The translations under genes were made by a program, and so were the position numbers. DNA of 64,000 bases, taken from Candidatus Thiodiazotropha endolucinida (GTDB lineage: Bacteria > Pseudomonadota > Gammaproteobacteria > Chromatiales > Chromatiaceae). Below the pieces are notes generated by a model. The model saw only the letters and a list, made by a program, of their open reading frames with translations, ran no database searches and was not told where the DNA came from. Below are positions 1-64,000 of the stretch, piece after piece. Where the stretch lies: positions 1 to 64,000 of the forward strand of contig NZ_MARB01000022.1 in NCBI RefSeq assembly GCF_001715975.1, in the 5' to 3' direction. Numbering within the stretch: the first letter of the stretch is position 1; each line of letters opens with the position of its first letter.

Positions 1-644
1 TCACCCCGATACAGAAGTTGGCTCAGACCGCTTAACAGTGACTACTTTTGAGTCCCATTATTAATGGGGGGATTACCGCCGGAGATGGAAAAAACAGTTA
101 TATATGATCACAGCCAGTGAGTCCGTAGCAGCACAAGACAATGGCATCGAGTCGGTGAAGAAAAATGCACCAGGTACAAAGATCGACGACTTATCTTAAT
201 AGTGGTGTGGCAGTAGCTCAGTGCACCACTTAGTTGAGTGGCCCACAAAAGGCCGGGATTACCACTGGACGCCAGATTTACACGAATACTTGAAAATAGG
301 GGGTCAATTTACAGTTTTATTCACATAAATACTTGGACGTCCACCCTTATGGGGGATTACCGAGGTTTAGATTATAACATTTAACATAATATACATTATG
401 CATATTAGTAACATGCACTAGAGGTTAGGTGGCGGGCAGTATTAAATTAATGACAAATAACATTAATATTATTCCTTAATATACTGTTATATATGTTATT
501 TAGATTTATAACTATTAAGTACTTTAAATTGGATATGTGTGCCCATTTCCTCTTATCACTAAAAACTCCAACTCCACTACATCGATGCTTTTTTCCACGG
601 TCAAGGTGGACTGGGTATAAAGATTCAATTCTCCTGTACCAGCC
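1..644. other. AT-rich stretch, no gene seen
   Basis: I find no convincing coding region, tRNA or rRNA here. The motif GGGGGATTACC or close variants recurs (around 66, 256 and 353), always in non-coding context. The stretch is strongly AT-rich from about 360 to 540. It may be eroded intergenic DNA. Confidence 0.5.
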
Positions 645-1076
645 TTAATGACAATCAGCCATCAACAATCGATAGGTCTTATGGGGTATTAGCTGTCTAA
701 TTTGTCTTAAAAACTGTTTATCTAATCGTTGGCTCATCACATAACGGCGGTTTTTTTGTAATGCCCGCTTGTGTAATTGTGATATTCGGCCTTTAGATAT
801 TTTAAGCGGATTGGCGAGATCACCAAAAGCAACGCCATGGAAATAGTGGTTGCGAATGATGAGACGCTCTCGCTCAGGTAAGTTAACGACAAGAATGCCC
901 AAATGGATTGCGAGTGTCTTTTCAACTTCACCATTGAAGAGTTCGTCTGCCTCCACCTCTTCATTCAGTAGGGTACCCGTATCTTCCAACATGAAGCTCA
1001 ATGCCAGTTCGATCGTTAAGCCATCCATGTCGGTGAAGTGATCTTCGCCAGGTAGTGATTTGTTTAGGCTATCCAT
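645..1076 (-). CDS. FliA-type sigma factor fragment (region 4 only)
   Basis: This 143-residue protein carries a clear sigma-70 region 4 helix-turn-helix. NLPERERLIIRNHYF is followed by KISKGRISQLHKRAL (about residues 64-110), which closely follows the C-terminal domain of flagellar sigma-28 (FliA). A complete FliA is about 240 residues with regions 2 and 3, which bind core RNA polymerase and the -10 element. They are absent, and the DNA upstream on this strand is non-coding. It may be the surviving 3' part of a decayed fliA paralogue or a free-standing region 4 DNA-binding protein. The C-terminal 35 residues beyond the HTH match nothing I recognise. The Shine-Dalgarno sequence is poor, and no flagellar gene lies nearby in this window. 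Confidence 0.55.
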   Translation of the reverse strand: MDSLNKSLPGEDHFTDMDGLTIELALSFMLEDTGTLLNEEVEADELFNGEVEKTLAIHLGILVVNLPERERLIIRNHYFHGVAFGDLANPLKISKGRISQLHKRALQKNRRYVMSQRLDKQFLRQIRQLIPHKTYRLLMADCH

Positions 1077-1435
1077 TGATAATACCTATATTACTTCTGA
1101 CGGCATGCGTATAGATTTTTGATTTCACCTACACATCTTGGTTGAGATTATTTAGAGTTATTCTAATTATTAATCTAAAACACTTAATGAGGACTAAGTA
1201 GTTATTGCTAAGTTAAACATCAGTATGATGCTCTCACAGAGATTTTTATTTAACTCATACGTATCCATCTATCTTTGCTGTTTCGTCATAATTAATCTCG
1301 CATTGAGAATTAGAAAAATTCTAAATTATCTATAAAACCTTTGACGTTTAAGTACGACGCTTGACATAGGAGATAAAATCGCAGACTCTCCTCTCCTCCG
1401 TTGTATATAGTGGCCAAACAAAACTCACCTTGTAC
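1077..1435. other. intergenic, no gene seen
   Basis: AT-rich spacer between two divergently oriented ORFs. I see no ORF with coding character, no RNA gene and no clear promoter. Confidence 0.4.
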
Positions 1436-1696
1436 ATGTCAGTTTCAAAAGATACGATCAGATCATTTTGCAAGGAAAATTATATTAATCCTGCCCGCTC
1501 TCGCGGTGATTCTCACATCACAATCAGAATAGCAGAAGTCGCGAGGGCCTTTGGTCTTGAGCCGGATAGCCATGTCATTTGCGATGCTGTGTGGTCGACC
1601 GAGTTCGAAATGGAGAATAATCTCTTCAGAGTATCCAACAGCTGTCTGAGAAACAGTAAAGTATCTAATATGGTTTTTAGAGTGTTACCTGAATAG
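1436..1696 (+). CDS. small hypothetical protein
   Basis: An 86-residue product when read from the ATG at 1436; a TTG six bases upstream is also open. The composition looks protein-like: R-x-R-GDSHITIRIAEVARAFGLEPDSHVICDAVWS resembles small winged-helix-type domains found beside or at the end of nucleic-acid-binding proteins. I cannot name the family. There is no good Shine-Dalgarno sequence, signal peptide or membrane segment. Its neighbours (a sigma fragment and a broken HDOD gene) suggest an eroded region, so it could be a remnant. Confidence 0.4.
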   Translation: MSVSKDTIRSFCKENYINPARSRGDSHITIRIAEVARAFGLEPDSHVICDAVWSTEFEMENNLFRVSNSCLRNSKVSNMVFRVLPE

Positions 1697-2044
1697 ATAA
1701 GGGATGTACCGCAAGGTAAGTACTAATAATTCTTAATCTATCGATGATTATGCAAGTAACACCCGAAAGCGTGACGAACATCAAAGTATTACTGAGTTAA
1801 GGGAATAAAAGTTGCCGTAACGAGATAATAGTGTGAACCAGTTCAAATTTATCTCACAAAATATCAAATTGGCGATGATTTCTTTGTGTGAATAATTGTT
1901 AAATTGCATGCCTAAATCGGAGTACAAATAACTCATCCTAAGGATAAGGAATCACAACTGAAGTGATAATTAATAAACGACCTGGATAATTACAATACCG
2001 TTGGCTATCTCAGCCCCGGTCAATGATTAGGATGTGTTTTTGCT
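1697..2044. other. intergenic, no gene seen
   Basis: AT-rich spacer upstream of the HDOD gene. No ORF, hairpin-plus-T-run or RNA gene was recognised. Confidence 0.4.
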
Positions 2045-2894
2045 GTGTCCCCGAATGAACTTGTTGAAGATATTGATCAACTGGTATCACTTCCTGAAGT
2101 ATTTATTCAGGTGAACCAGTTAATGGAGCAGCCTCACTGCTCTTCTACCAAACTTGCTGAAATCATCTCTACCGACGTTGATATATCCGCCAGGTTGCTA
2201 AGACTGGTCAACAGCCCGTTTTATGGTCTGAGATCCAAAGTCGACACCATCTCCAGGGCAGTCACCATCGCCGGCATCCACGAACTGCGTAACCTTGTAT
2301 TGGCAACAATCGCAATCAGAGCTTTTACCGGTATCCCGGAGAAACTGGTCAACATGGACGATTTTTGGCGCCATGCCGTCACAACCGGTGTCCTCTCGCA
2401 GATGTTGGCATGCGCTACACAGTGAACGGCTTTTTGTTGCCGGTATGCTTCACGATGTGGGACGGCTGGTGATCTATCTGACCCTCCCCGATAAAGCGAT
2501 GGATATTCTGGAGATTACAGGTGGCGATGATTGGATTCTTGCCGAGATCGAAGACCAAGTCCTTGGATTCAATCATATGGATGTGGGCGCCGCACTGATG
2601 CAATCCTGGCATCTGCCTGAAAACCTGATATCAGTCGCTAAAAACCACCATCGTCCTTCACATGCAACCGAGCCGGAAATGGATGTGGCCATAGTTCATA
2701 TTGCCCTGGCTGTCGCTCGTGGCGAGATGTCAGGGTTCTCAGTTGAGGAGATGTTCTGGGCCATCGAACCAATCGTTTGGGACGCCACCGGACTAACCCC
2801 TGAACAAATATCACCACTTATCGATGACATGCTGAGCAAGTCACTCGAAGTCATGGGGGTGATCTTGGCGCCAACAAAACAAAAGCGGGCTTAG
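2045..2894 (+). pseudogene. HDOD-domain protein, frameshifted
   Basis: HDOD proteins are HD-related signalling domains without cyclic nucleotide phosphodiesterase activity, common in gammaproteobacterial motility and c-di-GMP networks. The first frame (GTG at 2045 to TGA at 2425) gives the N-terminal half: LPEVFIQVNQLMEQP and DVDISARLLRLVNSPFYGL. The second half continues one base out of phase from about 2410 to 2894: SERLFVAGMLHDVGRL, LGFNHMDVGAALMQSW and NHHRPSHA. Joined, they make a full-length single HDOD protein of about 280 residues. The shift lies between about 2405 and 2423 and is equivalent to one extra or two missing bases. It may be genuine decay or a sequencing error; no long homopolymer marks the site. 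Confidence 0.8.
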
Positions 2895-3357
2895 GTCGTT
2901 CAGAGCAGCTTGATTGTCATTCCGGCAGGTTGAGATTTTTACATAGCGTTATTCGAATTCGCCGATTTCCATCAACCTTTCAGGGAACACTAATAAGGTG
3001 TTATTTACCAATCGTAATTGAAACTTAACCTGAATTATTCGGATGTATAAAAACACGGAGGTGTTAACCATCGATAGATAAATTGACCGTTATTGAGAGA
3101 AAAATTATGCGCCACTTATCGCGCTTCATTCAAATACTAATAAAAATGGCCGCCGCCTCCGGCAAAGGTGGAAGTACCGCCCTCCCCTATGGTGATAGCC
3201 TTTACATAAAAAACAGCACCGACAGAAATGAGAGGGTAGTGCGGTCAAGATCTACCCGCTCATCCAGGGTCTTCAGTAGAACCTATATTTCCGGAATAGA
3301 ATCACGACGATCCTCTTTGACCTGGAAAGACTGCAGATAAAACAGTAGGAACCAGGT
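2895..3357. other. intergenic upstream of the diguanylate cyclase
   Basis: No gene I would defend. An open frame at 3083-3340 encodes a Ser/Arg-rich peptide with no domain and low complexity, and I do not call it. The region probably carries the promoter of the diguanylate cyclase, but no consensus promoter stands out. Confidence 0.4.
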
Positions 3358-4986
3358 ATGGATCAAGAAAGTGATTCCAAGTCAGAGTGGAGTAATGATT
3401 TCTCTATGAAAAGAGCCCTGCTCGTTTCCTTTTTGCAGGTTTTCATACCAATCTCTGTGTTGTTTTGCGGTATTTTCTATATTTTCTCCAACCAGACGCA
3501 AAAATATGAGCTGCAGACAATCAAGATCCGCGAAGAATCTGCCCTGAAGAGTGCAAGTGCGCTGACATCCACGTTGTTTAAACAAAAGTTATCAGATCTG
3601 TTGGTATTGGCCGAAGGCGAGATAATGAGACAATACCTTCACAATGACAATATACAGACCTGGACACAGGTGACCCGGGAGTTTTCACTCTTAGCCAGGC
3701 GCAAGCCAAAGTATGTGCAAATTCGCCTGATGGATACCGATGGCAAGGAAATCGTTAGGGTAAACAACAAAAATGATGGACCAAATATCGTGCCAAAGTC
3801 CCAACTTCAGGACAAGAGTGACCGCTACTATTTTAAAGAGGCGATTACATTCAGCCAGGGTGATATTTATATTTCACCCTTGGACCTGAATATGGAACAG
3901 GGTGTCGTCGAAGAACCGATTGTGCCTACCATCCGGTTCGCCACGCCAGTCTACGATGGCTACGGAACAAAACGCGGGATTCTGATTATCAATTACACAC
4001 CTGCTGAACTGCTCGATAAGATTGAAGATACATTCAATACCCTGGCAGGTGACACAATCATGCTCAACAGTAATGGATATTGGCTGATGGGTGTGGATGA
4101 TAAAAAACTTTGGGGTTTCATGTACGGCAGTGAAGAGACCTTCTCCTCTGAGCAACCAGAAGTCTGGAAAGCCATAGAAAAAAATATAAATGGCTCAGTC
4201 ACCACAGATACCGGACTATACATCTTCCAGAGAGCCTACCCATTGAATCGTGCCGGTCTTGGATCAGTTGAGAATATTCAGTTACGTTCTGATGCAGATC
4301 AACCACATAGGCAGGATCTTTACTGGATCTATGTATCCCATATCTCAAAGGAGCTCCTTGATGACCTCTCTTCAATACCCATATATATTTCGACGATCAT
4401 CTACCTATTGCAATTCATTGCTATCGGACTTATCAGCGGAGTATTCGCAAAAAAAGCAGTAAAGAAGAAATTTGCTTCCATCAAATTGCAACAACACGCC
4501 ACTACGGACGAGTTGACGGGACTCTCCAACCGCCGCGAGTTGCATAAGACCGCAGAAATGGAGTTTAAGCGTGCATACAGATTCAACCGCGATTACTCGA
4601 TCCTCATGATCGATCTGGACAATTTCAAGGAAATCAATGACTCGTACGGCCACAGCATGGGTGACGAAGTGCTGAAGCATAACGCAAATATCTGTCTCAA
4701 TTCGACCAGAACGGAAGACCTGCTGGCTCGATATGGTGGTGAAGAGTTTGTCATGCTGCTGCCAGAGACCAATATAGAGGGCGCCCGTCAGTTGGCTGAA
4801 CGGATTTGCCAGGATGTCAGGGAACAACCGTTCGATTCCGGTCGTGGTCCAATCGCCATAACCGTAAGTATAGGCGTCAGCGAAATAGATCCTGACGACA
4901 TCAGCTATTCCAATATCCTGGAACGAGCAGACGGTGCACTCTATCAAGCTAAGCGAGAAGGTAGAAACAGGGTCGCCACTATGTAG
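3358..4986 (+). CDS. membrane diguanylate cyclase with periplasmic Cache-like sensor
   Basis: This 542-residue inner-membrane protein should make cyclic di-GMP from two GTP. A first membrane helix (about residues 20-43, LLVSFLQVFIPISVLFCGIF) and a second (about 345-367) bracket a roughly 300-residue periplasmic domain of double-Cache type that would bind a small ligand. The C-terminal GGDEF domain (about 380-542) has the active-site motif GGEEF at 460-464. An inhibitory RxxD site (RTED) lies five residues before it, so product inhibition is expected. TDELTGLSNRRELH marks the domain start. It is monocistronic with AT-rich spacers on both sides. Ligand and output are unknown. Confidence 0.9.
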   Translation: MDQESDSKSEWSNDFSMKRALLVSFLQVFIPISVLFCGIFYIFSNQTQKYELQTIKIREESALKSASALTSTLFKQKLSDLLVLAEGEIMRQYLHNDNIQTWTQVTREFSLLARRKPKYVQIRLMDTDGKEIVRVNNKNDGPNIVPKSQLQDKSDRYYFKEAITFSQGDIYISPLDLNMEQGVVEEPIVPTIRFATPVYDGYGTKRGILIINYTPAELLDKIEDTFNTLAGDTIMLNSNGYWLMGVDDKKLWGFMYGSEETFSSEQPEVWKAIEKNINGSVTTDTGLYIFQRAYPLNRAGLGSVENIQLRSDADQPHRQDLYWIYVSHISKELLDDLSSIPIYISTIIYLLQFIAIGLISGVFAKKAVKKKFASIKLQQHATTDELTGLSNRRELHKTAEMEFKRAYRFNRDYSILMIDLDNFKEINDSYGHSMGDEVLKHNANICLNSTRTEDLLARYGGEEFVMLLPETNIEGARQLAERICQDVREQPFDSGRGPIAITVSIGVSEIDPDDISYSNILERADGALYQAKREGRNRVATM

Positions 4987-5463
4987 ATCAATATGACGCA
5001 TATAGTCAGTGCTCCGCTAACAGAATTCACCCTATTCTCAAATAAATTAAATATCTCCTCTAATACAATTAGTAATATATTTCTTTGGTAGTTTTATCCT
5101 TGTAAAATAGAGCTATTCCACATCTATTAATAAGCATTAATTTAGATGTATATCATATTGTTATTAAACAATAATTATATAGTGCTTGGCTCTTAAGTTT
5201 CTGCAAATAGAGCAGGCTTTATATCTTCCGTTTTCCTATTCAACAACACTACACCTGAACAGCCTTCTGAAAGACACCTGATGTTTGCTGTACCGACTTA
5301 CTTTGCAGGCAAAAAATCATCTCGGAATTGGCAATGAGTCAAACGCTATCTTTCCTCATAAAAAACCAAACAAAAAACTAAACTTTTTCTGACCGGTGCC
5401 GTTATTTTGAGCATCGAAAAATGTCAGAAGGAGTGGCATGCGTCTATCCCCGGAGGATCCACG
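4987..5463. other. intergenic, no gene seen
   Basis: AT-rich spacer (4987-5400) between two c-di-GMP genes. The reading frame of the downstream gene is open from a TTG at 5407, but the GTG at 5464 has a perfect GGAGG seven bases upstream, so I treat 5407-5463 as leader. Confidence 0.5.
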
Positions 5464-7995
5464 GTGACCCCAGCCACAACAGAGTCCAAAGCCGACCTTC
5501 AGAGCGGGTTTGCCTCAGCACTTGAGTCCTTACGCAAATACACCCTGATCGCCATCGTTGCCTGGACACTGATGATTGCCGGCATTTTCACATGGACAAT
5601 TTACGATCAGAGAAACCGGGAGTTTGCCACTGCGCTCGGGGTCGCCAGGGCCTATTTCCAAAAGGATCAGTCAGTACGTCAGTGGGGCGCCACTCAGGGT
5701 GGTGTCTACGTGAAGATTTCCGAACACACACAACCCAATCCTCACCTGAAAAACCTGCCGCATCGGGATGTAACCACTGATGCCGACCAGAAACTCACAC
5801 TGATGAACCCGGCCTATATGATCCGGCAGATCAATGAGCGCTTCAGCCGGATGCACAACGACTATATCCACATTACCAGTCTGAACCCGTTACATGATGA
5901 GAACGAGCCAGACGATTGGGAACGTTCAATCCTCAAAACCTTTACCAAGGAATCAGATGAGTTTGCGCAAATTGTCGGTTTCCGCGGACAACCCTCTCTA
6001 CGCATGATGCGACCCATGGTTACCAAACAGCGATGTCTGAAGTGTCATGAACAGCACGGTTACAAGGTGGGCGATATCCGTGGTGGCGTCTCCATCGCCA
6101 TACCTATGGCGCCCTATCGCAGGGATAGCAGCGAACAACTGCTGCTGATCGGCACAACGCACGGCGGTATATGGGTATGCGGTCTGCTGGGTATCGGTTT
6201 CTATACCCGGCGGGCGCGCCGACACTTGGAAGACCGCCAGCAGTCGATACAATCCCTCGCCAAGGCAAACAGCTACAACCGTTCCGTCATCGGAGCGCTG
6301 GGTGAGGGCCTGTTGGGCTTCGACGCAATGGGTCGTCTGACCTTCCTCAATCCTGCGGCTGTGCACTTATTGGGCTGGAAGGAGCATGAGCTACTGGGCA
6401 AGTCTATTCATGGGTTTATTCACTATCTGAAGGACAACGGCGAGCCTTGTCGAGAGGATGAGTGTCCCATGCTGGGGGTACTGCATAGCGGAGAGTCTCA
6501 TTCGAGCCGGGACGATCAGTTCATGAACCGTGACCGGATCGCCCTGCCCATCTCTTATATCGCCACTCCCCTCTTTGAGCAGACCCGCGTGGTGGGTGGT
6601 GTGGTGGCCTTTCAGGACATTAGCGAACAAAAGCAGAGCCTGCAGCGTATTGAATACCTGGCCCATCACGACAGCCTCACCGATCTGCCCAATCGGGTTG
6701 CTTTCCTGGAGGCAGTGGACAACGCCCTGGCCAATGCGCGGCGTTACGGCCACGGTCTCGCCCTGCTCTTCCTCGACCTGGATAACTTCGGTGTGATCAA
6801 CGATAGTGCCGGACACACCACCGGAGACGAGCTGCTGAGACAGGTGGCGAAACGTCTGCGTCATGAGATACGTCAACCGGACTTAGTGGCACGTCAAGGC
6901 GGTGATGAATTTCTGATTCTTATGGTACCGGTAATCAAGGAAAAGGAGAAAGAGGATATCACCAGACAACTGGCCCTGAATGCCACAGGACTGGCCCAGC
7001 GTGTACTTGACGTCATGCATGACCCTTTCCTTGTGGAAGGCAGCACTTACTATATCAAGGCCAGTATCGGCATCAGCCTGTTTCCGGAGGATGCCAATGA
7101 TAGAGTGGAATTGTTGAAAAACGCTGATGCGGCCATGTATACCGCCAAGGGAGACGGCCGGGACACCTATGCATTGTATGCCGGCGATCTTGCCCAGCGT
7201 ATTCAACACCGCCATATGCTGGAGACAGGGCTCAACCAAGCCTTGATCAAACAGGAGTTCCGCCTGGTATACCAGCCTATTGTGGACCTTAACGATGGAA
7301 AGATACTGGCAGTTGAGGCCTTGTTGAGGCTGAGATCGGCCACGCTGGGGGATGTATCGCCGGTAGAGTTCATACCGGTGGCGGAAGAGTGCGGCCTGAT
7401 TCTTCCCATCGGCCGTTGGGTTTTGCAAACCGCCTGTCGACAGATGGCTCAGTGGTTCGGCATGGGGATGGAACTTAGGGTTGCAGTCAATCTGTCGACC
7501 CTGCAACTGCAGCGTGAGGATCTGGAAAGCAGCGTACTGCAGGCCCTGGAGGATGCACAAATCCCCGCTTCGATGCTTGTTCTCGAAATCACCGAGGGGG
7601 CCACACTGCACGCCTCCCCCGTTGTTATCGAACGACTGCAACGACTTCATGACCTGGGTATCGGGTTAAGTCTGGATGACTTCGGCACCGGCTACTCCTC
7701 CCTCAGCCGTCTGAAGAACCTGCCGGTGGATACCCTGAAGATCGATAAATCCTTCGTCGACGGCGTTGTAACCGAACAGGACGATGAACAGATCGTACTG
7801 ACTACCATTGAGCTCGCCAAGAACCTCAACAAACGAGCCCTGGCCGAGGGAATCGAGAGCCGTGAACAGTGGCAATGTCTGTTACGCAACGGCTGTCAAC
7901 GAGGACAGGGTTACTTCTTTAGCCGTCCGGTGGAAGCGGTGGTCATCGAAGAGCTGGTGCGTAACGGTGGTCATTGGAATCAAATCCCGTCGTAG
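5464..7995 (+). CDS. DUF3365-PAS-GGDEF-EAL haem-sensing c-di-GMP enzyme
   Basis: From the GTG at 5464 (GGAGG at 5452-5456) the product has 843 residues. In order: a membrane helix (LIAIVAWTLMIAGIFTW); a periplasmic DUF3365 (Tll0287-like) domain with a c-type haem motif CLKCH at residues 191-195; a second membrane helix; a PAS domain (SVIGALGEGLLGFDAMGRL onward); a GGDEF domain with intact GGDEF at 479-483 and an RQPD inhibitory site; and an EAL domain with EALLRL from residue 618, DDFGTGYSS and LKIDKSF. Both catalytic signatures look complete, so it could synthesise and degrade c-di-GMP. The haem domain suggests redox or gas sensing outside the membrane. The longer TTG-5407 start is the alternative. 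Confidence 0.92.
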   Translation: MTPATTESKADLQSGFASALESLRKYTLIAIVAWTLMIAGIFTWTIYDQRNREFATALGVARAYFQKDQSVRQWGATQGGVYVKISEHTQPNPHLKNLPHRDVTTDADQKLTLMNPAYMIRQINERFSRMHNDYIHITSLNPLHDENEPDDWERSILKTFTKESDEFAQIVGFRGQPSLRMMRPMVTKQRCLKCHEQHGYKVGDIRGGVSIAIPMAPYRRDSSEQLLLIGTTHGGIWVCGLLGIGFYTRRARRHLEDRQQSIQSLAKANSYNRSVIGALGEGLLGFDAMGRLTFLNPAAVHLLGWKEHELLGKSIHGFIHYLKDNGEPCREDECPMLGVLHSGESHSSRDDQFMNRDRIALPISYIATPLFEQTRVVGGVVAFQDISEQKQSLQRIEYLAHHDSLTDLPNRVAFLEAVDNALANARRYGHGLALLFLDLDNFGVINDSAGHTTGDELLRQVAKRLRHEIRQPDLVARQGGDEFLILMVPVIKEKEKEDITRQLALNATGLAQRVLDVMHDPFLVEGSTYYIKASIGISLFPEDANDRVELLKNADAAMYTAKGDGRDTYALYAGDLAQRIQHRHMLETGLNQALIKQEFRLVYQPIVDLNDGKILAVEALLRLRSATLGDVSPVEFIPVAEECGLILPIGRWVLQTACRQMAQWFGMGMELRVAVNLSTLQLQREDLESSVLQALEDAQIPASMLVLEITEGATLHASPVVIERLQRLHDLGIGLSLDDFGTGYSSLSRLKNLPVDTLKIDKSFVDGVVTEQDDEQIVLTTIELAKNLNKRALAEGIESREQWQCLLRNGCQRGQGYFFSRPVEAVVIEELVRNGGHWNQIPS

Positions 7996-8029
7996 AAAAA
8001 ACCTGTTCATTGCAAGTATGGTGCGGTCT

Positions 8030-9115
8030 TTACAGGTCCGGACAGGGTTCACCACGATCGATACGCGTCGTATTCACTACCGGAATATCCAATCGATTTT
8101 CGCTATAAGCCTTTAGATTGGATGGCGCGTAATTGCACTTTGCCAGATGCATGCGATCCAGCACCGATTGATGCAGCACCTCGCCATCGTTCACATGATT
8201 GCCGATCTGTCGTTCGAATGGTCCCATCACGCGATAGGGAATGGTCATCGAGTCGTTCAGCACGGAGTTGAAACATGGCCGGAAATGGTCAAGATAGTCA
8301 TGATCACATTCAAGGCCCAACGCCTCCGACTTTTCAACCACCCAGTGGAGAGCCTCATTGGCCAGACCATCGGGAGAGTAGCTACCGCCCACATTGCTGT
8401 GCACACCGGCAAACCAGGCCTGTTGCACCTCACCCTGCCAAGATAAAGGACGTTTCCATATCGAAGGCTTGAATGGTTTACGACGTTCATCGATCGATAT
8501 CGCATGTATGGCATTTTCTATGTTCGGATTGAGCTCAATATCGTGATATTGATATTTTTTCCTGTTGAAAATCTGTCCAATCACTCCAGGAGCGCCAAGT
8601 GCACCGACGGTATCCCACACCCCGACTAGTTTTATCGGCGGGCATGGGCGTACGTTTTCTACATTATGAAACGCCTTTTCCCACTCCGCCGAGTCGGGAC
8701 CTTTGCTTTTTTCATAACAGAGGTACATTTCCGGTACATAATAGTCGTCGTCTTTTTCGATCAGGCCGATCAGGTTCATAAAACCGGCAAGACTTCTTAC
8801 CGTAAATGCGCCACGACTGAAGCCAAAGAGATAGAGCTCATCGCCGGGTTCGTAATTGTAGACGATGAATCGGTACATGTTGCGGATATTCTCTTCCATG
8901 CCCTTGCCGAAAGCCCCGCCGGTAACCTTATCCAGAGGTCCGTTGGTTCCCACCCCTTCATGGTAATAGACTATCTGTGATGTGCCGTCACCGGCCTTTG
9001 GTTTTATGGCGCGTGCAATTTTGGTTACATTGGTTGGATGACGCCGTCCTGTCTTTTTGTCCAGCTGATCTCTGATGTTCCAGGTGCCATCTGCGCAGAT
9101 TATGATCCTTTTCAT
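8030..9115 (-). CDS. DUF2235 alpha/beta-hydrolase
   Basis: The 361-residue product starts MKRIIICADGTWN, the usual opening of DUF2235 proteins. The nucleophile elbow GFSRGAFTVRSLAGF lies at about residues 97-111, followed by VGVWDTVGALG and WFAGVHSNVGGSY, the conserved Asp and His blocks. The family is an alpha/beta hydrolase group related to type VI phospholipase effectors (Tle1). Many members are stand-alone cytosolic proteins, as here: no signal peptide, no vgrG or immunity partner next to it. It converges on the GGDEF-EAL gene and stands alone, so the substrate is unknown. Confidence 0.88.
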   Translation of the reverse strand: MKRIIICADGTWNIRDQLDKKTGRRHPTNVTKIARAIKPKAGDGTSQIVYYHEGVGTNGPLDKVTGGAFGKGMEENIRNMYRFIVYNYEPGDELYLFGFSRGAFTVRSLAGFMNLIGLIEKDDDYYVPEMYLCYEKSKGPDSAEWEKAFHNVENVRPCPPIKLVGVWDTVGALGAPGVIGQIFNRKKYQYHDIELNPNIENAIHAISIDERRKPFKPSIWKRPLSWQGEVQQAWFAGVHSNVGGSYSPDGLANEALHWVVEKSEALGLECDHDYLDHFRPCFNSVLNDSMTIPYRVMGPFERQIGNHVNDGEVLHQSVLDRMHLAKCNYAPSNLKAYSENRLDIPVVNTTRIDRGEPCPDL

Positions 9116-9302
9116 TTGTTTCCGACTCTTTTTAGTCTATGTGATTGAATAGCGATTCCTGACAATTGATCTCTCTCAAACGGGTCCAGAAATTTATATC
9201 GCTGCCTGTTACACCATATTGAAATCGTGAGGTAAGTGTAGTGATCATGCGATGATTTTTGCAACGCCCTTCCATGTCGGTGCTCTTGTACTGGATCGGC
9301 AC

Positions 9303-9330
9303 TGAAAAACGGCAGCCGGTTGGCTGCCGT
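9303..9330 (-). terminator. rho-independent terminator of the sulfur-globule-like gene
   Basis: ACGGCAGCC (9309-9317) and GGCTGCCGT (9322-9330) form a perfect 9-bp stem with a GGTT loop. Read on the minus strand it is followed directly by TTTTT, 43 bp past the stop codon of the gene at 9373. A dedicated strong terminator fits a highly expressed single gene. Confidence 0.85.
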
Positions 9331-9372
9331 CTCAACAGGAATGAGGGTTTTACGCCGGCTTAAGTCAGATCC

Positions 9373-9693
9373 CTATTTTTCTGTGCTCCCGGACGGTGTG
9401 GCGGGTGCAGCCGGGGCGGCATAAGGATAGCCGTACCCATAGTATGGGTAGCCATACGGGCCGCCCCACCAGGGACCATAGTAGTCGCGATATCTGTTCC
9501 ACCCCCGACCATAACCGGAACCGCGGGCGCTGCCACTGAAGCCGAAATTGAAATAGCCGTCTCCCCATCCATCACCGAACCAGTTATCATCCCAGCCACG
9601 ATGGCCCCAGCCAGGTCCGCCCCACCAAGCGAAAGCAGTGGTGGACGTCGCGATTAATGTAGCCGTGATTGCAGCTTGTGCTAGCTTTTTCAT
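9373..9693 (-). CDS. sulfur globule protein-like secreted Gly/Tyr/Trp-rich protein
   Basis: A 106-residue protein from the ATG at 9693, chosen because AGGAGA precedes it by five bases; the frame is open further upstream without such a signal. A signal peptide (MKKLAQAAITATLIATSTTAFA) is followed by a low-complexity mature part rich in Gly, Trp, Tyr and Pro, such as GPYGYPYYGYGYPY, ending in APAAPATPSGS. This is the design of the Sgp/CV1 structural proteins that coat periplasmic sulfur globules in purple and colourless sulfur bacteria. The short sequence gives no catalytic motif, so the call rests on composition, secretion and size. A generic Gly/Tyr-rich surface protein is the alternative. 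Confidence 0.7.
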   Translation of the reverse strand: MKKLAQAAITATLIATSTTAFAWWGGPGWGHRGWDDNWFGDGWGDGYFNFGFSGSARGSGYGRGWNRYRDYYGPWWGGPYGYPYYGYGYPYAAPAAPATPSGSTEK

Positions 9694-10135
9694 TTTCACT
9701 CTCCTTGATCTGTATCTGTGCGTACCTGAAAAGTGATGCATCTGGCAGAAAAATCTAACCATCGTATTTTATATATAAGCTGATTATTAATAACTCAAAT
9801 AGATATTTGCAACTTTACAGTACCCGATTTATAGATCCTGTCTATGGATGATCCGAAGTGCCCGGATGTTCAGTGCAAGTCACTCAATACGGCATCCGGC
9901 TCTGTTTACCCGGAAGTTGATTTTCGATCGATAAATTAACATGTAATTACCGAATTCAATCTTATAATTTAGTTTAATATTCATTGATATATTATTAATT
10001 AATATAGATAATAACATATACTTAAATAATCTTTGACTGGTTACGTCCATTTAAGGTGAGAGACCGGTAAGCGGCCTGTTACACTACCACCGATTAATAT
10101 TGCATCCTCAATAATCCCGAGCCAGTTTGCGAACC
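9694..10135. other. intergenic between divergent genes, no gene seen
   Basis: Strongly AT-rich between 9760 and 10040. It must hold the promoters of the sulfur-globule-like gene and the TPR glycosyltransferase, but I cannot assign boxes with confidence. There is no ORF or RNA gene. Confidence 0.4.
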
Positions 10136-12016
10136 ATGTCGAACACTCTCCAAAATGCTGAAAAGAAACTTCGTCAAGGTAAGCTTGGTGATGCCCATAA
10201 ACTCCTTACCCGGGTGTTGAAAAAAGCGCCTAAAAATCCGCACGCACTCTATCTGCTCGGTGAAACACTACTGCTTCAGGGCAGGCTGGATGAGGCTTTG
10301 ATCAATCTCAGGCAAGCGGTATCAAGCGGTCATGCTCAACCTTGCTGGTATGTCATGTGTGGTGTGGCGCTGGAACGAAAAGGCCTATACACCGATGCGG
10401 AGAAGTCATACAAACTCGCAGAAATGTCAGGTTGTACTGATGAGCGCATGTACTACATGCTTGGCAAATTCTACACCAACGTCTCTCATGATTTCGCAAA
10501 GGCGGAAATCTACTATGCAAACCTGATCAATATTAACCCACAAGCATTTGCTGCCTATGTGGGATTGAGCAGGCTCTACATACTTCAGGACAGATATGAA
10601 GAGGCAATTCAGGCATTGGATCATTGCCTGACACAAGGTTACGAATCCGTCGAGGTCTACATCAACCTGGGACACGCCCTCTCTCACCAGGGCCGGCAGG
10701 ACGATGCACTGACCTGCATGAAAAAAGCGATGGAGATCGATCCCGGCAATTTAATCGCAAAGCAGAATTACATCGTCCAGCTGTTATACACCTACGACGA
10801 TCAATCCACGATTTACAGCGAAGTCAAAACGATAACCCGACCACTCAACAAACGGACCAAAAAGCAGTATCGGGGTGCCGTTGATGTCCAGCCAGGACGT
10901 AAGCTGAAGATCGGATTCGTTTCTGCCGACTTGCGCCAGCATGCCATTGCTTTCTACTTCAAACCGATTCTGGATTGTTTCGATAGCGATCGATTTTCGC
11001 TGCATTTCTATTACAACAACACTGTCTACGACGAGATCACCGACGCACTCAAAGCCCGTGCGGACTCCTGGTGTGAGTGTATGCTGCTCAGCGATGAGCA
11101 GCTGGAGAGAGAGATACGCGCTGACAAAATCGATATCCTTATCGATTTATCCAACCATACGGTAGGCAACCGCCTGACACTTTTCAATCTGAGACCGGCC
11201 CCTATGCAGGTTTCATGGCTGGGTCTTCCGATATCGACCGGACTGGAGAGCATCGATTTTTCACTCAAAGACAGCTCTTTGATCGAGACTTGCAAACTCA
11301 GAGAAAACGCCAGCGAACAACTGTTACCGATCGAAAATCTAACACTCTATAAACCGCTTTTTGAGTTCCCGGCGCTGGTGGAGCCACCGTGCGTAAAAAA
11401 CGGACATGTCACCTTCGGCTCGTTCAATGGCTTGAGAAAAATAGATATTTCGATTATGGAAATCTGGGCAAGACTGTTGCATGACCTCCCCGGTTCTAAA
11501 ATCAGGCTGGTCATCGACGACTATCAAAACGAACTGATGAGGGATCATATCCATGATATTTTCGCCAAGTTCAATGTTGATAAGTCATCCGTTATACTTC
11601 ACCCAAGATTGCCGCTCGACGACTATCTACTTTCCCACAATGAAGTCGACATTGCATTGGATCCCTATCCTTATCATGGACAGACCACCTCCTTCAATTC
11701 ACTCCTCATGGGGCTGCCTCTGGTCTCGCGTGCCGGTAAGTCCGTGGCCAGCAACCTCTCGACACGGATTCTATCGGCGATAGACAGACGGCAATGGATA
11801 GCCAAGGACTTCGACAGCTACATCGAGATCGCACTCTCTTTGGCAAGGGACAAGGAGCGACTTGTTTCAATTCGCAGAACATTGCGTAAGGAAGTGGAAA
11901 ACTCGTCTATCATGGACTATGAGCGGCATGCGGAAAATATAGAAGCGGCCCTTATGAAAGGCTGGCAGTTGCTGTATGGAGCCAACAGCAAAGAGGCTAA
12001 TAATCAAGGCTCATAA
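10136..12016 (+). CDS. TPR protein with O-GlcNAc-transferase (SPINDLY-type) catalytic domain
   Basis: Read from the ATG at 10136 (a TTG nine bases upstream is also open), this 626-residue soluble protein starts with about six tetratricopeptide repeats (residues 1-220). A family-41 glycosyltransferase domain follows (about 260-610), with KIGFVSADLRQHAI, APMQVSWLGLPISTGL, VTFGSFNGLRKI and DPYPYHGQTTSFNSLLMGLPLVSR. Bacterial relatives transfer sugars from nucleotide donors to Ser/Thr of proteins, notably adhesins and flagellins. Neither donor nor acceptor can be read here. It opens a cluster with methyltransferase, sulfotransferase, acyltransferase and aminotransferase genes, which supports a surface-modification role. 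Confidence 0.88.
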   Translation: MSNTLQNAEKKLRQGKLGDAHKLLTRVLKKAPKNPHALYLLGETLLLQGRLDEALINLRQAVSSGHAQPCWYVMCGVALERKGLYTDAEKSYKLAEMSGCTDERMYYMLGKFYTNVSHDFAKAEIYYANLININPQAFAAYVGLSRLYILQDRYEEAIQALDHCLTQGYESVEVYINLGHALSHQGRQDDALTCMKKAMEIDPGNLIAKQNYIVQLLYTYDDQSTIYSEVKTITRPLNKRTKKQYRGAVDVQPGRKLKIGFVSADLRQHAIAFYFKPILDCFDSDRFSLHFYYNNTVYDEITDALKARADSWCECMLLSDEQLEREIRADKIDILIDLSNHTVGNRLTLFNLRPAPMQVSWLGLPISTGLESIDFSLKDSSLIETCKLRENASEQLLPIENLTLYKPLFEFPALVEPPCVKNGHVTFGSFNGLRKIDISIMEIWARLLHDLPGSKIRLVIDDYQNELMRDHIHDIFAKFNVDKSSVILHPRLPLDDYLLSHNEVDIALDPYPYHGQTTSFNSLLMGLPLVSRAGKSVASNLSTRILSAIDRRQWIAKDFDSYIEIALSLARDKERLVSIRRTLRKEVENSSIMDYERHAENIEAALMKGWQLLYGANSKEANNQGS

Positions 12017-12063
12017 ACGATCACCTCGACTAATAGTTGTTCAATTAGGAGAATCCAGAAGCT

Positions 12064-13524
12064 ATGAATATGTCAGACAATGTTGATTCAATCGAGGCGA
12101 CGATCCCTGAAATCGATACCGTATCGCGATTGCGGCGTTGGGCCAATGCCGATGATCGCGGCAAGGCAATAAACGAGGTTCAAGCCTATACGGATAAACT
12201 GATAGCGCGCACAGGTCGCGGCATGGTACTGCGCGAAGCCGACCTGCGTGGACTCGACCTCTCCGGTTTCGACCTGCGCCTCGCGGTTCTCAACCGGGCG
12301 GTCCTGCATGGCACTGACCTGAGCGGTGCGAATCTGTCCGGTGCAACCATCGTTTGCGCAGGCATGGAGAGAACCCTGCTCAAACGCGCCAACATGCGAG
12401 GCGTCTATATGCACGCATTTGCCGCTCAGGTCTGCGATTTCACCGATGCGGACATGCGTGACCTCACGGATGCCACGGGCAGTCTTTTCCATGGCTGTTT
12501 CATGACCGGCGTGGATTTCTCCGGTTCCGCCATTGCCGGTACCACCTTCTACCAGTGCATCATGGACAATACGCGGTTTGTGCGCAGTAACCTGCAGGGT
12601 TCAACCATAAACGAGTGCCACCTGGGCGGCGCCGATCTGACTGCGGCCCAGGTCTCGCAACTCACGATCACCAAATGCGACATGCGCGGTGCCACGCTTA
12701 ACGAGGCCAGTGGCGAAGCTTTTACCTTGCAGCGTCTCCTCGATACCGAGGGCTTGTCACTCTCTCAAGCCAACCTGCCCGGATTGAGGATCCGCAGTTG
12801 CACGCTCTCCGGACTGAATGCGAAGAGCCTGGCCGCTCGTGAGGCCGATATCTCTGCGGTCTCCATGCCCTCCTCCGACTTTACAACGGCAGACCTTGAA
12901 CATGCCCGGTTGATGAATGTCAGTTTTGAAAATGCCCGTTTCAGCGGCAGCAAGCTTGACGGTGCGCTCCTCACCAACTGTATGGCGGACCATACTGATT
13001 TCAGCGGGGCAACCGGGGAGAATCTGGCAGCGCGGGAATCCTCTTTTCAACATGCGAATATGACCAGCTTTACTGCACGATGCGCCCATTTCCGGGATTG
13101 CAACCTCTCTTTTGCGATTTTACGTAATGCCTATCTCTACCGCGCCATGATTACCGGAGATCCACCTAAATCGATGTCGATGATGCAGGCTGATCTTTCC
13201 GAGACAACGCTGGTCCAGTCCTATATTGCCGGAAATTTGAGCGGCGCCAATCTACGCGGCGCTTTGATGGTTTATGCTCGATTGAACCAGGCTGTGCTTA
13301 CGGATGCGGATCTTACCGGCTCCTCACTGTTCGGTGCCAGTCTGGTGAAGACCATATTCGATGACGCCAAGCTCGATAGTGTGACCGGCCCTGTATACAG
13401 CGACCGTTGCAGTGGACTGCAACAATCCTTGTCAGCCGCAAGCGGTGAAAGCAGCAGAAACCTGGCGGTCTTCGTCGATAATCTCGAAGGGTTGTTGACG
13501 GATCAACAGCGAGGATCGACTTGA
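12064..13524 (+). CDS. pentapeptide-repeat protein
   Basis: The 486-residue product is built largely of A(D/N)LxX repeats, for example ADLRGLDLSGFDLRLAVL, TDLSGANLSG and ANLRGALMVYARL. It should fold as one or two right-handed quadrilateral beta-helices. A short N-terminal segment (about 55 residues) lacks repeats. It has no signal peptide or enzyme motif. AGGAGA lies upstream, and the stop overlaps the next start (TTGA), so it is translationally coupled to the Ldh-family gene. Some such proteins mimic DNA, others are scaffolds or effectors; the role here is unknown. Confidence 0.85.
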   Translation: MNMSDNVDSIEATIPEIDTVSRLRRWANADDRGKAINEVQAYTDKLIARTGRGMVLREADLRGLDLSGFDLRLAVLNRAVLHGTDLSGANLSGATIVCAGMERTLLKRANMRGVYMHAFAAQVCDFTDADMRDLTDATGSLFHGCFMTGVDFSGSAIAGTTFYQCIMDNTRFVRSNLQGSTINECHLGGADLTAAQVSQLTITKCDMRGATLNEASGEAFTLQRLLDTEGLSLSQANLPGLRIRSCTLSGLNAKSLAAREADISAVSMPSSDFTTADLEHARLMNVSFENARFSGSKLDGALLTNCMADHTDFSGATGENLAARESSFQHANMTSFTARCAHFRDCNLSFAILRNAYLYRAMITGDPPKSMSMMQADLSETTLVQSYIAGNLSGANLRGALMVYARLNQAVLTDADLTGSSLFGASLVKTIFDDAKLDSVTGPVYSDRCSGLQQSLSAASGESSRNLAVFVDNLEGLLTDQQRGST

Positions 13525-14561
13525 TTGCTGAGACTCAACCCCAGCAGGTAGTGAATGTGCCTGTATCCGAGGTTGAACGGATCTGTCATCTGGCGCTTAC
13601 GCAATTTATCACACCCGCCACGGCGGTTGAGGAAGCGGCTGCACAACTGCTGGATGCCGAGCTTAGAGGGAAACACTCTCACGGTGTAGTGCGTATACCC
13701 TGGTTAAGAGAGAAGCTTGGCCGGTTTCAGCACCAACCCCCGGAAGCGGTACAGCTGCTGCCCTGGCTGCTGCATCTCAGGTGTCAGCAGAGCTTAGGTT
13801 ATTTGGCGGCGCGTGAAGGACAACGGCAATTGATGCGTATGCTGGACGAGCAGCCCTTTGCGGCCGTGGCCTGCATCGATGCCTTCCCCACCGGAGTAGT
13901 GGGTGACTATCTGAGGCCATTGGCTGAGGCAGGATTTGTTGCCGTCGGCTTCGCCACCAGTCCACTGCTGGTGTCGCTGCACAAAGACGGTCAGCCACTA
14001 CTTGGCACCAACCCCCTGGCCATTGCCTTCCCTACCTATGAAGATAAACCGGCCTTTATCGCCGATGTCTCGCCGGCACCGACAACATTTGGCCAGATAC
14101 TGGCAATGCTGTCCGGCTTTGAGGGTGATCTGAAAGATGTCATGCTGACGACTTCCAAGGGCGAACCTGCCGCGGATCTCAAGGAGCTGTTCGATGAACA
14201 TGGCAGATTCAACGGCAAAATCATCCAGACGCTCGACAGCGGCCCGCAACGTCGACAATATGCCCTGACCCTGGCGATTGAGATGTTGACCACGCTGTTC
14301 ACCGGTGAAACCGCCAAAGGCGGTCTGGTGCTAATGGCATGTGATCCCCAAAGGATACCGGGCATGCACGCCGACGCTGTCGTGGCGGTCATTGAACGCA
14401 TCGCCAACCATCAGGCTTGGCAAAACATGCCTGGTGGTCATGGCGATGCGAAAAGAAAGGCGCTGCTGAGTGAGGGTAGCGTGCCACTCCCTGAAACCCT
14501 TTGGCAACAGCTGCAATTCCTGGCGGACAAGGAAGTCGCGGCCCTCAAGCAAAGCGATTGA
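13521..14561 (+). CDS. Ldh_2-family (malate/L-lactate dehydrogenase-like) oxidoreductase
   Basis: A 346-residue NAD(P)-dependent 2-hydroxyacid dehydrogenase of the malate/lactate dehydrogenase type II fold. Family blocks present are LLDAELRGKHSHGVVRIPWL, GTNPLAIAFP and the C-terminal ALTLAIEMLTTLFTGE. The TTG start overlaps the stop of the pentapeptide gene by four bases. Known members reduce or oxidise malate, lactate, sulfolactate, ureidoglycolate or delta-piperideine-2-carboxylate; the sequence does not decide among these. Inside a glycan-type cluster it may make a modified sugar acid or amino acid building block. Confidence 0.82.
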   Translation: MIAETQPQQVVNVPVSEVERICHLALTQFITPATAVEEAAAQLLDAELRGKHSHGVVRIPWLREKLGRFQHQPPEAVQLLPWLLHLRCQQSLGYLAAREGQRQLMRMLDEQPFAAVACIDAFPTGVVGDYLRPLAEAGFVAVGFATSPLLVSLHKDGQPLLGTNPLAIAFPTYEDKPAFIADVSPAPTTFGQILAMLSGFEGDLKDVMLTTSKGEPAADLKELFDEHGRFNGKIIQTLDSGPQRRQYALTLAIEMLTTLFTGETAKGGLVLMACDPQRIPGMHADAVVAVIERIANHQAWQNMPGGHGDAKRKALLSEGSVPLPETLWQQLQFLADKEVAALKQSD

Positions 14562-14564
14562 CCA

Positions 14565-15671
14565 TTGGACACCACAGCGGCGATCACTCTGCTAATTTTT
14601 CCGGTCGATATGGATGCAACGACACCGTTTCTTTCTGTCGGACATGCCTTGGGGGTCAGACTCGTCGGTGCCACTTCAGTTGAAAATCAGATTGCAGATC
14701 CAAGGTTGGATGAGCTGATCCATCTGCCCTACATTTCAGATCCGGATTTTTTCCAAGCCTTCGAGGTCTGCCTGGAGACACATGGCATTACCCATGTTTA
14801 TACGTCCCATCCCGGGGTGTGGACAATACTTAAAGAGCTGCAGGAAGAACAGGCAGCCCAATCCAGTTTTCACCTCTGCCAACCCGCACCCTACCAGGCG
14901 ATCTGGCAAGATGCGGCTGCCGCTTATGCATGGGCCGATTCCGCCGTTGCCGATCCCTTTCCGCAACAGCTCACCGCCCCAAAAGGAAGAGTAAAGCCTG
15001 CGCTGAAACCTGGAGAGTATGCGGCGCTTCACAAGCAGTTCCTACATATACCTGGTCAATGCGACCTGGATAAACTCACCGCATTTGCGAACCTCGCAAG
15101 GATCCTGCCACAAGGGGACCTGGTGGAGATCGGTTCACTCGCCGGTCGCTCCGCGTTTGCCCTTGCCTGGCTGGCTGAGCGTTATGAGCTCGGAAACCTG
15201 ATCAGTATCGATCCCTGGTCGAACCAGGCAATTGAGTCACAAGGCCGCCAGGCGGAGATTCTGAACAGGGATTTGGAAGCTATCGATTTCAAGCGGATAT
15301 TTAGGGTCTATATCAGCAATATCTCATTGCTGACTAACGCCGGTTATATTCGCGACAGTTCGGCCAAGGCGATCGATCACTACAAACAGGCAGCCATGGA
15401 AGGTACGCTGATGAGTCCCCAACTCGGCACCATCGCAGTAACAGGAAAGATCTCACTGCTCCATATCGACGGCAACCATGACTACGACCATGTCCGTCAG
15501 GATATCGATGCCTGGACGCCTTATGTTATGCCCGGAGGCTGGCTACTGCTGGATGACTATGTTTGGGTCTTCGGCGACGGTCCGAAAAAAGCTGGTGACG
15601 AACTCTTGCATAGCACTATGTTCGACCTGTCGTTCACCATGGGCGATACTCTCTATCTACGTAAACAGTAA
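14565..15671 (+). CDS. class I SAM-dependent methyltransferase with extra N-terminal domain
   Basis: 368 residues from a TTG three bases after the previous stop; an ATG at 14610 is an alternative. The C-terminal half is a Methyltransf_24-type Rossmann domain: GDLVEIGSLAGRSAFALAWLAE (SAM loop), LISIDPW, LLHIDGNHDYDHVRQDIDAW and MPGGWLLLDDYVW. The first 120 residues (FPVDMDATTPFLSVGHALGV, ITHVYTSHPGVWTILKELQ) look like a separate alpha/beta domain similar to pre-ATP-grasp folds. The enzyme probably methylates a sugar or small metabolite used by the cluster. Tight spacing places it in one transcript with the preceding two genes. Confidence 0.8.
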   Translation: MDTTAAITLLIFPVDMDATTPFLSVGHALGVRLVGATSVENQIADPRLDELIHLPYISDPDFFQAFEVCLETHGITHVYTSHPGVWTILKELQEEQAAQSSFHLCQPAPYQAIWQDAAAAYAWADSAVADPFPQQLTAPKGRVKPALKPGEYAALHKQFLHIPGQCDLDKLTAFANLARILPQGDLVEIGSLAGRSAFALAWLAERYELGNLISIDPWSNQAIESQGRQAEILNRDLEAIDFKRIFRVYISNISLLTNAGYIRDSSAKAIDHYKQAAMEGTLMSPQLGTIAVTGKISLLHIDGNHDYDHVRQDIDAWTPYVMPGGWLLLDDYVWVFGDGPKKAGDELLHSTMFDLSFTMGDTLYLRKQ

Positions 15672-15674
15672 ATC

Positions 15675-15696
15675 GGATTAGTGTTAACAGACCCTA
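15675..15696. repeat. dispersed GTTAAC element, single end
   Basis: GGATTAGTGTTAACAGACCC followed by TA. It is one copy of the repeat found complete at 62166-62488, with one change (AGACCC for AGGCCC). It lies between convergent genes, and its CTA supplies the stop codon of the NeuD-type gene on the minus strand. Confidence 0.8.
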
Positions 15697-16374
15697 GAGC
15701 CGCGGCCCCAAGTCCACTTCCTCTTCACTATGTTGACGAATCGCCTTGGCGGGAGAGCCCACTGCAACCATACGCTCGGGAATATCGCGAGTAACGGTCG
15801 AACCCGCACCGATGAGGCTGCCGCGACCGATCCTTACCCGTTCAATAACCTGGCATCCAAGGCCCAAATAGGTTTCCTCGCCGCAGATCACATCACCGGC
15901 GACCCGGCTTCCCGGACCCGCGAACACCGCCCTGCCCAGGTGTGCGCCATGTCCGATCGTGACTTGCCAATCCAAGGCGACGAAATCATCAAGCCTTGCC
16001 CCATGATTGACTGCATTCATACCCATCAGCAACACCCCGCTACCCAATATTGCATGAGGCGAGACAAATGAGGACGGATTGACGATTGCCGGACAGTCGG
16101 CCTGTTTTTTCAATAACAGTTCGCCATAACGCCGGCGTGCGATCGGACTACCGATACCGACCGCGAAAAGGTGCCCGCTGATAAAGCTGATGTCGTGCAG
16201 CAGTTCGTCTCCACCCAATATCGGAAGTTGATTGATTATCTCCCCTTTGCTGCGGGTACGGTCAATGAACCCGACGGTGCTGAAACCGGCAAGTTGAGCC
16301 ACGTCCTTGAGACAACAGGCATGCCCACCGCTGCCGATGATCACCAGTGGCTTGTTGTTGTTGATTTTGCTCAT
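15694..16374 (-). CDS. NeuD/PglD-type sugar O-acyltransferase
   Basis: 226 residues. An N-terminal Rossmann-like domain (PLVIIGSGGHACCLKDVAQLAGF) is followed by a left-handed beta-helix of hexapeptide repeats (about 95-210: LDWQVTIGHGAHLGRAVFAGPGSRVAG, LGLGCQVIERVRIGRGSLIGAGSTVTRDIPE), with His of IGHGAHLG as likely catalytic base. Relatives acetylate amino-sugars from acetyl-CoA in sialic, pseudaminic or bacillosamine pathways. Its start overlaps the stop of the CoA-ligase gene (ATGA), so the two are co-translated. Its TAG stop lies inside a dispersed repeat. Confidence 0.88.
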   Translation of the reverse strand: MSKINNNKPLVIIGSGGHACCLKDVAQLAGFSTVGFIDRTRSKGEIINQLPILGGDELLHDISFISGHLFAVGIGSPIARRRYGELLLKKQADCPAIVNPSSFVSPHAILGSGVLLMGMNAVNHGARLDDFVALDWQVTIGHGAHLGRAVFAGPGSRVAGDVICGEETYLGLGCQVIERVRIGRGSLIGAGSTVTRDIPERMVAVGSPAKAIRQHSEEEVDLGPRL

Positions 16375-17706
16375 TGCTCATGCCTCGGCCTGCGATCAAT
16401 TACCCGGCGCGCCTTGAATTGTGTAAGCGGAAAATACCCCTGTTCCTTTGGCATGACAGTCACCCGCATGCCTAATCCACTCTGTAGCTTCTGTTCGGCT
16501 TTAGCCCTGAATAGATCACTCTCTATCGTCGTATCACACTCAGCCTCGATTCGGACCTGATCCAGTTCACCCTGGCGTTCAAGAATAATCCTAAACTCGG
16601 TTCCCATGCCATCCAAGCCTCGTAACAGCGCTTCAACGTCGCCCGGATAGAACTTGACGCCACGCACGATGATCATATCGTCAAAACGCCCGATAATGCC
16701 GTGAGGCATGCGGGGATAGGTACGACCACAGGCACAGGGCTCATCGGTCATGAGGGTTTCATCACCGGGAAAATAGCGGATCATGGGTTGTGATTTGCGC
16801 CACAGATGGGTGTAGACAACGGCCCCTCTACGGTTATAGCCATAGGATTGATTCGGATTTTGCGGGTTGACCACTTCGGTATAATCCACATCCTGATAGA
16901 CATGCATGCCGCTTCCGTGAGAGCACTCCATGTTGGAACAGGGATGAAGTTCCGCGACATTACCGAAATCGATGGCGCGTATGCCAAATCCCGACTCGAG
17001 TCGTTGCTTGACACTGGGAATGCTCGCTCCCGGTTCACCGCCGAAAAATCCCAGGCGCAGCCGGCTCGATGCCAACTCTATTCCCATTCCGCGGGCAGTC
17101 TCCAGGATATGCAGACAAAACGAAGGCGTCCCACAGATCACGCTGGTGCCCACCTGTTGCAACATGGCTATCTGGCGTTCGGTATTACCCCCCGCCATCG
17201 GCAGAACCTTGGCACCGATTCGTTCAGCCGCTCCGAGCAACCCCCAGCCACCGACATAGAGGCTGAGAGGAAATACGATCTGTACGATATCCGATGACCT
17301 CAGTCCGGCAGCCCAGCACTGCATGGCCTGGGCCTCGGATACATGTTCCCAATCCTCCCCGCTTATGGCAAACAGCGTAGGTTGACCAGTGGTTCCCGAG
17401 GTAGCCTGAATCCGTTTGACCTGGGAAAAGTCAACGCCCAGATAGTTACCGAAGGGGGGGGTGGTCGCGCTGCGACTGTTGCAGCATGGCCTTGGTGACA
17501 ATGGGCACCTTGGTTGTGAAGTCGTTGAGATCTTTTATCGCTTCAGGGTGCACACCATGGGCATCATAGAGTTGGCGGTAAAACGGGATCCGCTCATAGA
17601 CATAGTTCAACTGGTATTTGATGCGATCAATGATCAAGGCCTGGCGCTGATCGGCGGGAAGTGTCTCCCGCTGCCTGTCCCAGAAGTGCTCGCTATCTTG
17701 TTGCAT
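16371..17706 (-). pseudogene. PaaK-like phenylacetate-CoA-ligase-family protein, frameshifted at poly-C
   Basis: Two open frames together make a complete AMP-forming CoA ligase/adenylate-forming protein of the PaaK/CapK group. Residues 1-84 (IKYQLNYVYERIPFYRQLYDAHGV) are read from 17706. The rest (FGNYLGVDFSQVKRIQATSGTTGQPTLF, then CACGRTYPRMPHGIIGRFDDMIIVRGVKFYP) is read one base out of phase to 16371. The break is at a run of eight C on the coding strand (17454-17461); with seven C the frame would read HPPFGNYLG without interruption. CapK-like proteins occur in polysaccharide clusters, which fits its co-translation with the acyltransferase. Slippage, phase variation or a sequencing error could each explain it. 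Confidence 0.85.
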
Positions 17707-17749
17707 CGTAATTCGTCAATGCCTGAATCATGGTGCTAGTATACCAACA

Positions 17750-18535
17750 ATGAATTGTTATATATGCACGGCCCCGGCAGAGTACTACTTCAGTAAGCAA
17801 TTCGACCGATTCGGTCTCGACACAGTGGACTATGAACGTTGTACGGCATGCGGCACCGTGTACGCTCAAACCCTGCTGGAACTTCCGGAATATCAGTGGC
17901 AGTCAGTTTGTGAAAACTATCACGGCAGCTATCGTGGCAGTGGTGATAATCCCGATGATCCCAACTGGCATGTCAGGCTCGAGCAACAAGCCAAGGTGCT
18001 GTCGAAACTTGCCGACAACGGACTGCTGTCTACCGGCAGGCCCTGGCTGGATTATGGTTGTGGTGAGGGTGAACTCGCCGGGATGTTGGATACAGGGATT
18101 GGGCAGATAGCCCGCTATGATCGTTACTGGAAAAAGGAAGGCTATCTGCAGGAGCCTGACCTGATCCCCGGTGATTTTGACATGGTGATTTCCACATCCA
18201 CCCTGGAACATCTGCGCAGCCGATCCAGTATGGATGCCTTGGCAAGACTCGTGACCGATGATGGTTGCCTGGGCCTGCATACCCTGGTCCGGGGAGAAAT
18301 TCCATGCGATCCCAATTGGTTCTATCTACTGCCGGTACACACTATTTTTTACACCAACCGCGGTATGGCGCAGCTGTTCGATCAATGGGGATTCCTCTCC
18401 TCATTGTATGTTGTGGAAGCGCGGTTATGGGTGTGGTTTCGGAAGCCGCTCAAACAGCTGCTGAAGGAGAAGCCTGAACTGGTTTCAATACCGGGTTGGC
18501 ATATAGCAGAGGGTTTTATGGCCTATTGGCCGTAG
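17750..18535 (+). CDS. SAM-dependent methyltransferase with zinc-ribbon N-terminus
   Basis: A 261-residue class I methyltransferase. The N-terminus has two Cys pairs, CYICTAP and CTACGTVY, a zinc-ribbon-like arrangement seen in several sugar C-methyltransferase relatives. The SAM loop is WLDYGCGEGELAGML (about 100-114), followed by DMVISTSTLEHLRS and a C-terminal half of Methyltransf_23 type. It is divergent from the CoA-ligase gene with 43 bp between starts and 28 bp ahead of the sulfotransferase, with which it is likely co-transcribed. The substrate is probably a nucleotide sugar or lipid-linked glycan, by context only. Confidence 0.82.
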   Translation: MNCYICTAPAEYYFSKQFDRFGLDTVDYERCTACGTVYAQTLLELPEYQWQSVCENYHGSYRGSGDNPDDPNWHVRLEQQAKVLSKLADNGLLSTGRPWLDYGCGEGELAGMLDTGIGQIARYDRYWKKEGYLQEPDLIPGDFDMVISTSTLEHLRSRSSMDALARLVTDDGCLGLHTLVRGEIPCDPNWFYLLPVHTIFYTNRGMAQLFDQWGFLSSLYVVEARLWVWFRKPLKQLLKEKPELVSIPGWHIAEGFMAYWP

Positions 18536-18563
18536 TGGCATAATCAAACGATGAGAAACAGCC

Positions 18564-19574
18564 ATGTCGCAAGAAATGGGCAATGAATCCAGAGCTGAAG
18601 CATTTCGCCGCAATCCCGAATTGGAGAGCCTGATAGAACGACTCAATAACATATTACAGAGATCTGCCGAGCAAGAACTTGCTCAATTCAAAGCCCCCGA
18701 ACTGCCACTGGTATTGGTCGTGGGCGGTCCCCGTTCCGGTACGACACTGATGATGCAGTGGCTGGCGGCCAGCGGCTGTTTCGGATATCCATCCAACCTG
18801 ATCGCCCGTTTCTATAAAGCACCCTATATCGGTGCGCTTATCCATGAAATGCTGGTAAACCCGAAATATCAATACAAGCATGATTTCGAGGATATTCGAG
18901 CCTACACCATGCACAGCAGCTTCGCCTCTGATCTTGGTAAAACCGACGGTCTGGCCGCACCCAATGTATTCTGGTATTTCTGGCGACGTTTCTTCGATTT
19001 TGATGACTGCCCCTATCTCGACGAATCGAAACAGAAAACGGCTGACACCGGTAATTTCATCAAGGAATTGGCGGCTCTCGAGTCGGCCTTCGCAAAGCCA
19101 TTCGCCATGAAGGGCATCATCGTCAATTGGAACCTGGACTTTATCAACCGACTGTTCAGCAAAATTCTCTTTATCCACATACGCCGTGAACCCGCCTATC
19201 AAATGCTCTCCATTTTGAAAGCACGCGAACGATTCAGGGGGGATCGTCGTTTGTGGTGGGGATTCAAACCACCGGAATATGATGCCTTGACACTGAACAC
19301 ACCAGAACACGAGGTCGCTGCGCAGATCCGATATACACGTCAAGCCATCGCAGACAGTTTTGAAGAAATACCAAGCGCGCGATGGCTGTCGATAGACTAT
19401 GAGCGGTTTTGTGAAAACCCGGCAATGGTCTATGGTCTGATCCGTGATAGGTTGGCCCAACAGGATTACGCCATACCTGACCGCTACATGGGACAGGCAA
19501 GATTCCGTAACAGCAACGGTTCCTATTCTGACGCTATTAAATCCCTTGAAACCGTCTATTCAGGCATTGAGTAG
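18564..19574 (+). CDS. sulfotransferase family protein
   Basis: 336 residues with a PAPS-binding 5' phosphosulfate loop, GGPRSGTTLMMQW, at about residues 54-66. The later stretch ILFIHIRREPAYQMLSILKARERFRGD corresponds to the 3'-phosphate-binding RxP-xxxxxS block. It would transfer sulfate from PAPS to a hydroxyl or amine of a glycan or lipid. No membrane segment is present. It shares a short intergenic distance with the upstream methyltransferase. A sulfated surface glycan would be unusual but plausible for an organism that oxidises sulfur. Confidence 0.85.
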   Translation: MSQEMGNESRAEAFRRNPELESLIERLNNILQRSAEQELAQFKAPELPLVLVVGGPRSGTTLMMQWLAASGCFGYPSNLIARFYKAPYIGALIHEMLVNPKYQYKHDFEDIRAYTMHSSFASDLGKTDGLAAPNVFWYFWRRFFDFDDCPYLDESKQKTADTGNFIKELAALESAFAKPFAMKGIIVNWNLDFINRLFSKILFIHIRREPAYQMLSILKARERFRGDRRLWWGFKPPEYDALTLNTPEHEVAAQIRYTRQAIADSFEEIPSARWLSIDYERFCENPAMVYGLIRDRLAQQDYAIPDRYMGQARFRNSNGSYSDAIKSLETVYSGIE

Positions 19575-19619
19575 TCGACCGGCCAATTATAACCCCGGCT
19601 TTAGGTTACCGGGTAAAAA

Positions 19620-20789
19620 TTATCCGCTGGTCAATACTCTGATAATTGAGACAACTCTATCCACCCTCTCATCATCCATTTCCGGTCCTGCCGGTAGCAC
19701 GATTACCCGTTCTGAAACTCGTTCACTATTGAGAAGAAAGCTGCCGGCGTTCGGATAGAGATCCGAATAGGGTTTTTTTCGATGACAACAGGGCCAGAAG
19801 TAGCGTCTTGCCAATACGTTTTCAGCCTGAAGCGCATCGACTATCTGATCACGTGTTACTGGCGAGTTATCCGTCACTTCAACAACTACATATTGATAAT
19901 TGTTGGACTCCTCTTCGTCATAGGCAAGCAGGTCTACTGTTGCAACATCGGCAAGTGCTTCGCTATAGGCCTGATATACACCGCGGTTATGATCGATGAC
20001 CTTGTCTATGGATTGGATATTGGTCAATCCCATAGCCGCCGCTATTTCCGTCATTTTACCGTTGGTGCCAGGGTGAATGACATTGTCGACACCTGAAAAA
20101 CCGAAATTACGCATCAGCCTCATGGTCTCGGCCAGCTCATCGTCATTGGTAAGAACGGCTCCGCCTTCAAAGGTATGGAAAAATTTCGTGGCGTGAAAAC
20201 TCAATACCTCACAACTGCCGAAATTACCGACTTTTGTCCCGGCACGGGTACACCCGAATGCATGTGCGGCATCGAACATCAACTTCAATTGATACTCATC
20301 TGCGATTGACTGCAGTGCCTCCACGGCGGCAATCCTTCCCCAGAGATGCACACCGATAATGCCGGTGGTGCGCGGGGTGATCATGCGCCGGACCGCAGCA
20401 GGATCGAGATTGTGTGTATGCGGATCGATATCGGCAAATATCGGTGTGATCGCCTGCCAATGGAGCGCATGGGCCGTGGCGATAAAGGTGTATGAGGGAA
20501 CAATCACCTCTCCCTTCAACTGCAATGCACGGATTGCAATCTCCAGGGCGACCGTGCCGCTGCACATTGCCACACAATGGGACACATCGTGATAATCGGC
20601 GATACGCCCTTCAAGCTCTCGAACCACGGGGCCGTTATTCGTCAGCCATTGACGGTCGAGTATCTCATTCGTGAAGCGTAAAAACAGTTCCCGATCGCCG
20701 ATAGATGGACGGCCTACGTGGAGGGGTTCAGTAAATGCCGGCTCGGCACCATTGATGGCCAAATCGTGGGTGGTGTTTAACTGTTTCAT
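19620..20789 (-). CDS. DegT/DnrJ/EryC1/StrS PLP aminotransferase
   Basis: 389 residues. The PLP Lys is K202 in SFHATKFFHTFEGG, with D173 of MFDAAHAFG as pyridine-nitrogen partner and EVIVPSYTFIATAHAL at about 93-108. These enzymes aminate keto-sugars bound to dTDP, UDP or GDP. With the NeuD-type acyltransferase on the same strand it could make an N-acylated amino-sugar. It converges on the sulfotransferase gene with 45 bp between stop codons; a weak CCCGG/CCGGG hairpin lies there. Confidence 0.9.
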   Translation of the reverse strand: MKQLNTTHDLAINGAEPAFTEPLHVGRPSIGDRELFLRFTNEILDRQWLTNNGPVVRELEGRIADYHDVSHCVAMCSGTVALEIAIRALQLKGEVIVPSYTFIATAHALHWQAITPIFADIDPHTHNLDPAAVRRMITPRTTGIIGVHLWGRIAAVEALQSIADEYQLKLMFDAAHAFGCTRAGTKVGNFGSCEVLSFHATKFFHTFEGGAVLTNDDELAETMRLMRNFGFSGVDNVIHPGTNGKMTEIAAAMGLTNIQSIDKVIDHNRGVYQAYSEALADVATVDLLAYDEEESNNYQYVVVEVTDNSPVTRDQIVDALQAENVLARRYFWPCCHRKKPYSDLYPNAGSFLLNSERVSERVIVLPAGPEMDDERVDRVVSIIRVLTSG

Positions 20790-20867
20790 TCACTGTGGAT
20801 TAACTAGGGCCTGAAAGAAAATATAATGCAACAGGGTTCCTACAATGTATAGTTAAAACCGACAGGA

Positions 20868-21422
20868 TCACTTGCCGAGCATTTCACCCAGATCGCGCAC
20901 CATGTAGCTGGCGGCGCGCAGCCAGGCCTTCTCATTGTCCCCCCTGAAATCGTAGGCCTTGCTGATTACCGTCTTTTTGCTCTCCACATCCTTGACCTCG
21001 ATATGCATGGTCAGAATAAGCATGCTCATTTTATAAATCCAGCCGATCATCACCTTGTCACCCTCAACCATTTCAGCCAGATTGTATTCGCAATGATTAC
21101 AGGTGTGTATATAGGTGCCCAAGCGGGCGGCATTGACCGCATCGTTGACTTGCTGCTGCGGGACCACATCGAATATACCCTCATTTTCGATTGTCTCGCC
21201 GATAAAACCGGTAATTTTTTCCAGCATCTTCCGGTGACGGGTATCATCCCCGGGAACCGGGGTATTGTCGACGATCTCGAAAGGCAGCACGACGAGTCTT
21301 TCACGCTGCGCCGCTTTGCTTGCGGCAGGCGAAAGAATACAAGCGATCATAGCCATGAAAGCCGCCAGTTGAATAATTTTCGGGCGCTCAATGCTGCCGG
21401 GATAATACTTTAATATATTCAT
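20868..21422 (-). CDS. secreted DUF3280/DUF2380-like protein of the C1 cluster
   Basis: 184 residues from the ATG at 21422 (AGAGG seven bases upstream). An N-terminal hydrophobic segment ending ASKAA reads as a signal peptide. The mature part begins RLVVLPFEIVDNTPVPGDD, has a Cys-x-x-Cys pair (HTCNHCEYNL) and the core MVEGDKVMIGWIYKMSMLILTMHIEVKDV. It resembles the DUF3280/DUF2380 family, which from memory occurs near methanol and PQQ gene clusters; its role is unknown. It is the last gene of the operon that starts at 25580 and overlaps its upstream neighbour by 35 bp. Confidence 0.65.
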   Translation of the reverse strand: MNILKYYPGSIERPKIIQLAAFMAMIACILSPAASKAAQRERLVVLPFEIVDNTPVPGDDTRHRKMLEKITGFIGETIENEGIFDVVPQQQVNDAVNAARLGTYIHTCNHCEYNLAEMVEGDKVMIGWIYKMSMLILTMHIEVKDVESKKTVISKAYDFRGDNEKAWLRAASYMVRDLGEMLGK

Positions 21423-22359
21423 CGGTTGCCTCTCTGTTGGTGCCAATCACGATACGAAGATGGCCAACGCTTGAAACCTCCAACTGGCCCCGAATCGCCA
21501 CCTGTTCCCCCTGCATGGCCTGGCCCACATAGGTGGCGGTATAGCTGACAGCCTCCTTAATGGCGGGATGATCCAATAGGTAACGGGCGGGATATTCGAA
21601 GCTGTGACAGTCATCGACAACGCGTGCCTTCAGGTTGTGCGTGCCCTGCTTTCTGTAGCAGAGCAGGTCCTGCCACGGGTTGGGATTCAGCTGTGTAATA
21701 TCGAATTTTGTTCCTTCAATTGCCGCCTTATTGTATTTTCTCTGTTCATGCCAGAGATATTCATCAAATGTGAGCGAACAGCCGCGCCGGTTATAGGCCT
21801 CTCGCCACAGGCTGCTATCCAGCGGCTGTAACTGTCGTTTTGCCAGAAGAGATTTTATGATCTCCCGGGCCTTACTGAACACCGTTTGCCGGTAGAAGAG
21901 CAGATCGATATCGGAAGTTCCATGTTGCGCGCCAATCAGCAGAGAGCCGGTAATACCTATCCCCTCCGGATCCAGCCCGTTTGCCTCGAACAGGTCCATC
22001 AGGCGATGCAGCTTCTCCTCGATTTCATCGTGTGGGGGCTGCAGGCGCATTGTCCGTAATCTCTGTCGCGGTTGATGATGCACACAGACCAGGTCACGGT
22101 GAACCCCATGCAGGGTGACGTCCCTTGCCTTGGAATAGTGAATATAGTGTGGATGGTGATTTTTCAGCAACTCATCGCCCTCCCGGGTCGACAGCTTTTG
22201 ATATCCACCCGGGATTCGTCGATATCTCAGGGTTGCGAGCACCCTCTCTTCATCAAGATCCCCAGCCACCACGGCGAAGACCAGCCCCTCCGCCGTCTCG
22301 ATAAAGTCCTTCGGCTGATAGCTGCTCAAGGCGTCTATCCCGCACCGCTTTTTAACCAT
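21388..22359 (-). CDS. nucleotidyltransferase-like protein of the H4MPT/methanofuran operon
   Basis: 323 residues. A minimal nucleotidyltransferase motif is visible at about 150-170: GITGSLLIGAQHGTSDIDLLFY, with the GS and DxD expected of the pol-beta fold. The flanking parts are unfamiliar: the N-terminal PKDFIETAEGLVFAVVAGD and a C-terminal domain with IRGQLEVSSVGHLRIVIGT. It overlaps mfnB by 25 bp and the downstream gene by 35 bp, so it is tightly coupled to cofactor genes. I infer a role in cofactor assembly or in transferring a nucleotide to an intermediate, without direct evidence. Confidence 0.65.
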   Translation of the reverse strand: MVKKRCGIDALSSYQPKDFIETAEGLVFAVVAGDLDEERVLATLRYRRIPGGYQKLSTREGDELLKNHHPHYIHYSKARDVTLHGVHRDLVCVHHQPRQRLRTMRLQPPHDEIEEKLHRLMDLFEANGLDPEGIGITGSLLIGAQHGTSDIDLLFYRQTVFSKAREIIKSLLAKRQLQPLDSSLWREAYNRRGCSLTFDEYLWHEQRKYNKAAIEGTKFDITQLNPNPWQDLLCYRKQGTHNLKARVVDDCHSFEYPARYLLDHPAIKEAVSYTATYVGQAMQGEQVAIRGQLEVSSVGHLRIVIGTNREATDEYIKVLSRQH

Positions 22360-23072
22360 CGACTCAACGCCGGCACCGTCCGCTCTCTCCTTGGGGCTGT
22401 TTGATCGAGGGCATCATGTATCGCACGCAGCCGGTGTGGTGCAATACCGGCGGTGCGCTCGCGCCCTTCACATAGCGCGCCACGAAAACCGAGATAGTCG
22501 GGCAATAGGGAATGCAGTTGGGGAATATCCTCCAATCGCAGGGATCCGGCGAGACCGCTTAGCATATCGAGTGCCCTGACCTCGCTCACGAACCGTTCGA
22601 GCCTGTTCGGATCCATGCAGTCCAGCAATCCTCCCCCACCCTTCTCAGCCGTGTCGAGCATGACACCGCGAAAACCGGAGGCGGCAAACTCACCCAGCCT
22701 CTCCAGCGGCGGTTCACGATCCGCGAAAAGGACAGCAACCACCTTATGTCTGTGGGTGAGTCCGGCGATGGCCTGCAGGCATCGGGTCAGGTTTTCAGCG
22801 GAGAAAAAACCGACCTTGACATAGTCAACACCGCATTCGGCGGTTCGGCCGATTGCCTGAGTGAGTTGTTGCGGGTCGGCGGGCAGATCGCCGACAGTGG
22901 CACTGACCGGGCATCGGCCACCACACCTGGTCGCCAGGTTGCGAATCGACTCGATCGGGAGGGCACCCAATGCGCCGGTGTGGGGATTCTTCAGATCGAT
23001 GATGTCCACACCAGCTTCGATGGCTGATTCAAGTTCCCGCCAGTCGATCACACTGGCCAACATGCGCGTCAT
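22335..23072 (-). CDS. mfnB: (5-formylfuran-3-yl)methyl phosphate synthase
   Basis: MfnB condenses two molecules of glyceraldehyde-3-phosphate into the furan core of methanofuran. The 245-residue product is a TIM-barrel protein of the former DUF556 family: MLASVIDWRELESAIEAGVDIIDLKNP, GALGALPIESI, CPVSATVGDLP, VDYVKVGFF and FRGVMLDTAEKGG, whose Lys and Asp residues match the family's catalytic blocks. The start at 23072 overlaps the upstream stop (ATGA). The gene indicates that this bacterium makes its own methanofuran-type cofactor for the Fhc complex encoded 20 kb away. Confidence 0.92.
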   Translation of the reverse strand: MTRMLASVIDWRELESAIEAGVDIIDLKNPHTGALGALPIESIRNLATRCGGRCPVSATVGDLPADPQQLTQAIGRTAECGVDYVKVGFFSAENLTRCLQAIAGLTHRHKVVAVLFADREPPLERLGEFAASGFRGVMLDTAEKGGGGLLDCMDPNRLERFVSEVRALDMLSGLAGSLRLEDIPQLHSLLPDYLGFRGALCEGRERTAGIAPHRLRAIHDALDQTAPRRERTVPALSRWLKSGAG

Positions 23073-23638
23073 AACGCATCCTCCATTTGCTGCCGGAACT
23101 CGTCCACGCGTGCCATCAACCACGTCCAGGCCATCTGCTCCCGTTCACCCGCGGTCTTTTCAATGGCGATGCTGAGATAGGCGAGTTCGGCCTCTATCTT
23201 CTCCCACGGCAACCGTCCGAGGCGGCTGACCAGAATCGCCAGTTCCAGTACGGCCGCCTGGGCCCGATTGAATCCCCGAAACGGTCGGTGGCTGGTTTCG
23301 TGGAGCGGTTTGCAGATCAAGCGCGGACGGATCTTATCCTCCTCCACCCGCAACAGAGCAACCTCGCAGTGAGCCAGGGCATCGGCCAGTCGAGGCGCGG
23401 CCACCTTGTCCGCCTCAACCAGGGGCCAATCGTAGCGTCCCGTGAGGCAGCCGGCGAAGACTCTGACATCATCGCAATAATTGATGACAGCGCACTCCCC
23501 GGTGAGGATATTGTCGAGTGTTCGCGAGGGACGGAAGGGGGCGATCACGACCTCACCTTCCCGCCAGACAATACCCATGGGCGCAATCTGATTTTCACCT
23601 TCCCGGTTGCGACTGGTGATGATAACTTCGTTGATCAT
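23069..23638 (-). CDS. DUF447 family flavin-reductase-fold protein
   Basis: 189 residues: INEVIITSRNREGENQIAPMGIVWREGEVVIAPFRPSRTLDNI is the typical opening of DUF447, an archaeal family also carried by H4MPT-using bacteria. The fold is of split-barrel flavin/FMN-binding type. There is no signal peptide. It sits between the DUF6513 gene (ATGA overlap) and mfnB (ATGA overlap). Its function in C1 cofactor synthesis is not known to me. Confidence 0.85.
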   Translation of the reverse strand: MINEVIITSRNREGENQIAPMGIVWREGEVVIAPFRPSRTLDNILTGECAVINYCDDVRVFAGCLTGRYDWPLVEADKVAAPRLADALAHCEVALLRVEEDKIRPRLICKPLHETSHRPFRGFNRAQAAVLELAILVSRLGRLPWEKIEAELAYLSIAIEKTAGEREQMAWTWLMARVDEFRQQMEDAL

Positions 23639-25041
23639 GAGGTCTTCCTGACCCGGCTGGTTTTTTTCATGGTCGTACCCGGTTCCTGCTGGCGATTCAT
23701 ATCCTGCTCGACCTCCGCCAGGGCCGAACCCCAGCCTAGCGGTTGATCCTGCACATAACGCTTGCCGAGTTGATGGGCGATCTGCGCCCGAGCCAGCTCG
23801 ACGCCCAGATAGAACGCATGCCCGCCATCTTCTTCGACCCCCAGCTGAGGATAGAAATCGAAAGGATCATCGTGGGTGACCAGGCCATCCCTGTTGTAGA
23901 GATGGATGCCTTCGTTGCTGACCTGAATGCGGAAGTTAGGATCGCGGATGTCAGCGGCCAGCTCACTAATCTGGGTGAAAGTATAGGGGTAAGGTTTTGT
24001 TTCGTGCAGACCTGTCAGGCGGTTGTCGACCTGTTTCGGCAGGCTGTTCTGCTGGCGTGCCCAGTACATGATACGTCGCGCCGCATCCGCTTCCCGCACC
24101 GCGCTGCGGCAGTGAGGGCTGACCTGCGTGGTAAGGATGTTGGTGATATGAAGCTCCGAGATGATACCCATCATCACTGCATTGATGCCGGTGGTATCGG
24201 CTTCGGTCAACTCTGTGATATTACCCACTCCCATCATCATCTCCGCGTCCGGATGGTCGCTTCGTAAACGTTGATAGCGGACGATGGATTCGGTGAATCC
24301 GAAGTGAATGGGATCGAGAATGGGATCGGCGATGTAACCACGCCCTTCTGCATCGAGCCGCCGCATGGCACGTTGCAGGGAGTCGAGGTCACCCGGCTTG
24401 GCCGGAATCAGCACAGGCCTGGACGCCACCTTGTCGGCTATCCATAGATTAGTTTCATGCAGACTCAGCAGGAAGTCGGCGCCCGCTTCCCCGCCGGTCA
24501 GCAGCTCTTCGCTCTGCATCGAATCGACACTGACCCGGTAGCCGGCAGCCTTGAGCGCCCGGACGCTGTCGGCAAGATGGGGAAAGGGTGTATCCGGCAG
24601 ACAGCCGAGATCGATGACATCGGCCCCATCGGCGGCATACGCCGCAGCCTGCTGCAGGATCTCCTCGATGATGAGATTGGGGGCGTCGACAATTTCCGCG
24701 AAGATTCGCACATCGTAGTTATCGAGATCGGGGGCCTTGCCTTCGTAACCGAAAAAACGGGGCAGATCCATCAACTCCTCCGGACCCCGTTCGACAGGAA
24801 TGCCGAAGTGATGGCTCAGTTCCTCCAGGTCACCCCGACAGCGACCCGGCACCAGAATCCGTTGTACATCACCGACCTCATTGAGGCGGCGTTTAATCAT
24901 ATCGGCAGTCATCAGTGCCGCCACCTTGAGGCCGAGGTTGTGCACCCGCCATTCGAATGCCTCAGAGGCCATCTCCCGCAGTACCCGGTGGAGCTGTTTT
25001 TCAGCCAGGGAGCCGGTCAGAAAAAGGATCTTTTCAACCAC
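23635..25041 (-). CDS. DUF6513 / dihydropteroate-synthase-like protein
   Basis: 468 residues. The N-terminal 110 residues (KILFLTGSLAEKQLHRVLREM) form the DUF6513 domain. The centre (about 120-350) is a pterin-binding TIM barrel like dihydropteroate synthase: GADVIDLGCLPDTPF, YRVSVDSMQSEELLTGGEAGADFLLSL and EMMMGVGNITELTEAD. The C-terminal part (about 370-440) is specific to this family. Homologues in methanogens and methylotrophs are linked to methanopterin synthesis. It overlaps the DUF447 gene by four bases and follows the PTPS homologue. Confidence 0.88.
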   Translation of the reverse strand: MVEKILFLTGSLAEKQLHRVLREMASEAFEWRVHNLGLKVAALMTADMIKRRLNEVGDVQRILVPGRCRGDLEELSHHFGIPVERGPEELMDLPRFFGYEGKAPDLDNYDVRIFAEIVDAPNLIIEEILQQAAAYAADGADVIDLGCLPDTPFPHLADSVRALKAAGYRVSVDSMQSEELLTGGEAGADFLLSLHETNLWIADKVASRPVLIPAKPGDLDSLQRAMRRLDAEGRGYIADPILDPIHFGFTESIVRYQRLRSDHPDAEMMMGVGNITELTEADTTGINAVMMGIISELHITNILTTQVSPHCRSAVREADAARRIMYWARQQNSLPKQVDNRLTGLHETKPYPYTFTQISELAADIRDPNFRIQVSNEGIHLYNRDGLVTHDDPFDFYPQLGVEEDGGHAFYLGVELARAQIAHQLGKRYVQDQPLGWGSALAEVEQDMNRQQEPGTTMKKTSRVRKTS

Positions 25042-25067
25042 CGCTTTGCTCCCTAGACAAGATCATC

Positions 25068-25580
25068 TCAATCACCTCCCGAGTGGATCACACGTCGGCA
25101 GATACCCCACTGATGATCCGCCTCTTCCACAGCCACCTCGAGAGTCTTCACATGGGTCAAGGCAGCGCATGCTTCGAGTTTTGGCAGCAGCGACTCCATG
25201 ATGTACCAGGCAATCATTTCAGCTGTCGTGTTCGCCACAGGCAGTATCAGGCAGTTGCCGGCCGGCAGGGAAAACACCTTGTCATAACTCGAAACCTCTA
25301 GTTGACCGCCGCTCTTCTTGATTGCGACTTCATCACTTTTGCCCGGTAAAAGAACCTTGTCATGAAGCCCTGAACAGATTTCAGCGGCAAGTCGGTTGAG
25401 TTGGACGAAATCGATCACGAATGCGTCTTCGTTATTGTCGCCATAGGCCTGGATGCGGAGATGAAAATTGTGTCCGTGAAGGTTTTCACAGCTATTGTCG
25501 AAAGTGATGAAATGGGCGGAGTTGAAATGTAACTCCCCCGGGTGAACGTTGACTGCGAATGTCTGAGCGTGATTGAGCAA
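25068..25580 (-). CDS. 6-pyruvoyl-tetrahydropterin synthase family protein
   Basis: 170 residues. The zinc site is complete: H23 in FNSAHFI and H35/H37 in LHGHNF, with C31 four residues before HGH as the usual catalytic Cys, and a Glu-Glu pair in VAVEEADHQW near the end. The family (PTPS/QueD) acts on 7,8-dihydroneopterin triphosphate. As first gene of an operon of H4MPT and methanofuran genes it is more likely a methanopterin enzyme than a queuosine one. Homologues are frequent in methylotroph H4MPT clusters. Confidence 0.85.
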   Translation of the reverse strand: MLNHAQTFAVNVHPGELHFNSAHFITFDNSCENLHGHNFHLRIQAYGDNNEDAFVIDFVQLNRLAAEICSGLHDKVLLPGKSDEVAIKKSGGQLEVSSYDKVFSLPAGNCLILPVANTTAEMIAWYIMESLLPKLEACAALTHVKTLEVAVEEADHQWGICRRVIHSGGD

Positions 25581-26156
25581 AGGTTGGCTCCATAAATATT
25601 ATTAACTCGACACTTTTATAGTGATGGCGATAAGCCTTTTTATCTGTTCGAGAAGTAACATGGGTCAAGGTAAGCGTCAACCTGACTATCAATAGCAATG
25701 CAAGATTGGATCCAACTCAATATAGCGGACCTGCATATAAGCATTCGAATTATCAGTTAATTCAGCAACAAAGCAGCGATACTTCAATAGAAAAATCGGG
25801 GAAACGGCCGATTTTGGCAATTATAGTGAATTATAGCCACACTCAGTCGCGGCACGATCGAACTGGAATCGTCTCTACGGTAAGGGTCGTTATGGCAAGT
25901 GGACGCGGAAACCGGGGATAGGGTTTAAGCGATGTATGACGGGAATGGCACAGATTGTGTCTCAAATATGCAAAGCCTGCGATCACTGAAACCAATGGCA
26001 ATCTGAGATCTGCATGGTTGTCTTTATTGATGAAAGCATGGCAGTTCCCCTCCCTGCTCATTCAGATGGGAATACAAGGTGGCGCTTTGCCATACCCTAC
26101 GAAGTCGATTTGAGAGAGACTGTCATGCCGAGCGAAATAGAAGCGCCAGCAGAACT
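25581..26156. other. intergenic, no gene seen
   Basis: 575 bp upstream of the PTPS-led operon and downstream of the HExxH gene. Short open frames here have no domain or ribosome-binding site. It should contain the operon promoter; the only candidate I see is the weak sigma-54-like site at 25699-25714. Confidence 0.45.
25699..25714 (-). promoter_or_regulatory. possible sigma-54 promoter, weak
   Basis: The minus strand reads TGGATCCAATCTTGCA: correct GG/GC spacing, TGG and TTGCA conserved, CA of TGGCAC replaced. It lies 119 bp upstream of the PTPS-led operon. Confidence 0.3.
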
Positions 26157-26579
26157 CTAGCCCTCCTGTTGCTCGTCAGGTTCCTCGCAGCGTAGCATCG
26201 GCACTACGGATCCAACAGGATAGTAGGTGCCGTATTCGACCAGAAACTGACTCTGAATATTGTAGGCTTCACGTTCTGCGGCGATGCTTTGTTCACAATT
26301 TTCAAGTACTGCACCCTGCCTGCCCTGAAGCCAGTGAACGATTTCATGCAGAGCAACAGATGTATGGAAGATATTGTTTTCCAGATCCATGCGATCATCG
26401 AGATAGACCACATCCCCGTCACCGGGATACCAGCCCAGCACCTTGCAGGAACGTCCGTTACAGGCTTGTTCTTCCAACCAACTATGGGACACCATCCGCA
26501 TTTCGGGACACTCATTGTCGACGCGATGGTAATCAGAAAGGGTAAACACCCAGGACAGCAGTACAGCACATAATTCCAT
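26157..26579 (-). CDS. small HExxH metalloprotease-like protein (DUF6647-like)
   Basis: 140 residues. A hydrophobic start (MELCAVLLSWVFTLS) suggests export. ALHEIVHWLQGRQG carries HEIVH, the zinc-metalloprotease motif, with E in CEQSIAAEREAYNIQSQFL as possible third-ligand helix. Cys pairs (ECPEMR, CNGRSC, CEQS, RCEEP) could form disulfides in the periplasm. It resembles the short DUF6647 proteins of gammaproteobacteria, whose substrate is unknown. It stands alone between two long spacers. Confidence 0.65.
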   Translation of the reverse strand: MELCAVLLSWVFTLSDYHRVDNECPEMRMVSHSWLEEQACNGRSCKVLGWYPGDGDVVYLDDRMDLENNIFHTSVALHEIVHWLQGRQGAVLENCEQSIAAEREAYNIQSQFLVEYGTYYPVGSVVPMLRCEEPDEQQEG

Positions 26580-27041
26580 AACAACCCCCAGTCAATAAAC
26601 TATGGGACGACCCTATTGAGAGGAGGATTCCGTGCCACATCTGCCAGGCCATCAGTAGACTGATGTAATCTATAGCGGTAGATAGGTAGAGTACTTTAGA
26701 AAAAGCTTATGTACATATCTCATGAGTGATAGAAACATCAGATCTTACTAATATTCTGCATAACACATGCCAGCACTGATTTGACATATGTTAATATCAT
26801 TTATATTCAATTGCTTATAATACTTCCCAAGAAATAACCTGACCTCAAGTGTTTGTTTAATTGCTTGTATTAGTCAATAAATTGTCAGATTTTGCCCATA
26901 CGGGATGTGTTCATGCATCCAAATGGTGCGGGAACCGCAACTTATGGCCTGTTAACAGGCCCTAGTTCGAATGATCTGACTTTGCTCCGGATAGAGACCT
27001 AAGTGTGGAGATAGGGATCAAACTAAAAGGTGGTATTACGC
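26580..27041. other. intergenic with palindromic repeat end
   Basis: No gene seen. The only structured element is the dispersed repeat copy at 26946-26965, which contains the perfect 16-bp palindrome GGCCTGTTAACAGGCC. Confidence 0.5.
26946..26965. repeat. dispersed GTTAAC element, palindromic copy
   Basis: GGCCTGTTAACAGGCCCTAG. Here the GGCCTGTT end is mirrored, giving a 16-bp perfect palindrome, as if two element ends had fused or the interior had been lost. Confidence 0.7.
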
Positions 27042-27650
27042 TTACGCAGTCGCTATTTTGACGGCGACATCTCCGTTACCATGACGCAACTCCCCGAAAC
27101 GAGCGTAATCCGGCCCGGACAATACCCAGGCATGGAGAGCCCCCTGTCGTAGAAATGTATCAAATTGAGCATCGACGATGCCGGCTTCCGTTAGCTTCTC
27201 AAGCGGCAGGCTGGCCTCTTCGCGGGTTACCGACTTCACCAGCAGCAGGTTGTCGATATCAAGTGCTCGACAAAGCCATGCGGAGAGTGAATCGGAGGTC
27301 ACTTCCCAGCCGTGTTTGATTTCGGGATCGGCCATCACCATGGTGGTCGGCATCCAGACAGGTGTCTCGCCTCGCCGGAGCGCCTCTTCTATCTGGGATT
27401 GGTCTGCTGCGGCAGCCAGTCCCGCCTGCAGGCCGCAAAGCATTCGACCGAACTGCTCCATGGCAAGCAGTGCCATCAGGTGCGCGGATGAGTCATCGAT
27501 TTGCCAAAGGCGTTGTGCCAGCCTGACCTGATCCGCGAAAGGTCCACCCCCGGGGACGATGACCAGCGATCCGGCTTTTGCCAAGACAGCCAGCCAATCT
27601 CTCAGATCGGCTGAATTGAACAGGCTACCCCCCAGCTTGACTACCCACAT
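27042..27650 (-). CDS. amino acid kinase-family protein, MfnE-like
   Basis: 202 residues of the aspartate/glutamate/uridylate kinase fold: MWVVKLGGSLF at the N-terminus, VIVPGGGPFADQVRLA at 34-49 and HGWEVTSDSLSAWLCRAL in the middle. MfnE of methanogens is a kinase of this fold that phosphorylates [5-(aminomethyl)furan-3-yl]methyl phosphate to the diphosphate during methanofuran synthesis. The short length and position in an operon with pabB, an MfnF-like and an MfnD-like gene support the same role. Sequence alone does not exclude another small-molecule kinase. Confidence 0.75.
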   Translation of the reverse strand: MWVVKLGGSLFNSADLRDWLAVLAKAGSLVIVPGGGPFADQVRLAQRLWQIDDSSAHLMALLAMEQFGRMLCGLQAGLAAAADQSQIEEALRRGETPVWMPTTMVMADPEIKHGWEVTSDSLSAWLCRALDIDNLLLVKSVTREEASLPLEKLTEAGIVDAQFDTFLRQGALHAWVLSGPDYARFGELRHGNGDVAVKIATA

Positions 27651-29035
27651 CGTTCGCTATTCATCTTTTCCATGCGTTGCAACAGATCCAGCAGAGCGGA
27701 GGCCTTGTGGTAAGTCTCCCGATACTCAGCCTCGGGATCGGAATCGGCGACGATGCCGCCCCCTGCCCATAGACGGGTGATTTCCTCAGAGTGGACCATG
27801 GTTCGAATCGCAATATTGCAATCCATGTCGCCATTGAAACCGATATAACCAATCGAACCACAGTAGATGCCCCGTCGATGGGGCTCCAATTCCTCGATGA
27901 TCTCCATCGCGCGTAGTTTCGGTGCACCTGTAATCGAACCGCCGGGGAAGCAGGCGCGTAACAGGGAGAGTGCATCCTCCCCCTCCGCCAGCCTGCCGAC
28001 AACCTTACTGACGAGATGGTGCACCCGGGCGAAGCTCTCCAGCTTGAACAGCTCCGGTACCTCAACACTGCCGATTGCACATACCTTGCCCAAATCATTG
28101 CGCAACAGATCGACGATCATGAGGTTCTCCGCCTGGTCCTTGCCGCTGTTTTTCAGCATTTCCGCAAGCATCATATCCTCTATGGGATCCTCTCCCCTGG
28201 GCGCCGTTCCCTTTATGGGTTTGGTCACAACACGACCATCACGGACCTCAAGGAAGCGCTCGGGCGATGTACTCAATACCTGGCAGTGAGGCATATTCAA
28301 ATAGGCGGCGAAGGGGGCGGCGTTCAGCTGTCGCAATCCCTTGTAAGCCTGCCAGGGATCACCCTCGGCAGCGACTGAAAAACGTTGTGCGAAATTGACC
28401 TGATAACAGTCGCCGTCCAGGATGTAGCGTTTGATTCTGGCGATGGATCCTAGGTATTCGTCCCGGGTCATGTTCGAGCAGACTTCACCGAGCACACGAT
28501 AAGGCAGAGTCGTCCGGGTCTGAGTCGACCGCTCAGGAACCCGCTGCAACAATCTGCGATATCTTTCGAGACGGGCCGGATTCTGACCAACCAGGCAACT
28601 GCGTTGCTCCTGGTGATCGACCACCAGAGACCAGTCGTAAATACCGACCGCCATCTCCGGGAGATGTTCTATATCCTCAGCAAGCGTCGGCAGCCGTTCA
28701 AGGCGGCGGCCCAGATCATAGCCAAAATAACCTATCGCCCCACCACTGAAAGGTATGCCCTCAACACCCTCGACCGCAGGTCCAAGCGCTTCCCGCAGCA
28801 GGTGAAAGGGATCTTCCCGAGAGCGCTCCATTGTGCCATCGTTATGCTGAATCCGGGTCTCCTCTCCATGGGTGATCAGTACGCGAACGGGGTCTGCCGA
28901 AAGGATATCGTATCGACCTTGCATGCCATGGGGACTGCCGCTGTCCAGAAAGACTGCCCAAGGTGAATGCGCCAGGGCCTCGAACAGCTGACTGCTATCT
29001 TCATGGTAGGGGAAATCCAGGGTAATGGGGTTCAT
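27641..29035 (-). CDS. pabB: aminodeoxychorismate synthase component I
   Basis: 464 residues from the ATG at 29035, chosen because it overlaps the upstream stop (ATGA). Chorismate-binding signatures are PIKGTAPRGEDP, NLMIVDLLRNDLGKV and CFPGGSITGAPKLRAMEIIEELE. It makes 4-amino-4-deoxychorismate, precursor of p-aminobenzoate. That is used for folate and, by the beta-RFAP synthase encoded at 38.6 kb, for H4MPT. Location between methanofuran-type genes points to the C1 cofactor. No pabA or pabC lies next to it. Confidence 0.92.
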   Translation of the reverse strand: MNPITLDFPYHEDSSQLFEALAHSPWAVFLDSGSPHGMQGRYDILSADPVRVLITHGEETRIQHNDGTMERSREDPFHLLREALGPAVEGVEGIPFSGGAIGYFGYDLGRRLERLPTLAEDIEHLPEMAVGIYDWSLVVDHQEQRSCLVGQNPARLERYRRLLQRVPERSTQTRTTLPYRVLGEVCSNMTRDEYLGSIARIKRYILDGDCYQVNFAQRFSVAAEGDPWQAYKGLRQLNAAPFAAYLNMPHCQVLSTSPERFLEVRDGRVVTKPIKGTAPRGEDPIEDMMLAEMLKNSGKDQAENLMIVDLLRNDLGKVCAIGSVEVPELFKLESFARVHHLVSKVVGRLAEGEDALSLLRACFPGGSITGAPKLRAMEIIEELEPHRRGIYCGSIGYIGFNGDMDCNIAIRTMVHSEEITRLWAGGGIVADSDPEAEYRETYHKASALLDLLQRMEKMNSERCG

Positions 29036-30087
29036 GGGAGCTGATCCTTGGCCAGACTGGCAACAGCCACCGCCGGGGCGCACTCGGCCACCTTGGATTC
29101 CATCCGCTCGGCACAGGTGAACAACTCCTCGAAACCCACATAGGGTCTGTTCAATCGATGACAGATACGCTCAACCAGGAATCGTCCGACACCCGCACCC
29201 ACAAGAGGAGCGGAGGCCGGGAGGCCAGGCCTGGAGAGTATCCTTTCACAGGCATCCACAAGCTGCCGAAGCTGCTGTTCAGCGATATACCGGGATACCC
29301 CCCGCCAGCCCTCGAGGTCAGTGGCATCAATATCCAGTCCCAGCATGCGTGCCAATCTCCGAGCGCTGCCGTTGACGCTTTTCTCCCCGTTGTCCGCACT
29401 GGGCAGCAGATCGGCGGTTTCAGGTAGATCACCGTTCAAACGATAGATATCCGCAGTGGTCGCAAAATGCTCTGCCATTAAATAAACCCACTCTCCCGCG
29501 AACGGGACTTTGCCTGTAATCGCCATCAAAGGTGTGCGCACCACGCCCGTGTAGATCAGGGCCTGACTGACCAGCCGTTGATGGTCACTATAATCGCATG
29601 CCAGCACCTGCTTGTCAGCGAATGCTATCAAGTCGCTGGTGGTGCTGCCTACATCGACCAACAAACCCGCCTGCAGACGGCCGGCAACCCAGGATGCGCT
29701 GGCGAGCCAGTTGGCCGATGCCACTTGTGGTGAATGCCTGACCGCCTTTTCAGGATTCAGGAATCCGGCGGGTCCGGCAAAGATTGCCAGGCTGGTATTT
29801 GAAAAATGGCGGCTCATCGTATCGATCAATGTCTTTACACCGGTATCCCGGTCGGGAAAAAGATCGACCAGCTCACCCGTCATGGTAACCGCGTGTTTAA
29901 GTCCACTGTTGTCGCCGATTCTCTCCACAACCGAATCAATACCTGAGTCCAGATAGTGCACTCCCTGCCACAGCGGGCAGGGTATCTGCTCCACTCTCTC
30001 CACACATCCGCGGCTGTCGATGAGTGCCGCCTTTGTATGGGCGCCACCGAGGTCCCATCCCAGTATTGCATCATGCCGCACCGGCAT
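29032..30087 (-). CDS. H4MPT-linked C1 transfer pathway protein, MfnF-like
   Basis: 351 residues of the ASKHA/hydantoinase-like fold: ILGWDLGGAHTKAALID at the start and GLLVDVGSTTSDLIAF in the middle, the two phosphate-binding loops. This is the bacterial family annotated as an H4MPT-linked C1 transfer pathway protein, homologous to MfnF. MfnF joins the furan diphosphate to the amine of the tyramine-glutamate side chain in methanofuran synthesis. It overlaps the upstream ATP-grasp gene by 17 bp and pabB by four. Confidence 0.88.
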   Translation of the reverse strand: MPVRHDAILGWDLGGAHTKAALIDSRGCVERVEQIPCPLWQGVHYLDSGIDSVVERIGDNSGLKHAVTMTGELVDLFPDRDTGVKTLIDTMSRHFSNTSLAIFAGPAGFLNPEKAVRHSPQVASANWLASASWVAGRLQAGLLVDVGSTTSDLIAFADKQVLACDYSDHQRLVSQALIYTGVVRTPLMAITGKVPFAGEWVYLMAEHFATTADIYRLNGDLPETADLLPSADNGEKSVNGSARRLARMLGLDIDATDLEGWRGVSRYIAEQQLRQLVDACERILSRPGLPASAPLVGAGVGRFLVERICHRLNRPYVGFEELFTCAERMESKVAECAPAVAVASLAKDQLP

Positions 30088-31075
30088 ACTCCAGGTTCAC
30101 ATCCACCACCGATGCCTGCAGCATCTGATCAGGCAATGGAAGCTTGTCATTCAGCAGATCCAGCACCATTGAAGCCGGATTCATCCCGATTGACTCTTTC
30201 AGTCCAACATATGATGTGGTGATTCTCGGGTTGACTTCCAACACCTGCAATTCCTTCTCTGTATCGATAATATCGACCCCTATGATACCCCACAGATCGG
30301 GCAGGGCGGCCACCACCTCTCGCCCAAGTCTGTGAAAGCTGGTCCGCTTATTCAAATGGCCATTCACAACACACCCCAGAAGTACGAATCTGTTGTCGGT
30401 TACGGCTATCCGCTGGTGATTGACGCTTAATACGAAGGCCTCACCTTTACGCGCCAATATATTGAGACTGGTTGGCGTACCGTGTACGAACGGCTGTATT
30501 ACATACTCGCTGCCCACCGGGAGAGACTCGAATTGCTGATAAAGATCGTCTCTGTCCCGGCAGATTCTGGTACCGTGACAACCGACTCCGTCATCCGGCT
30601 TTATGACCCAGCTGCCCGGATGATCGGGTATCCTGTCCTCGTACCTGTAGGTTGGTACGACAGAGATACCGCTTTCCGTCAGGCAACCGGATGTCATCAG
30701 CTTACTGGATGTTGTGTGCACGGCCTGCGGCGGACTGTTCAACAGCAGTTTTCCATGGCTTATGACGGTTTCGCTGATATGTTCCAGTACATTTGAGAAC
30801 TCTGGCGCGATGGGCCAAACCGCATCGGCGTTTTCCATACACGCCTGCCAGGCCATGGCGAAATCTTCCAGATCGTGCAACATATGGAACTCGATCGGCA
30901 GATCTGGCCTGCTCAGGCGGGCATCACGGGTCGTATGGATTTCGATACCGGCGATTTCCGCAAGGTCGGAAATCAATGCCCTGAGCATAATGTCCCCCTC
31001 TTCGGCAAGAGATGGCGGCAAGGGGCTGTTCAGCATCCCTCCGCCCGTAATATACTCGAATACAAAGACTCGCAT
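30071..31075 (-). CDS. ATP-grasp ligase, MfnD (tyramine-glutamate ligase)-like
   Basis: 334 residues. The ATP-grasp elements visible are SWVIKPDDGVGCHGTRI, YVIQPFVHGTPTSLNILA and WGIIGVDIIDTEKELQVLEVNPRITTSY (metal-binding E/N). MfnD adds glutamate to tyramine in methanofuran; methylotrophs attach glutamates to a related core. As first gene of a four-gene operon with MfnF-like, PabB and MfnE-like proteins this role is the best fit. Only 18 bp separate its start from the divergent HisA-like gene, so one or both promoters must lie inside the opposite gene. Confidence 0.8.
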   Translation of the reverse strand: MRVFVFEYITGGGMLNSPLPPSLAEEGDIMLRALISDLAEIAGIEIHTTRDARLSRPDLPIEFHMLHDLEDFAMAWQACMENADAVWPIAPEFSNVLEHISETVISHGKLLLNSPPQAVHTTSSKLMTSGCLTESGISVVPTYRYEDRIPDHPGSWVIKPDDGVGCHGTRICRDRDDLYQQFESLPVGSEYVIQPFVHGTPTSLNILARKGEAFVLSVNHQRIAVTDNRFVLLGCVVNGHLNKRTSFHRLGREVVAALPDLWGIIGVDIIDTEKELQVLEVNPRITTSYVGLKESIGMNPASMVLDLLNDKLPLPDQMLQASVVDVNLEYAGAA

Positions 31076-31093
31076 GGTTATTTATCCGCGTTG

Positions 31094-31783
31094 ATGAAGC
31101 TCATACCAGTCATAGATATGATGCATAACCGTGTCGTTGTTGCGAACAGCGGCAAGCGTCACACTTACGCAGCAGCCGATACTCCCTTGTGTCGTTCCAG
31201 TCGACCGCAGAAGGTGTTGTCGGCATTGTTGGATCTCTATCCATTCGATACCCTCTATATTGCTGACCTTGATGCCATCTGTGGCAGCGGCTCGAATCTC
31301 GAGTTGATCTACGCTCTCCATCTCAAGTATCCCGAGATAGATCTGTGGGTAGACAACGGACTCACCGACCTGGGGCGGTTATGCGGCTTTGCCCGCCCGG
31401 TCATCGGTACGGAATCCATTGTCAGTTGCGAACAACTTGCCCATCTGGTTGCATCGCTTCCCTCTCCCGTACTCTCACTGGACTATCATGGCGATCGCTT
31501 CAAGGGCCCGGCCGGTCTCGACCGGCAAGCGGATTACTGGCCCGAAGATGTGATCGTCATGTCACTGTCTCGGGTAGGTACTTCGACCGGTCCCGACACT
31601 ACCCGGTTACAACAATTCCTGAACCTGCAACCCCGGCTTCGCCTCTACGCCGCTGGAGGCATTCGGGATCAACAGGATTTACAGCAACTTCGTTCTATCG
31701 GTACTGCCGGTGTCCTTTTATCCACCGCCCTCCACCAGGGGGCAATTGATCACGGAGTCATCGATCGCTTCATCAATGCCTAG
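31094..31783 (+). CDS. HisA/HisF-like TIM-barrel protein of C1 clusters
   Basis: 229 residues from the ATG at 31094 (MKLIPVIDMMHNRVVVA). The frame is open far upstream, but that part overlaps the divergent gene. The barrel shows FDTLYIADLDAI, LSLDYHGDRFKGPAG, DVIVMSLSRVGT and LRLYAAGGIRDQQDLQQL. These match the phosphate-binding strands of the histidine-biosynthesis isomerase HisA, yet no his gene is near. Such HisA-like proteins recur in H4MPT clusters of methylotrophs and archaea; the reaction is unknown, possibly an isomerase in pterin or methanofuran assembly. It converges on the PTPS-fusion gene. Confidence 0.75.
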   Translation: MKLIPVIDMMHNRVVVANSGKRHTYAAADTPLCRSSRPQKVLSALLDLYPFDTLYIADLDAICGSGSNLELIYALHLKYPEIDLWVDNGLTDLGRLCGFARPVIGTESIVSCEQLAHLVASLPSPVLSLDYHGDRFKGPAGLDRQADYWPEDVIVMSLSRVGTSTGPDTTRLQQFLNLQPRLRLYAAGGIRDQQDLQQLRSIGTAGVLLSTALHQGAIDHGVIDRFINA

Positions 31784-31805
31784 ATCCTGTTGACAGCCAT
31801 CAGGA

Positions 31806-33041
31806 CTAAGGCTGCGATTTGGCGATAATCTCCAGGGTAGGCGGCTTTTCCCTGATCAGGTCACGTAACTGCGATGCCCCCAACTTCCCGTCGACGAAAT
31901 GGCTCAACAGGCTGTCGCTGCCGGATTGCTGAAAAGCCTCCAGAGTGGGACCGCTGTAGTTACACCAGGACTGGGTGGTTTCATATAACTGCAATTCAAC
32001 CAACCCGGGAAGATATTCGATCAACTGCTCCCAGATAAAAACACACAGCATCTCGGTACTCGACCGCCATGCCAATTCCGATGTAGCGTAGTTCAGGTTA
32101 TGATGGTCGAACCTGTCGATCACACGCCTGTTCGCCACACGTTTCAGATATCCGTAATCCACCACGCAACCGGTCACCGGATCGATACGGTCCCGGACTT
32201 TAACATGCAGCAGATAACGGCCACCATGCAGGTTGGAGCACTTCGCCGGATGGTCTGTGATGAAATGAGCGGCGTCGAATATCAGCTCCTTGGACACTGT
32301 CATCTCAGGGGTTTTCCGATCGAACCGTTCCATGGCGCACGGGATCCCCATCAGGTCGTCTTTGATCAGTGCCAGCAGGTGCTGCGTATCAGACCTGGTC
32401 AAGGTGCGTAGCAGCAACCCATCGGATTGATCTGCAGCATCAAGCTCCCTGAATTCGATACCGTGGCGGCAAGCCTCCGCCATTATCGTCTCCCCGGCAG
32501 CCCGCCCCGGGAGTTGCAGAAACAGGTATCCAGCCTGCAGTTCGCCGATATGGGCGACAAGCACAGCCAGACTCAATAAAAAATCGGGGGGTGGAACCGG
32601 AGAGAGATGCGCATCCGCACTCAGTGCCAGATAGGCCGCAGGGACTTTCAGGCGATTGACCGCTACCACCCGATGGGTCTCTTCAGCATATCTGTATTCC
32701 TGACGAAAGAGAAAACCATATTCGCTTAGCCATTGAAGATTCCATAGCAGCATATCGAGCCGCCTGATCTCCCCAGGCACAATGGTGAAGGCCTCTTCCT
32801 TCTGGAGTAACCCGCCCCACTTGAGTCCTCTGTAGATGGCTCGTGCCTGCTCTGACGGATAGGCCTTGGGCCGCGGATAGTCCTCCGGGTTATCTGTCCT
32901 GTTTAACAGTTCTTGATCGATCAGAAGATCCAGAGGCAGGTGGTGCCGGATGGCGTACTCCTGGAGTGTCAATGAACAGCAGCGAAGCAAATGGCTGTTG
33001 TCCAGATTGGCAACCGCACTGCCACATTCAAGACATTGCAT
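31806..33041 (-). CDS. PTPS-domain fusion protein with zinc-finger-like N-terminus
   Basis: 411 residues. The N-terminus CLECGSAVANLDNSHLLRCC with GLTLQEY-like SLTLQEYAIRH resembles a Ros/MucR-type zinc segment. Residues 45-270 (YPRPKAYPSEQARAIYRGLKWGG, LLWNLQWLSEYGF) match nothing I recognise. From about 272 a pterin synthase domain begins (LIFDAAHFITDHPAKC). There CSNLHGG replaces the usual CxxxLHGH, so the third zinc His is a Gly. This is a second PTPS-family protein in the window. It follows fae by 188 bp on the same strand and may end that operon. Confidence 0.75.
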   Translation of the reverse strand: MQCLECGSAVANLDNSHLLRCCSLTLQEYAIRHHLPLDLLIDQELLNRTDNPEDYPRPKAYPSEQARAIYRGLKWGGLLQKEEAFTIVPGEIRRLDMLLWNLQWLSEYGFLFRQEYRYAEETHRVVAVNRLKVPAAYLALSADAHLSPVPPPDFLLSLAVLVAHIGELQAGYLFLQLPGRAAGETIMAEACRHGIEFRELDAADQSDGLLLRTLTRSDTQHLLALIKDDLMGIPCAMERFDRKTPEMTVSKELIFDAAHFITDHPAKCSNLHGGRYLLHVKVRDRIDPVTGCVVDYGYLKRVANRRVIDRFDHHNLNYATSELAWRSSTEMLCVFIWEQLIEYLPGLVELQLYETTQSWCNYSGPTLEAFQQSGSDSLLSHFVDGKLGASQLRDLIREKPPTLEIIAKSQP

Positions 33042-33229
33042 ATTCAGCCTCCACGATCGATTGATAACAAACCCACTGGAATCGTCAGCAGACGCTTGTT
33101 GTTCTTATCTGTCTGCTGTGTCGGCGGTTAACCACCTAAGCCGCCACCTGTTGCCCATTCAGATGCCAGGGATGTCTTTCGAGTCAGTCGTCGACACTTC
33201 CCTGTGATGACGACATCATCAAGTAAGCG

Positions 33230-33742
33230 TTAGTCGTGTGCCGCAAAGGGATGAGATACCGATCCCTTCTGCGCGACAACATCACTGGCCTTGGGCTCGC
33301 CGGCAACGGCGCGTTTGATCGACTCCTTGGTTGCCTGGTAGTTGTAGTCCTGGATCTTGGCGTCGTCCTCAGCCTCCCAGTGGATGAATACGCCGACACA
33401 GACAAAGACATCGTCAGCCTCATCGGCGGGGATGGTGCCGTCTTCGACGCAATCGGCCACAGCCATGGCAACGCCGCGTTGCGCAGGACCGAACATCTGT
33501 ACCGCTTGTTTGGCCCCTTTGATGGTTACCTTGTTAAACATCATGGTGTTGGGTTTACAGGCCAGGTTGGGCGCCACAACCGCCAGCAACGAGGTAAACC
33601 CGTCCTTGTTGTTGACCAGACCGTTACAGAAGGCTGTTTCTGCGGCGGAACCTCTTGGACCGATCAGGAGATCAATATGTGCAACTTCGTTGCCGTCTCC
33701 GACCAGCGATTCTCCGACCATCGTTCTATTGATAACTGGCAT
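33230..33742 (-). CDS. fae: formaldehyde-activating enzyme
   Basis: 170 residues. Fae condenses formaldehyde with H4MPT to methylene-H4MPT. The catalytic His is in [15 protein letters not shown] (H22). [20 protein letters not shown] and [17 protein letters not shown] are family blocks, and the length equals that of characterised Fae proteins. AGGAGAAACTGAA precedes the ATG, a strong ribosome-binding site, as expected for an abundant enzyme. It follows the CitG-like gene by 29 bp in the mtdB-mch operon. Confidence 0.97.
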
Positions 33743-33771
33743 TTCAGTTTCTCCTTACTTGTTATTGAGCG

Positions 33772-34716
33772 TTAACTTCGTATCCCCACCTCTTCCGGGC
33801 GGGAATCGCGGACACGGGTAAATCCCGCATTCTGCTCAAACGCTGAGTGCATCGATTCCAGATATGAGATAAATAGTGTGGCGACCGTTAAGTCTGCCGA
33901 AGTGCCTGGATTGACACCTTCACGCTTGAATTCACTGTCTGCTTGAAGCAGACGTAATTGGTAGTGTTCCGGCATCTCAGCCTGGAACAATCCTTCGACC
34001 AGATCGGCCGCATGCAGACTTGTCGCGACCGCCTTGTAGAGCCCTTGCTTGCGTTGAATATGGGTATCGGGAAAGTGTGCCAACAGACTGAGGAACAGAC
34101 CCGTGACCGCCCACTCCTTGCATTGCCAACGTGCCTCGTAGCTGCGCAGCCGAGGCAGCGCAAAGTCGAATAGGTCTGCAAAGCCGGTGGCGTATTGGCG
34201 GGCAATCTGATCGCGATCCGCCGCATGGGCCATCACTTCGATCAAACCGGCACTGGGTGTCTTGAAAACATCATGCTTATCGGATTGGCCCAGTCCAGCC
34301 GGCGCTGCCAGTCGAATGGCACGGAACAGCCACTCCATCTGCTTTGCATCGACTTCAAGCAGGACCCTGCCGAGTTTGTCACGCAATGCCCCAGGATGCA
34401 GGCTCCGGTCATATGCGGCCTGAATCAACGGCGCACACAGCATCAGAATACCGAGATTGGTATTGCAACCGACTGCCTCGTGGGTGGCCTCGACTGCTTT
34501 GTAGATCCTTTCCCCCAGTCCCAGCTCAAGTGTTGTCAGCGGTTCGGCACTGACATTGGCACTGGTGATGAAATCCTCCAGGGTCATACCGTGACCATCG
34601 GAAAAACGATGCACATTACCCGGTTTCAGTGCATCCAATTCACTCAGGCAGGCATGACGATATGCTGTGGCGATCTGCCCCCTGACATTATTGTGCTGTG
34701 ATGGCAATCCGGTCAT
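33772..34716 (-). CDS. CitG-like triphosphoribosyl-dephospho-CoA synthase family protein
   Basis: 314 residues from the ATG at 34716, which overlaps the previous stop (TGATG). Motifs: HACLSELDALKPGNVHRFSDGHGMTLEDF, VGCNTNLGILMLCAPL and EARWQCKEWAVTGLFLSL. The family transfers a triphosphoribosyl group in citrate lyase prosthetic-group assembly. The methylotroph homologue (orf5 in the Methylobacterium numbering, from memory) is required for the H4MPT pathway, and a phosphoribosyl transfer would suit the ribose-phosphate side chain of methanopterin. No citrate lyase gene is present, so the C1 role is favoured. Confidence 0.85.
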   Translation of the reverse strand: MTGLPSQHNNVRGQIATAYRHACLSELDALKPGNVHRFSDGHGMTLEDFITSANVSAEPLTTLELGLGERIYKAVEATHEAVGCNTNLGILMLCAPLIQAAYDRSLHPGALRDKLGRVLLEVDAKQMEWLFRAIRLAAPAGLGQSDKHDVFKTPSAGLIEVMAHAADRDQIARQYATGFADLFDFALPRLRSYEARWQCKEWAVTGLFLSLLAHFPDTHIQRKQGLYKAVATSLHAADLVEGLFQAEMPEHYQLRLLQADSEFKREGVNPGTSADLTVATLFISYLESMHSAFEQNAGFTRVRDSRPEEVGIRS

Positions 34717-35624
34717 CAGATCACCTCCGTCAGTGAACCGTCGTGGCAACAGCAGAGAAAATCATCCACCAGCAGTTGTGTAACATCCATCTGACAGGCC
34801 TGTTGCAGGCCTTTCCAGGCCGGGATGCTGTTGACTTCGATGACATAGGCCCGACCCTTGTCGTCACGCAGGATATCGACACCTGCATAACTCATCGACA
34901 ATGCCCTGGTGGCAGCTTCCGCCAGCTCTTTCAACTCCTGGTCGAGCACTGCCGGATGGCAGCGGGCGCCCTGTGCCACATTGCTGATCCAACCCTCGCC
35001 GTGACGCAGCATGGCGGCGACCGCCTGGCCATTGATGACGAACACCCGCCAATCATGGGCATCCTCATTGCCGGTGTGAATGAACCTTTGCAGATAGAAA
35101 ACACCGTTATAATGTGCCGGGTCGGGGAGAGTGTCGCCTTGACGGATACGCACCAAACCGTCACCTTGAGAGCCGAACAGGGGTTTCAGGACCAGTTCGT
35201 TGCCGGCCTTGAACTCATGCTTCACGATTCTCGTCAGGTCGCGCTCCTCACCAACCACCCAGGTGGGCGGTGTCGGGATACCGGCGGTGTGCAGCAGGAA
35301 ACTGGTCATCCCCTTATCAACGCTACGCTCAATGGCGCGACCGTCGTTGTAAACGCAGACACCGAGATGCGTGAGGGCGTGCAGAATATCGAGATAGAGT
35401 ACGACCTGTTCGAGAGTCCCACCAGGCACGCCTCGCACGAATACTCCGTCCGGCCTTGTTTCAAAGCCCGGAATCACCAGGTGCTCTCCTGCTCCGCTTA
35501 AATCGAATCCACACTGCTGCAGAGAGACGAACTCGCAGCTGCAACCGTGCGTTTCAAACGCTTCACGCAGACGTGCGCCGTGCCAGCCTGGATCGTCGGT
35601 GAAGATGGCGATACGCCTGTTCAT
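34716..35624 (-). CDS. RimK-like ATP-grasp protein of the H4MPT operon
   Basis: 302 residues: an N-terminal Rossmann-like part ([21 protein letters not shown]), then ATP-grasp blocks [39 protein letters not shown] and [25 protein letters not shown]. It is closest to the RimK/MptN group; MptN adds L-glutamate to H4MPT in methanogens. Methylotrophs carry an equivalent (orf7, naming from memory) between mch and fae. The gene overlaps mch by four bases and the CitG-like gene by one, so all three are translationally coupled. Confidence 0.82.
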
Positions 35625-36595
35625 GGTTCAATACCGAAGGAAGCCGCCATCAGCGCGGTGTCCAGCGCACCCGCCGCATAGCTGTTACCGCTATCGAGTG
35701 CGCTGACCATCACCCGTGCCGGACTGAACAGCATGGGATCGATCTTGAAAAAGTCGTACCCGTAGGCCTTGAAAACCTCGCCGAAGGGACGTCCATAGTC
35801 CCGGGAAGCGCTGCTCGGCAGATCAATCGCAAGCTTCTGTGCCTGCGCATCCTCTCCACGGACGAAGAGCTGCACCAAACCGGCAAACAGAATGGCGTCG
35901 TTGGTGCGCCCCATGGCAGTGAGGAAATCGGCTGCCGGCGGCGGCAATGGCGCACTGCCCATGCCATCCTGTATCGCTTGCAGATCGAAGCCCAGCTCGT
36001 GGGATTTGTGCATCGCCACTTCCAGTACCCGTGCGACGATTTGCACCGTACCGGCAAGGCTGCTGGTGGGTGTCAGGATAAGGGTCAACGCATCCGCATC
36101 GACACCGCAATCCCGTGCGATCTTCTCACACAGGGGTAGTGGGGGTAACCGGTCCACCTCGAGCACCAGGCAGGTCCGGTCTGCCTGATCCCGATAGCCC
36201 AGCTCATTGAACAGGGGTTCTTTCAGGGAGAGTGCCCTGCCGGGTCCCGAACCCAGGGCATTGAAGCCTTTTTTATCCGATTCCTTGTGTGACAGACTCC
36301 AACCCGCATATTGGCTGCCAAGGCAGGCAAGCACAGGATCGGCGGCATGCACATGTACCGCAAGCGGCCAACCCGCCACCGGACCGCTACCACTGAGGCT
36401 GACACTGCCAAGTCCGCCAAGACAGATTTCTGCGATGCGCCGTCCGGCCTCCAGAGAACCCTTGACATGGATCCCCGCATCCACCAGCAGACAACCGTTT
36501 TCTAGCCGCTCAATTCCGAGGCGCAGAATTTCCGCATCAGCCACCAACGATTCCACCAGCGGAGCAGTCAATGCATTGATGCTTGGGCGACTCAT
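35621..36595 (-). CDS. mch: methenyl-H4MPT cyclohydrolase
   Basis: 324 residues from the ATG at 36595, which overlaps the upstream stop (ATGA). Mch interconverts methenyl-H4MPT and 5-formyl-H4MPT between MtdB and the Fhc complex. Family features: [29 protein letters not shown] at the start, [30 protein letters not shown] and [18 protein letters not shown] near the end. The length is normal. No anomaly seen. Confidence 0.96.
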
Positions 36596-37752
36596 ACGGC
36601 CACCAGGCATGGTTGTGATGGGTATATGGATGGGCCAAGCATCCATAACACCTCATCACGCTGTGTATGTAACTCAGCTTCAATCTCTGTGGCATTGGCG
36701 CCCTTGGCGTACAGACTGCACAATGGCTGCCCTTCGACTATCCTGTTACCTGCCGGCGGTCGATCGCTGACCCATTGCGGCCATGCCATCTTATTGGGTA
36801 TCTCAATATTTCGTGGCGCATAGATAATCTGATGCCCATGCATCACAGCCGGGTCGTTGTTCGGAACCTCCGGTAGTTCTCCGCAACAGGCCGCTATGTG
36901 GTGCTCGATCCAACCGTCCGGCAGCAGATGTTCATAGAGGTCCAGGGTAGCCGAAGGCCTTGGATTGAGATCGATGACAAAGATACCGGCATCATTGTGC
37001 ACGAAGTCCAGGCTGTTTATCCCCCGCAGGCCAAGTTCGGATACCAGCTTAACGACTGCCAGTTCGACCTGAGAACGCACAGCATCCCGCAGGTAGGCCT
37101 GGCCGATGGCACCACTATAGAGAAAGGGTGCCGGTGCACCGGATCCCGCTATCCCAAGCGTGTTGTATCCAATAGTGTGATGTCTTTTACCATCTGCGAT
37201 AAACAGCACGGACATTACCTGGCCCGGGATGAATCTCTGGTAGTAGCAGGCGGAGTCTGTCGCGGCATATTCCGGAGAGAAGTAGGCCACACCCTGACCG
37301 CCGCAGCTGGCGGCCCTTTTGATCAACCAGCTTCTCGTTGTGGCGAAGTAAGGTGCAGTATGGCTTACCTCCGGATAGGCTATCTGTAGGCGGTCAAGCA
37401 GTGAAAAAAAACGCTGGGGTCTGCGCAATAACTCGAGTACCGAAGGATCATTGCCGAATAAATGGCAGAACTCAGAGAGGCGTTTCAACAGAGACGTTGA
37501 TTCCTCCAAGCCCGCCCCATAAACCACCCCGCAGGGATTGTCGGGAAACAGGGATGCGATCTCTTTGACAAATATTTCCACATCGAGGCTTGAGAATCCC
37601 TGGGTGATGGGCCAACAATCGGCGACGGCCAGGGTGTCTTGATCGCAAAATCCATCGATGAGTGTTACCCGGTAGCCGCCGCGATGTGCCGACTCGGCTA
37701 TCGCCCTGCCGCTGTTCGCCAAAACCAGCAGAGAGGTTGGTTTAGCCGACAT
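36592..37752 (-). CDS. ATP-grasp protein between mtdB and mch
   Basis: 386 residues when started at the ATG at 37752 ([22 protein letters not shown]), which overlaps the end of mtdB by 11 bp and follows an AGGTGG motif; the frame stays open upstream. ATP-grasp elements: [36 protein letters not shown] and [26 protein letters not shown]. The C-terminal 90 residues ([31 protein letters not shown]) are distinct. Methylotrophs carry an ATP-grasp gene here or nearby (orf17, from memory). The ligase substrate is unknown, probably an H4MPT intermediate. Confidence 0.8.
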
Positions 37753-38647
37753 ACTCGCGTGCCACCTCAAATGCATTGTTGAAATCGAGAAATTCCGCTT
37801 CACCGGTTTCATACATACGCTTTAACAGCAGATGCTGGGCCTGGTACTTTACGTTACCTACCGCCAGCGCACCGATACCGACTGCGTTAGTGGGTGATCC
37901 GTTGATGGTCACTCCATCATCCATGACACCAACGCCCTCTATCCCCTCCGGCGGCACTGCATTGACATCACACGCCACTTTCAGCCGTTCAGCTTTCAGG
38001 AGTTGGCTGCTGTTCACTACCTGAACCCCCTCCGTGGCAGCGTTAAACACCACATCAGCTTCACTTAACAGTTCAACAATCGATACATCATTACTGCCTT
38101 CGGCACCCGAAAGGGCCGATCCATAACGCTGGTTACAGAGATCCGCCACGGTCTCTGCCTTGGCCAATGAATGGTGGCTGACGATGATGGCTTCGGCGCC
38201 TGCATTGGAGGCCAACATCGCCGCTGTTGAACCGACCGGCCCGGTGCCGCCGAACACGACGATCCGTTTATCTTGCAGTCCCCCTGCCTGGCTCTTTTTC
38301 AGTTCGCGTTCAACGCAGGCAACCATACCTGCAGCGGTAGTGAAGGCGCCGCTGGGATCGGCAAACAGTGAAACCTCGAACGGCGGCACCATCGATTTTT
38401 TTGCCGCCTGCATCATCTCCATGGCAAGATGAGTATCCCGTCCTCCAACGAAGATACCCGTCCTTTTGACCCCATTCGGACCACGGGAGAAGATCGCATC
38501 CTGCACCAGCTCACGCACCTCATCCAGGGTAACATCGGTATAGGGCGTGCATGCGGACCAGCCCGCATCGTATGCCATATTCACATCGAACGGACTGTGG
38601 TTCTTGGTTGCAGTCAGCATGTGCAGTAAAAAGGGTTTTTCCATCAA
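37742..38647 (-). CDS. mtdB: NAD(P)-dependent methylene-H4MPT dehydrogenase
   Basis: 301 residues (ATG at 38647, or at 38644 one codon later). MtdB oxidises methylene-H4MPT to methenyl-H4MPT with NAD(P). The dinucleotide loop is RIVVFGGTGPVGSTAAMLAS at about 136-155, and substrate-side blocks are MLTATKNHSPFDVNMAYDAGW and FVGGRDTHLAMEMMQAAKKSM. Length and order (mtdB followed by mch in one operon) are as in other methylotrophs. It adjoins the RFAP synthase stop with no gap. Confidence 0.95.
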   Translation of the reverse strand: MMEKPFLLHMLTATKNHSPFDVNMAYDAGWSACTPYTDVTLDEVRELVQDAIFSRGPNGVKRTGIFVGGRDTHLAMEMMQAAKKSMVPPFEVSLFADPSGAFTTAAGMVACVERELKKSQAGGLQDKRIVVFGGTGPVGSTAAMLASNAGAEAIIVSHHSLAKAETVADLCNQRYGSALSGAEGSNDVSIVELLSEADVVFNAATEGVQVVNSSQLLKAERLKVACDVNAVPPEGIEGVGVMDDGVTINGSPTNAVGIGALAVGNVKYQAQHLLLKRMYETGEAEFLDFNNAFEVAREYVG

Positions 38648-39664
38648 CTAAACTCGCTTTTCTTGTCTTAATCTTGTTGGTTGTTGTAACAGATTCACCT
38701 CCGCACCCTGGTTGCGCGCAGCTACCAATTGACAGCGGAATGAAGAGAATTTTCCAAAGTGACGCTTTAATTCGCGCTCAAGCCTTTCGGCCCGGGACGC
38801 ATCTTCCAGAAGGATGAAACCAGTTGGTCCCCACGAACTCTGACCAACACCGATATAGCCTTTCTCGATAGCCCACTCCAGGGCGGCGGAAATGATCGGG
38901 CTGGTGAATCGTCCACCCTGGGCGGGAGCAAAATGGTCGCCTACCACCTGTTGAATCTTACCGATGGCTTTTGTGACCGGTGCCAGATGCCCTTCGAGAA
39001 CACCCGGCAGTACCTGCATCAGGACCAGTCGACAGAGATATGCTGCAGCCTGTTCCGGGAACTCGGGTAGTTCGGAAAATGCCATCACCTCCTGTGTGCC
39101 ATGCAAACCCTGACCACGTGTATCTAAAAGCAGCAGTACCCGCCACTTCTCGGGAAATGCCAGTCTGACTGCGACAGGGGGTACCTCCCTCTCCTCACTG
39201 CGACCGCAATCGAGAATGAAACCACCTTGCTCGAAGGCTCCGATGCCGATGCCGGAACGGGCACCTCGATTTAGTGTTCTCGCAATTGAAACGCAGTCAC
39301 CCTCGCCTCTATAGAGTCGTTCAATCGCCGTACCCACAGCGAGTGCCATTTGAGTGCCCGAACCCAATCCCACATGATCGGGTATCGTTTGTAGCAGATT
39401 GAGTTCGACACCTCCTTGTATGCCTTTAGCCTCAATGTATGACTTGGCATATTTAAGTGCCCGTTCAGCACCCGGGCCTCTGGCCGTGATCTCATTGCAT
39501 CTCTCGGCACGTAGCCGCGTCGCCAGAGTGTCAATGGTCAGACCTATGCTGCCGAAGCGTCTCCCCAAACCACCGTGCAAATCGAGGAAACCCAAATGCA
39601 GCCGTGCAGGCGCATTGACTTCAACACTGAATCCCGCCGTAACAGGCTTTGATGGGTTTGTCAT
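38648..39664 (-). CDS. mptG: beta-ribofuranosylaminobenzene 5'-phosphate synthase
   Basis: RFAP synthase joins p-aminobenzoate to phosphoribosyl diphosphate, the first committed step of the H4MPT side chain. The 338-residue product is a GHMP-kinase-fold protein: VNAPARLHLGFLDLHGGLGRRFGSIGLTID, DHVGLGSGTQMALAVGTAIERL and GARSGIGIGAFEQGGFILD. I favour the ATG at 39664 because a sigma-54-type promoter ends at 39703, which would leave a 25-30 nt leader; an ATG at 39688 is possible. It heads the mtdB-mch-fae operon and depends on PabB (27.6 kb) for substrate. Confidence 0.92.
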   Translation of the reverse strand: MTNPSKPVTAGFSVEVNAPARLHLGFLDLHGGLGRRFGSIGLTIDTLATRLRAERCNEITARGPGAERALKYAKSYIEAKGIQGGVELNLLQTIPDHVGLGSGTQMALAVGTAIERLYRGEGDCVSIARTLNRGARSGIGIGAFEQGGFILDCGRSEEREVPPVAVRLAFPEKWRVLLLLDTRGQGLHGTQEVMAFSELPEFPEQAAAYLCRLVLMQVLPGVLEGHLAPVTKAIGKIQQVVGDHFAPAQGGRFTSPIISAALEWAIEKGYIGVGQSSWGPTGFILLEDASRAERLERELKRHFGKFSSFRCQLVAARNQGAEVNLLQQPTRLRQEKRV

Positions 39665-39702
39665 CAGTTTGTCTATATGGTTTTGCATTATCACTATCCC
39701 AC

Positions 39703-39718
39703 TGCAATTTGCATGCCT
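39703..39718 (-). promoter_or_regulatory. sigma-54-type promoter of the mptG-mtdB-mch-fae operon
   Basis: The minus strand reads AGGCATGCAAATTGCA against TGGCACNNNNNTTGCW. GG and GC are ten bases apart as required, and TTGCA is exact; two -24 bases differ. The same AGGCATG form occurs at 59604. It lies directly upstream of the mptG start. Confidence 0.55.
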
Positions 39719-40172
39719 GCCATCCAAGTCCCGAGTGTTGTGGTCTAACTGCAAATCCGCCTACCCGACAACACTCAGCGTGTTACGCTGTAAGTCAACA
39801 GACAATTAAGCGTTCATAGAAGTAAACCTTGTCAAAGGCAAGGCTTTTTAAGGGAAATATATGCCGGCTTTTTTTACATCCGACTCACTGCAATGTTTAG
39901 TTCTATCTTAGACCTTAAATGCGCCTGAGTTGGACCAATGTGTCACCTGCCCTGCCCCAGCAGTTAACAGTTGATCCGAGTCGCCGATCAAATGGTTGAA
40001 TTCGATTTCGCCAAGGAAGCAACCTGATGTCATATGGTTATGTTTCCACCTATTCCAAAGATTGGCTTATCTATAGATCCTTATTTTTGCCCGGATCTGG
40101 TGTAACCTAATACCAACCGTGACCAAAGTTCGTGACGATTGATATAGGTAAATAAAATCAGACATTGTTCAG

Positions 40173-40188
40173 TGGCACGTTTTCTGCA
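40173..40188 (+). promoter_or_regulatory. sigma-54-type promoter of fhcBADC
   Basis: TGGCACGTTTTCTGCA: the full -24 box TGGCACG with correct spacing and a -12 box CTGCA differing from TTGCA at one base. Predicted start of transcription is about 40200, leaving about 45 nt of leader to the fhcB ATG at 40246. Confidence 0.65.
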
Positions 40189-40245
40189 CTAACTCGTAAA
40201 TCGATACATCCGAGCATCACTCACAAGCAGGGTTATCAGCGCAGC

Positions 40246-41562
40246 ATGTGGAATAATGAAATCGAACAGATGATGGACGCGGTCACCTGTCCTTGTTGTG
40301 GATTGAGTTGCGATGACCTGAAAATTGAGATGAGCGATGGGCAGCTGAAATCTATTCAGAACGGATGTCATCTGGCACGTGCCTTCTACGACACCGCCTT
40401 TCATCATACCGATCAGGACCCCATGATCGACGGCAGAGCGACCACGTTGGAAGAGGCGCTGGACTACGGCACTGAGTTATTGCGGCAGGCACGATCTCCG
40501 CTCTTCGCCGGACTGGCGACAGACGTCAATGGCATGCGTGGCATCCTTGCACTGGCTGACCGGTGTGGCGCCACCCTGGATCACCTCAACGGTGATGCCA
40601 TGTTTCGCAATCTACGTGTCGTACAGGATAACGGTTGGTTCACCACCACTTTCACCGAGGTGCGCAATCGGGCCGACCTGATCCTGTTGGTGGGCAGCCA
40701 ATGCATCGACCGCTTTCCACGACTTGTCGAACGCGTGCTGCATCCTGAAGAGAGTCTCTTCGTTGAAACCAATCAACGAAGGATTATATTGCTCGGCCCC
40801 TGGCAACAGGACGATATACCAACCGAGTTGGCACAGTTGAACCCGACGGTGATAGCAACGGATATCGAGTCATTATCAGATGCGGCGGGACTGTTACGCG
40901 GCCTCGTTGCCGACAGACCGGTCGATTCGGACCGGCTTGGAGATGATCTCGGCAATTCACTGACCGCACTTGCCGAACAACTCAAAGCTGCAAAATACAG
41001 TGTTATCTCATGGAGCGCTGCGGAACTCACCATGGCCCATGCCGAATTAGTTGTACAGAGCCTGGTGGATCTGGTTAAAGCACTCAATGCCAAGACGCGC
41101 AGCGCCGCCCTCCCGCTAGCCGGAACACAGGCGGATATCACCGCAAACCAGGTCTGTACCTGGCAGCTTGGATACCCATTGCGTACTCGGCTGCAACGCG
41201 GATATCCGGAGCATGATCCATCACTCTTCCGCTGGCAGGATCTGCTCACGAGCGGCGAGAGTGATCTGTTGTTATGGGTCTCATCGTTCTCCTCACTAGC
41301 CACGCCTCCACCTACCAAGACTCCGACCATCGTGCTTGGCCATGCCGGCATGATGTTTGAACAGCAACCATCGCTCTACATCCCCGTGGGTGTACCGGGT
41401 ATCGACCACCGGGGACATTGGTACCGCAGTGATGGTGTCTGCTCACTACCCCTCGGCAAGCTGAGAGATATCGGCCTGCCTGCGGTCAGTCTTATCGTGA
41501 ACCAACTGAATGAACGGCTGCTGCCCTTTGCAGACGAGCCTGAAAGTGCTCCCGCATGCTGA
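40246..41562 (+). CDS. fhcB: formyltransferase/hydrolase complex subunit B
   Basis: 438 residues from the ATG at 40246; earlier in-frame ATG codons overlap the promoter. It is homologous to the molybdopterin-type subunit FmdB/FwdB of formylmethanofuran dehydrogenase. In bacteria the complex hydrolyses formyl-methanofuran to formate instead. Motifs: VTCPCCGLSCDDLKI near the N-terminus, IQNGCHLARAFY, RSPLFAGLATDVNGMRG and DLILLVGSQCIDRFPRL. It overlaps fhcA by seven bases in the order BADC. Confidence 0.93.
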   Translation: MWNNEIEQMMDAVTCPCCGLSCDDLKIEMSDGQLKSIQNGCHLARAFYDTAFHHTDQDPMIDGRATTLEEALDYGTELLRQARSPLFAGLATDVNGMRGILALADRCGATLDHLNGDAMFRNLRVVQDNGWFTTTFTEVRNRADLILLVGSQCIDRFPRLVERVLHPEESLFVETNQRRIILLGPWQQDDIPTELAQLNPTVIATDIESLSDAAGLLRGLVADRPVDSDRLGDDLGNSLTALAEQLKAAKYSVISWSAAELTMAHAELVVQSLVDLVKALNAKTRSAALPLAGTQADITANQVCTWQLGYPLRTRLQRGYPEHDPSLFRWQDLLTSGESDLLLWVSSFSSLATPPPTKTPTIVLGHAGMMFEQQPSLYIPVGVPGIDHRGHWYRSDGVCSLPLGKLRDIGLPAVSLIVNQLNERLLPFADEPESAPAC

Positions 41563-43223
41563 GCAAACTCACGGGCGGCAAGCTCTACGACCCGGCCAAT
41601 GGCATCAACGGTGATACCAGGGATATCTATATCCGAGACGGTAAGATAGTCGATCCGCCGGCCGATAGCGAAATCGTCCATCGAACTTATTCATTGGATG
41701 GCAAAATCGTCATGGCCGGTGCCATTGACATGCATACCCATATAGGCGGCGGCAAGGTCAATATCGCGCGCACCATGCTGCCGGAGGATCAACGTGGAAG
41801 CGCCCGGCCGAAGACCGACCTGACCCGCTCGGGCGGCGGGCATGCCATCCCCTCCACTTTGGCAGCGGGATACCGCTACGCGGAGATGGGTTACACAAGT
41901 TGTTTCGAACCGGCCGTACTACCGGCCAATGCCCGTCAGGCCCATATGGAGATGGCCGATACCCCGATGATCGATACCGGCGGCTATGCCATGCTGGGCA
42001 ATGATGATCTGTTACTGCAGCTGATATCCGAAGGGGCCGAGCAGCAAACCCTCAATGACTACGTGGCCTGGACCCTGCACGCAGCTCAGTGTATCGGTAT
42101 CAAGGTGGTCAATCCCGGCGGCATCAATGCCTTTAAATTCAACCAACGGGCACTGGATGTGGACGATTCCCATCCCCACTACCGGATAACTCCACGCGAT
42201 ATTGTGCGCACACTGAGCCGTGCCCTGAGCGAACTGGGGGTGCCCCATCCACTGCATGTCCACGCCAGTAATCTGGGTGTACCGGGTAACTATCTGTCAA
42301 CCCTGGCAACCATGGAGGCAGCCGAAGGATTCCCCATCCACCTCACCCATATACAGTTCCATAGTTATGGTGCCGAGGGTGACCAAAAATTCTCCTCCTG
42401 CGCGGCCGAGATTGCCGAGGCCGTCAACAACCAATCCAATATCTCTATCGATGTTGGCCAGGTGATGTTCGGTCAGACGGTCACCATATCGGGTGACACC
42501 ATGGCCCAGCATGCCAACCACAACCATGCCCATCCCAATAAGTGGACCTGTATGGATATCGAGTGCGATGCGGGATGCGGTGTGGTGCCCTTTCGCTATC
42601 GCGACAAGAACTTCGTCAATGCCCTGCAGTGGGCGATAGGCCTCGAACTGTTTCTGATGGTGGACGATCCCTGGCGGATCTTTCTCACCACCGACCACCC
42701 CAACGGCGCCCCCTTCACCAGCTATCCCCACCTGATCCGGCTGTTGATGGACAGAGGCTTTCGCAACGACCTGATGGGACAGATCCATCCTGAGGCCTCG
42801 GCAGCCACTCACCTGGGCAGTCTGGAACGGGAGTATTCACTCTACGAAATCGCCATCATGACCCGGGCCGCGCCGGCAAGGATTCTGGGGTTGTCAGACC
42901 GTGGACACTTGGCGCCGGGTGCCTTGGCGGATATCGCAGTCTATCATCAGCACGAGAATCCGGAGCGGATGTTCGAGCGACCGATGCTGGTTTTCAAACA
43001 GGGAGAAGTGGTTGTTGAGGAAGGGCGGATCACTCAGCCTGTCAAAGGCGCCACTCAAGTCGTAAGGCCAGAGTACGACAAGCGTATAGAGAAACTGATA
43101 GAGCGCAGGTTCGAACGTTATCACAGCATCGGCCTCCACAACTTCGTCATCTCCGACGACGAGATGGCCGAGGGAATCGGCAGCCAGGTCAATATCCATG
43201 CCTGTAAGGGAAGCCGAACATGA
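41556..43223 (+). CDS. fhcA: formyltransferase/hydrolase complex subunit A
   Basis: 555 residues of the amidohydrolase superfamily, catalytic subunit that releases formate from formyl-methanofuran. Metal ligands: AGAIDMHTHIGGGKVNIAR (HTH at about 60), GIKVVNPGGINAFKFN (candidate carbamylated Lys), HPLHVHASNLGVPGNY, FPIHLTHIQFHSYG and LTTDHPNGAPF (Asp). FhcA is the most conserved Fhc protein, and no key residue seems missing. It overlaps fhcD by four bases (ATGA). Confidence 0.96.
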   Translation: MLSKLTGGKLYDPANGINGDTRDIYIRDGKIVDPPADSEIVHRTYSLDGKIVMAGAIDMHTHIGGGKVNIARTMLPEDQRGSARPKTDLTRSGGGHAIPSTLAAGYRYAEMGYTSCFEPAVLPANARQAHMEMADTPMIDTGGYAMLGNDDLLLQLISEGAEQQTLNDYVAWTLHAAQCIGIKVVNPGGINAFKFNQRALDVDDSHPHYRITPRDIVRTLSRALSELGVPHPLHVHASNLGVPGNYLSTLATMEAAEGFPIHLTHIQFHSYGAEGDQKFSSCAAEIAEAVNNQSNISIDVGQVMFGQTVTISGDTMAQHANHNHAHPNKWTCMDIECDAGCGVVPFRYRDKNFVNALQWAIGLELFLMVDDPWRIFLTTDHPNGAPFTSYPHLIRLLMDRGFRNDLMGQIHPEASAATHLGSLEREYSLYEIAIMTRAAPARILGLSDRGHLAPGALADIAVYHQHENPERMFERPMLVFKQGEVVVEEGRITQPVKGATQVVRPEYDKRIEKLIERRFERYHSIGLHNFVISDDEMAEGIGSQVNIHACKGSRT

Positions 43224-44116
43224 TCATCAACGGCACAGAGATCGAGGACACCTTCGCCGAGGCCTTCGGCATGAGCGCCACCCGCGTCATCATCACAGCC
43301 ATCAACCACCGCTGGGCGCTTATCGCCGGCGAAACCATGACCGGATTCGCCACATCGGTGATCGGTTGCGGTGTAGAGGCGGATATCGAAGCGGAGATCG
43401 CCCCTGATAAGACCCCCGATGGACGTCCTGGCGTGAGTGTGCTGCTTTTCGGCATGTCCGGCAAGGCACTGGCGAAGCAGCTGGAGACCCGTGTGGGCCA
43501 GTGTGTGTTGACCTGCCCCACCACCGCCCTCTTTGCCGGTATCGACGGGGAGAAGCGGATACCACTGGGTAAGAATCTGCGCTTTTTCGGTGACGGCCAC
43601 CAGATCTCCAAACAGATCGACGGCACACGCTATTGGCGCATACCGGTGATGGATGGCGAGTTCCTCTGTGAGGAGAGCGTTGCCCGGATACCTGCTGTCG
43701 GCGGCGGCAACTTCCTGGTGCTCGCCGAGACACAACAGCAGGCACTCAGCGCCTGTGAAAGGGCGATCGAGGCGATGCGCAAGCTGCCGAACGTGATCAT
43801 GCCCTTTCCCGGCGGTATCGTTCGTTCCGGCTCCAAGGTGGGATCAAAATACAAGGCCTTGATGGCCTCCACCAACGACGCTTACTGTCCCACGCTCAGG
43901 GGACTGGTCGACACCAGGCTCGGTCCCGATATCGGATCGGTGATGGAGATCGTCATCAACGGTCTGAGTGATGCCGATGTCAAATTTGCTACCCGGACCG
44001 GCATCTCGGCAGTATGCGAACTGGGTGCCGCGGCCGGAATCCGCCGTATCTCAGCCGGCAACTATGGCGGCAAGTTGGGTCAGTACCATTTCCACTTGCG
44101 TGAGGTGATGGCATGA
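43220..44116 (+). CDS. fhcD: formylmethanofuran:H4MPT formyltransferase
   Basis: 298 residues, homologous to Ftr of methanogens. It moves the formyl group from 5-formyl-H4MPT to methanofuran. Recognised blocks: NGTEIEDTFAEAFGMSATRVIITA, GETMTGFATSVIGCGVEADIE, DKTPDGRPGVSVLLFGMS, RVGQCVLTCPTTALFAG and the C-terminal GNYGGKLGQYHFHLRE. Overlaps with fhcA and fhcC (ATGA at each) suit a stoichiometric complex. Confidence 0.96.
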   Translation: MIINGTEIEDTFAEAFGMSATRVIITAINHRWALIAGETMTGFATSVIGCGVEADIEAEIAPDKTPDGRPGVSVLLFGMSGKALAKQLETRVGQCVLTCPTTALFAGIDGEKRIPLGKNLRFFGDGHQISKQIDGTRYWRIPVMDGEFLCEESVARIPAVGGGNFLVLAETQQQALSACERAIEAMRKLPNVIMPFPGGIVRSGSKVGSKYKALMASTNDAYCPTLRGLVDTRLGPDIGSVMEIVINGLSDADVKFATRTGISAVCELGAAAGIRRISAGNYGGKLGQYHFHLREVMA

Positions 44117-44925
44117 GTGCCCTGACCCTGAAGCTGAAGCACAGCCTCTCGCAACGTCTGGACATGAGTCCCTTCACCCCCGCGCATCTGGCCGGCAAAA
44201 AAGTGGGTGAGATAGCAAGCATTCCCCTATGGCTGGGAAACCGGCGGGTCGATGCCGCTGAGCTGTTCGCCATCGACGGCAAGGTAACTGATCAGATCGT
44301 TATCCAGTCGGAGAGCGACCGACTCGATGGGATCGGCGCAGGCATGACCAGTGGGAAGATCATGATCGAGGGCAAGGCCGGCGCCTATCTCGGATGCGGT
44401 ATGCGGGACGGCACCATTCAGGTGAGTGGCAATGTGGGCGTGGCTGCAGGCTGCGCCATGCAGGGAGGTCACCTGGAAATCGCCGGCAACGCGGGAGATT
44501 TCCTGGGTGGCGCCATCACAGGCGAGCGCCAGGGTATGCGCGGCGGTATCATCATTCTAAAAGGAGATGCGGGAGACAGGGCCGGCGATCTGATGCGCCG
44601 TGGGACTATCCTGATCGGAGGCAACTGTGGCGACTATTGTGTATCGCGTATGGTTGCGGGAACCATGGTGGTATTGGGTCAGTGCGGCGAGCAGGCCGGA
44701 ATGGCTATGCGCCGCGGTACATTGATTTTGACAAGGCCACCCGTTTCGATGCCGGCCACCTTCAACGATAACGGTCGACACCATCTTAATTTCCTGACAC
44801 TGCTCATCCAAAGCTTCAAAGATCAACCACCCTTTTCAAATCTGGCGGAACGGGGCAATCAGGTCCATCGTTGGCTCGGCGATCTAAGCTGCGGTGGTCA
44901 GGGAGAGATACTGATCTGTTATTAA
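44113..44925 (+). CDS. fhcC: formyltransferase/hydrolase complex subunit C
   Basis: 270 residues with the right-handed beta-helix repeats (GxxGxxxG) shared with the C-terminal domain of glutamate synthase: GMTSGKIMIEGKAGAYLGCGMRDGTIQV, GGHLEIAGNAGDFLGGAITG and MRRGTILIGGNCGDYCVSRM. It is a structural subunit of the Fhc complex. Final gene of fhcBADC; no terminator hairpin was recognised after it. Confidence 0.95.
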   Translation: MSALTLKLKHSLSQRLDMSPFTPAHLAGKKVGEIASIPLWLGNRRVDAAELFAIDGKVTDQIVIQSESDRLDGIGAGMTSGKIMIEGKAGAYLGCGMRDGTIQVSGNVGVAAGCAMQGGHLEIAGNAGDFLGGAITGERQGMRGGIIILKGDAGDRAGDLMRRGTILIGGNCGDYCVSRMVAGTMVVLGQCGEQAGMAMRRGTLILTRPPVSMPATFNDNGRHHLNFLTLLIQSFKDQPPFSNLAERGNQVHRWLGDLSCGGQGEILICY

Positions 44926-45350
44926 ACCGGCACCATTACAAGCTATGTTCAGGACTCCAAGAGCGGTAAAGAACAGTTCTCGCAATTGAAATTTACTATT
45001 GTCTCAATAGGTAATCCAAATCTGACACACATTCTACACCTGGCCATCTTATTTTCTGCTTAATCATTTTATTAAGCTGCTCATGAAGTTATACGGGAAG
45101 GATGTGTTACTTCCTTAACGACAATCATCCAGTGTCACCGATCCGGTACAGGTCGTGTGTAACATATGGCCCTATCCCGAGCCGTGTCGGGAAAAATTCC
45201 CAATGTTTTTTTGCCATTATTCCTAGCAAGCCCCTATGCGTGGTGAACCCCATAAATAGAGACTACTTGCAGTTGAACGTATGCATGTTATCTGCTGACA
45301 AAGCTCATGCATTTTCTGAGACTAGCGAAAATCAACAGGAGCGATACCTC
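44926..45350. other. intergenic upstream of pqqA
   Basis: No protein gene besides spurious short frames. It contains the leader and promoter of pqqA, but I find no sigma-54 match. A TTGCAG...TATCTG pair around 45267-45294 could be a sigma-70 promoter (weak). A lone GTGTCAC arm lies near 45132. Confidence 0.4.
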
Positions 45351-45425
45351 ATGAATTGGTCTACACCTTCCTATCAAGATCTACGTTTCGGTTTTGAGAT
45401 CAATCTTTACATCAACAACCGATAA
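45351..45425 (+). CDS. pqqA: PQQ precursor peptide
   Basis: A 24-residue peptide, MNWSTPSYQDLRFGFEINLY plus four residues. Glu16 and Tyr20 are in the ExxxY spacing that PqqE/PqqD cross-link to build pyrroloquinoline quinone. AGGAG lies nine bases upstream. Position directly before pqqB and the typical MxWxxPxxxDLRxGFE pattern make the call firm despite its size. Confidence 0.96.
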   Translation: MNWSTPSYQDLRFGFEINLYINNR

Positions 45426-45435
45426 GCTGTAATTG

Positions 45436-45466
45436 CCGGAACCACCTTTCATGCCGGTGGTTCCGG
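45436..45466 (+). promoter_or_regulatory. stem-loop between pqqA and pqqB
   Basis: CCGGAACCACC (45436-45446) and GGTGGTTCCGG (45456-45466) are perfectly complementary over 11 bp with a nine-base loop and no following T-run. Such a hairpin would stabilise or partly terminate the pqqA message, giving more precursor peptide than enzymes. Confidence 0.8.
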
Positions 45467-45485
45467 ACATAACCATACCTCATTC

Positions 45486-46400
45486 ATGCTGATACATATT
45501 TTGGGTTCCGGCGCGGGTGGCGGATTTCCGCAATGGAACTGTAATTGCCATAACTGCCGGGGAGTACGAACCGGAACCATCAAAGCGGCAGCCCGCACAC
45601 AATCCTCCATTGCAATCAGCGCCAACGGTGAGGATTGGGTACTCTTCAATGCGTCGCCGGATATCCGAGCCCAGTTGGAATCCTTTCCAGTCTTACAACC
45701 GGGCAGAACCATTCGCGATACGGCAATACGAGCAATTCTGTTGGTGGATGCACAGATCGATCATACCACCGGCTTGTTGCTACTGCGTGAGCACACGGCA
45801 CCCTGGGATATCTATTGCACCCGGGCCGTACATGACGATTTGACCAGCGGCTACCCGATATTCAACATTCTTGGCCACTTCAGAGGGGTCAACTGGCACG
45901 AGATTCTGACCGACGAGTCGAATTTTTTCATTCCGGGCATCGAAGGTTTGGTGTTCACTGCGGTACCGCTGAAGAGTGAAGCACCCCCCTACTCGCCTCA
46001 CCGCCATAACACAGTTCCAGGAGACAACATCGGCGTACGGGTTGAAAACACCGCAAGCGGAAAAAACCTGTTTTACGCACCCGGGCTGGGTTCCATGGAG
46101 CCCCACATTCTGCCCTATATGCAAGAAGCCGACTGCTTACTGGTTGATGGGACTTTATGGCAGAACGACGAGATGATCGAGGCGGGTATCAGCAACAAGC
46201 TCGGCAGTGAAATGGGGCATCTCGATCAATCGGGCAAGGGCGGCATCATCGATATTATGAGCGACCTTGGCAAACCGAGAAAGATACTTATTCATATCAA
46301 CAACACCAATCCCATCCTCGTGGATGATTCACCCGAACGGCAAACGTTGAACAAGGCCGGTGTCGAGGTATCTCACGATGGCATGCAGATCAAACTATAA
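45486..46400 (+). CDS. pqqB: PQQ biosynthesis protein PqqB
   Basis: 304 residues of the metallo-beta-lactamase fold, thought to hydroxylate the cross-linked PqqA-derived intermediate. [50 protein letters not shown] and [19 protein letters not shown] are diagnostic. Full length and collinear with pqqA-E. Confidence 0.96.
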
Positions 46401-46412
46401 ACGGGATCAGCT

Positions 46413-47144
46413 ATGACCGCCTATCCAACCAATCCATGGACGAAACAGGAGTTTGAACAGAAGCTCAGGGAAAAGGAGAAGTACTACCACATTCATCATG
46501 AGTTCCATATTTTGATGAACAGCGGCAAGCTGGATAAACCGGCCATACAGGGTTGGGTCGCCAACCGTTTTTATTACCAGGTCATCATCCCGGTAAAGGA
46601 TGCCGCTATCATGGCCAACTGCCCCGACCGTGACGTGCGCCGCCACTGGATACAGCGGATCATCGACCACGACGGCACCCAGGGTGACGAGGGGGGTATC
46701 GAGGCCTGGCTGCTGTTGGGTGAGGCCGTGGGTCTGTCGCGAGAGGATCTACTCTCCCACAAGCACCTGCTGCCGGGCGTCAAATTCGCCATAGACGCCT
46801 ATGTCAATTTTGCCCGCCAGCAACCCTGGGAGGTGGCGGCCAGTTCCTCGCTGACGGAACTCTTTGCCCCCACCATTCATCAAAAACGGCTCGACAATTG
46901 GCCGCAATATTATCCGTGGATAGACGAGCGCGGATACCGTTATTTCCGCAAGCGCCTGACCGAAGCCCGCCGTGATGTATTGCATGGATTGGATATCACA
47001 CTGAACTACTATAAAACCCGTGAGCAACAGGAGAAGATGCTGGAGGTGTTGCAGTTCAAGCTCGATATCCTGTGGACCATGCTCGATTGCATGTGGATGG
47101 CCTATGTGGAAAACAAACCGCCCTATCACAACATCACAGCCTGA
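46413..47144 (+). CDS. pqqC: pyrroloquinoline-quinone synthase PqqC
   Basis: 243 residues of the haem-oxygenase-like fold; a cofactorless oxidase that performs the last ring closure and oxidation to [57 protein letters not shown] and [20 protein letters not shown] contain the active-site His, Arg and Tyr residues of the family. Twelve bp after pqqB and 3 bp before pqqD. Confidence 0.96.
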
Positions 47145-47147
47145 CCT

Positions 47148-47432
47148 ATGAGCAGCCATTTTAATGCCGAAGACATCCCACAGATGGCGCCCACTTTCCG
47201 TTTTCAATGGGAAGAGGCCCAGGGCTGTCATGTAATCCTCTATCCCGAGGGTATGGTCAAACTCAATCATGCCGCCGGGGAGATCCTAAAACGATGTGAC
47301 GGCGAAACGAGTGTCGCCACTATCATTGACGACCTGAAGTCAGCCCTTCCTGAAGCAGAGCTCGAAACCGACGTCTATCAATTTCTGGATACCGCTTATG
47401 ACAACCAATGGATCCGACACAAGCCCGCCTAA
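47148..47432 (+). CDS. pqqD: PQQ biosynthesis peptide chaperone PqqD
   Basis: 94 residues. PqqD binds PqqA and presents it to the radical-SAM enzyme PqqE. Typical features: [36 protein letters not shown] and the C-terminal [11 protein letters not shown]. It overlaps pqqE by 35 bp. Confidence 0.95.
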
Positions 47433-48555
47433 GCCACTCTGGCTGCTGGCGGAGTTGACCTACAAGTGTCCGTTGCAGTGTCCCTACTGCTCCAATCCGC
47501 TCGACATCGCCCGTTATAAGGACGAACTCTCCACCGAGGATTGGATCCGGGTGTTTCGCGAGGCGCGCGCCCTGGGGGCGGTGCAGCTCGGTTTCTCCGG
47601 CGGTGAAGCACTGGTGCGCAAGGATCTGGAAGTACTCATTGCGGAAGCGCACAAACTGGGATACTACACCAACCTGCTAACCTCCGGCGTCGGCATGGAT
47701 GAGGCCCGCATAAAGGCCTTCAAGGAGGCCGGGTTGGATCACATCCAGGTCAGCTTTCAAGCCAGCAGTGAAGAGCTCAACAACTTCATCGCCGGCAACA
47801 ACTCCTTCCGGCATAAGCTCGAGATGGCACGGCTGGTGAAGAAGTACGACTACCCGATGGTGCTCTGTTTCGTCCTTCACCGGCACAATGAAGACCAGGT
47901 GGAACAGATCCTTGAGATGTCTCATGCCCTCGAGGCTGACTATGTGGAACTGGCCACCACCCAGTACTACGGCTGGGCCCTGCACAATCGGCAACAGCTG
48001 CTGCCGAGCCGCGACCAGGTTGAAGCAGCGGAGGCGGTGGCCCACCGCTATCAGGAGAAATTCAAGGGTAAGATGCGAATCTTCTATGTAGTGCCAGATT
48101 ACCACGAAGAACGTCCCAAGGCCTGTATGAACGGTTGGGGTGCTGTCTTCCTCACCGTGGCCCCCGACGGCACTGCCCTTCCCTGTCATGCAGCCGGCGA
48201 ACTGCCTGGGCTCACCTTTCCCAACGTGCGTGACCACAGCATCGAATGGATCTGGAACGACTCCTCCGATTTCAACAGGTTCCGCGGCTACAGCTGGATG
48301 AAAGAACCCTGCCGCAATTGTGACGAAAAGGAGAAAGACTTCGGTGGCTGCCGCTGCCAGGCCTACCTGTTGACCGGTGATGCCGCCAATGCCGATCCGG
48401 TCTGCAGCAAATCGCCCCACCATGAACAAATAGTCCAAATGGTCGATGATACGAACATACCACGCGAGCCTGACACCGCACCCCTGGTGTTCCGCAACAT
48501 GCGCAACTCGAAAAAACTCACAGCCGGTAAATGGCCCAAGGCGAGCGGGCAGTAA
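47398..48555 (+). CDS. pqqE: PqqA peptide cyclase (radical SAM)
   Basis: 385 residues. The radical-SAM cluster is CPLQCPYC (CX3CX2C) at about residues 24-31. The SPASM auxiliary-cluster Cys are in [24 protein letters not shown] and [20 protein letters not shown]. It makes the Glu-Tyr C-C bond in Pqq[14 protein letters not shown] is the SAM-binding GGE motif. No pqqF/pqqG protease gene lies in this window. A MITE-like repeat begins 12 bp downstream. Confidence 0.97.
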
Positions 48556-48566
48556 CAGAAAGAATA

Positions 48567-48861
48567 AAGCCGCAAATGGACGCGAATCACCGCAAATTTA
48601 CGCAAAATGTATTAGTTCGCAAATAAACGCTAATGATATTGTATTTGTCTTTCCTACAGAGCGCAGACGTATGGTTCATAAGGGAGGTTGGCGGTCTTGT
48701 GGCTACAGAGCTACTACGGCTTTTTTATAAGATACCGCTTCAAACTTGACCATTGATATAGTTTATTACAACTCAACAATTTGCAATGAATTCATTTGCG
48801 TTTATTAGCGTTCATTTGCGGACTTTTTTATAATGCGGTGATTCGCGTCCATTCGCGGCTT
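48567..48861. mobile_element. MITE-like inverted-repeat element
   Basis: A 295-bp non-coding unit with 28-bp terminal inverted repeats, 48567-48594 (AAGCCGCAAATGGACGCGAA...) and 48834-48861, differing at one base. Inside, shorter CGCAAAT/AACGCTAAT motifs repeat in both orientations (48620-48640, 48790-48820). It has no transposase. It fills the pqqE-pip gap and probably forms a long hairpin when transcribed. Confidence 0.8.
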
Positions 48862-48875
48862 GTGTTCATCTGAAT

Positions 48876-49841
48876 CTATAGCAGCTCACGCATCCGATCG
48901 GTCTCTTCCACCAGTGCTGCCGCCATTGAGGGCTCGTCTATGATATGGCCTGCATCAGGTACTTGTACGAATCGTGAATCGGGGATGGCCCGATGCAGCA
49001 GCCAGGCCGATTCCATGGTACAGATAAGATCGAATCGGCCATGCACGACTGAGACAGGCATGGCGGAAAGTGATCCGATGCGGTTGAGTATCTCGTTATT
49101 CTCAATGAAATAGCGGTGGCGGGCATAGTGTGTCTCGATTTTGACCTTTGCCAGCAATCGCTCTTGCTGCACTTCCGATTCGGGTGCTTTGTCAGCGTCT
49201 GCTTCACTTTGTGGCTTATGCCAGTTGACTATGCGACTGCCCCACTCTGACCATCTATGTGCAGCCTGTAGCGCGAGGATATCGTTACCGGCATGAACTG
49301 CGGCGTGATACCAACTGATTAGGTTCTCCAGTTCCGTATTATCCGGTAGCCCGTGCGACAGCCTGTTCCAGGCCTGTGGGAAGAGGCGCTTGAGACCTAC
49401 GAAAAACCAATCCAGATCAGTTTCACGTGCAAGAAACGTCCCCCTTAAGATCATTCCGAGCACCCTGTCGGGATGGGAAAGGGCATAGATAAGCGATAAG
49501 GTTGCACCCCATGAGCCGCCAAACAGCATCCATCGATCAATTTCCAGGTGGCTGCGGATCGTTTCCATATCCGACACAAGTTCCAAGGTACGGTTTTTCT
49601 TTATCTCTCCCAGGGGCAGGGATTTTCCTGAACCACGCTGATCGAAGAGAATGATTCTGTAGAAATCGGGATCGAAAAAGCGGCGGTGGTCTTCCGAACA
49701 ACCCGAGCCCGGACCGCCGTGGAGAAACACCACGGGAACTCCCTGTGTATTGCCACACTCCTCCACATAGAGCTCGTGAAATTGATCGACGCATATCTTA
49801 TATACGGCATTAGGTTCGTTGGGAGGATAGAGTGATCTCAT
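48876..49841 (-). CDS. pip: proline iminopeptidase
   Basis: A 321-residue cytosolic alpha/beta hydrolase that removes N-terminal proline. VVFLHGGPGSGCSEDHRRFFDP (oxyanion hole), GGSWGATLSLIYALSHP with nucleophile Ser110, VVHGRFDLICTMESAW (Asp) and PDAGHIIDEP (His) complete the triad. It is transcribed toward the MITE and is functionally unrelated to the surrounding PQQ genes, although peptide processing of PQQ precursors is a remote thought. Confidence 0.93.
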   Translation of the reverse strand: MRSLYPPNEPNAVYKICVDQFHELYVEECGNTQGVPVVFLHGGPGSGCSEDHRRFFDPDFYRIILFDQRGSGKSLPLGEIKKNRTLELVSDMETIRSHLEIDRWMLFGGSWGATLSLIYALSHPDRVLGMILRGTFLARETDLDWFFVGLKRLFPQAWNRLSHGLPDNTELENLISWYHAAVHAGNDILALQAAHRWSEWGSRIVNWHKPQSEADADKAPESEVQQERLLAKVKIETHYARHRYFIENNEILNRIGSLSAMPVSVVHGRFDLICTMESAWLLHRAIPDSRFVQVPDAGHIIDEPSMAAALVEETDRMRELL

Positions 49842-50010
49842 CAGTCACCTGTCTGGGCCTGATTATGAGTCCGGCAACCAAATGTGTCATGATCAGGGCT
49901 TCATAACATACCCTTGCTCAAGACCATATTTAATCGCCAGTCTGATTATATTTGAATTGAGATTGATTGATTAATCGATTCTATATTGAATCTTAAGACC
50001 TCCGGAAAAA

Positions 50011-50028
50011 GTGTCACAGCAGTGACAC
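50011..50028. promoter_or_regulatory. dyad operator-like site upstream of xoxF
   Basis: GTGTCACAGCAGTGACAC: two perfect 7-bp arms around AGCA. It is the shape of a dimeric activator site, possibly the enhancer for the sigma-54 promoter 500 bp downstream. The distance is long but tolerable for enhancers. Confidence 0.5.
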
Positions 50029-50526
50029 ACAACATACTTCCACACAAAAAAAATGAATCACATCTTTATCCCTTAGCGGGAAACCGGCAACTCAATGTAA
50101 CCGGAACGTGAACAACTGTTTCATCCATTAAGACCCGAATCGCACTTTACACCCCTGCATGCCCTTTGGCTGAGTAGCGAGAACTCTAGTTAACTCATTG
50201 AAGTTATTAGCGATAGACATGATGAACTTAGCGATGATTGCAGATTCCGCAGCTCTAGCATAGATGGCTTCAGACTTACCTTATTAAGAATCTATTATAA
50301 TTAAAACAAAAGGTTATCCAGACTTTAGAGAAATATTCAGATATTCACTGGCTAACACTTGCAAAAACAAGATTGTCCTACGGATTGTTGAATTCCTGCG
50401 CCGGGGAGCGATCTAACTGCGTAAGTGCCTTATTAGCTGCTCACCACAGGGGCAGCCGCGGATTGTTCCTATCCGCGCCAATATTTCACACATCAAAGCA
50501 GCAGTTGCAACGCGATATATTTCGTT

Positions 50527-50542
50527 TGGCACACAAGTTGCT
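50527..50542 (+). promoter_or_regulatory. sigma-54 promoter of xoxF
   Basis: TGGCACACAAGTTGCT matches the -24/-12 consensus TGGCACNNNNNTTGCW at every conserved base. It points to xoxF (ATG at 50745), with predicted transcription start near 50554. Confidence 0.75.
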
Positions 50543-50744
50543 CTTTTGTGATTGTCGCTCTGAAAGACTGCCTGTGATCGTGCGACAGGATCGTTCTAAA
50601 TGTACCAAATGTGAGGAGTCTATTGATAGCGAGGGAGAAGCTAAACCGACAAATTTCGATTTTATCCGGTCTGTATCCGGTCTCTAAATCGAATAATTTT
50701 ACCTTGTAGAGGCAGTCCCACAAAAAAACTCGAGGATACATACT

Positions 50745-52547
50745 ATGGTAAAAGCAAAGCGCAAAGTTCTGGCGATATGCTTCACTGCCTCTGCAATGCT
50801 CAGCGCTGCAGGTGGAGTGACGGCAAATTCAGAACTACTGAAAATGCAAAACAACCCAAACGACTGGGTAATGCCTAACGGCAATTATGCAAGTACCCGC
50901 TACAGCGAACTGGACCAAATCAACACCAGTAACGTTAAGGATCTGAGGGTTGCCTGGACCTTCTCCACCGGCGTTCTGCGTGGTCATGAGGGCGGCCCCC
51001 TGGTACTCGGGGATGTCATGTATATCCACAGCCCGTTTCCCAATAAGGTCTTCGCCCTTGATCTGAGTAATGACGGTAGAATTATTTGGAAGTATGAGCC
51101 GAGACAGGACACCAGCGTTATTCCGGTCATGTGTTGCGACACCGTCAACCGTGGTCTGGCCTATGGCGACGGTAAGATCATACTTTCACAGGCCGACACC
51201 ACGCTGGTGGCCCTGGATGCAAAGACCGGCAAGAAAATCTGGTCCGTGGTAAACGGCGACCCGTCCAAGGGTGAGACCTCCACAGCGGCTCCCATGGTGG
51301 TAAAAGACAAAGTCTTTATCGGTATCTCAGGTGGTGAGTTCGGTGTGCGCGGTTCCATGACTGCCTACAATCTCAAAGATGGCAAACTGGCATGGCGTGC
51401 TTACTCAATGGGACCGGATAGCGATACCCTTCTCGATCCTCAGAAGACTACCCATCTCGGTAAGCCGGTAGGAAAAGACTCCGGTATCAATACCTGGAAG
51501 GGTGACCAGTGGAAGATCGGAGGCGGCGCCACTTGGGGCTGGTATTCCTATGATCCGGATCTGAACCTGATGTATTACGGCTCAGGCAACCCCAGCACAT
51601 GGAATCCGGTTCAGCGTCCCGGCGATAACCGCTGGTCGATGACCATCTTCGCGCGTGACGTGGACACTGGCATTGCCAAGTGGGTCTACCAGATGACACC
51701 GCATGACGAGTGGGACTATGACGGCATCAATGAAATGATCCTGGTCGACAAAGAGATCAAGGGTAAGATGCGCAAGGCCCTGGTCCACTTCGATCGCAAT
51801 GGTTTCGGCTATACCATGGATCGTGCTAACGGCGAACTGTTGGTTGCCGAGAAATTCGATCCTGCTGTTAACTGGGCGACCCATATCGACATGGACACCG
51901 GTCGTCCACAGGTCGTAGCCAAGTACTCCACCCATCAGAACGGTGAAGACGTCAACTCCACCGGTATCTGCCCGGCGGCTTTGGGCACGAAGGATCAGCA
52001 GCCCGCTAGTTACTCGCCGCGCACCAAGCTGTTCTATGTGCCGACCAACCATGTCTGCATGGACTACGAGCCGTTCCAGGTTTCGTACACCGCGGGTCAA
52101 CCCTATGTGGGCGCAACCCTCTCCATGTACCCGGCACCCGGTAGCGATCATCTGGGTAACTTCATTGCCTGGGATGCCGACAAGGGCAAGATTGTGTGGT
52201 CCAACCCCGAGCCCTTCTCCGTATGGAGCGGTGCACTCTCCACGGCTGGTGACGTGGTCTTCTACGGCACCTTGGAGGGTTATCTGAAAGCAGTCGATGC
52301 CAAGTCGGGTAAAGAGCTGTACAAGTTCAAGACTCCTTCCGGCATCATCGGTAACGTCAATACCTACATGCATAACGGCAAGCAATATATCGCTGTCCTC
52401 TCCGGACTCGGTGGCTGGGCCGGTATCGGCATGGCAGCAGGATTGACCGATCCGACAGCCGGCTTGGGTGCTGTGGGTGCCTATGCATCCCTCAGCGACT
52501 ATACCCAACTGGGCGGCACGCTGACTGTATTCGAACTGCCGAACTAA
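50745..52547 (+). CDS. xoxF: lanthanide-dependent methanol dehydrogenase XoxF
   Basis: A 600-residue periplasmic PQQ quinoprotein with a signal peptide (cleavage near GGVTAN). It oxidises methanol, passing electrons to cytochrome XoxG. The adjacent-Cys disulfide is C130-C131 ([10 protein letters not shown]). The metal site reads [10 protein letters not shown], with Asp324 and Asp326; the extra Asp326 (Ala in calcium MxaF) is the marker of lanthanide enzymes. Overall it resembles the XoxF5 type. GAGGA lies nine bases before the ATG. No mxaF or mxaI is present, so methanol oxidation would need rare-earth metals. Confidence 0.97.
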
Positions 52548-52572
52548 GGGATCGATATCCCCTGCCAGAACA

Positions 52573-52606
52573 GTCGCCACTCACTGACTTAACGGTGGGT
52601 GGCGAC
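52573..52606 (+). promoter_or_regulatory. stable stem-loop between xoxF and xoxG
   Basis: GTCGCCACTCACTG (52573-52586) pairs with CGGTGGGTGGCGAC (52593-52606) over 14 positions, including two G-U pairs, with loop ACTTAA and no T-run after it. It is likely to protect the 3' end of a xoxF message or attenuate read-through, so that dehydrogenase exceeds cytochrome. Confidence 0.8.
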
Positions 52607-52657
52607 TTAATCCCGACAGAGTCACAACGCATATTATTGGATTCCATGAGGCTAATC

Positions 52658-53128
52658 ATGCAGCGTAATAAGTTCAGTAAATCCCTACTATTGGCGACCA
52701 TCGCCCTCACCTACTCCATCTCGGGCTACTCAGCTGCATCCAAGGCCGATTACAGAGATTTTGTACCTTCACCTGAGCAACCCTACTACTTCGAAGACGG
52801 CAAGGTCGATTTCGGCACCTATAACGGTTTTCGTCGTTATCATGCCGATTGCCATGTCTGTCACGGACCGGCCGGCATGGGAAGTTCCTACGCACCGGCA
52901 CTGCTCGAATCACTGAAAGTGATGTCCTATGGCGATTTCGTCAACGCAGTCGTCACAGGAAGGGTAGGAATGAACAATAGCGTGATGCCCTCTTTCGCAA
53001 AGAACATAGATGTCATCAAATATATTGCCGATATCTATGCCTATCTAAAGGCTCGCTCAGACGGTGTCATTGGGATGAACAGACCCGCGAAGTTTCCGAA
53101 AGTCAAAAAACTGATCGCGGACAAATAG
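52658..53128 (+). CDS. xoxG: cytochrome c of the XoxF system
   Basis: 156 residues from the ATG at 52658 (GAGG six bases upstream). A signal peptide precedes one c-type haem site, C65-H-V-C-H69 in YHADCHVCHGPAGMGSS. A Met-containing loop (NNSVMPSFAKN) offers the sixth ligand, as in class I monohaem cytochromes. It follows xoxF and precedes xoxJ, the standard xoxFGJ order, and should be the electron acceptor of XoxF. Confidence 0.93.
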   Translation: MQRNKFSKSLLLATIALTYSISGYSAASKADYRDFVPSPEQPYYFEDGKVDFGTYNGFRRYHADCHVCHGPAGMGSSYAPALLESLKVMSYGDFVNAVVTGRVGMNNSVMPSFAKNIDVIKYIADIYAYLKARSDGVIGMNRPAKFPKVKKLIADK

Positions 53129-53138
53129 ACAGAGGTTC

Positions 53139-53155
53139 TAGGGCCTGTTAACACT
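53139..53155. repeat. dispersed GTTAAC element, single end
   Basis: TAGGGCCTGTTAACACT directly after xoxG, inside the xoxG-xoxJ spacer. Confidence 0.75.
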
Positions 53156-53248
53156 GCGGAGACGAGCTTTAAATCTTGGGTTCAGCAGCGGTGGGATCGA
53201 TGTCCTACTATCTAAGTCATATCATTTGAGCGATTGAGGACTAGCACA

Positions 53249-54103
53249 ATGCCGACAACAGGTTCGTCGTTTTACAGCAAAGCGTTGAACCTGTTTTTCT
53301 ACCTCTTGCCACTCATTCTGCTGCTTGCCCCACTGTCCGCCTGGTCCAAAACCACCTATGAAGCCAGGAATAAGGAGTATCTAACAGTCTGTGGCGATCC
53401 TAATCACATGCCCTTCTCCAATAAAAAGCTGGAGGGGTTCGAAAACAGAATCGCCAAGCTCATCGCCGATGACCTGAACCGAACACTGCGCTATCACTGG
53501 TGGCCACAGACCATAGGCTTTGTGCGCAACACACTTCGTATTCGTCTTTGCGATCTGGTAATGGGTGTGACCTCGGTCAACGAACTGTTACAGAACACCA
53601 ATCCCTATTACAGATCGGTCTATACCCTGGTATATCGAAAGGACTCAGGACTGACTCTCCGCACCCTCGATGCTACAAAGCTTACTGATCTCAAAATAGG
53701 TGTCGTCGCAGGTACGCCCCCGGCCACCCTGTTGAGCAAATACGGCTTGCTGGAACAGGTCCGTCCCTATCAGCGTACTGTGGATACACGTCTTTTCTCA
53801 CCTGCCACCCGGGCAGTGGAAGACGTGGCGGATGGAAATATCGATGTCGCAGTGATCTGGGGCCCTATCGCCGGCTATGCGGCCTCCAGGCAGGAGACAC
53901 CACTCTCGGTTATTCCCCTGCCGGCAAAAGTGGATTCCGTTCCTTTGGCTTTCAATGTCTCCATGGGCATCCGCCATCGTGAATCGAATTGGAAACACCA
54001 GCTGAATCTGGAGTTGGAAAAACTTTCTGCGGACATTGAGAAGATATTACTTGAGTACAACATCCCTCTGCTGGATAGAGATGACAGACTGATACAACAT
54101 TGA
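53249..54103 (+). CDS. xoxJ: XoxJ-type periplasmic binding protein
   Basis: 284 residues from the ATG at 53249 (GAGGA eight bases upstream; a TTG start at 53234 is less likely). An N-terminal hydrophobic signal (NLFFYLLPLILLLAPLSAWS) is followed by a family 3 solute-binding fold: YLTVCGDPNHMPFSNKKLEGFENRIAKLIA, LRIRLCDLVMGVTSVNELLQNTNPYYRSVYTLVYR. This matches the quinoprotein-dehydrogenase-associated binding protein family. XoxJ is thought to help activate or load XoxF, not to import a nutrient. Confidence 0.92.
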   Translation: MPTTGSSFYSKALNLFFYLLPLILLLAPLSAWSKTTYEARNKEYLTVCGDPNHMPFSNKKLEGFENRIAKLIADDLNRTLRYHWWPQTIGFVRNTLRIRLCDLVMGVTSVNELLQNTNPYYRSVYTLVYRKDSGLTLRTLDATKLTDLKIGVVAGTPPATLLSKYGLLEQVRPYQRTVDTRLFSPATRAVEDVADGNIDVAVIWGPIAGYAASRQETPLSVIPLPAKVDSVPLAFNVSMGIRHRESNWKHQLNLELEKLSADIEKILLEYNIPLLDRDDRLIQH

Positions 54104-54705
54104 AATCGGAGATCACACAAAGAGCGATTGCAAAGCCACTCCATAGTATTGTGTCTGTTCTGCTGCTGCTCGTCACATCATCGACAGCTTACGCTTCGGG
54201 TGCCCTACAGGATAACCCTGAACACTTCTCAGCCGAAGGCTATCGCATAACCGAATTTCGCGCCCCCGTACCGGACTCAGTCCCGGCTGGAACCACCATC
54301 ACAACGGAGCAACTGCATACTCTGATCAAACAGCAGCATGTGGTGCTGATCGATGTAATGCCGACACCGGTCAAACCCAAGGACCGGCCTGACAACCTGT
54401 TATGGTTGCCCCCCGCAAGGCAGAACATTCCAGAGTCTCACTGGCTGCCCAATGTAGGCTATGGCGCCCTCTCCGATGAGTTGGATAGCTATTTCAGAAA
54501 AAATCTGCAGCGGTTTTCCAACGACGACAAAGGCACTAGGATCGTGCTCTATTGTCTTGCCGATTGCTGGATGTCTTGGAATGCGGCAAAACGGGCGGCG
54601 ACAGAGTACGGCTACACCAACATCTACTGGTACCCGGACGGGACTACCGGATGGGATGCGGCCGATCTGCCGCTTGAGGAAAGCGAAGCGATACCGATGC
54701 AGTGA
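54100..54705 (+). CDS. PQQ-dependent catabolism-associated CXXCW-motif protein
   Basis: 201 residues from a TTG that overlaps the xoxJ stop (TTGA). After a signal peptide (VLLLLVTSSTAYAS) comes a rhodanese-like fold with VVLIDVMPTP and the signature YCLADCWMSWNAAKRA, the CxxxCW block that names the family. Such proteins accompany PQQ alcohol dehydrogenases in many proteobacteria; their chemistry (sulfur or redox handling) is unproven. It ends next to a repeat and converges on the ABC operon. Confidence 0.9.
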   Translation: MKSEITQRAIAKPLHSIVSVLLLLVTSSTAYASGALQDNPEHFSAEGYRITEFRAPVPDSVPAGTTITTEQLHTLIKQQHVVLIDVMPTPVKPKDRPDNLLWLPPARQNIPESHWLPNVGYGALSDELDSYFRKNLQRFSNDDKGTRIVLYCLADCWMSWNAAKRAATEYGYTNIYWYPDGTTGWDAADLPLEESEAIPMQ

Positions 54706-54706
54706 G

Positions 54707-54728
54707 TTATTAGTGTTAACAGGCCCTA
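54707..54728. repeat. dispersed GTTAAC element, single end
   Basis: TTAGTGTTAACAGGCCCTA (54710-54728) in the convergent gap. Its CTA supplies the TAG stop of the minus-strand gene ending at 54726. Confidence 0.8.
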
Positions 54729-55340
54729 GTCAAGATAGTAGGCAATGCTGCGGGCCAGTGAGCCCAGTCTCTCTTCAATCACCCTCGGGCGGGTACAGAG
54801 GTGTTGAATGAAGGCTTCGCGTTCATCGAACATGCGCTGCTTGATCTCCATCTCTTTCTGCATCAGCGCCAGGCGCTCCTGTCCAGCTTGTGAAGGATCC
54901 TCCTGCAATTGGATCATCTCATCGAGCTCATGGCTCAACCTGTTGGCGCGTGCCGCTTGCCCACGGGCATACTTGATAATGCCATCGAGCTTTTTCTTGC
55001 GTTCCTCATTCAGTGTCTGAATAACGCCGGCAAACAGCAAAGTAAGCCTGGAATCCTTTTCTGAAGAATCCTGTTCAGCTGAAAATTCGGCAATTTCCGC
55101 ATCGGCCGCATCCAGATCATAGTCCGACACAACGAACCGATTTACCAGCCTTGATACCTCTTTGTCCTGTTCCCAAGCATGCTCCAGTCCCGCTATCGAT
55201 GGCCCGGCCCACACCACGGCCGCGGGTATCTCGTGTACTAACGCCTGCTCACAAGGCCAATCTTGCGGTCTCTCTTCCGCACACAAGGGTAGTGTCAGTG
55301 TGGAAGCAAACAGCCACAGACAGTATCCAATCTTGTTCAT
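54726..55340 (-). CDS. secreted coiled-coil protein of the PQQ-ABC operon
   Basis: 204 residues. A signal peptide (MNKIGYCLWLFASTLTLPLCA) is followed by EERPQDWPCEQALVHEIPAAVVWAGPS and a long charged helical region with coiled-coil character (about 85-175: NEERKKKLDGIIKYARGQAARANRLSHELDEM). It is the last gene of an operon with ABC transporter parts tied to PQQ dehydrogenases, and homologues of similar shape seem to occupy this position elsewhere. No function known. Its stop codon lies within a dispersed repeat. Confidence 0.75.
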   Translation of the reverse strand: MNKIGYCLWLFASTLTLPLCAEERPQDWPCEQALVHEIPAAVVWAGPSIAGLEHAWEQDKEVSRLVNRFVVSDYDLDAADAEIAEFSAEQDSSEKDSRLTLLFAGVIQTLNEERKKKLDGIIKYARGQAARANRLSHELDEMIQLQEDPSQAGQERLALMQKEMEIKQRMFDEREAFIQHLCTRPRVIEERLGSLARSIAYYLD

Positions 55341-55386
55341 CTTTGAAAACTCCTCGTATGGCCGGATGGATTAGTGAAAACTGGTC

Positions 55387-56193
55387 CTAACCTCCGCCCT
55401 GTTTACGTGTCATCAAACCGCGTGCAGGATCGTATCCGTAGAGCGCCCCCGCAAGGAACAGCAGCAGAGAACCGACAACTACAAAAAAGGCGATCCAACT
55501 GATTTGCCCGTATAGCGCAAACCTGGTCAACTCCACCGCATGGGTAAAGGGATTAAATCGACAGATTTCATACAGGAAAACGCTGGAATCCTTAATCCGC
55601 CACAGGGGATAGAGCGCTGATGATGCAAAAAACATGGGGAATATGACAAAATTCATGACCCCGGCGAAATTCTCCAACTGCTTGATTGCCGAAGAGAGCA
55701 GCAAGCCCAATGCGCCGAGCATCAGTCCCGACAGAAACAGGGCCGGAAACGCTAGAAGGTAACCCGTCAGCGGTGGCTGTACATCCCAAAACCAGGCGAT
55801 AGCCAGAAAGAGATAGACCTGGGCGATCGCGACCAGAGTGCCGGCGATCAGCTTGCAAAGCAATAGATACCAGCGAGGAAAGGGACTGACCATCAACATC
55901 CTCATACTGCCCATCTCCCGGTCGTATACCATGGAGAGTGAACTCTGCATCCCGCTGAAAAGCAGAATCATCGCCGCCAACCCGGGTACGATGTACTCCT
56001 CATAAAGGATATAGGTTTCATAGGGTGGAATGATGGAGACACCCAATACAGAACGGAAGCCGGCGGCGAAGATGAACAACCATACCAGGGGACGAACCAG
56101 GGCACCGAAAAATCGCTCGCGCTGGTGAAGAAACCGCAGCGATTCACGTAGCGTAATGCCCAACAGACAACGAAGATACTGCACAAAGGTCAT
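55387..56193 (-). CDS. ABC-2 type permease, PQQ-dependent alcohol dehydrogenase system
   Basis: 268 residues with six predicted membrane helices (for example LVWLFIFAAGFRSVL, GLAAMILLFSGMQSSL, LAFPALFLSGLMLGALGLLLS and WIAFFVVVGSLLLFLAGALYGY). It is of the ABC-2 permease family with MGSMRMLMVSPFPRWYLL as coupling region. It overlaps the ATPase gene by four bases. Together they match the ABC system found with PQQ alcohol dehydrogenases (pedC-type); the transported compound is not established, and the permease class suggests export. Confidence 0.9.
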   Translation of the reverse strand: MTFVQYLRCLLGITLRESLRFLHQRERFFGALVRPLVWLFIFAAGFRSVLGVSIIPPYETYILYEEYIVPGLAAMILLFSGMQSSLSMVYDREMGSMRMLMVSPFPRWYLLLCKLIAGTLVAIAQVYLFLAIAWFWDVQPPLTGYLLAFPALFLSGLMLGALGLLLSSAIKQLENFAGVMNFVIFPMFFASSALYPLWRIKDSSVFLYEICRFNPFTHAVELTRFALYGQISWIAFFVVVGSLLLFLAGALYGYDPARGLMTRKQGGG

Positions 56194-56927
56194 GATGCAT
56201 CACTTCGTGTCAGGCTGTTGAATGCCTGTTTTACGCTATCCGTTCCGGTCTCCTGCATGATCTGGCGGGCGCTGCCATGGGCAAGCACCTTGCCATCGTG
56301 CAGCACGACCAGGCGATCTTCAGTCTCGACTTCATCCACCAGATGCGTGGCCCACAGCACACCGATACCGTCCTCGCGGCAACGTTTGCGCACCTGCTGC
56401 AGGATCGCCTGACGGCTGTGGATATCGAGCCCTACGGTCGGTTCATCGGCCAATAGTAGACGGGGCTGATGTAGAAGCGCCCTGACCAGCTCGACACGGC
56501 GACGCTGACCGCCGCTCAGCGCCCTCACCTTATCATCGGCACGGTCTCCCAACTCGATCTCATCCAATACTGTCTGCATGCGTGCTTTTAATTCACCACT
56601 ATCCAATCCCTGTAGGGCACAGTGATAGCGAAGGTTCTGCATCAATGACAGATCCAGATCCAATGTCGGTTGCTGAAAAACCACCCCCAATTGCGCCAAC
56701 GCCTTGCGGGTCTGGCTATGAAGGTCGTAACCGTAGATGTCGATCGCGCCGCCACGGCTGACAAACAGCCGGGTGATAAGAGAAAAGAGGGTTGTCTTGC
56801 CGGCACCGTTGATCCCCAGCAGAACACAGAACTCACCTGGTTCCAGTGTAAAGCTGACATCATCCAACACCTGGCGCTTGGTATAGGAAAAGCTGACACC
56901 TTTCAATGCGAGAGCGGCTGCACTCAT
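56190..56927 (-). CDS. ABC transporter ATPase, PQQ-dependent alcohol dehydrogenase system
   Basis: 245 residues: Walker A GINGAGKTTLFS, Q-loop VFQQPT, signature LSGGQRRRVEL, Walker B RLLLADEPTVGLD and switch His in WATHLVDE, all intact. Paired with the permease at 55387 and overlapped by four bases with it and with the beta-propeller gene upstream. Confidence 0.95.
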   Translation of the reverse strand: MSAAALALKGVSFSYTKRQVLDDVSFTLEPGEFCVLLGINGAGKTTLFSLITRLFVSRGGAIDIYGYDLHSQTRKALAQLGVVFQQPTLDLDLSLMQNLRYHCALQGLDSGELKARMQTVLDEIELGDRADDKVRALSGGQRRRVELVRALLHQPRLLLADEPTVGLDIHSRQAILQQVRKRCREDGIGVLWATHLVDEVETEDRLVVLHDGKVLAHGSARQIMQETGTDSVKQAFNSLTRSDAS

Positions 56928-57925
56928 GGACGAACCACAACCCCCCAGGGTAGACGCCCCACCCTGATCGACTTTCTCACCTTCAACCGGTCGACATCTA
57001 TGACCGAGATATCGTTACTCACCCCGTTGGTGGTAAAGATGCGCTTTTCATCCGGCGAGAAATCGAGGTTCCAAACCCGCTGCCCTACCAGAAGATATTT
57101 TTCCACCTCGAAAGAGGAGGTATCTATCACAGCCACCCTTGCAGCCGGTCCCAGGGCGACAAATGCCAGCTTGCCATCCTTGCTGATTTTTATGCCTACG
57201 GGCTGGATCGATTCTTTGTGGATACCGGGGATCTCGAAGCCGATCTTCTTGACGATCTTGCGACTCGCCGTATCGATCACGCTCACTGTGCCACCGATCT
57301 CCGATGAAACCCATACCTGCTTGCCATCATGGGTGAACTGAGCCACGCGTGGCCGCTGATCGACCAGTACGTTATCTTCCACCTTCAACGTCTCAAGGTT
57401 GATGAAGTGGGCCATGTTGGTGGTTTCCGATGTATTGACCAGCCACTTTCCGTCGGGGCTGATTCCCATCCCCTCCGGTTCCACGCCCACCTGGATCTCC
57501 GTCACCTTCTCCCGCTTCTGTATGTCGACCATGGTGACCATGTTGTCGTCCTCGTTGGCGGCATACAGATATTTACCCTGTGGCCCGAGTACCAGCAGTT
57601 CCGGATCGGGACCGGACGGCAATATATGGGTAACCTTGAGGCTTTCCAGATCCAGCACTTCAATGTGATCGGCATCGCTGGTGCAAACGTAGAGGGTTTT
57701 GCCATCGTTGCTGAGGGCAATACCCCGTGGACGCTCGCCTACCTTAACCGTCTCCAGGACCTTGAGACTCTCTCCATCGATTATCGTGATTGTGTTGTCC
57801 TTCTCGCTGCTAACGTAAATTGTGTAGGCCTGCGCCCCGCTGCTGATTATCACGAAGATGGTAAACACCAATGCATACAATGAGCGGCGGACGCCTGGAT
57901 TGCAGCGGGAAAAAGAAAAGATCAT
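56924..57925 (-). CDS. PQQ-dependent catabolism-associated beta-propeller protein
   Basis: 333 residues. A signal peptide (LVFTIFVIISSGAQA) precedes about seven YVTN-type blades such as YTIYVSSEKDNTITIIDGESLKVLETVKVG and RIFTTNGVSNDISVIDVDRLKVRKSIRVG. This is the YVTN propeller that accompanies the ABC genes of quinoprotein alcohol systems. It is periplasmic, perhaps binding dehydrogenase or substrate. A four-base overlap links it to the ATPase gene. Confidence 0.92.
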   Translation of the reverse strand: MIFSFSRCNPGVRRSLYALVFTIFVIISSGAQAYTIYVSSEKDNTITIIDGESLKVLETVKVGERPRGIALSNDGKTLYVCTSDADHIEVLDLESLKVTHILPSGPDPELLVLGPQGKYLYAANEDDNMVTMVDIQKREKVTEIQVGVEPEGMGISPDGKWLVNTSETTNMAHFINLETLKVEDNVLVDQRPRVAQFTHDGKQVWVSSEIGGTVSVIDTASRKIVKKIGFEIPGIHKESIQPVGIKISKDGKLAFVALGPAARVAVIDTSSFEVEKYLLVGQRVWNLDFSPDEKRIFTTNGVSNDISVIDVDRLKVRKSIRVGRLPWGVVVRP

Positions 57926-57992
57926 TGACTACTCCTCCGTTTTTATCGCTTACGAGTTACAGCCGGGCCGTAAATTATCTATCAGGGGCTAT

Positions 57993-58016
57993 TAGGGCCT
58001 GTTAACACTAATCCAT
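57993..58016. repeat. dispersed GTTAAC element, single end
   Basis: TTAGGGCCTGTTAACACTAA followed by TCCA, in the spacer between the binding-protein gene and the propeller gene of the same operon. Confidence 0.8.
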
Positions 58017-58030
58017 GACTAGCATGGGGC

Positions 58031-59257
58031 CTACTTACCGCATTTACTCTCCGGACGATCGTAGCCAAGGGTATCCAGGGTGGAAAACTGATGTAGAAAA
58101 CCCTTCTGCGGCGAGACGGATATCATCAACCTTGGAGAGGTAATCAACAGCGGTTGGCGCAACTGACCGTTCCAATCCCGATAGGTCACCGGTCTGCCCT
58201 TAAAAGCGGCCAGATTGAATTCATCACTGAGGATGAAGGCTTTCAGTTTGTCCGCCTGTTTACCGGCAGTGCGTGTCGCTGCTTCGCCGATACTGCGTAC
58301 GGCCACCCAGGCTGAAAAATCGCGATCGGTCATCCAGCGGCCATTTTTTTCCTGGTAGCGCCGTTGAAACTGGGTTGCTCCCCACTGTTCATGTACGCCG
58401 CTCCAGGCAGCCGGGGAGAGCCCGTGTGAACCGCCAACCGGCCGCGGTAGATAGGTACGGTAGTTTAAAAACTCACCGAACTCATCCCGTTCATCAGCCA
58501 CGATCAGGATGTCGTAATCCCCCACCTGGGTGAACGCATTCACTTCTTCCTGTTCTCGGGTGTGTCCCGAATCGGTACGTCTTGCGCCGGGTTCGAAGGT
58601 CCATACTTTCTCTTCGACAATCTTGTGGCCATATCGTTTGGCCGCCCGCTTGAGGGCGTCCGCATAGGCCTTGTCCTGCGGATAACGGCCCACGACGAGA
58701 AACCACTCGTTCCAGCGTTTCCAGGTCAGATACTGGGCCAAGGCATCCGCCAGCATAGCCCGGCTGGGGATGGTATGCAGCAGGTTGGCTCGGCATTCAT
58801 GGGTTCTCAGTTCATCGTCCCTGGCGCCGATATTAAAAAGCAGGCTATCCTTCGCTTCGGGCATATCCGCGATTACAATCAACTTGTCCGCGGGCAGATT
58901 GAGGAGGAACAGCCTGGTGCCCTGCCGATGCAATTCCAGGAAGGCCTGATTCAGATTCTGTTCAGGCTTGACCTTCACCGACGTGAGTTGAAATGACTGT
59001 CCGGTAAATTGCCCGGTGGTGTTGTTGTCGCTTATGCCCTGCTCGGCCCCCGACTGGCCGGTGTCGTCAATAACCGGCCTCAACAATGACAACGGTATGT
59101 GTTTCTCCTGTTCCAATCCCAGCAGAGCGATGGATATATCGAGTTTGTCTGCAGCACAGGCGATGCCGAAGCAATACAACCCGCTGAAAATAATCATGAG
59201 GCCAACAGAAAATCGATAGAGAGGCTTTTTCTTATAGTATGGATCCAATCTACTCAA
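58031..59257 (-). CDS. ABC substrate-binding protein, PQQ-dependent alcohol dehydrogenase system
   Basis: 408 residues from a TTG at 59257 with GGAG five bases upstream. A signal/anchor (LYRFSVGLMIIFSGLYCFGIACA) is followed by a Leu/Ile/Val-binding-protein-like fold: KLDISIALLGLEQEKHIPLSLLRPV, LLNLPADKLIVIADMPEAKDSLLFNIGARDDELR and YPQDKAYADALKRAAKRYGHKIVEE. This is the binding-protein family of the PQQ-linked ABC system. It opens the operon running to 54726, and a sigma-54-like site lies 48 bp upstream of the start. Confidence 0.9.
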   Translation of the reverse strand: MSRLDPYYKKKPLYRFSVGLMIIFSGLYCFGIACAADKLDISIALLGLEQEKHIPLSLLRPVIDDTGQSGAEQGISDNNTTGQFTGQSFQLTSVKVKPEQNLNQAFLELHRQGTRLFLLNLPADKLIVIADMPEAKDSLLFNIGARDDELRTHECRANLLHTIPSRAMLADALAQYLTWKRWNEWFLVVGRYPQDKAYADALKRAAKRYGHKIVEEKVWTFEPGARRTDSGHTREQEEVNAFTQVGDYDILIVADERDEFGEFLNYRTYLPRPVGGSHGLSPAAWSGVHEQWGATQFQRRYQEKNGRWMTDRDFSAWVAVRSIGEAATRTAGKQADKLKAFILSDEFNLAAFKGRPVTYRDWNGQLRQPLLITSPRLMISVSPQKGFLHQFSTLDTLGYDRPESKCGK

Positions 59258-59304
59258 AACAGCTCCAGAAACAGGGTCGGGATTAAAAAGTCATGGAGTA
59301 CTTT

Positions 59305-59320
59305 TGCAAGTTCCATACCA
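59305..59320 (-). promoter_or_regulatory. sigma-54-like promoter of the PQQ-ABC operon
   Basis: The minus strand reads TGGTATGGAACTTGCA: TGG, A, TTGCA and spacing fit TGGCACNNNNNTTGCW; two -24 bases are changed. It is 48 bp from the start codon at 59257. Confidence 0.5.
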
Positions 59321-59394
59321 TTGGACGGAGTTCCAGTTGTCGATGGTCCGTAATCAGAATCGGGCTACGCTCACCTGCCAGGCTGAATCAATCA

Positions 59395-59410
59395 GTGTCA
59401 ACGCTGACAC
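59395..59410. promoter_or_regulatory. dyad operator-like site between divergent operons
   Basis: GTGTCAACGCTGACAC, 6-bp arms around ACGC. It shares the GTGTCA/TGACAC arms of the xoxF dyad, with a spacer two bases shorter. Confidence 0.45.
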
Positions 59411-59603
59411 ACTTTATGTTAGCGGATCTCTCGCACAGAACAGGACACGGCCTCCGACGCACTATCCAGATCTATTCATCTTAGCCCAATTTAAGATTGC
59501 CGGATAATACGTTTTATCCACATATTTCGTACGGTTCACAGGCCTCAGGCAAACTGTGTATCACTTGGTACAACCATCCTGCTCATTTATTTAACAGTTG
59601 AAC

Positions 59604-59619
59604 AGGCATGATATTTGCT
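59604..59619 (+). promoter_or_regulatory. sigma-54-like promoter of the small-protein operon
   Basis: AGGCATGATATTTGCT: correct spacing and exact TTGCT. The -24 box AGGCATG is identical to that at mptG. Confidence 0.5.
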
Positions 59620-59757
59620 CGATAGGTTACAGCCATTCGACAGGGGCAATCGGTTCTTTCGCAATAACAGAAGAGATCTTAAAACAGCTTGAAATCAGCA
59701 CCAGCGGCAAATGTCTCTTTGGCCTGGTGAATAATCAAAATACAGGAGGAACAGACT

Positions 59758-60042
59758 ATGAATATCTCAACACATCCCGAGGATTCCGTCCTAAAACGTC
59801 ATTTCGATGCAACTGTCGAAATGAAGCGCCAAATCTGGCTTCAAACACCGCCGACGGATTCGATCCTGCACCGCCACGCCATAGGCATGGGCAATCATCC
59901 AGCTGCCCGGTCAACTCCCAGGGCAAAAGATACCTCATCACCTGCATTTAACAGATCATCTTCGACTGCAACGGCACGACAGGCAAGTGATGAAAATAAA
60001 GGAATCTTATCCTGGCTGTTCGGCCTGTTCCGCAGTGCATAA
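59758..60042 (+). CDS. small unknown protein of the methanol cluster
   Basis: 94 residues with an excellent ribosome-binding site (AGGAGG eight bases before ATG) and a sigma-54-like promoter upstream, so I believe it is translated. It is hydrophilic and Ser/Thr/Ala-rich in the middle, with no signal peptide. The C-terminus ENKGILSWLFGLFRSA is a short hydrophobic, amphipathic tail that could bind a membrane or partner. No family recognised. Confidence 0.6.
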   Translation: MNISTHPEDSVLKRHFDATVEMKRQIWLQTPPTDSILHRHAIGMGNHPAARSTPRAKDTSSPAFNRSSSTATARQASDENKGILSWLFGLFRSA

Positions 60043-60147
60043 AAAATAGACAGGGCATTCCTGATTCAGGTCACAGGTTGTCGATTCGCCTATCTCCGAT
60101 AAGTGGATATGCACGGCGTCGGCAAACATCTTTTAGGAGTTTGATAT

Positions 60148-60837
60148 ATGCTCAAACGCAGCATCAGTATTGTTATCCTGTCAGCGTTGCTGTTCACATC
60201 CACAGTAGCGGTTGCAACCAAGGTATTACCGCCACCGAAACTCAATGACGCACAGAAGCTGGTTTTTTTCAAAGACCACCTGAAAGGCGTTCCGAAAGGC
60301 AGTCGAATCGATTACGGTTTAAAAAGTGTGACCAAGGATGCCGACAGTTTTTCGGATAATATCGAGATCAAGGTAATCGACGTAGTGGCCGAAGGTAAAC
60401 GGGATCTGGAATTCAATTTCCTGACCGGTTCACATCACATCGACTTCAGTCCCGCCAAGGCATACACTGGCAACCCGGTTATCATTCACTTTCTGGAGCG
60501 GGATATTTCCATAATGGCTAAAAATACCGGTGGCAATATCGGTTTTTTTCGTAATCGGATTCGTGATTCGTTTGCTAAGCCCATGGTAGTGCGTGAGATA
60601 GATTTCAAACTCAATGGTAAGGCGATGAGCGGCACAGAAATCGTAATCACTCCCTTTGTTGCCGATCCCTATGCAGAGAATTTCAAACTCTATGTCAATA
60701 AACGCTATGAGTTCATATTTTCTGACCAGGTTCCAGGGGGTGTATATCGTATCCACACCAAGGTACCCAGCGACAGTGGAGATGGTGTGCTCATCGATGA
60801 AGAGATGATATTCCGGCAAATCACTCCGGCAATTTAG
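60148..60837 (+). CDS. periplasmic protein of unknown function in the methanol cluster
   Basis: 229 residues. A signal peptide (MLKRSISIVILSALLFTSTVAVA) is followed by a mature part that appears mostly beta: LVFFKDHLKGVPKGSRIDYGLKSV, IEIKVIDVVAEGKRDLEFNFLTG, NPVIIHFLERDISIMAKNTGGNIGFFRNRIRDSF. It has no Cys, so it is not a haem or disulfide protein. AGGAG precedes the ATG. Position between a sigma-54-like promoter and the SoxYZ-like carrier suggests a role beside the periplasmic quinoprotein relay. Confidence 0.7.
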   Translation: MLKRSISIVILSALLFTSTVAVATKVLPPPKLNDAQKLVFFKDHLKGVPKGSRIDYGLKSVTKDADSFSDNIEIKVIDVVAEGKRDLEFNFLTGSHHIDFSPAKAYTGNPVIIHFLERDISIMAKNTGGNIGFFRNRIRDSFAKPMVVREIDFKLNGKAMSGTEIVITPFVADPYAENFKLYVNKRYEFIFSDQVPGGVYRIHTKVPSDSGDGVLIDEEMIFRQITPAI

Positions 60838-60849
60838 GTGCATTCAACC

Positions 60850-61221
60850 ATGTATAGATCAAAGTTTTCATTATTCCTAATCTGTTTTGGCCTGGCGTGT
60901 TGCTCAATGGCAAACGCAGAAGAGTGTGACGATACTGCCGGCAGTAACGACTATCCGACCTCCGCCAGGGTCGACTACGTGATTGGTTGCATGGCGTCAA
61001 ACGGCCAGACACATGAGATGATGCAGAAGTGCTCATGCAGCATCGATCTCATCGCCAAGGCGATCCCCTATGAAGAGTACGTGCACATCTCGACGCTATT
61101 GAGCCTGCAGCAGATGGCTGCGGCTGGAAGAAATGCCATGTATAAAACCTCTACCTGGTCGCAAAAAGCGGTGGCCAAACTGAGAGAGGTGCAGGCCGAC
61201 TCCACCTTGCACTGTTTCTGA
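60850..61221 (+). CDS. small Cys-rich periplasmic protein
   Basis: 123 residues from the ATG at 60850 (AGGTG nine bases upstream; a GTG at 60838 is also open). A signal peptide (MYRSKFSLFLICFGLACCSMANA) precedes ECDDTAG, VIGCMASNG, KCSCS and a C-terminal HCF, five Cys likely paired in disulfides. RVDYVIGCMASNGQTHEMMQKCSCSIDLIAKAI resembles short proteins seen beside quinoprotein relay genes, but I cannot name the family. It ends two bases from the convergent SoxYZ-like gene. Confidence 0.65.
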   Translation: MYRSKFSLFLICFGLACCSMANAEECDDTAGSNDYPTSARVDYVIGCMASNGQTHEMMQKCSCSIDLIAKAIPYEEYVHISTLLSLQQMAAAGRNAMYKTSTWSQKAVAKLREVQADSTLHCF

Positions 61222-61223
61222 AA

Positions 61224-62072
61224 TCAGCCTTTGCTGTTTTCCGTCAGGTCTATGCTATGGGAGAAAGATCTCCCCTTGGAATCCTTTACATGAACCTCCA
61301 GAATCCCTGTCTCTTCCGGTGTGAAACCGAATCGAATACTGGGGTCCTCGCTGATGGAGATATCGGTGTCAGCGGTAAACACCTCTTCGCCATTGAAGGT
61401 AACCTCGATTGTCCTGATAAAATCCGCGGGTATGTAAAAGCGGGAAACCTGATCGAACTGCAGACCTGAATTGTTCGGGTGTTTTATCAACAATTGGGTC
61501 GCGACAAGGTCTCCATGATTGAACTCCTCAGGCAAACGAAACTTGATTTTTCCCAACTGAGCCGCGGCTGCAGCCGGATCCTTGAGTGAAGGCGCAGAAC
61601 ACCCTCCTGACGCCTTGACATAATTGTTCACCATGTACAACTTGCCATCACTGAGTTCGGCGATTGCACGCAGATCGGTATAGGCATTTATACGCACCCG
61701 GGTCGACAGGGTTTCCCAACTGTGCTTTCCGGGAAAACGGAAAACCGCCGCTACCGGCGAAGGATTGTTGTCGATCACCAAATAGAGGCTCTTTATGTAA
61801 TGATCGGGTGTCTGTTCGATCTTGGAATCGATGGCAATGGGAACGATCGCCGCATCCATTGCCCTGGCTGGGGACTCCAATCCCAGGATCTCCTCACCGC
61901 TAAGGATGTTTTTATCGCCAAACAGAGAGGTCTTTATCTGAAACCAGCGATTTCCATCATCATTTGCCCATGCATTACCGGTTGCAAGACACATGCACAA
62001 CGTGATCGTTGCGAATTTGAGCCAGATATTCCATATCCCGCCATTTTGTTTCATCGTTGTGACAGCTGACAT
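61224..62072 (-). CDS. quinoprotein dehydrogenase-associated SoxYZ-like carrier
   Basis: 282 residues from the ATG at 62072 (GAGGA eight bases upstream). After a signal peptide comes a SoxY-like domain ending in KASGGCSAPSLKDP, with C158 equivalent to the substrate-carrying Cys of SoxY. A SoxZ-like Ig domain completes the C-terminus (SRFYIPADFIRTIEVTFNGEEVFTAD...DSKGRSFSHSIDL). The fused carrier is known from quinoprotein relay systems next to PQQ or metal-dependent dehydrogenases. It hints that a sulfur-carrier chemistry was recruited to methanol oxidation. Confidence 0.9.
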   Translation of the reverse strand: MSAVTTMKQNGGIWNIWLKFATITLCMCLATGNAWANDDGNRWFQIKTSLFGDKNILSGEEILGLESPARAMDAAIVPIAIDSKIEQTPDHYIKSLYLVIDNNPSPVAAVFRFPGKHSWETLSTRVRINAYTDLRAIAELSDGKLYMVNNYVKASGGCSAPSLKDPAAAAAQLGKIKFRLPEEFNHGDLVATQLLIKHPNNSGLQFDQVSRFYIPADFIRTIEVTFNGEEVFTADTDISISEDPSIRFGFTPEETGILEVHVKDSKGRSFSHSIDLTENSKG

Positions 62073-62165
62073 AGCATTTGTCCTCGTATGAGAAAAGGAA
62101 ATTGCCGGCACTCGTAAATCATTGCCATACCTTCCAGGGCCTGTGGACATTCATGCAATCGACCC

Positions 62166-62488
62166 TAGGGCCTGTTAACACTAATCCAATACGCCCTGCT
62201 GGGGCTGTTTTCGTGCCCAGCAAGGCAGAATGAGCGTAGTGTAGTTATTCTACATGAGCGAATGATAACGCCGCTGGGGGCGAAAACAGCCCCAGCCCTT
62301 CGGGTTGCGCCCCGAAGGAAGTGCCCTTGGGGTATGCCTGAAAAAGCGCCACTCGGCGTTGCTCGTCGTTCATTTGGAATAACCAAACCTCTCTCCTCGC
62401 GCCCCGAAGGAAGTGCCCTTGGGGTGCGTCTTGATTGGCACTTTTTCAGGCACAACAGGGTGCATTGGATTAGTGTTAACAGGCCCTA
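62166..62488. mobile_element. MITE-like element with 36-bp terminal inverted repeats
   Basis: A non-coding unit bounded by TA. The left end (TAGGGCCTGTTAACACTAAT..., 62166-62201) and the right end (62453-62488) are inverted copies over about 36 bp with three mismatches. Inside are an inverted pair GGGGCTGTTTTCG (62201-62213) / CGAAAACAGCCCC (62281-62293) and a 27-bp direct repeat (62307-62333, 62399-62425). There is no transposase. TA at both borders suits movement by a Tc1/IS630-type enzyme. Its ends match the single elements scattered elsewhere in the window. Confidence 0.85.
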
Positions 62489-62670
62489 AGTTAGATCAGT
62501 TATTCAAACAAGCGTTCCAGCCATTGAAAATGGCTTGTCTTTCAACACACTCCACTATCCTGCAGCAAAGGTTCAATCTGTATAGACAAGTTCCCCTGCC
62601 GCATCTACCACAAATAATCAATAACATTAACCAAACACTTAACCACTGGAAAATTTGTGGTATATCCCGC

Positions 62671-63738
62671 CTACTCCCACTCCAATTCAGCAAACACAGC
62701 AGTCACATTCCTGCCGTGGAACTCATTGAACAACAGCCAGTTGTCCTTTTCCTCCAGGCCCACGCTTTCCACCGCCTGGGTGATGGTTCCACCCTTTTTA
62801 ATGATCGCTCGGATATCTGCCGCGATAATCTCCAGATAACGTTGCTGAGCAGCCAATGCACTCTGCCATTGGGTTGTAACAGACCCATGCCCCGGGACGA
62901 TACGTTTCACCTTTCCACATTGCCCCCTAGCCTCATTCTCAACGGCTGTTGAACGATTCTTCGCATCATCTGAAGAAACGGCAACGCAGGCTTGTCTGCT
63001 GAGCTTTTGGATGACTTTCAACCATCCCAACAGGCTGCCGTCCACTACCGGCAGACGCTCTACAAAAAGCAGATCCGAGAGCCACAATGTCCCGGTTTTG
63101 TCATCATAGACACTTAAATCATTATTCGTATGTGCCGTCGGATAGGCATGCAAATGGAGAGATCTGCCACCAAGGTCCAGTCGCTTCACCTGATCCACGC
63201 TGACACTCTGGGACGGAAACACTATTTGTGTGCCTTCCGCCATGTCCCCGAGAATCTGTTTCATCCGATTCAGATAGGTTGACTGCCGCCTCGCCAGGGC
63301 ATCTCCCAGGTGTTCATGGCCGATGAATACAGGATCGTCCTGTCTGAAGGCAGCAGCACCGAGGGTATGATCGGGATGCATATGGGTAAGGACCACATAC
63401 CTGATCGGCAGTTGGGTGATTTCACGGATCATCTTGCGTAACGCCAATCCTTCCCGGTAACTGCTGCCGGTATCGATCACCGCCACACGCTTGCTACCCA
63501 CAATAAATCCTGTATTGGCGATATGCCCATGATTGTGTGTGGAAAACTCTTCTTGAATCCCCGGCCAGACGAAGATGCCTGGGGCGATTTCCCTGGCATC
63601 GAGAGTCCGAGCCTGAAGTCCGTCCATGCTCAGAAACAGCACGACACCGGCAGTTACGACAAGAAGACACTGGATAACCTGTAGACTGAGTATCTCCTGT
63701 GTCATACAGGCCTGTCTTAAACTGGAGATCACTCGCAT
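62671..63738 (-). CDS. quinoprotein relay system zinc metallohydrolase (MBL fold)
   Basis: 355 residues. An N-terminal hydrophobic segment (VIQCLLVVTAGVVLFLSM) exports or anchors it. The metallo-beta-lactamase core has T118-HMHPDH (zinc ligands H119, H121, D123, H124), AYPTAHTNNDLSVYDDKTGTLWLSDLLF and KRIVPGHGSVTTQW. It matches the SoxH-like hydrolases that travel with the SoxYZ-like carrier and PQQ dehydrogenases. The substrate is unproven, perhaps a thiol adduct on the carrier. A short spacer holding the MITE separates it from the carrier gene. Confidence 0.88.
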   Translation of the reverse strand: MRVISSLRQACMTQEILSLQVIQCLLVVTAGVVLFLSMDGLQARTLDAREIAPGIFVWPGIQEEFSTHNHGHIANTGFIVGSKRVAVIDTGSSYREGLALRKMIREITQLPIRYVVLTHMHPDHTLGAAAFRQDDPVFIGHEHLGDALARRQSTYLNRMKQILGDMAEGTQIVFPSQSVSVDQVKRLDLGGRSLHLHAYPTAHTNNDLSVYDDKTGTLWLSDLLFVERLPVVDGSLLGWLKVIQKLSRQACVAVSSDDAKNRSTAVENEARGQCGKVKRIVPGHGSVTTQWQSALAAQQRYLEIIAADIRAIIKKGGTITQAVESVGLEEKDNWLLFNEFHGRNVTAVFAELEWE

Positions 63739-63774
63739 CTAAACCTCTTTGTCAATCGCACATCGTTAAGCCTA

Positions 63775-63790
63775 TGCATATTTGCGGCCA
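63775..63790 (-). promoter_or_regulatory. very weak sigma-54-like site
   Basis: The minus strand reads TGGCCGCAAATATGCA, with correct GG/GC spacing but three conserved bases changed. It is 37 bp upstream of the metallohydrolase gene. Confidence 0.2.
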
Positions 63791-63833
63791 ACACTGAATA
63801 ATTCGACATAACAAAGCCGATAGGGAAATGATT

Positions 63834-63849
63834 GTGTTGCTGAAGACAC
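63834..63849. promoter_or_regulatory. possible dyad upstream of the right-edge sigma-54 promoter
   Basis: GTGTTGCTGAAGACAC: GTGT/ACAC outer arms with the same 16-bp frame as the dyad at 59395, about 75 bp before the sigma-54 site. Confidence 0.3.
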
Positions 63850-63922
63850 AGATACTGCTCAATGTGCGAGAAAACTGGTGCACTGATCAGTCGACAACAG
63901 GCTCGTGCACCGCACTGGACAG

Positions 63923-63938
63923 TGGCACATGATTTGCA
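63923..63938 (+). promoter_or_regulatory. sigma-54 promoter for a gene beyond the right edge
   Basis: TGGCACATGATTTGCA matches the -24/-12 consensus at every conserved base. Predicted start is near 63950. GAAGGGA at the very end of the window may be the ribosome-binding site of the next gene. Confidence 0.7.
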
Positions 63939-64000
63939 ATACTCATTCATTGTCAAAAAAATCAAACTCAATCCACTATTCTCTTGAAGGGAAAAACACT

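Follow-up and report, generated by a model that had tools for sequence, protein, structure and literature searches.

Candidatus Thiodiazotropha endolucinida carries its methanol-oxidation genes in the 64,000-nucleotide stretch of DNA analysed here (the window), and this locus raises the question of how such genes are turned on together; to our knowledge, little is known of the switching-on of xoxF and of the H4MPT formaldehyde pathway beyond a few model methylotrophs. The original prediction was that a single sigma-54 regulon covers the methanol module. Conservation, co-occurrence with an activator gene and a matched site test support it, and, judging from these sequence comparisons, the window probably contains most of one sigma-54 regulon for the route from methanol to CO2, with a dedicated and linked activator.

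The six predicted -24/-12 sites are all present and each precedes a real operon; the GG and GC doublets keep the fixed spacing of sigma-54 promoters, within a TGGCAC-N5-TTGC context:

39704..39718, minus strand: site AGGCATGCAAATTGC, two mismatches, before mptG-mtdB-ATPgrasp-mch-mptN-fae
40173..40187, plus strand: site TGGCACGTTTTCTGC, one mismatch, before fhcBADC
50527..50541, plus strand: site TGGCACACAAGTTGC, exact consensus, before xoxF-cytochrome c-xoxJ-CXXCW
50745..52547, plus strand: xoxF, PQQ methanol dehydrogenase (TIGR03075, E 1.2e-237)
59306..59320, minus strand: site TGGTATGGAACTTGC, two mismatches, before the PQQ-linked ABC operon (58031-59257 and on)
59604..59618, plus strand: site AGGCATGATATTTGC, two mismatches, of the mxaD-like operon
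63923..63937, plus strand: site TGGCACATGATTTGC, exact consensus, before fdsGB-fdhA
C22:64000-68446: fdsGB-fdhA, NAD-formate dehydrogenase operon, from domain matches

XoxF is known from the genus Thiodiazotropha (excerpt of PMC11171427). The site at the right edge was predicted to precede an unseen gene; the site is exact, and the gene is now identified as the formate dehydrogenase operon fds. The label "small-protein operon" for the site at 59604 was mistaken, because this is the promoter of an mxaD-like/beta-propeller operon, which here lacks its first two genes. As deduced from comparison with G057, the mxaD-like and propeller genes were deleted downstream of 59604 in this genome; in 9/9 other genomes compared, ca. 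1.9–2.4 kb with mxaD-like/beta-propeller-type reading frames occupy this place (Pfam matches being from G057 alone).

The prediction had been made to hinge on conservation across relatives, which is near complete for all six sites. The mptG site has the form GGCAT-N5-TTGC in 8/8 Thiodiazotropha-type genomes, and a site occurs on the mptG side in all 12 distant genomes having mptG. The fhcB site is found in 8/8 Thiodiazotropha-type genomes (six aligned, two at a displaced position), reads TGGCCCGGCTYTTGC in G003 and G042, and is kept in 10/10 relatives' genomes overall. The ten key positions of the xoxF site are unchanged in 10/10 genomes and, with TGGCACATAAGTTGC in G046 and TGGCACGGTTGCTGC in G042, the site totals 12/12. 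Likewise, the fds site is present in 8/8 aligned genomes, plus TGGCACGCTAGTTGC in G046 (9/10 overall), with no site before the distant fds homologue of G049. The PQQ-ABC site, of GGTAY type, appears in 11/11 genomes (8/8 where aligned, displaced in G046), and that of the mxaD-like operon in nine of the 11 examined, none being found in G042 and G046. Conservation of these sequences is what we observe, and from it we infer occupancy by RpoN.

Further conserved sites lie beyond these six; scores are graded, with weights of our own built from a sigma-54 consensus:

25700..25714, minus strand: weaker -24/-12 site TGGATCCAATCTTGC before a PTPS/DHPS-like operon
26758..26772, minus strand: -24/-12 site TGGCATGTGTTATGC before a DUF6647-like gene (26157-26579; Pfam match slightly below the cut-off)
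C22:72310, plus strand: conserved site before dmrB, outside the window, in four Thiodiazotropha-type genomes

The PTPS/DHPS-like site occurs in the 6/6 genomes with a readable stretch (scores 8.0–8.3), and in other families sites scoring at least 9.0 precede PTPS in 5/7 cases. The DUF6647-like site is also in 6/6 genomes (scores 9.1–9.4), and the dmrB site is absent in G058. The proposal that control is selective thus stands only in part: there is no site scoring at least 9.0 before the mfnD-F-pabB-mfnE operon, but PTPS/DHPS and dmrB do carry sites.

A gene for a sigma-54 activator, sought near the 64-kb edge, was found:

C22:70132-72090: AcoR/DhaR-type sigma-54 activator, 6 kb past the window edge and in the same island

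Its deduced product contains an AAA+ domain (PF00158, E 8.2e-67) with GAFTGA and Walker A motifs, a C-terminal Fis-type HTH (PF02954, E 1.6e-9) and an N-terminal sensory part with GAF and PAS domains (PF01590 and PF08448), of which residues 40-296 match DhaR (PDB 4lrx, E 5.4e-9). It thus shares GAF, PAS, AAA+, Fis HTH and GAFTGA with AcoR/DhaR-type activators, although those act on acetoin or dihydroxyacetone genes whereas this one adjoins methanol/H4MPT genes. The genome has a single rpoN (PF04552, E 7e-70). The activator tree comprised 30 of the 34 proteins tried.

The activator and the pathway also co-occur. A close relative of the activator (at least 672 bits, a threshold chosen after the list was seen; at the search cut-off itself, 14/22 have mch) is present in 13 of 369 genomes of the class, and mch in 12 of these 13 versus 35 of the 356 others (Fisher 5.6e-11; base rate 47/369). 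In six of these 12 genomes the two genes share a contig and are within ca. 34 kb of each other. Among genomes with mch, sites were found in 23/165 upstream windows with the activator versus 2/254 without it (2.3e-8); since shuffled sequences gave 2.55 and 3.20, G+C content does not explain this excess. Sites flank mptG/fhc in 12/12 activator-bearing genomes versus 1/23 without the activator or, counted by family, in 8/8 versus 1/15; activator-bearing and control genomes belong to different families, so that descent is not fully separated in these counts.

The test set had 13 activator-bearing genomes, 11 from the class sample and two from the family (G003, G042), and 12 of them had mptG/fhc windows (all except G376). 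From 35 class genomes with mch and no close activator match came 29 controls, 23 of them with mptG/fhcB/fhcD windows; G250, G351, G380 and G428 were excluded, and G378 was dropped because its mch fragment fell below the cut-off. G206 and G263, with a distant activator match, were scored apart and had sites in 0/25 windows. The matched test left out G000 as well as G422, G046 and G049, in which no mch match was found; G049 also gave no xoxF match, and in G042 xoxF is distant from the activator. Similar wiring appears, from these genome comparisons, to exist in several other bacterial families.

Candidate enhancers for this activator were identified at three places:

39938..39970: conserved block between the divergent mptG/fhcB promoters, with GTGTCAC at 39940 as candidate half-site
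50011..50028: GTGTCACAGCAGTGACAC, GTGTCAC-N4-GTGACAC, upstream of xoxF
59395..59410: GTGTCAACGCTGACAC, common to the divergent PQQ-ABC and mxaD-like operons

The half-site came from a between-family comparison of 14 representatives picked from 20 sequences, in which TGTCAC was, de novo, the commonest hexamer of the mptG-fhc region (12/14 representatives, 1.52 expected). In mptG windows, TGTCAC occurs in 10/12 with the activator versus 2/23 without it, and GTGTCAC and TGCCCCAG are invariant in 8/8 sequences of the 39938..39970 block. The xoxF palindrome, at -516 and hidden at first by a 300-nt limit, is conserved in 12/12 genomes with 0–2 mismatches of 14; its sole other match in the genome at up to one mismatch sits within a long reading frame. 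PQQ-ABC regions carry the half-site in 11/11 genomes, with both arms in ten, and GTGTCAACGCTGACAC at 59395 is one of two exact matches in the genome. These candidate inverted repeats are conserved upstream and missing at some promoters; searching all promoters for palindromic dyads retrieved nothing but the PQQ-ABC/mxaD palindrome, and the half-site offset varies (10, 12 and ca. 24). In this genome no half-site was found before fds (63739-63922), dmrB, PTPS and the DUF6647-like gene, nor before the activator gene; for fds, one does occur within the adjacent gene, at -224 relative to the site. Because no GTGTCA-type half-site was found within 300 nt of the exaA, tupA-like and other FDH-like promoters, these may answer to other activators.

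In the mechanism that we propose, RpoN-polymerase would wait closed at the -24/-12 promoters before mptG/mch/fae, fhc, xoxF and PQQ-ABC, and also at those of formate dehydrogenase, of the mxaD-like operon and of some genes for tetrahydromethanopterin synthesis. A C1-related signal at the N-terminal sensory part would trigger the activator, which, with its GAF, PAS, AAA+ (GAFTGA) and Fis HTH parts, would bind the GTGTCAC half-sites and open the promoters. At close to even odds, though slightly below them, tetrahydromethanopterin-linked C1 oxidation may be governed throughout the class by a dedicated master switch of old standing: on sensing a C1 intermediate or a protein of the pathway, an AcoR/DhaR-type activator would induce the entire route from methanol to CO2 via sigma-54 and GTGTCAC enhancers.

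It is also possible, if unlikely, that two or more activators share the work, the linked one serving the H4MPT, xoxF and PQQ genes and another serving fds and dmrB, which here lack an intergenic GTGTCAC half-site; a separate AcoR-type gene, together with a site, accompanies a second PQQ dehydrogenase. Against this, fds lies within the same island as the activator, and fds or PTPS/dmrB sites adjoin the activator in several other genomes. Less probable still is control of these sigma-54 promoters by a general activator (NtrC or NifA), which would make them respond to nitrogen rather than to C1 compounds. PF00158 has 18 strong matches in the genome, exact sites are found at nif-type genes, and TGT-N10-ACA, the NifA site, occurs within 250 nt at fds (5/7), PQQ-ABC (7/11), mxaD (7/9), mptG (2/8) and fhcB (1/10). 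However, the GTGTCAN4TGACAC palindrome of PQQ-ABC/mxaD can itself read as TGT-N10-ACA, the motif is absent at xoxF (0/12) and dmrB (0/8), and site presence tracks one specific activator. Three nif-type promoters of this genome have TGT-N10-ACA and no GTGTCA-type half-site within 250 nt.

Counting sites was less informative than comparing them. The calculation that about 0.12 exact ten-base matches are expected in the window is correct under equal base use, and the two exact intergenic sites stand, but the counts are weaker than had been implied: allowing at most two mismatches yields 86 matches in the window versus 71.75 ± 8.9 expected (7 of 100 shuffles as high), and genome-wide there are 13 exact matches versus 10 for a reversed-pattern control. 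With counts so near the control, exact-match counting was dropped as evidence. Seven of the 13 precede operons (nifV, an iscA-like/nifU pair, nifH, a TAT-signal protein, tupA-like, xoxF and fds, all but the last two named by eye), three lie in long reading frames and three others are ambiguous; the TAT-signal protein perhaps belongs to a formate dehydrogenase. On the contig (73,136 bases), 15 sites score at least 9.0. Seven are intergenic, where intergenic DNA makes up 17% of the sequence (binomial p 0.008), and eight were scored as coding, 63923 among these solely through an antisense ORF. Similar density in coding regions had been named as speaking against the regulon; sites do occur in coding DNA, so sequence alone cannot carry the claim, and it is, at this level of analysis, comparison between genomes rather than counting that decides the case. 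A chance origin of the sites within conserved intergenic DNA, or their belonging to other elements, is very improbable and largely refuted by the cross-family tests, since near-chance counts, coding sites and equally conserved offsets at fhcB (40/542) and mptG (6/542) are set against the family counts for mptG/fhc and against xoxF (1/288) and fds (1/225), where no other offset is as conserved.

The regulon that we favour resembles known systems in part. Methanotrophs have a sigma-54 activator, MmoR, beside the C1 operon sMMO, with a promoter YTGGCACGrNNNTTGCW, although MmoR acts on methane monooxygenase and no sigma-54 control of xoxF/H4MPT is described in the excerpt (PMC5874634). Among the neighbouring proteins scanned, covering part of the reading frames, there was no methane monooxygenase. 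In Escherichia coli, formate metabolism is under sigma-54 via a GAF-bearing activator, FhlA (excerpt of PMC5874634); unlike ours, FhlA has two GAF domains, binds formate and targets formate hydrogen lyase. The same methanol cluster has been described in Thiodiazotropha (PMC6712303, PMC12172469), and as co-expressed (PMC12172469), with no promoter mechanism in the excerpts of either source; one figure legend names a "MoxX" regulator (PMC6712303). Sigma-54 control of these C1 genes is likewise not described in the excerpts of PMC5748707 and PMC12403871, nor did literature searches lead us to a passage on it for xoxF or bacterial H4MPT genes.

Several of these genes rise together in published field data: in the portion of PMC12172469 available, metatranscriptomes of two species list mptG, mtd, mxaD, xoxG and fdhA (copy unspecified) in the non-upwelling table, the xoxG rise being slight in one species. 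Methanol dehydrogenase transcripts, however, rank with the most abundant in either season, which counts against the regulon. Transcripts of the methanol cluster are low in C. orbiculata gills (excerpt of PMC6712303). The proposed regulon would offer a possible reason for the joint rise of several methanol genes of lucinid symbionts in the field. Its components, a particular activator gene with a set of promoters and a DNA motif, are open to direct testing, and the activator with GTGTCAC sites could mark the regulon in other genomes.

A structured RNA in the xoxF leader was also considered: Rfam gave no match in window positions 33000-64000, compensatory changes were seen in 0/14 predicted pairs, and the second pairing is mismatched in the G061 type. 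In the six aligned leaders, TGTCGC...GCGACA and GACTGCCT/AGGCAGTC are invariant.

A pattern search of the window found all six of the −24/−12 sites of sigma-54 (RpoN) type that the original prediction had proposed. The operons behind them comprise mptG with an mtdB-type dehydrogenase gene, mch, mptN and fae; fhcBADC; xoxF with cytochrome, xoxJ and CXXCW genes; a PQQ-linked ABC gene set; the "small-protein" (mxaD-like) operon; and, at the right edge, where a gene had been predicted unseen, fdsGB-fdhA, the NAD-linked formate dehydrogenase that is the final step of the route to CO2. The mtdB-type name is that of the original prediction and of published work on the genus, NCBIfam giving no specific match. 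The window covers bases 1 to 64,000 of contig C22 (73,136 bases), in a genome of 4.49 Mb with a single rpoN gene and 24 PF00158 matches, 18 of them strong. Beyond fdsGB-fdhA, the contig carries:

C22, folP
C22:70132-72090, gene for an AcoR/DhaR-type sigma-54 activator
C22, gene for a DmrB-like flavoprotein

The original prediction had proposed looking for an activator gene near 64 kb or elsewhere, and one is present. Its product has GAF, PAS, AAA+ (with GAFTGA) and Fis HTH domains, and its N-terminal half resembles DhaR. The methanol island also contains a fused SoxYZ (window 61224-62150), named SoxYZ-S4 in PMC11237559.

Counting alone does not set the sites above chance: the window contains 86 matches with up to two mismatches, against 71.75 expected, and the genome 13 exact matches, against 10 for a reversed control pattern. 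Even so, seven of these 13 precede operons, three of which look nif-type by eye. With a graded score using our own weights from the consensus, 15 sites on the contig reached at least 9.0, of which seven were intergenic (17% of the sequence is intergenic; p 0.008). Elsewhere in the genome, exact sites precede a tungstate-transport-like gene (C25:8267), with an activator gene about 0.8 kb off, and the gene for a TAT-signal protein (C19:21605), possibly part of a membrane formate dehydrogenase.

Comparison with relatives, in counts that include the window's own genome, showed that the sites are kept in most or all genomes, promoter by promoter: xoxF in 12/12, PQQ-ABC in 11/11 (at a shifted position in G046), fhcB in 10/10, mptG in 8/8, fds in all eight aligned genomes plus G046, and the mxaD-like operon in 9/11, with none found in G042 or G046. 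No fds site was found before the distant homologue (33%) of genome G049. For xoxF and fds, the ten key columns were unmatched in conservation at any other alignment offset (1/288 and 1/225), and few offsets matched them for mptG (6/542), PQQ-ABC (3/415) and mxaD (6/415), where part of the equally conserved offsets fall in candidate enhancers; the higher figure for fhcB (40/542) arises because two genomes were mis-aligned. A conserved −24/−12 site also accompanies a DUF6647-like gene (window 26157-26579; 140 aa, 86–91% conserved).

Among named organisms, the activator has its nearest relatives in the symbionts of Ctena orbiculata, a lucinid clam, and in Candidatus Thiodiazotropha (98% identity to locus L058). 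A tree of 30 proteins places it in a group of 21 rows with support of 98/95, of which 17 rows are marked as coming from genomes with mch, a tetrahydromethanopterin (H4MPT) gene; the sister group includes, among others, AcoR-type genes linked to a second PQQ dehydrogenase, which has its own TGGCC-type site in 6/12 loci scanned. In the window's genome, this second PQQ alcohol dehydrogenase (L132 8720; C1:262720) has its own sigma-54-like site and a nearby AcoR-type activator gene, with no GTGTCA-type half-site within 300 nt.

All three mch genomes in a sample of 57 from the family carry a close relative of the activator; in G046 and G049 of that sample the activator is present and mch was not found. 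Among 369 genomes of the class, mch occurs in 12/13 with an activator of at least 672 bits versus 35/356 of the others, and in 14/22 at a looser cut-off (E 1e-130). A matched test set 13 genomes from outside Thiodiazotropha that carry the activator against 29 mch genomes lacking a close activator relative. Sites scoring at least 9.0 lay upstream of H4MPT or methanofuran genes in 23/165 windows versus 2/254; the two sets differ in G+C (0.63 vs 0.50), but shuffles predict 2.55 and 3.20 windows. Antisense matches occurred in 20/165 windows of the activator set, and every one belonged to mptG, fhcB or fhcD, the pattern that divergent promoters would give; the other set had two. Around mptG/fhc, on either strand, sites were present in 12/12 genomes with the activator, versus 1/23 without; all 12 have one on the mptG side, and ten a divergent one too. 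The two sets belong to different families, and by family the sites are found in 8/8 (the window's own included) versus 1/15.

The commonest hexamer between the divergent mptG/fhc promoters is TGTCAC/GTGACA (12/14 representatives, 1.52 expected; no hexamer exceeded nine in 20 shuffles); it is a candidate enhancer half-site and, outside Thiodiazotropha, mostly lies 64–86 nt away from the mptG element. TGTCAC occurs in mptG windows of 10/12 genomes with the activator versus 2/23 without, with corresponding figures of 4/10 versus 2/17 for fhcB and 7/11 versus 2/15 for fhcD. Upstream of xoxF, at about −500 or about −260, all 12 genomes carry the palindrome GTGTCAC-N4-GTGACAC with 0–2 mismatches; the one other match in the genome at one mismatch lies within a long reading frame. 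The PQQ-ABC/mxaD intergenic stretch carries GTGTCA-N4-TGACAC. Against an enhancer role, half-site spacing varies among promoters, and here no half-site was found before dmrB, PTPS, the DUF6647-like gene or the activator gene itself, or in the fds intergenic stretch. A possible further target is GTGTCACGTGTGACAC at L117 (C3:166473-166488), upstream of a gene that looks by eye like one for a TonB-dependent receptor; no −24/−12 site was seen there by eye. Two elements are invariant in the xoxF leader (window 50553-50744), TGTCGC...GCGACA and, close to the ribosome site, GACTGCCT/AGGCAGTC; six sequences showed no compensatory changes.

The sequence elements, their conservation and their link to the activator are direct observations, and the switch probably works as follows: closed RpoN complexes would sit at these promoters, the linked activator, bound at the GTGTCAC repeats, would open them, and its GAF-PAS part would receive a C1 signal. 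Field expression fits one regulon. In Table 1 of PMC12172469, mxaD changes strongly in two field-sampled Thiodiazotropha species (104 to 1,801 and 142 to 2,337 TPM), and mtd is listed as well. The paper names mxaD, fdhA, MJ1427 (mptG), xoxG and mch among the genes that, in both species, reach the top ranks in the non-upwelling season alone. This falls short of proof, because a change of season has many effects, the shifts in fdhA and xoxG are smaller than that in mptG, and methanol dehydrogenase is high in either season (PMC12172469).

As to the predicted "small-protein operon", its promoter is present and kept, while the mxaD-like and beta-propeller genes of that operon are missing here. In each of the nine other genomes compared, the start of PQQ-ABC and the small gene lie 1.9–2.4 kb apart, with two reading frames between them; in G057 these encode an SRPBCC (mxaD-like) protein and a beta-propeller. 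A genome search for an mxaD-like copy elsewhere gave nothing but a match to the leader. In the window's genome the same stretch (near 59666) has 501 bases, with the promoter still in place.
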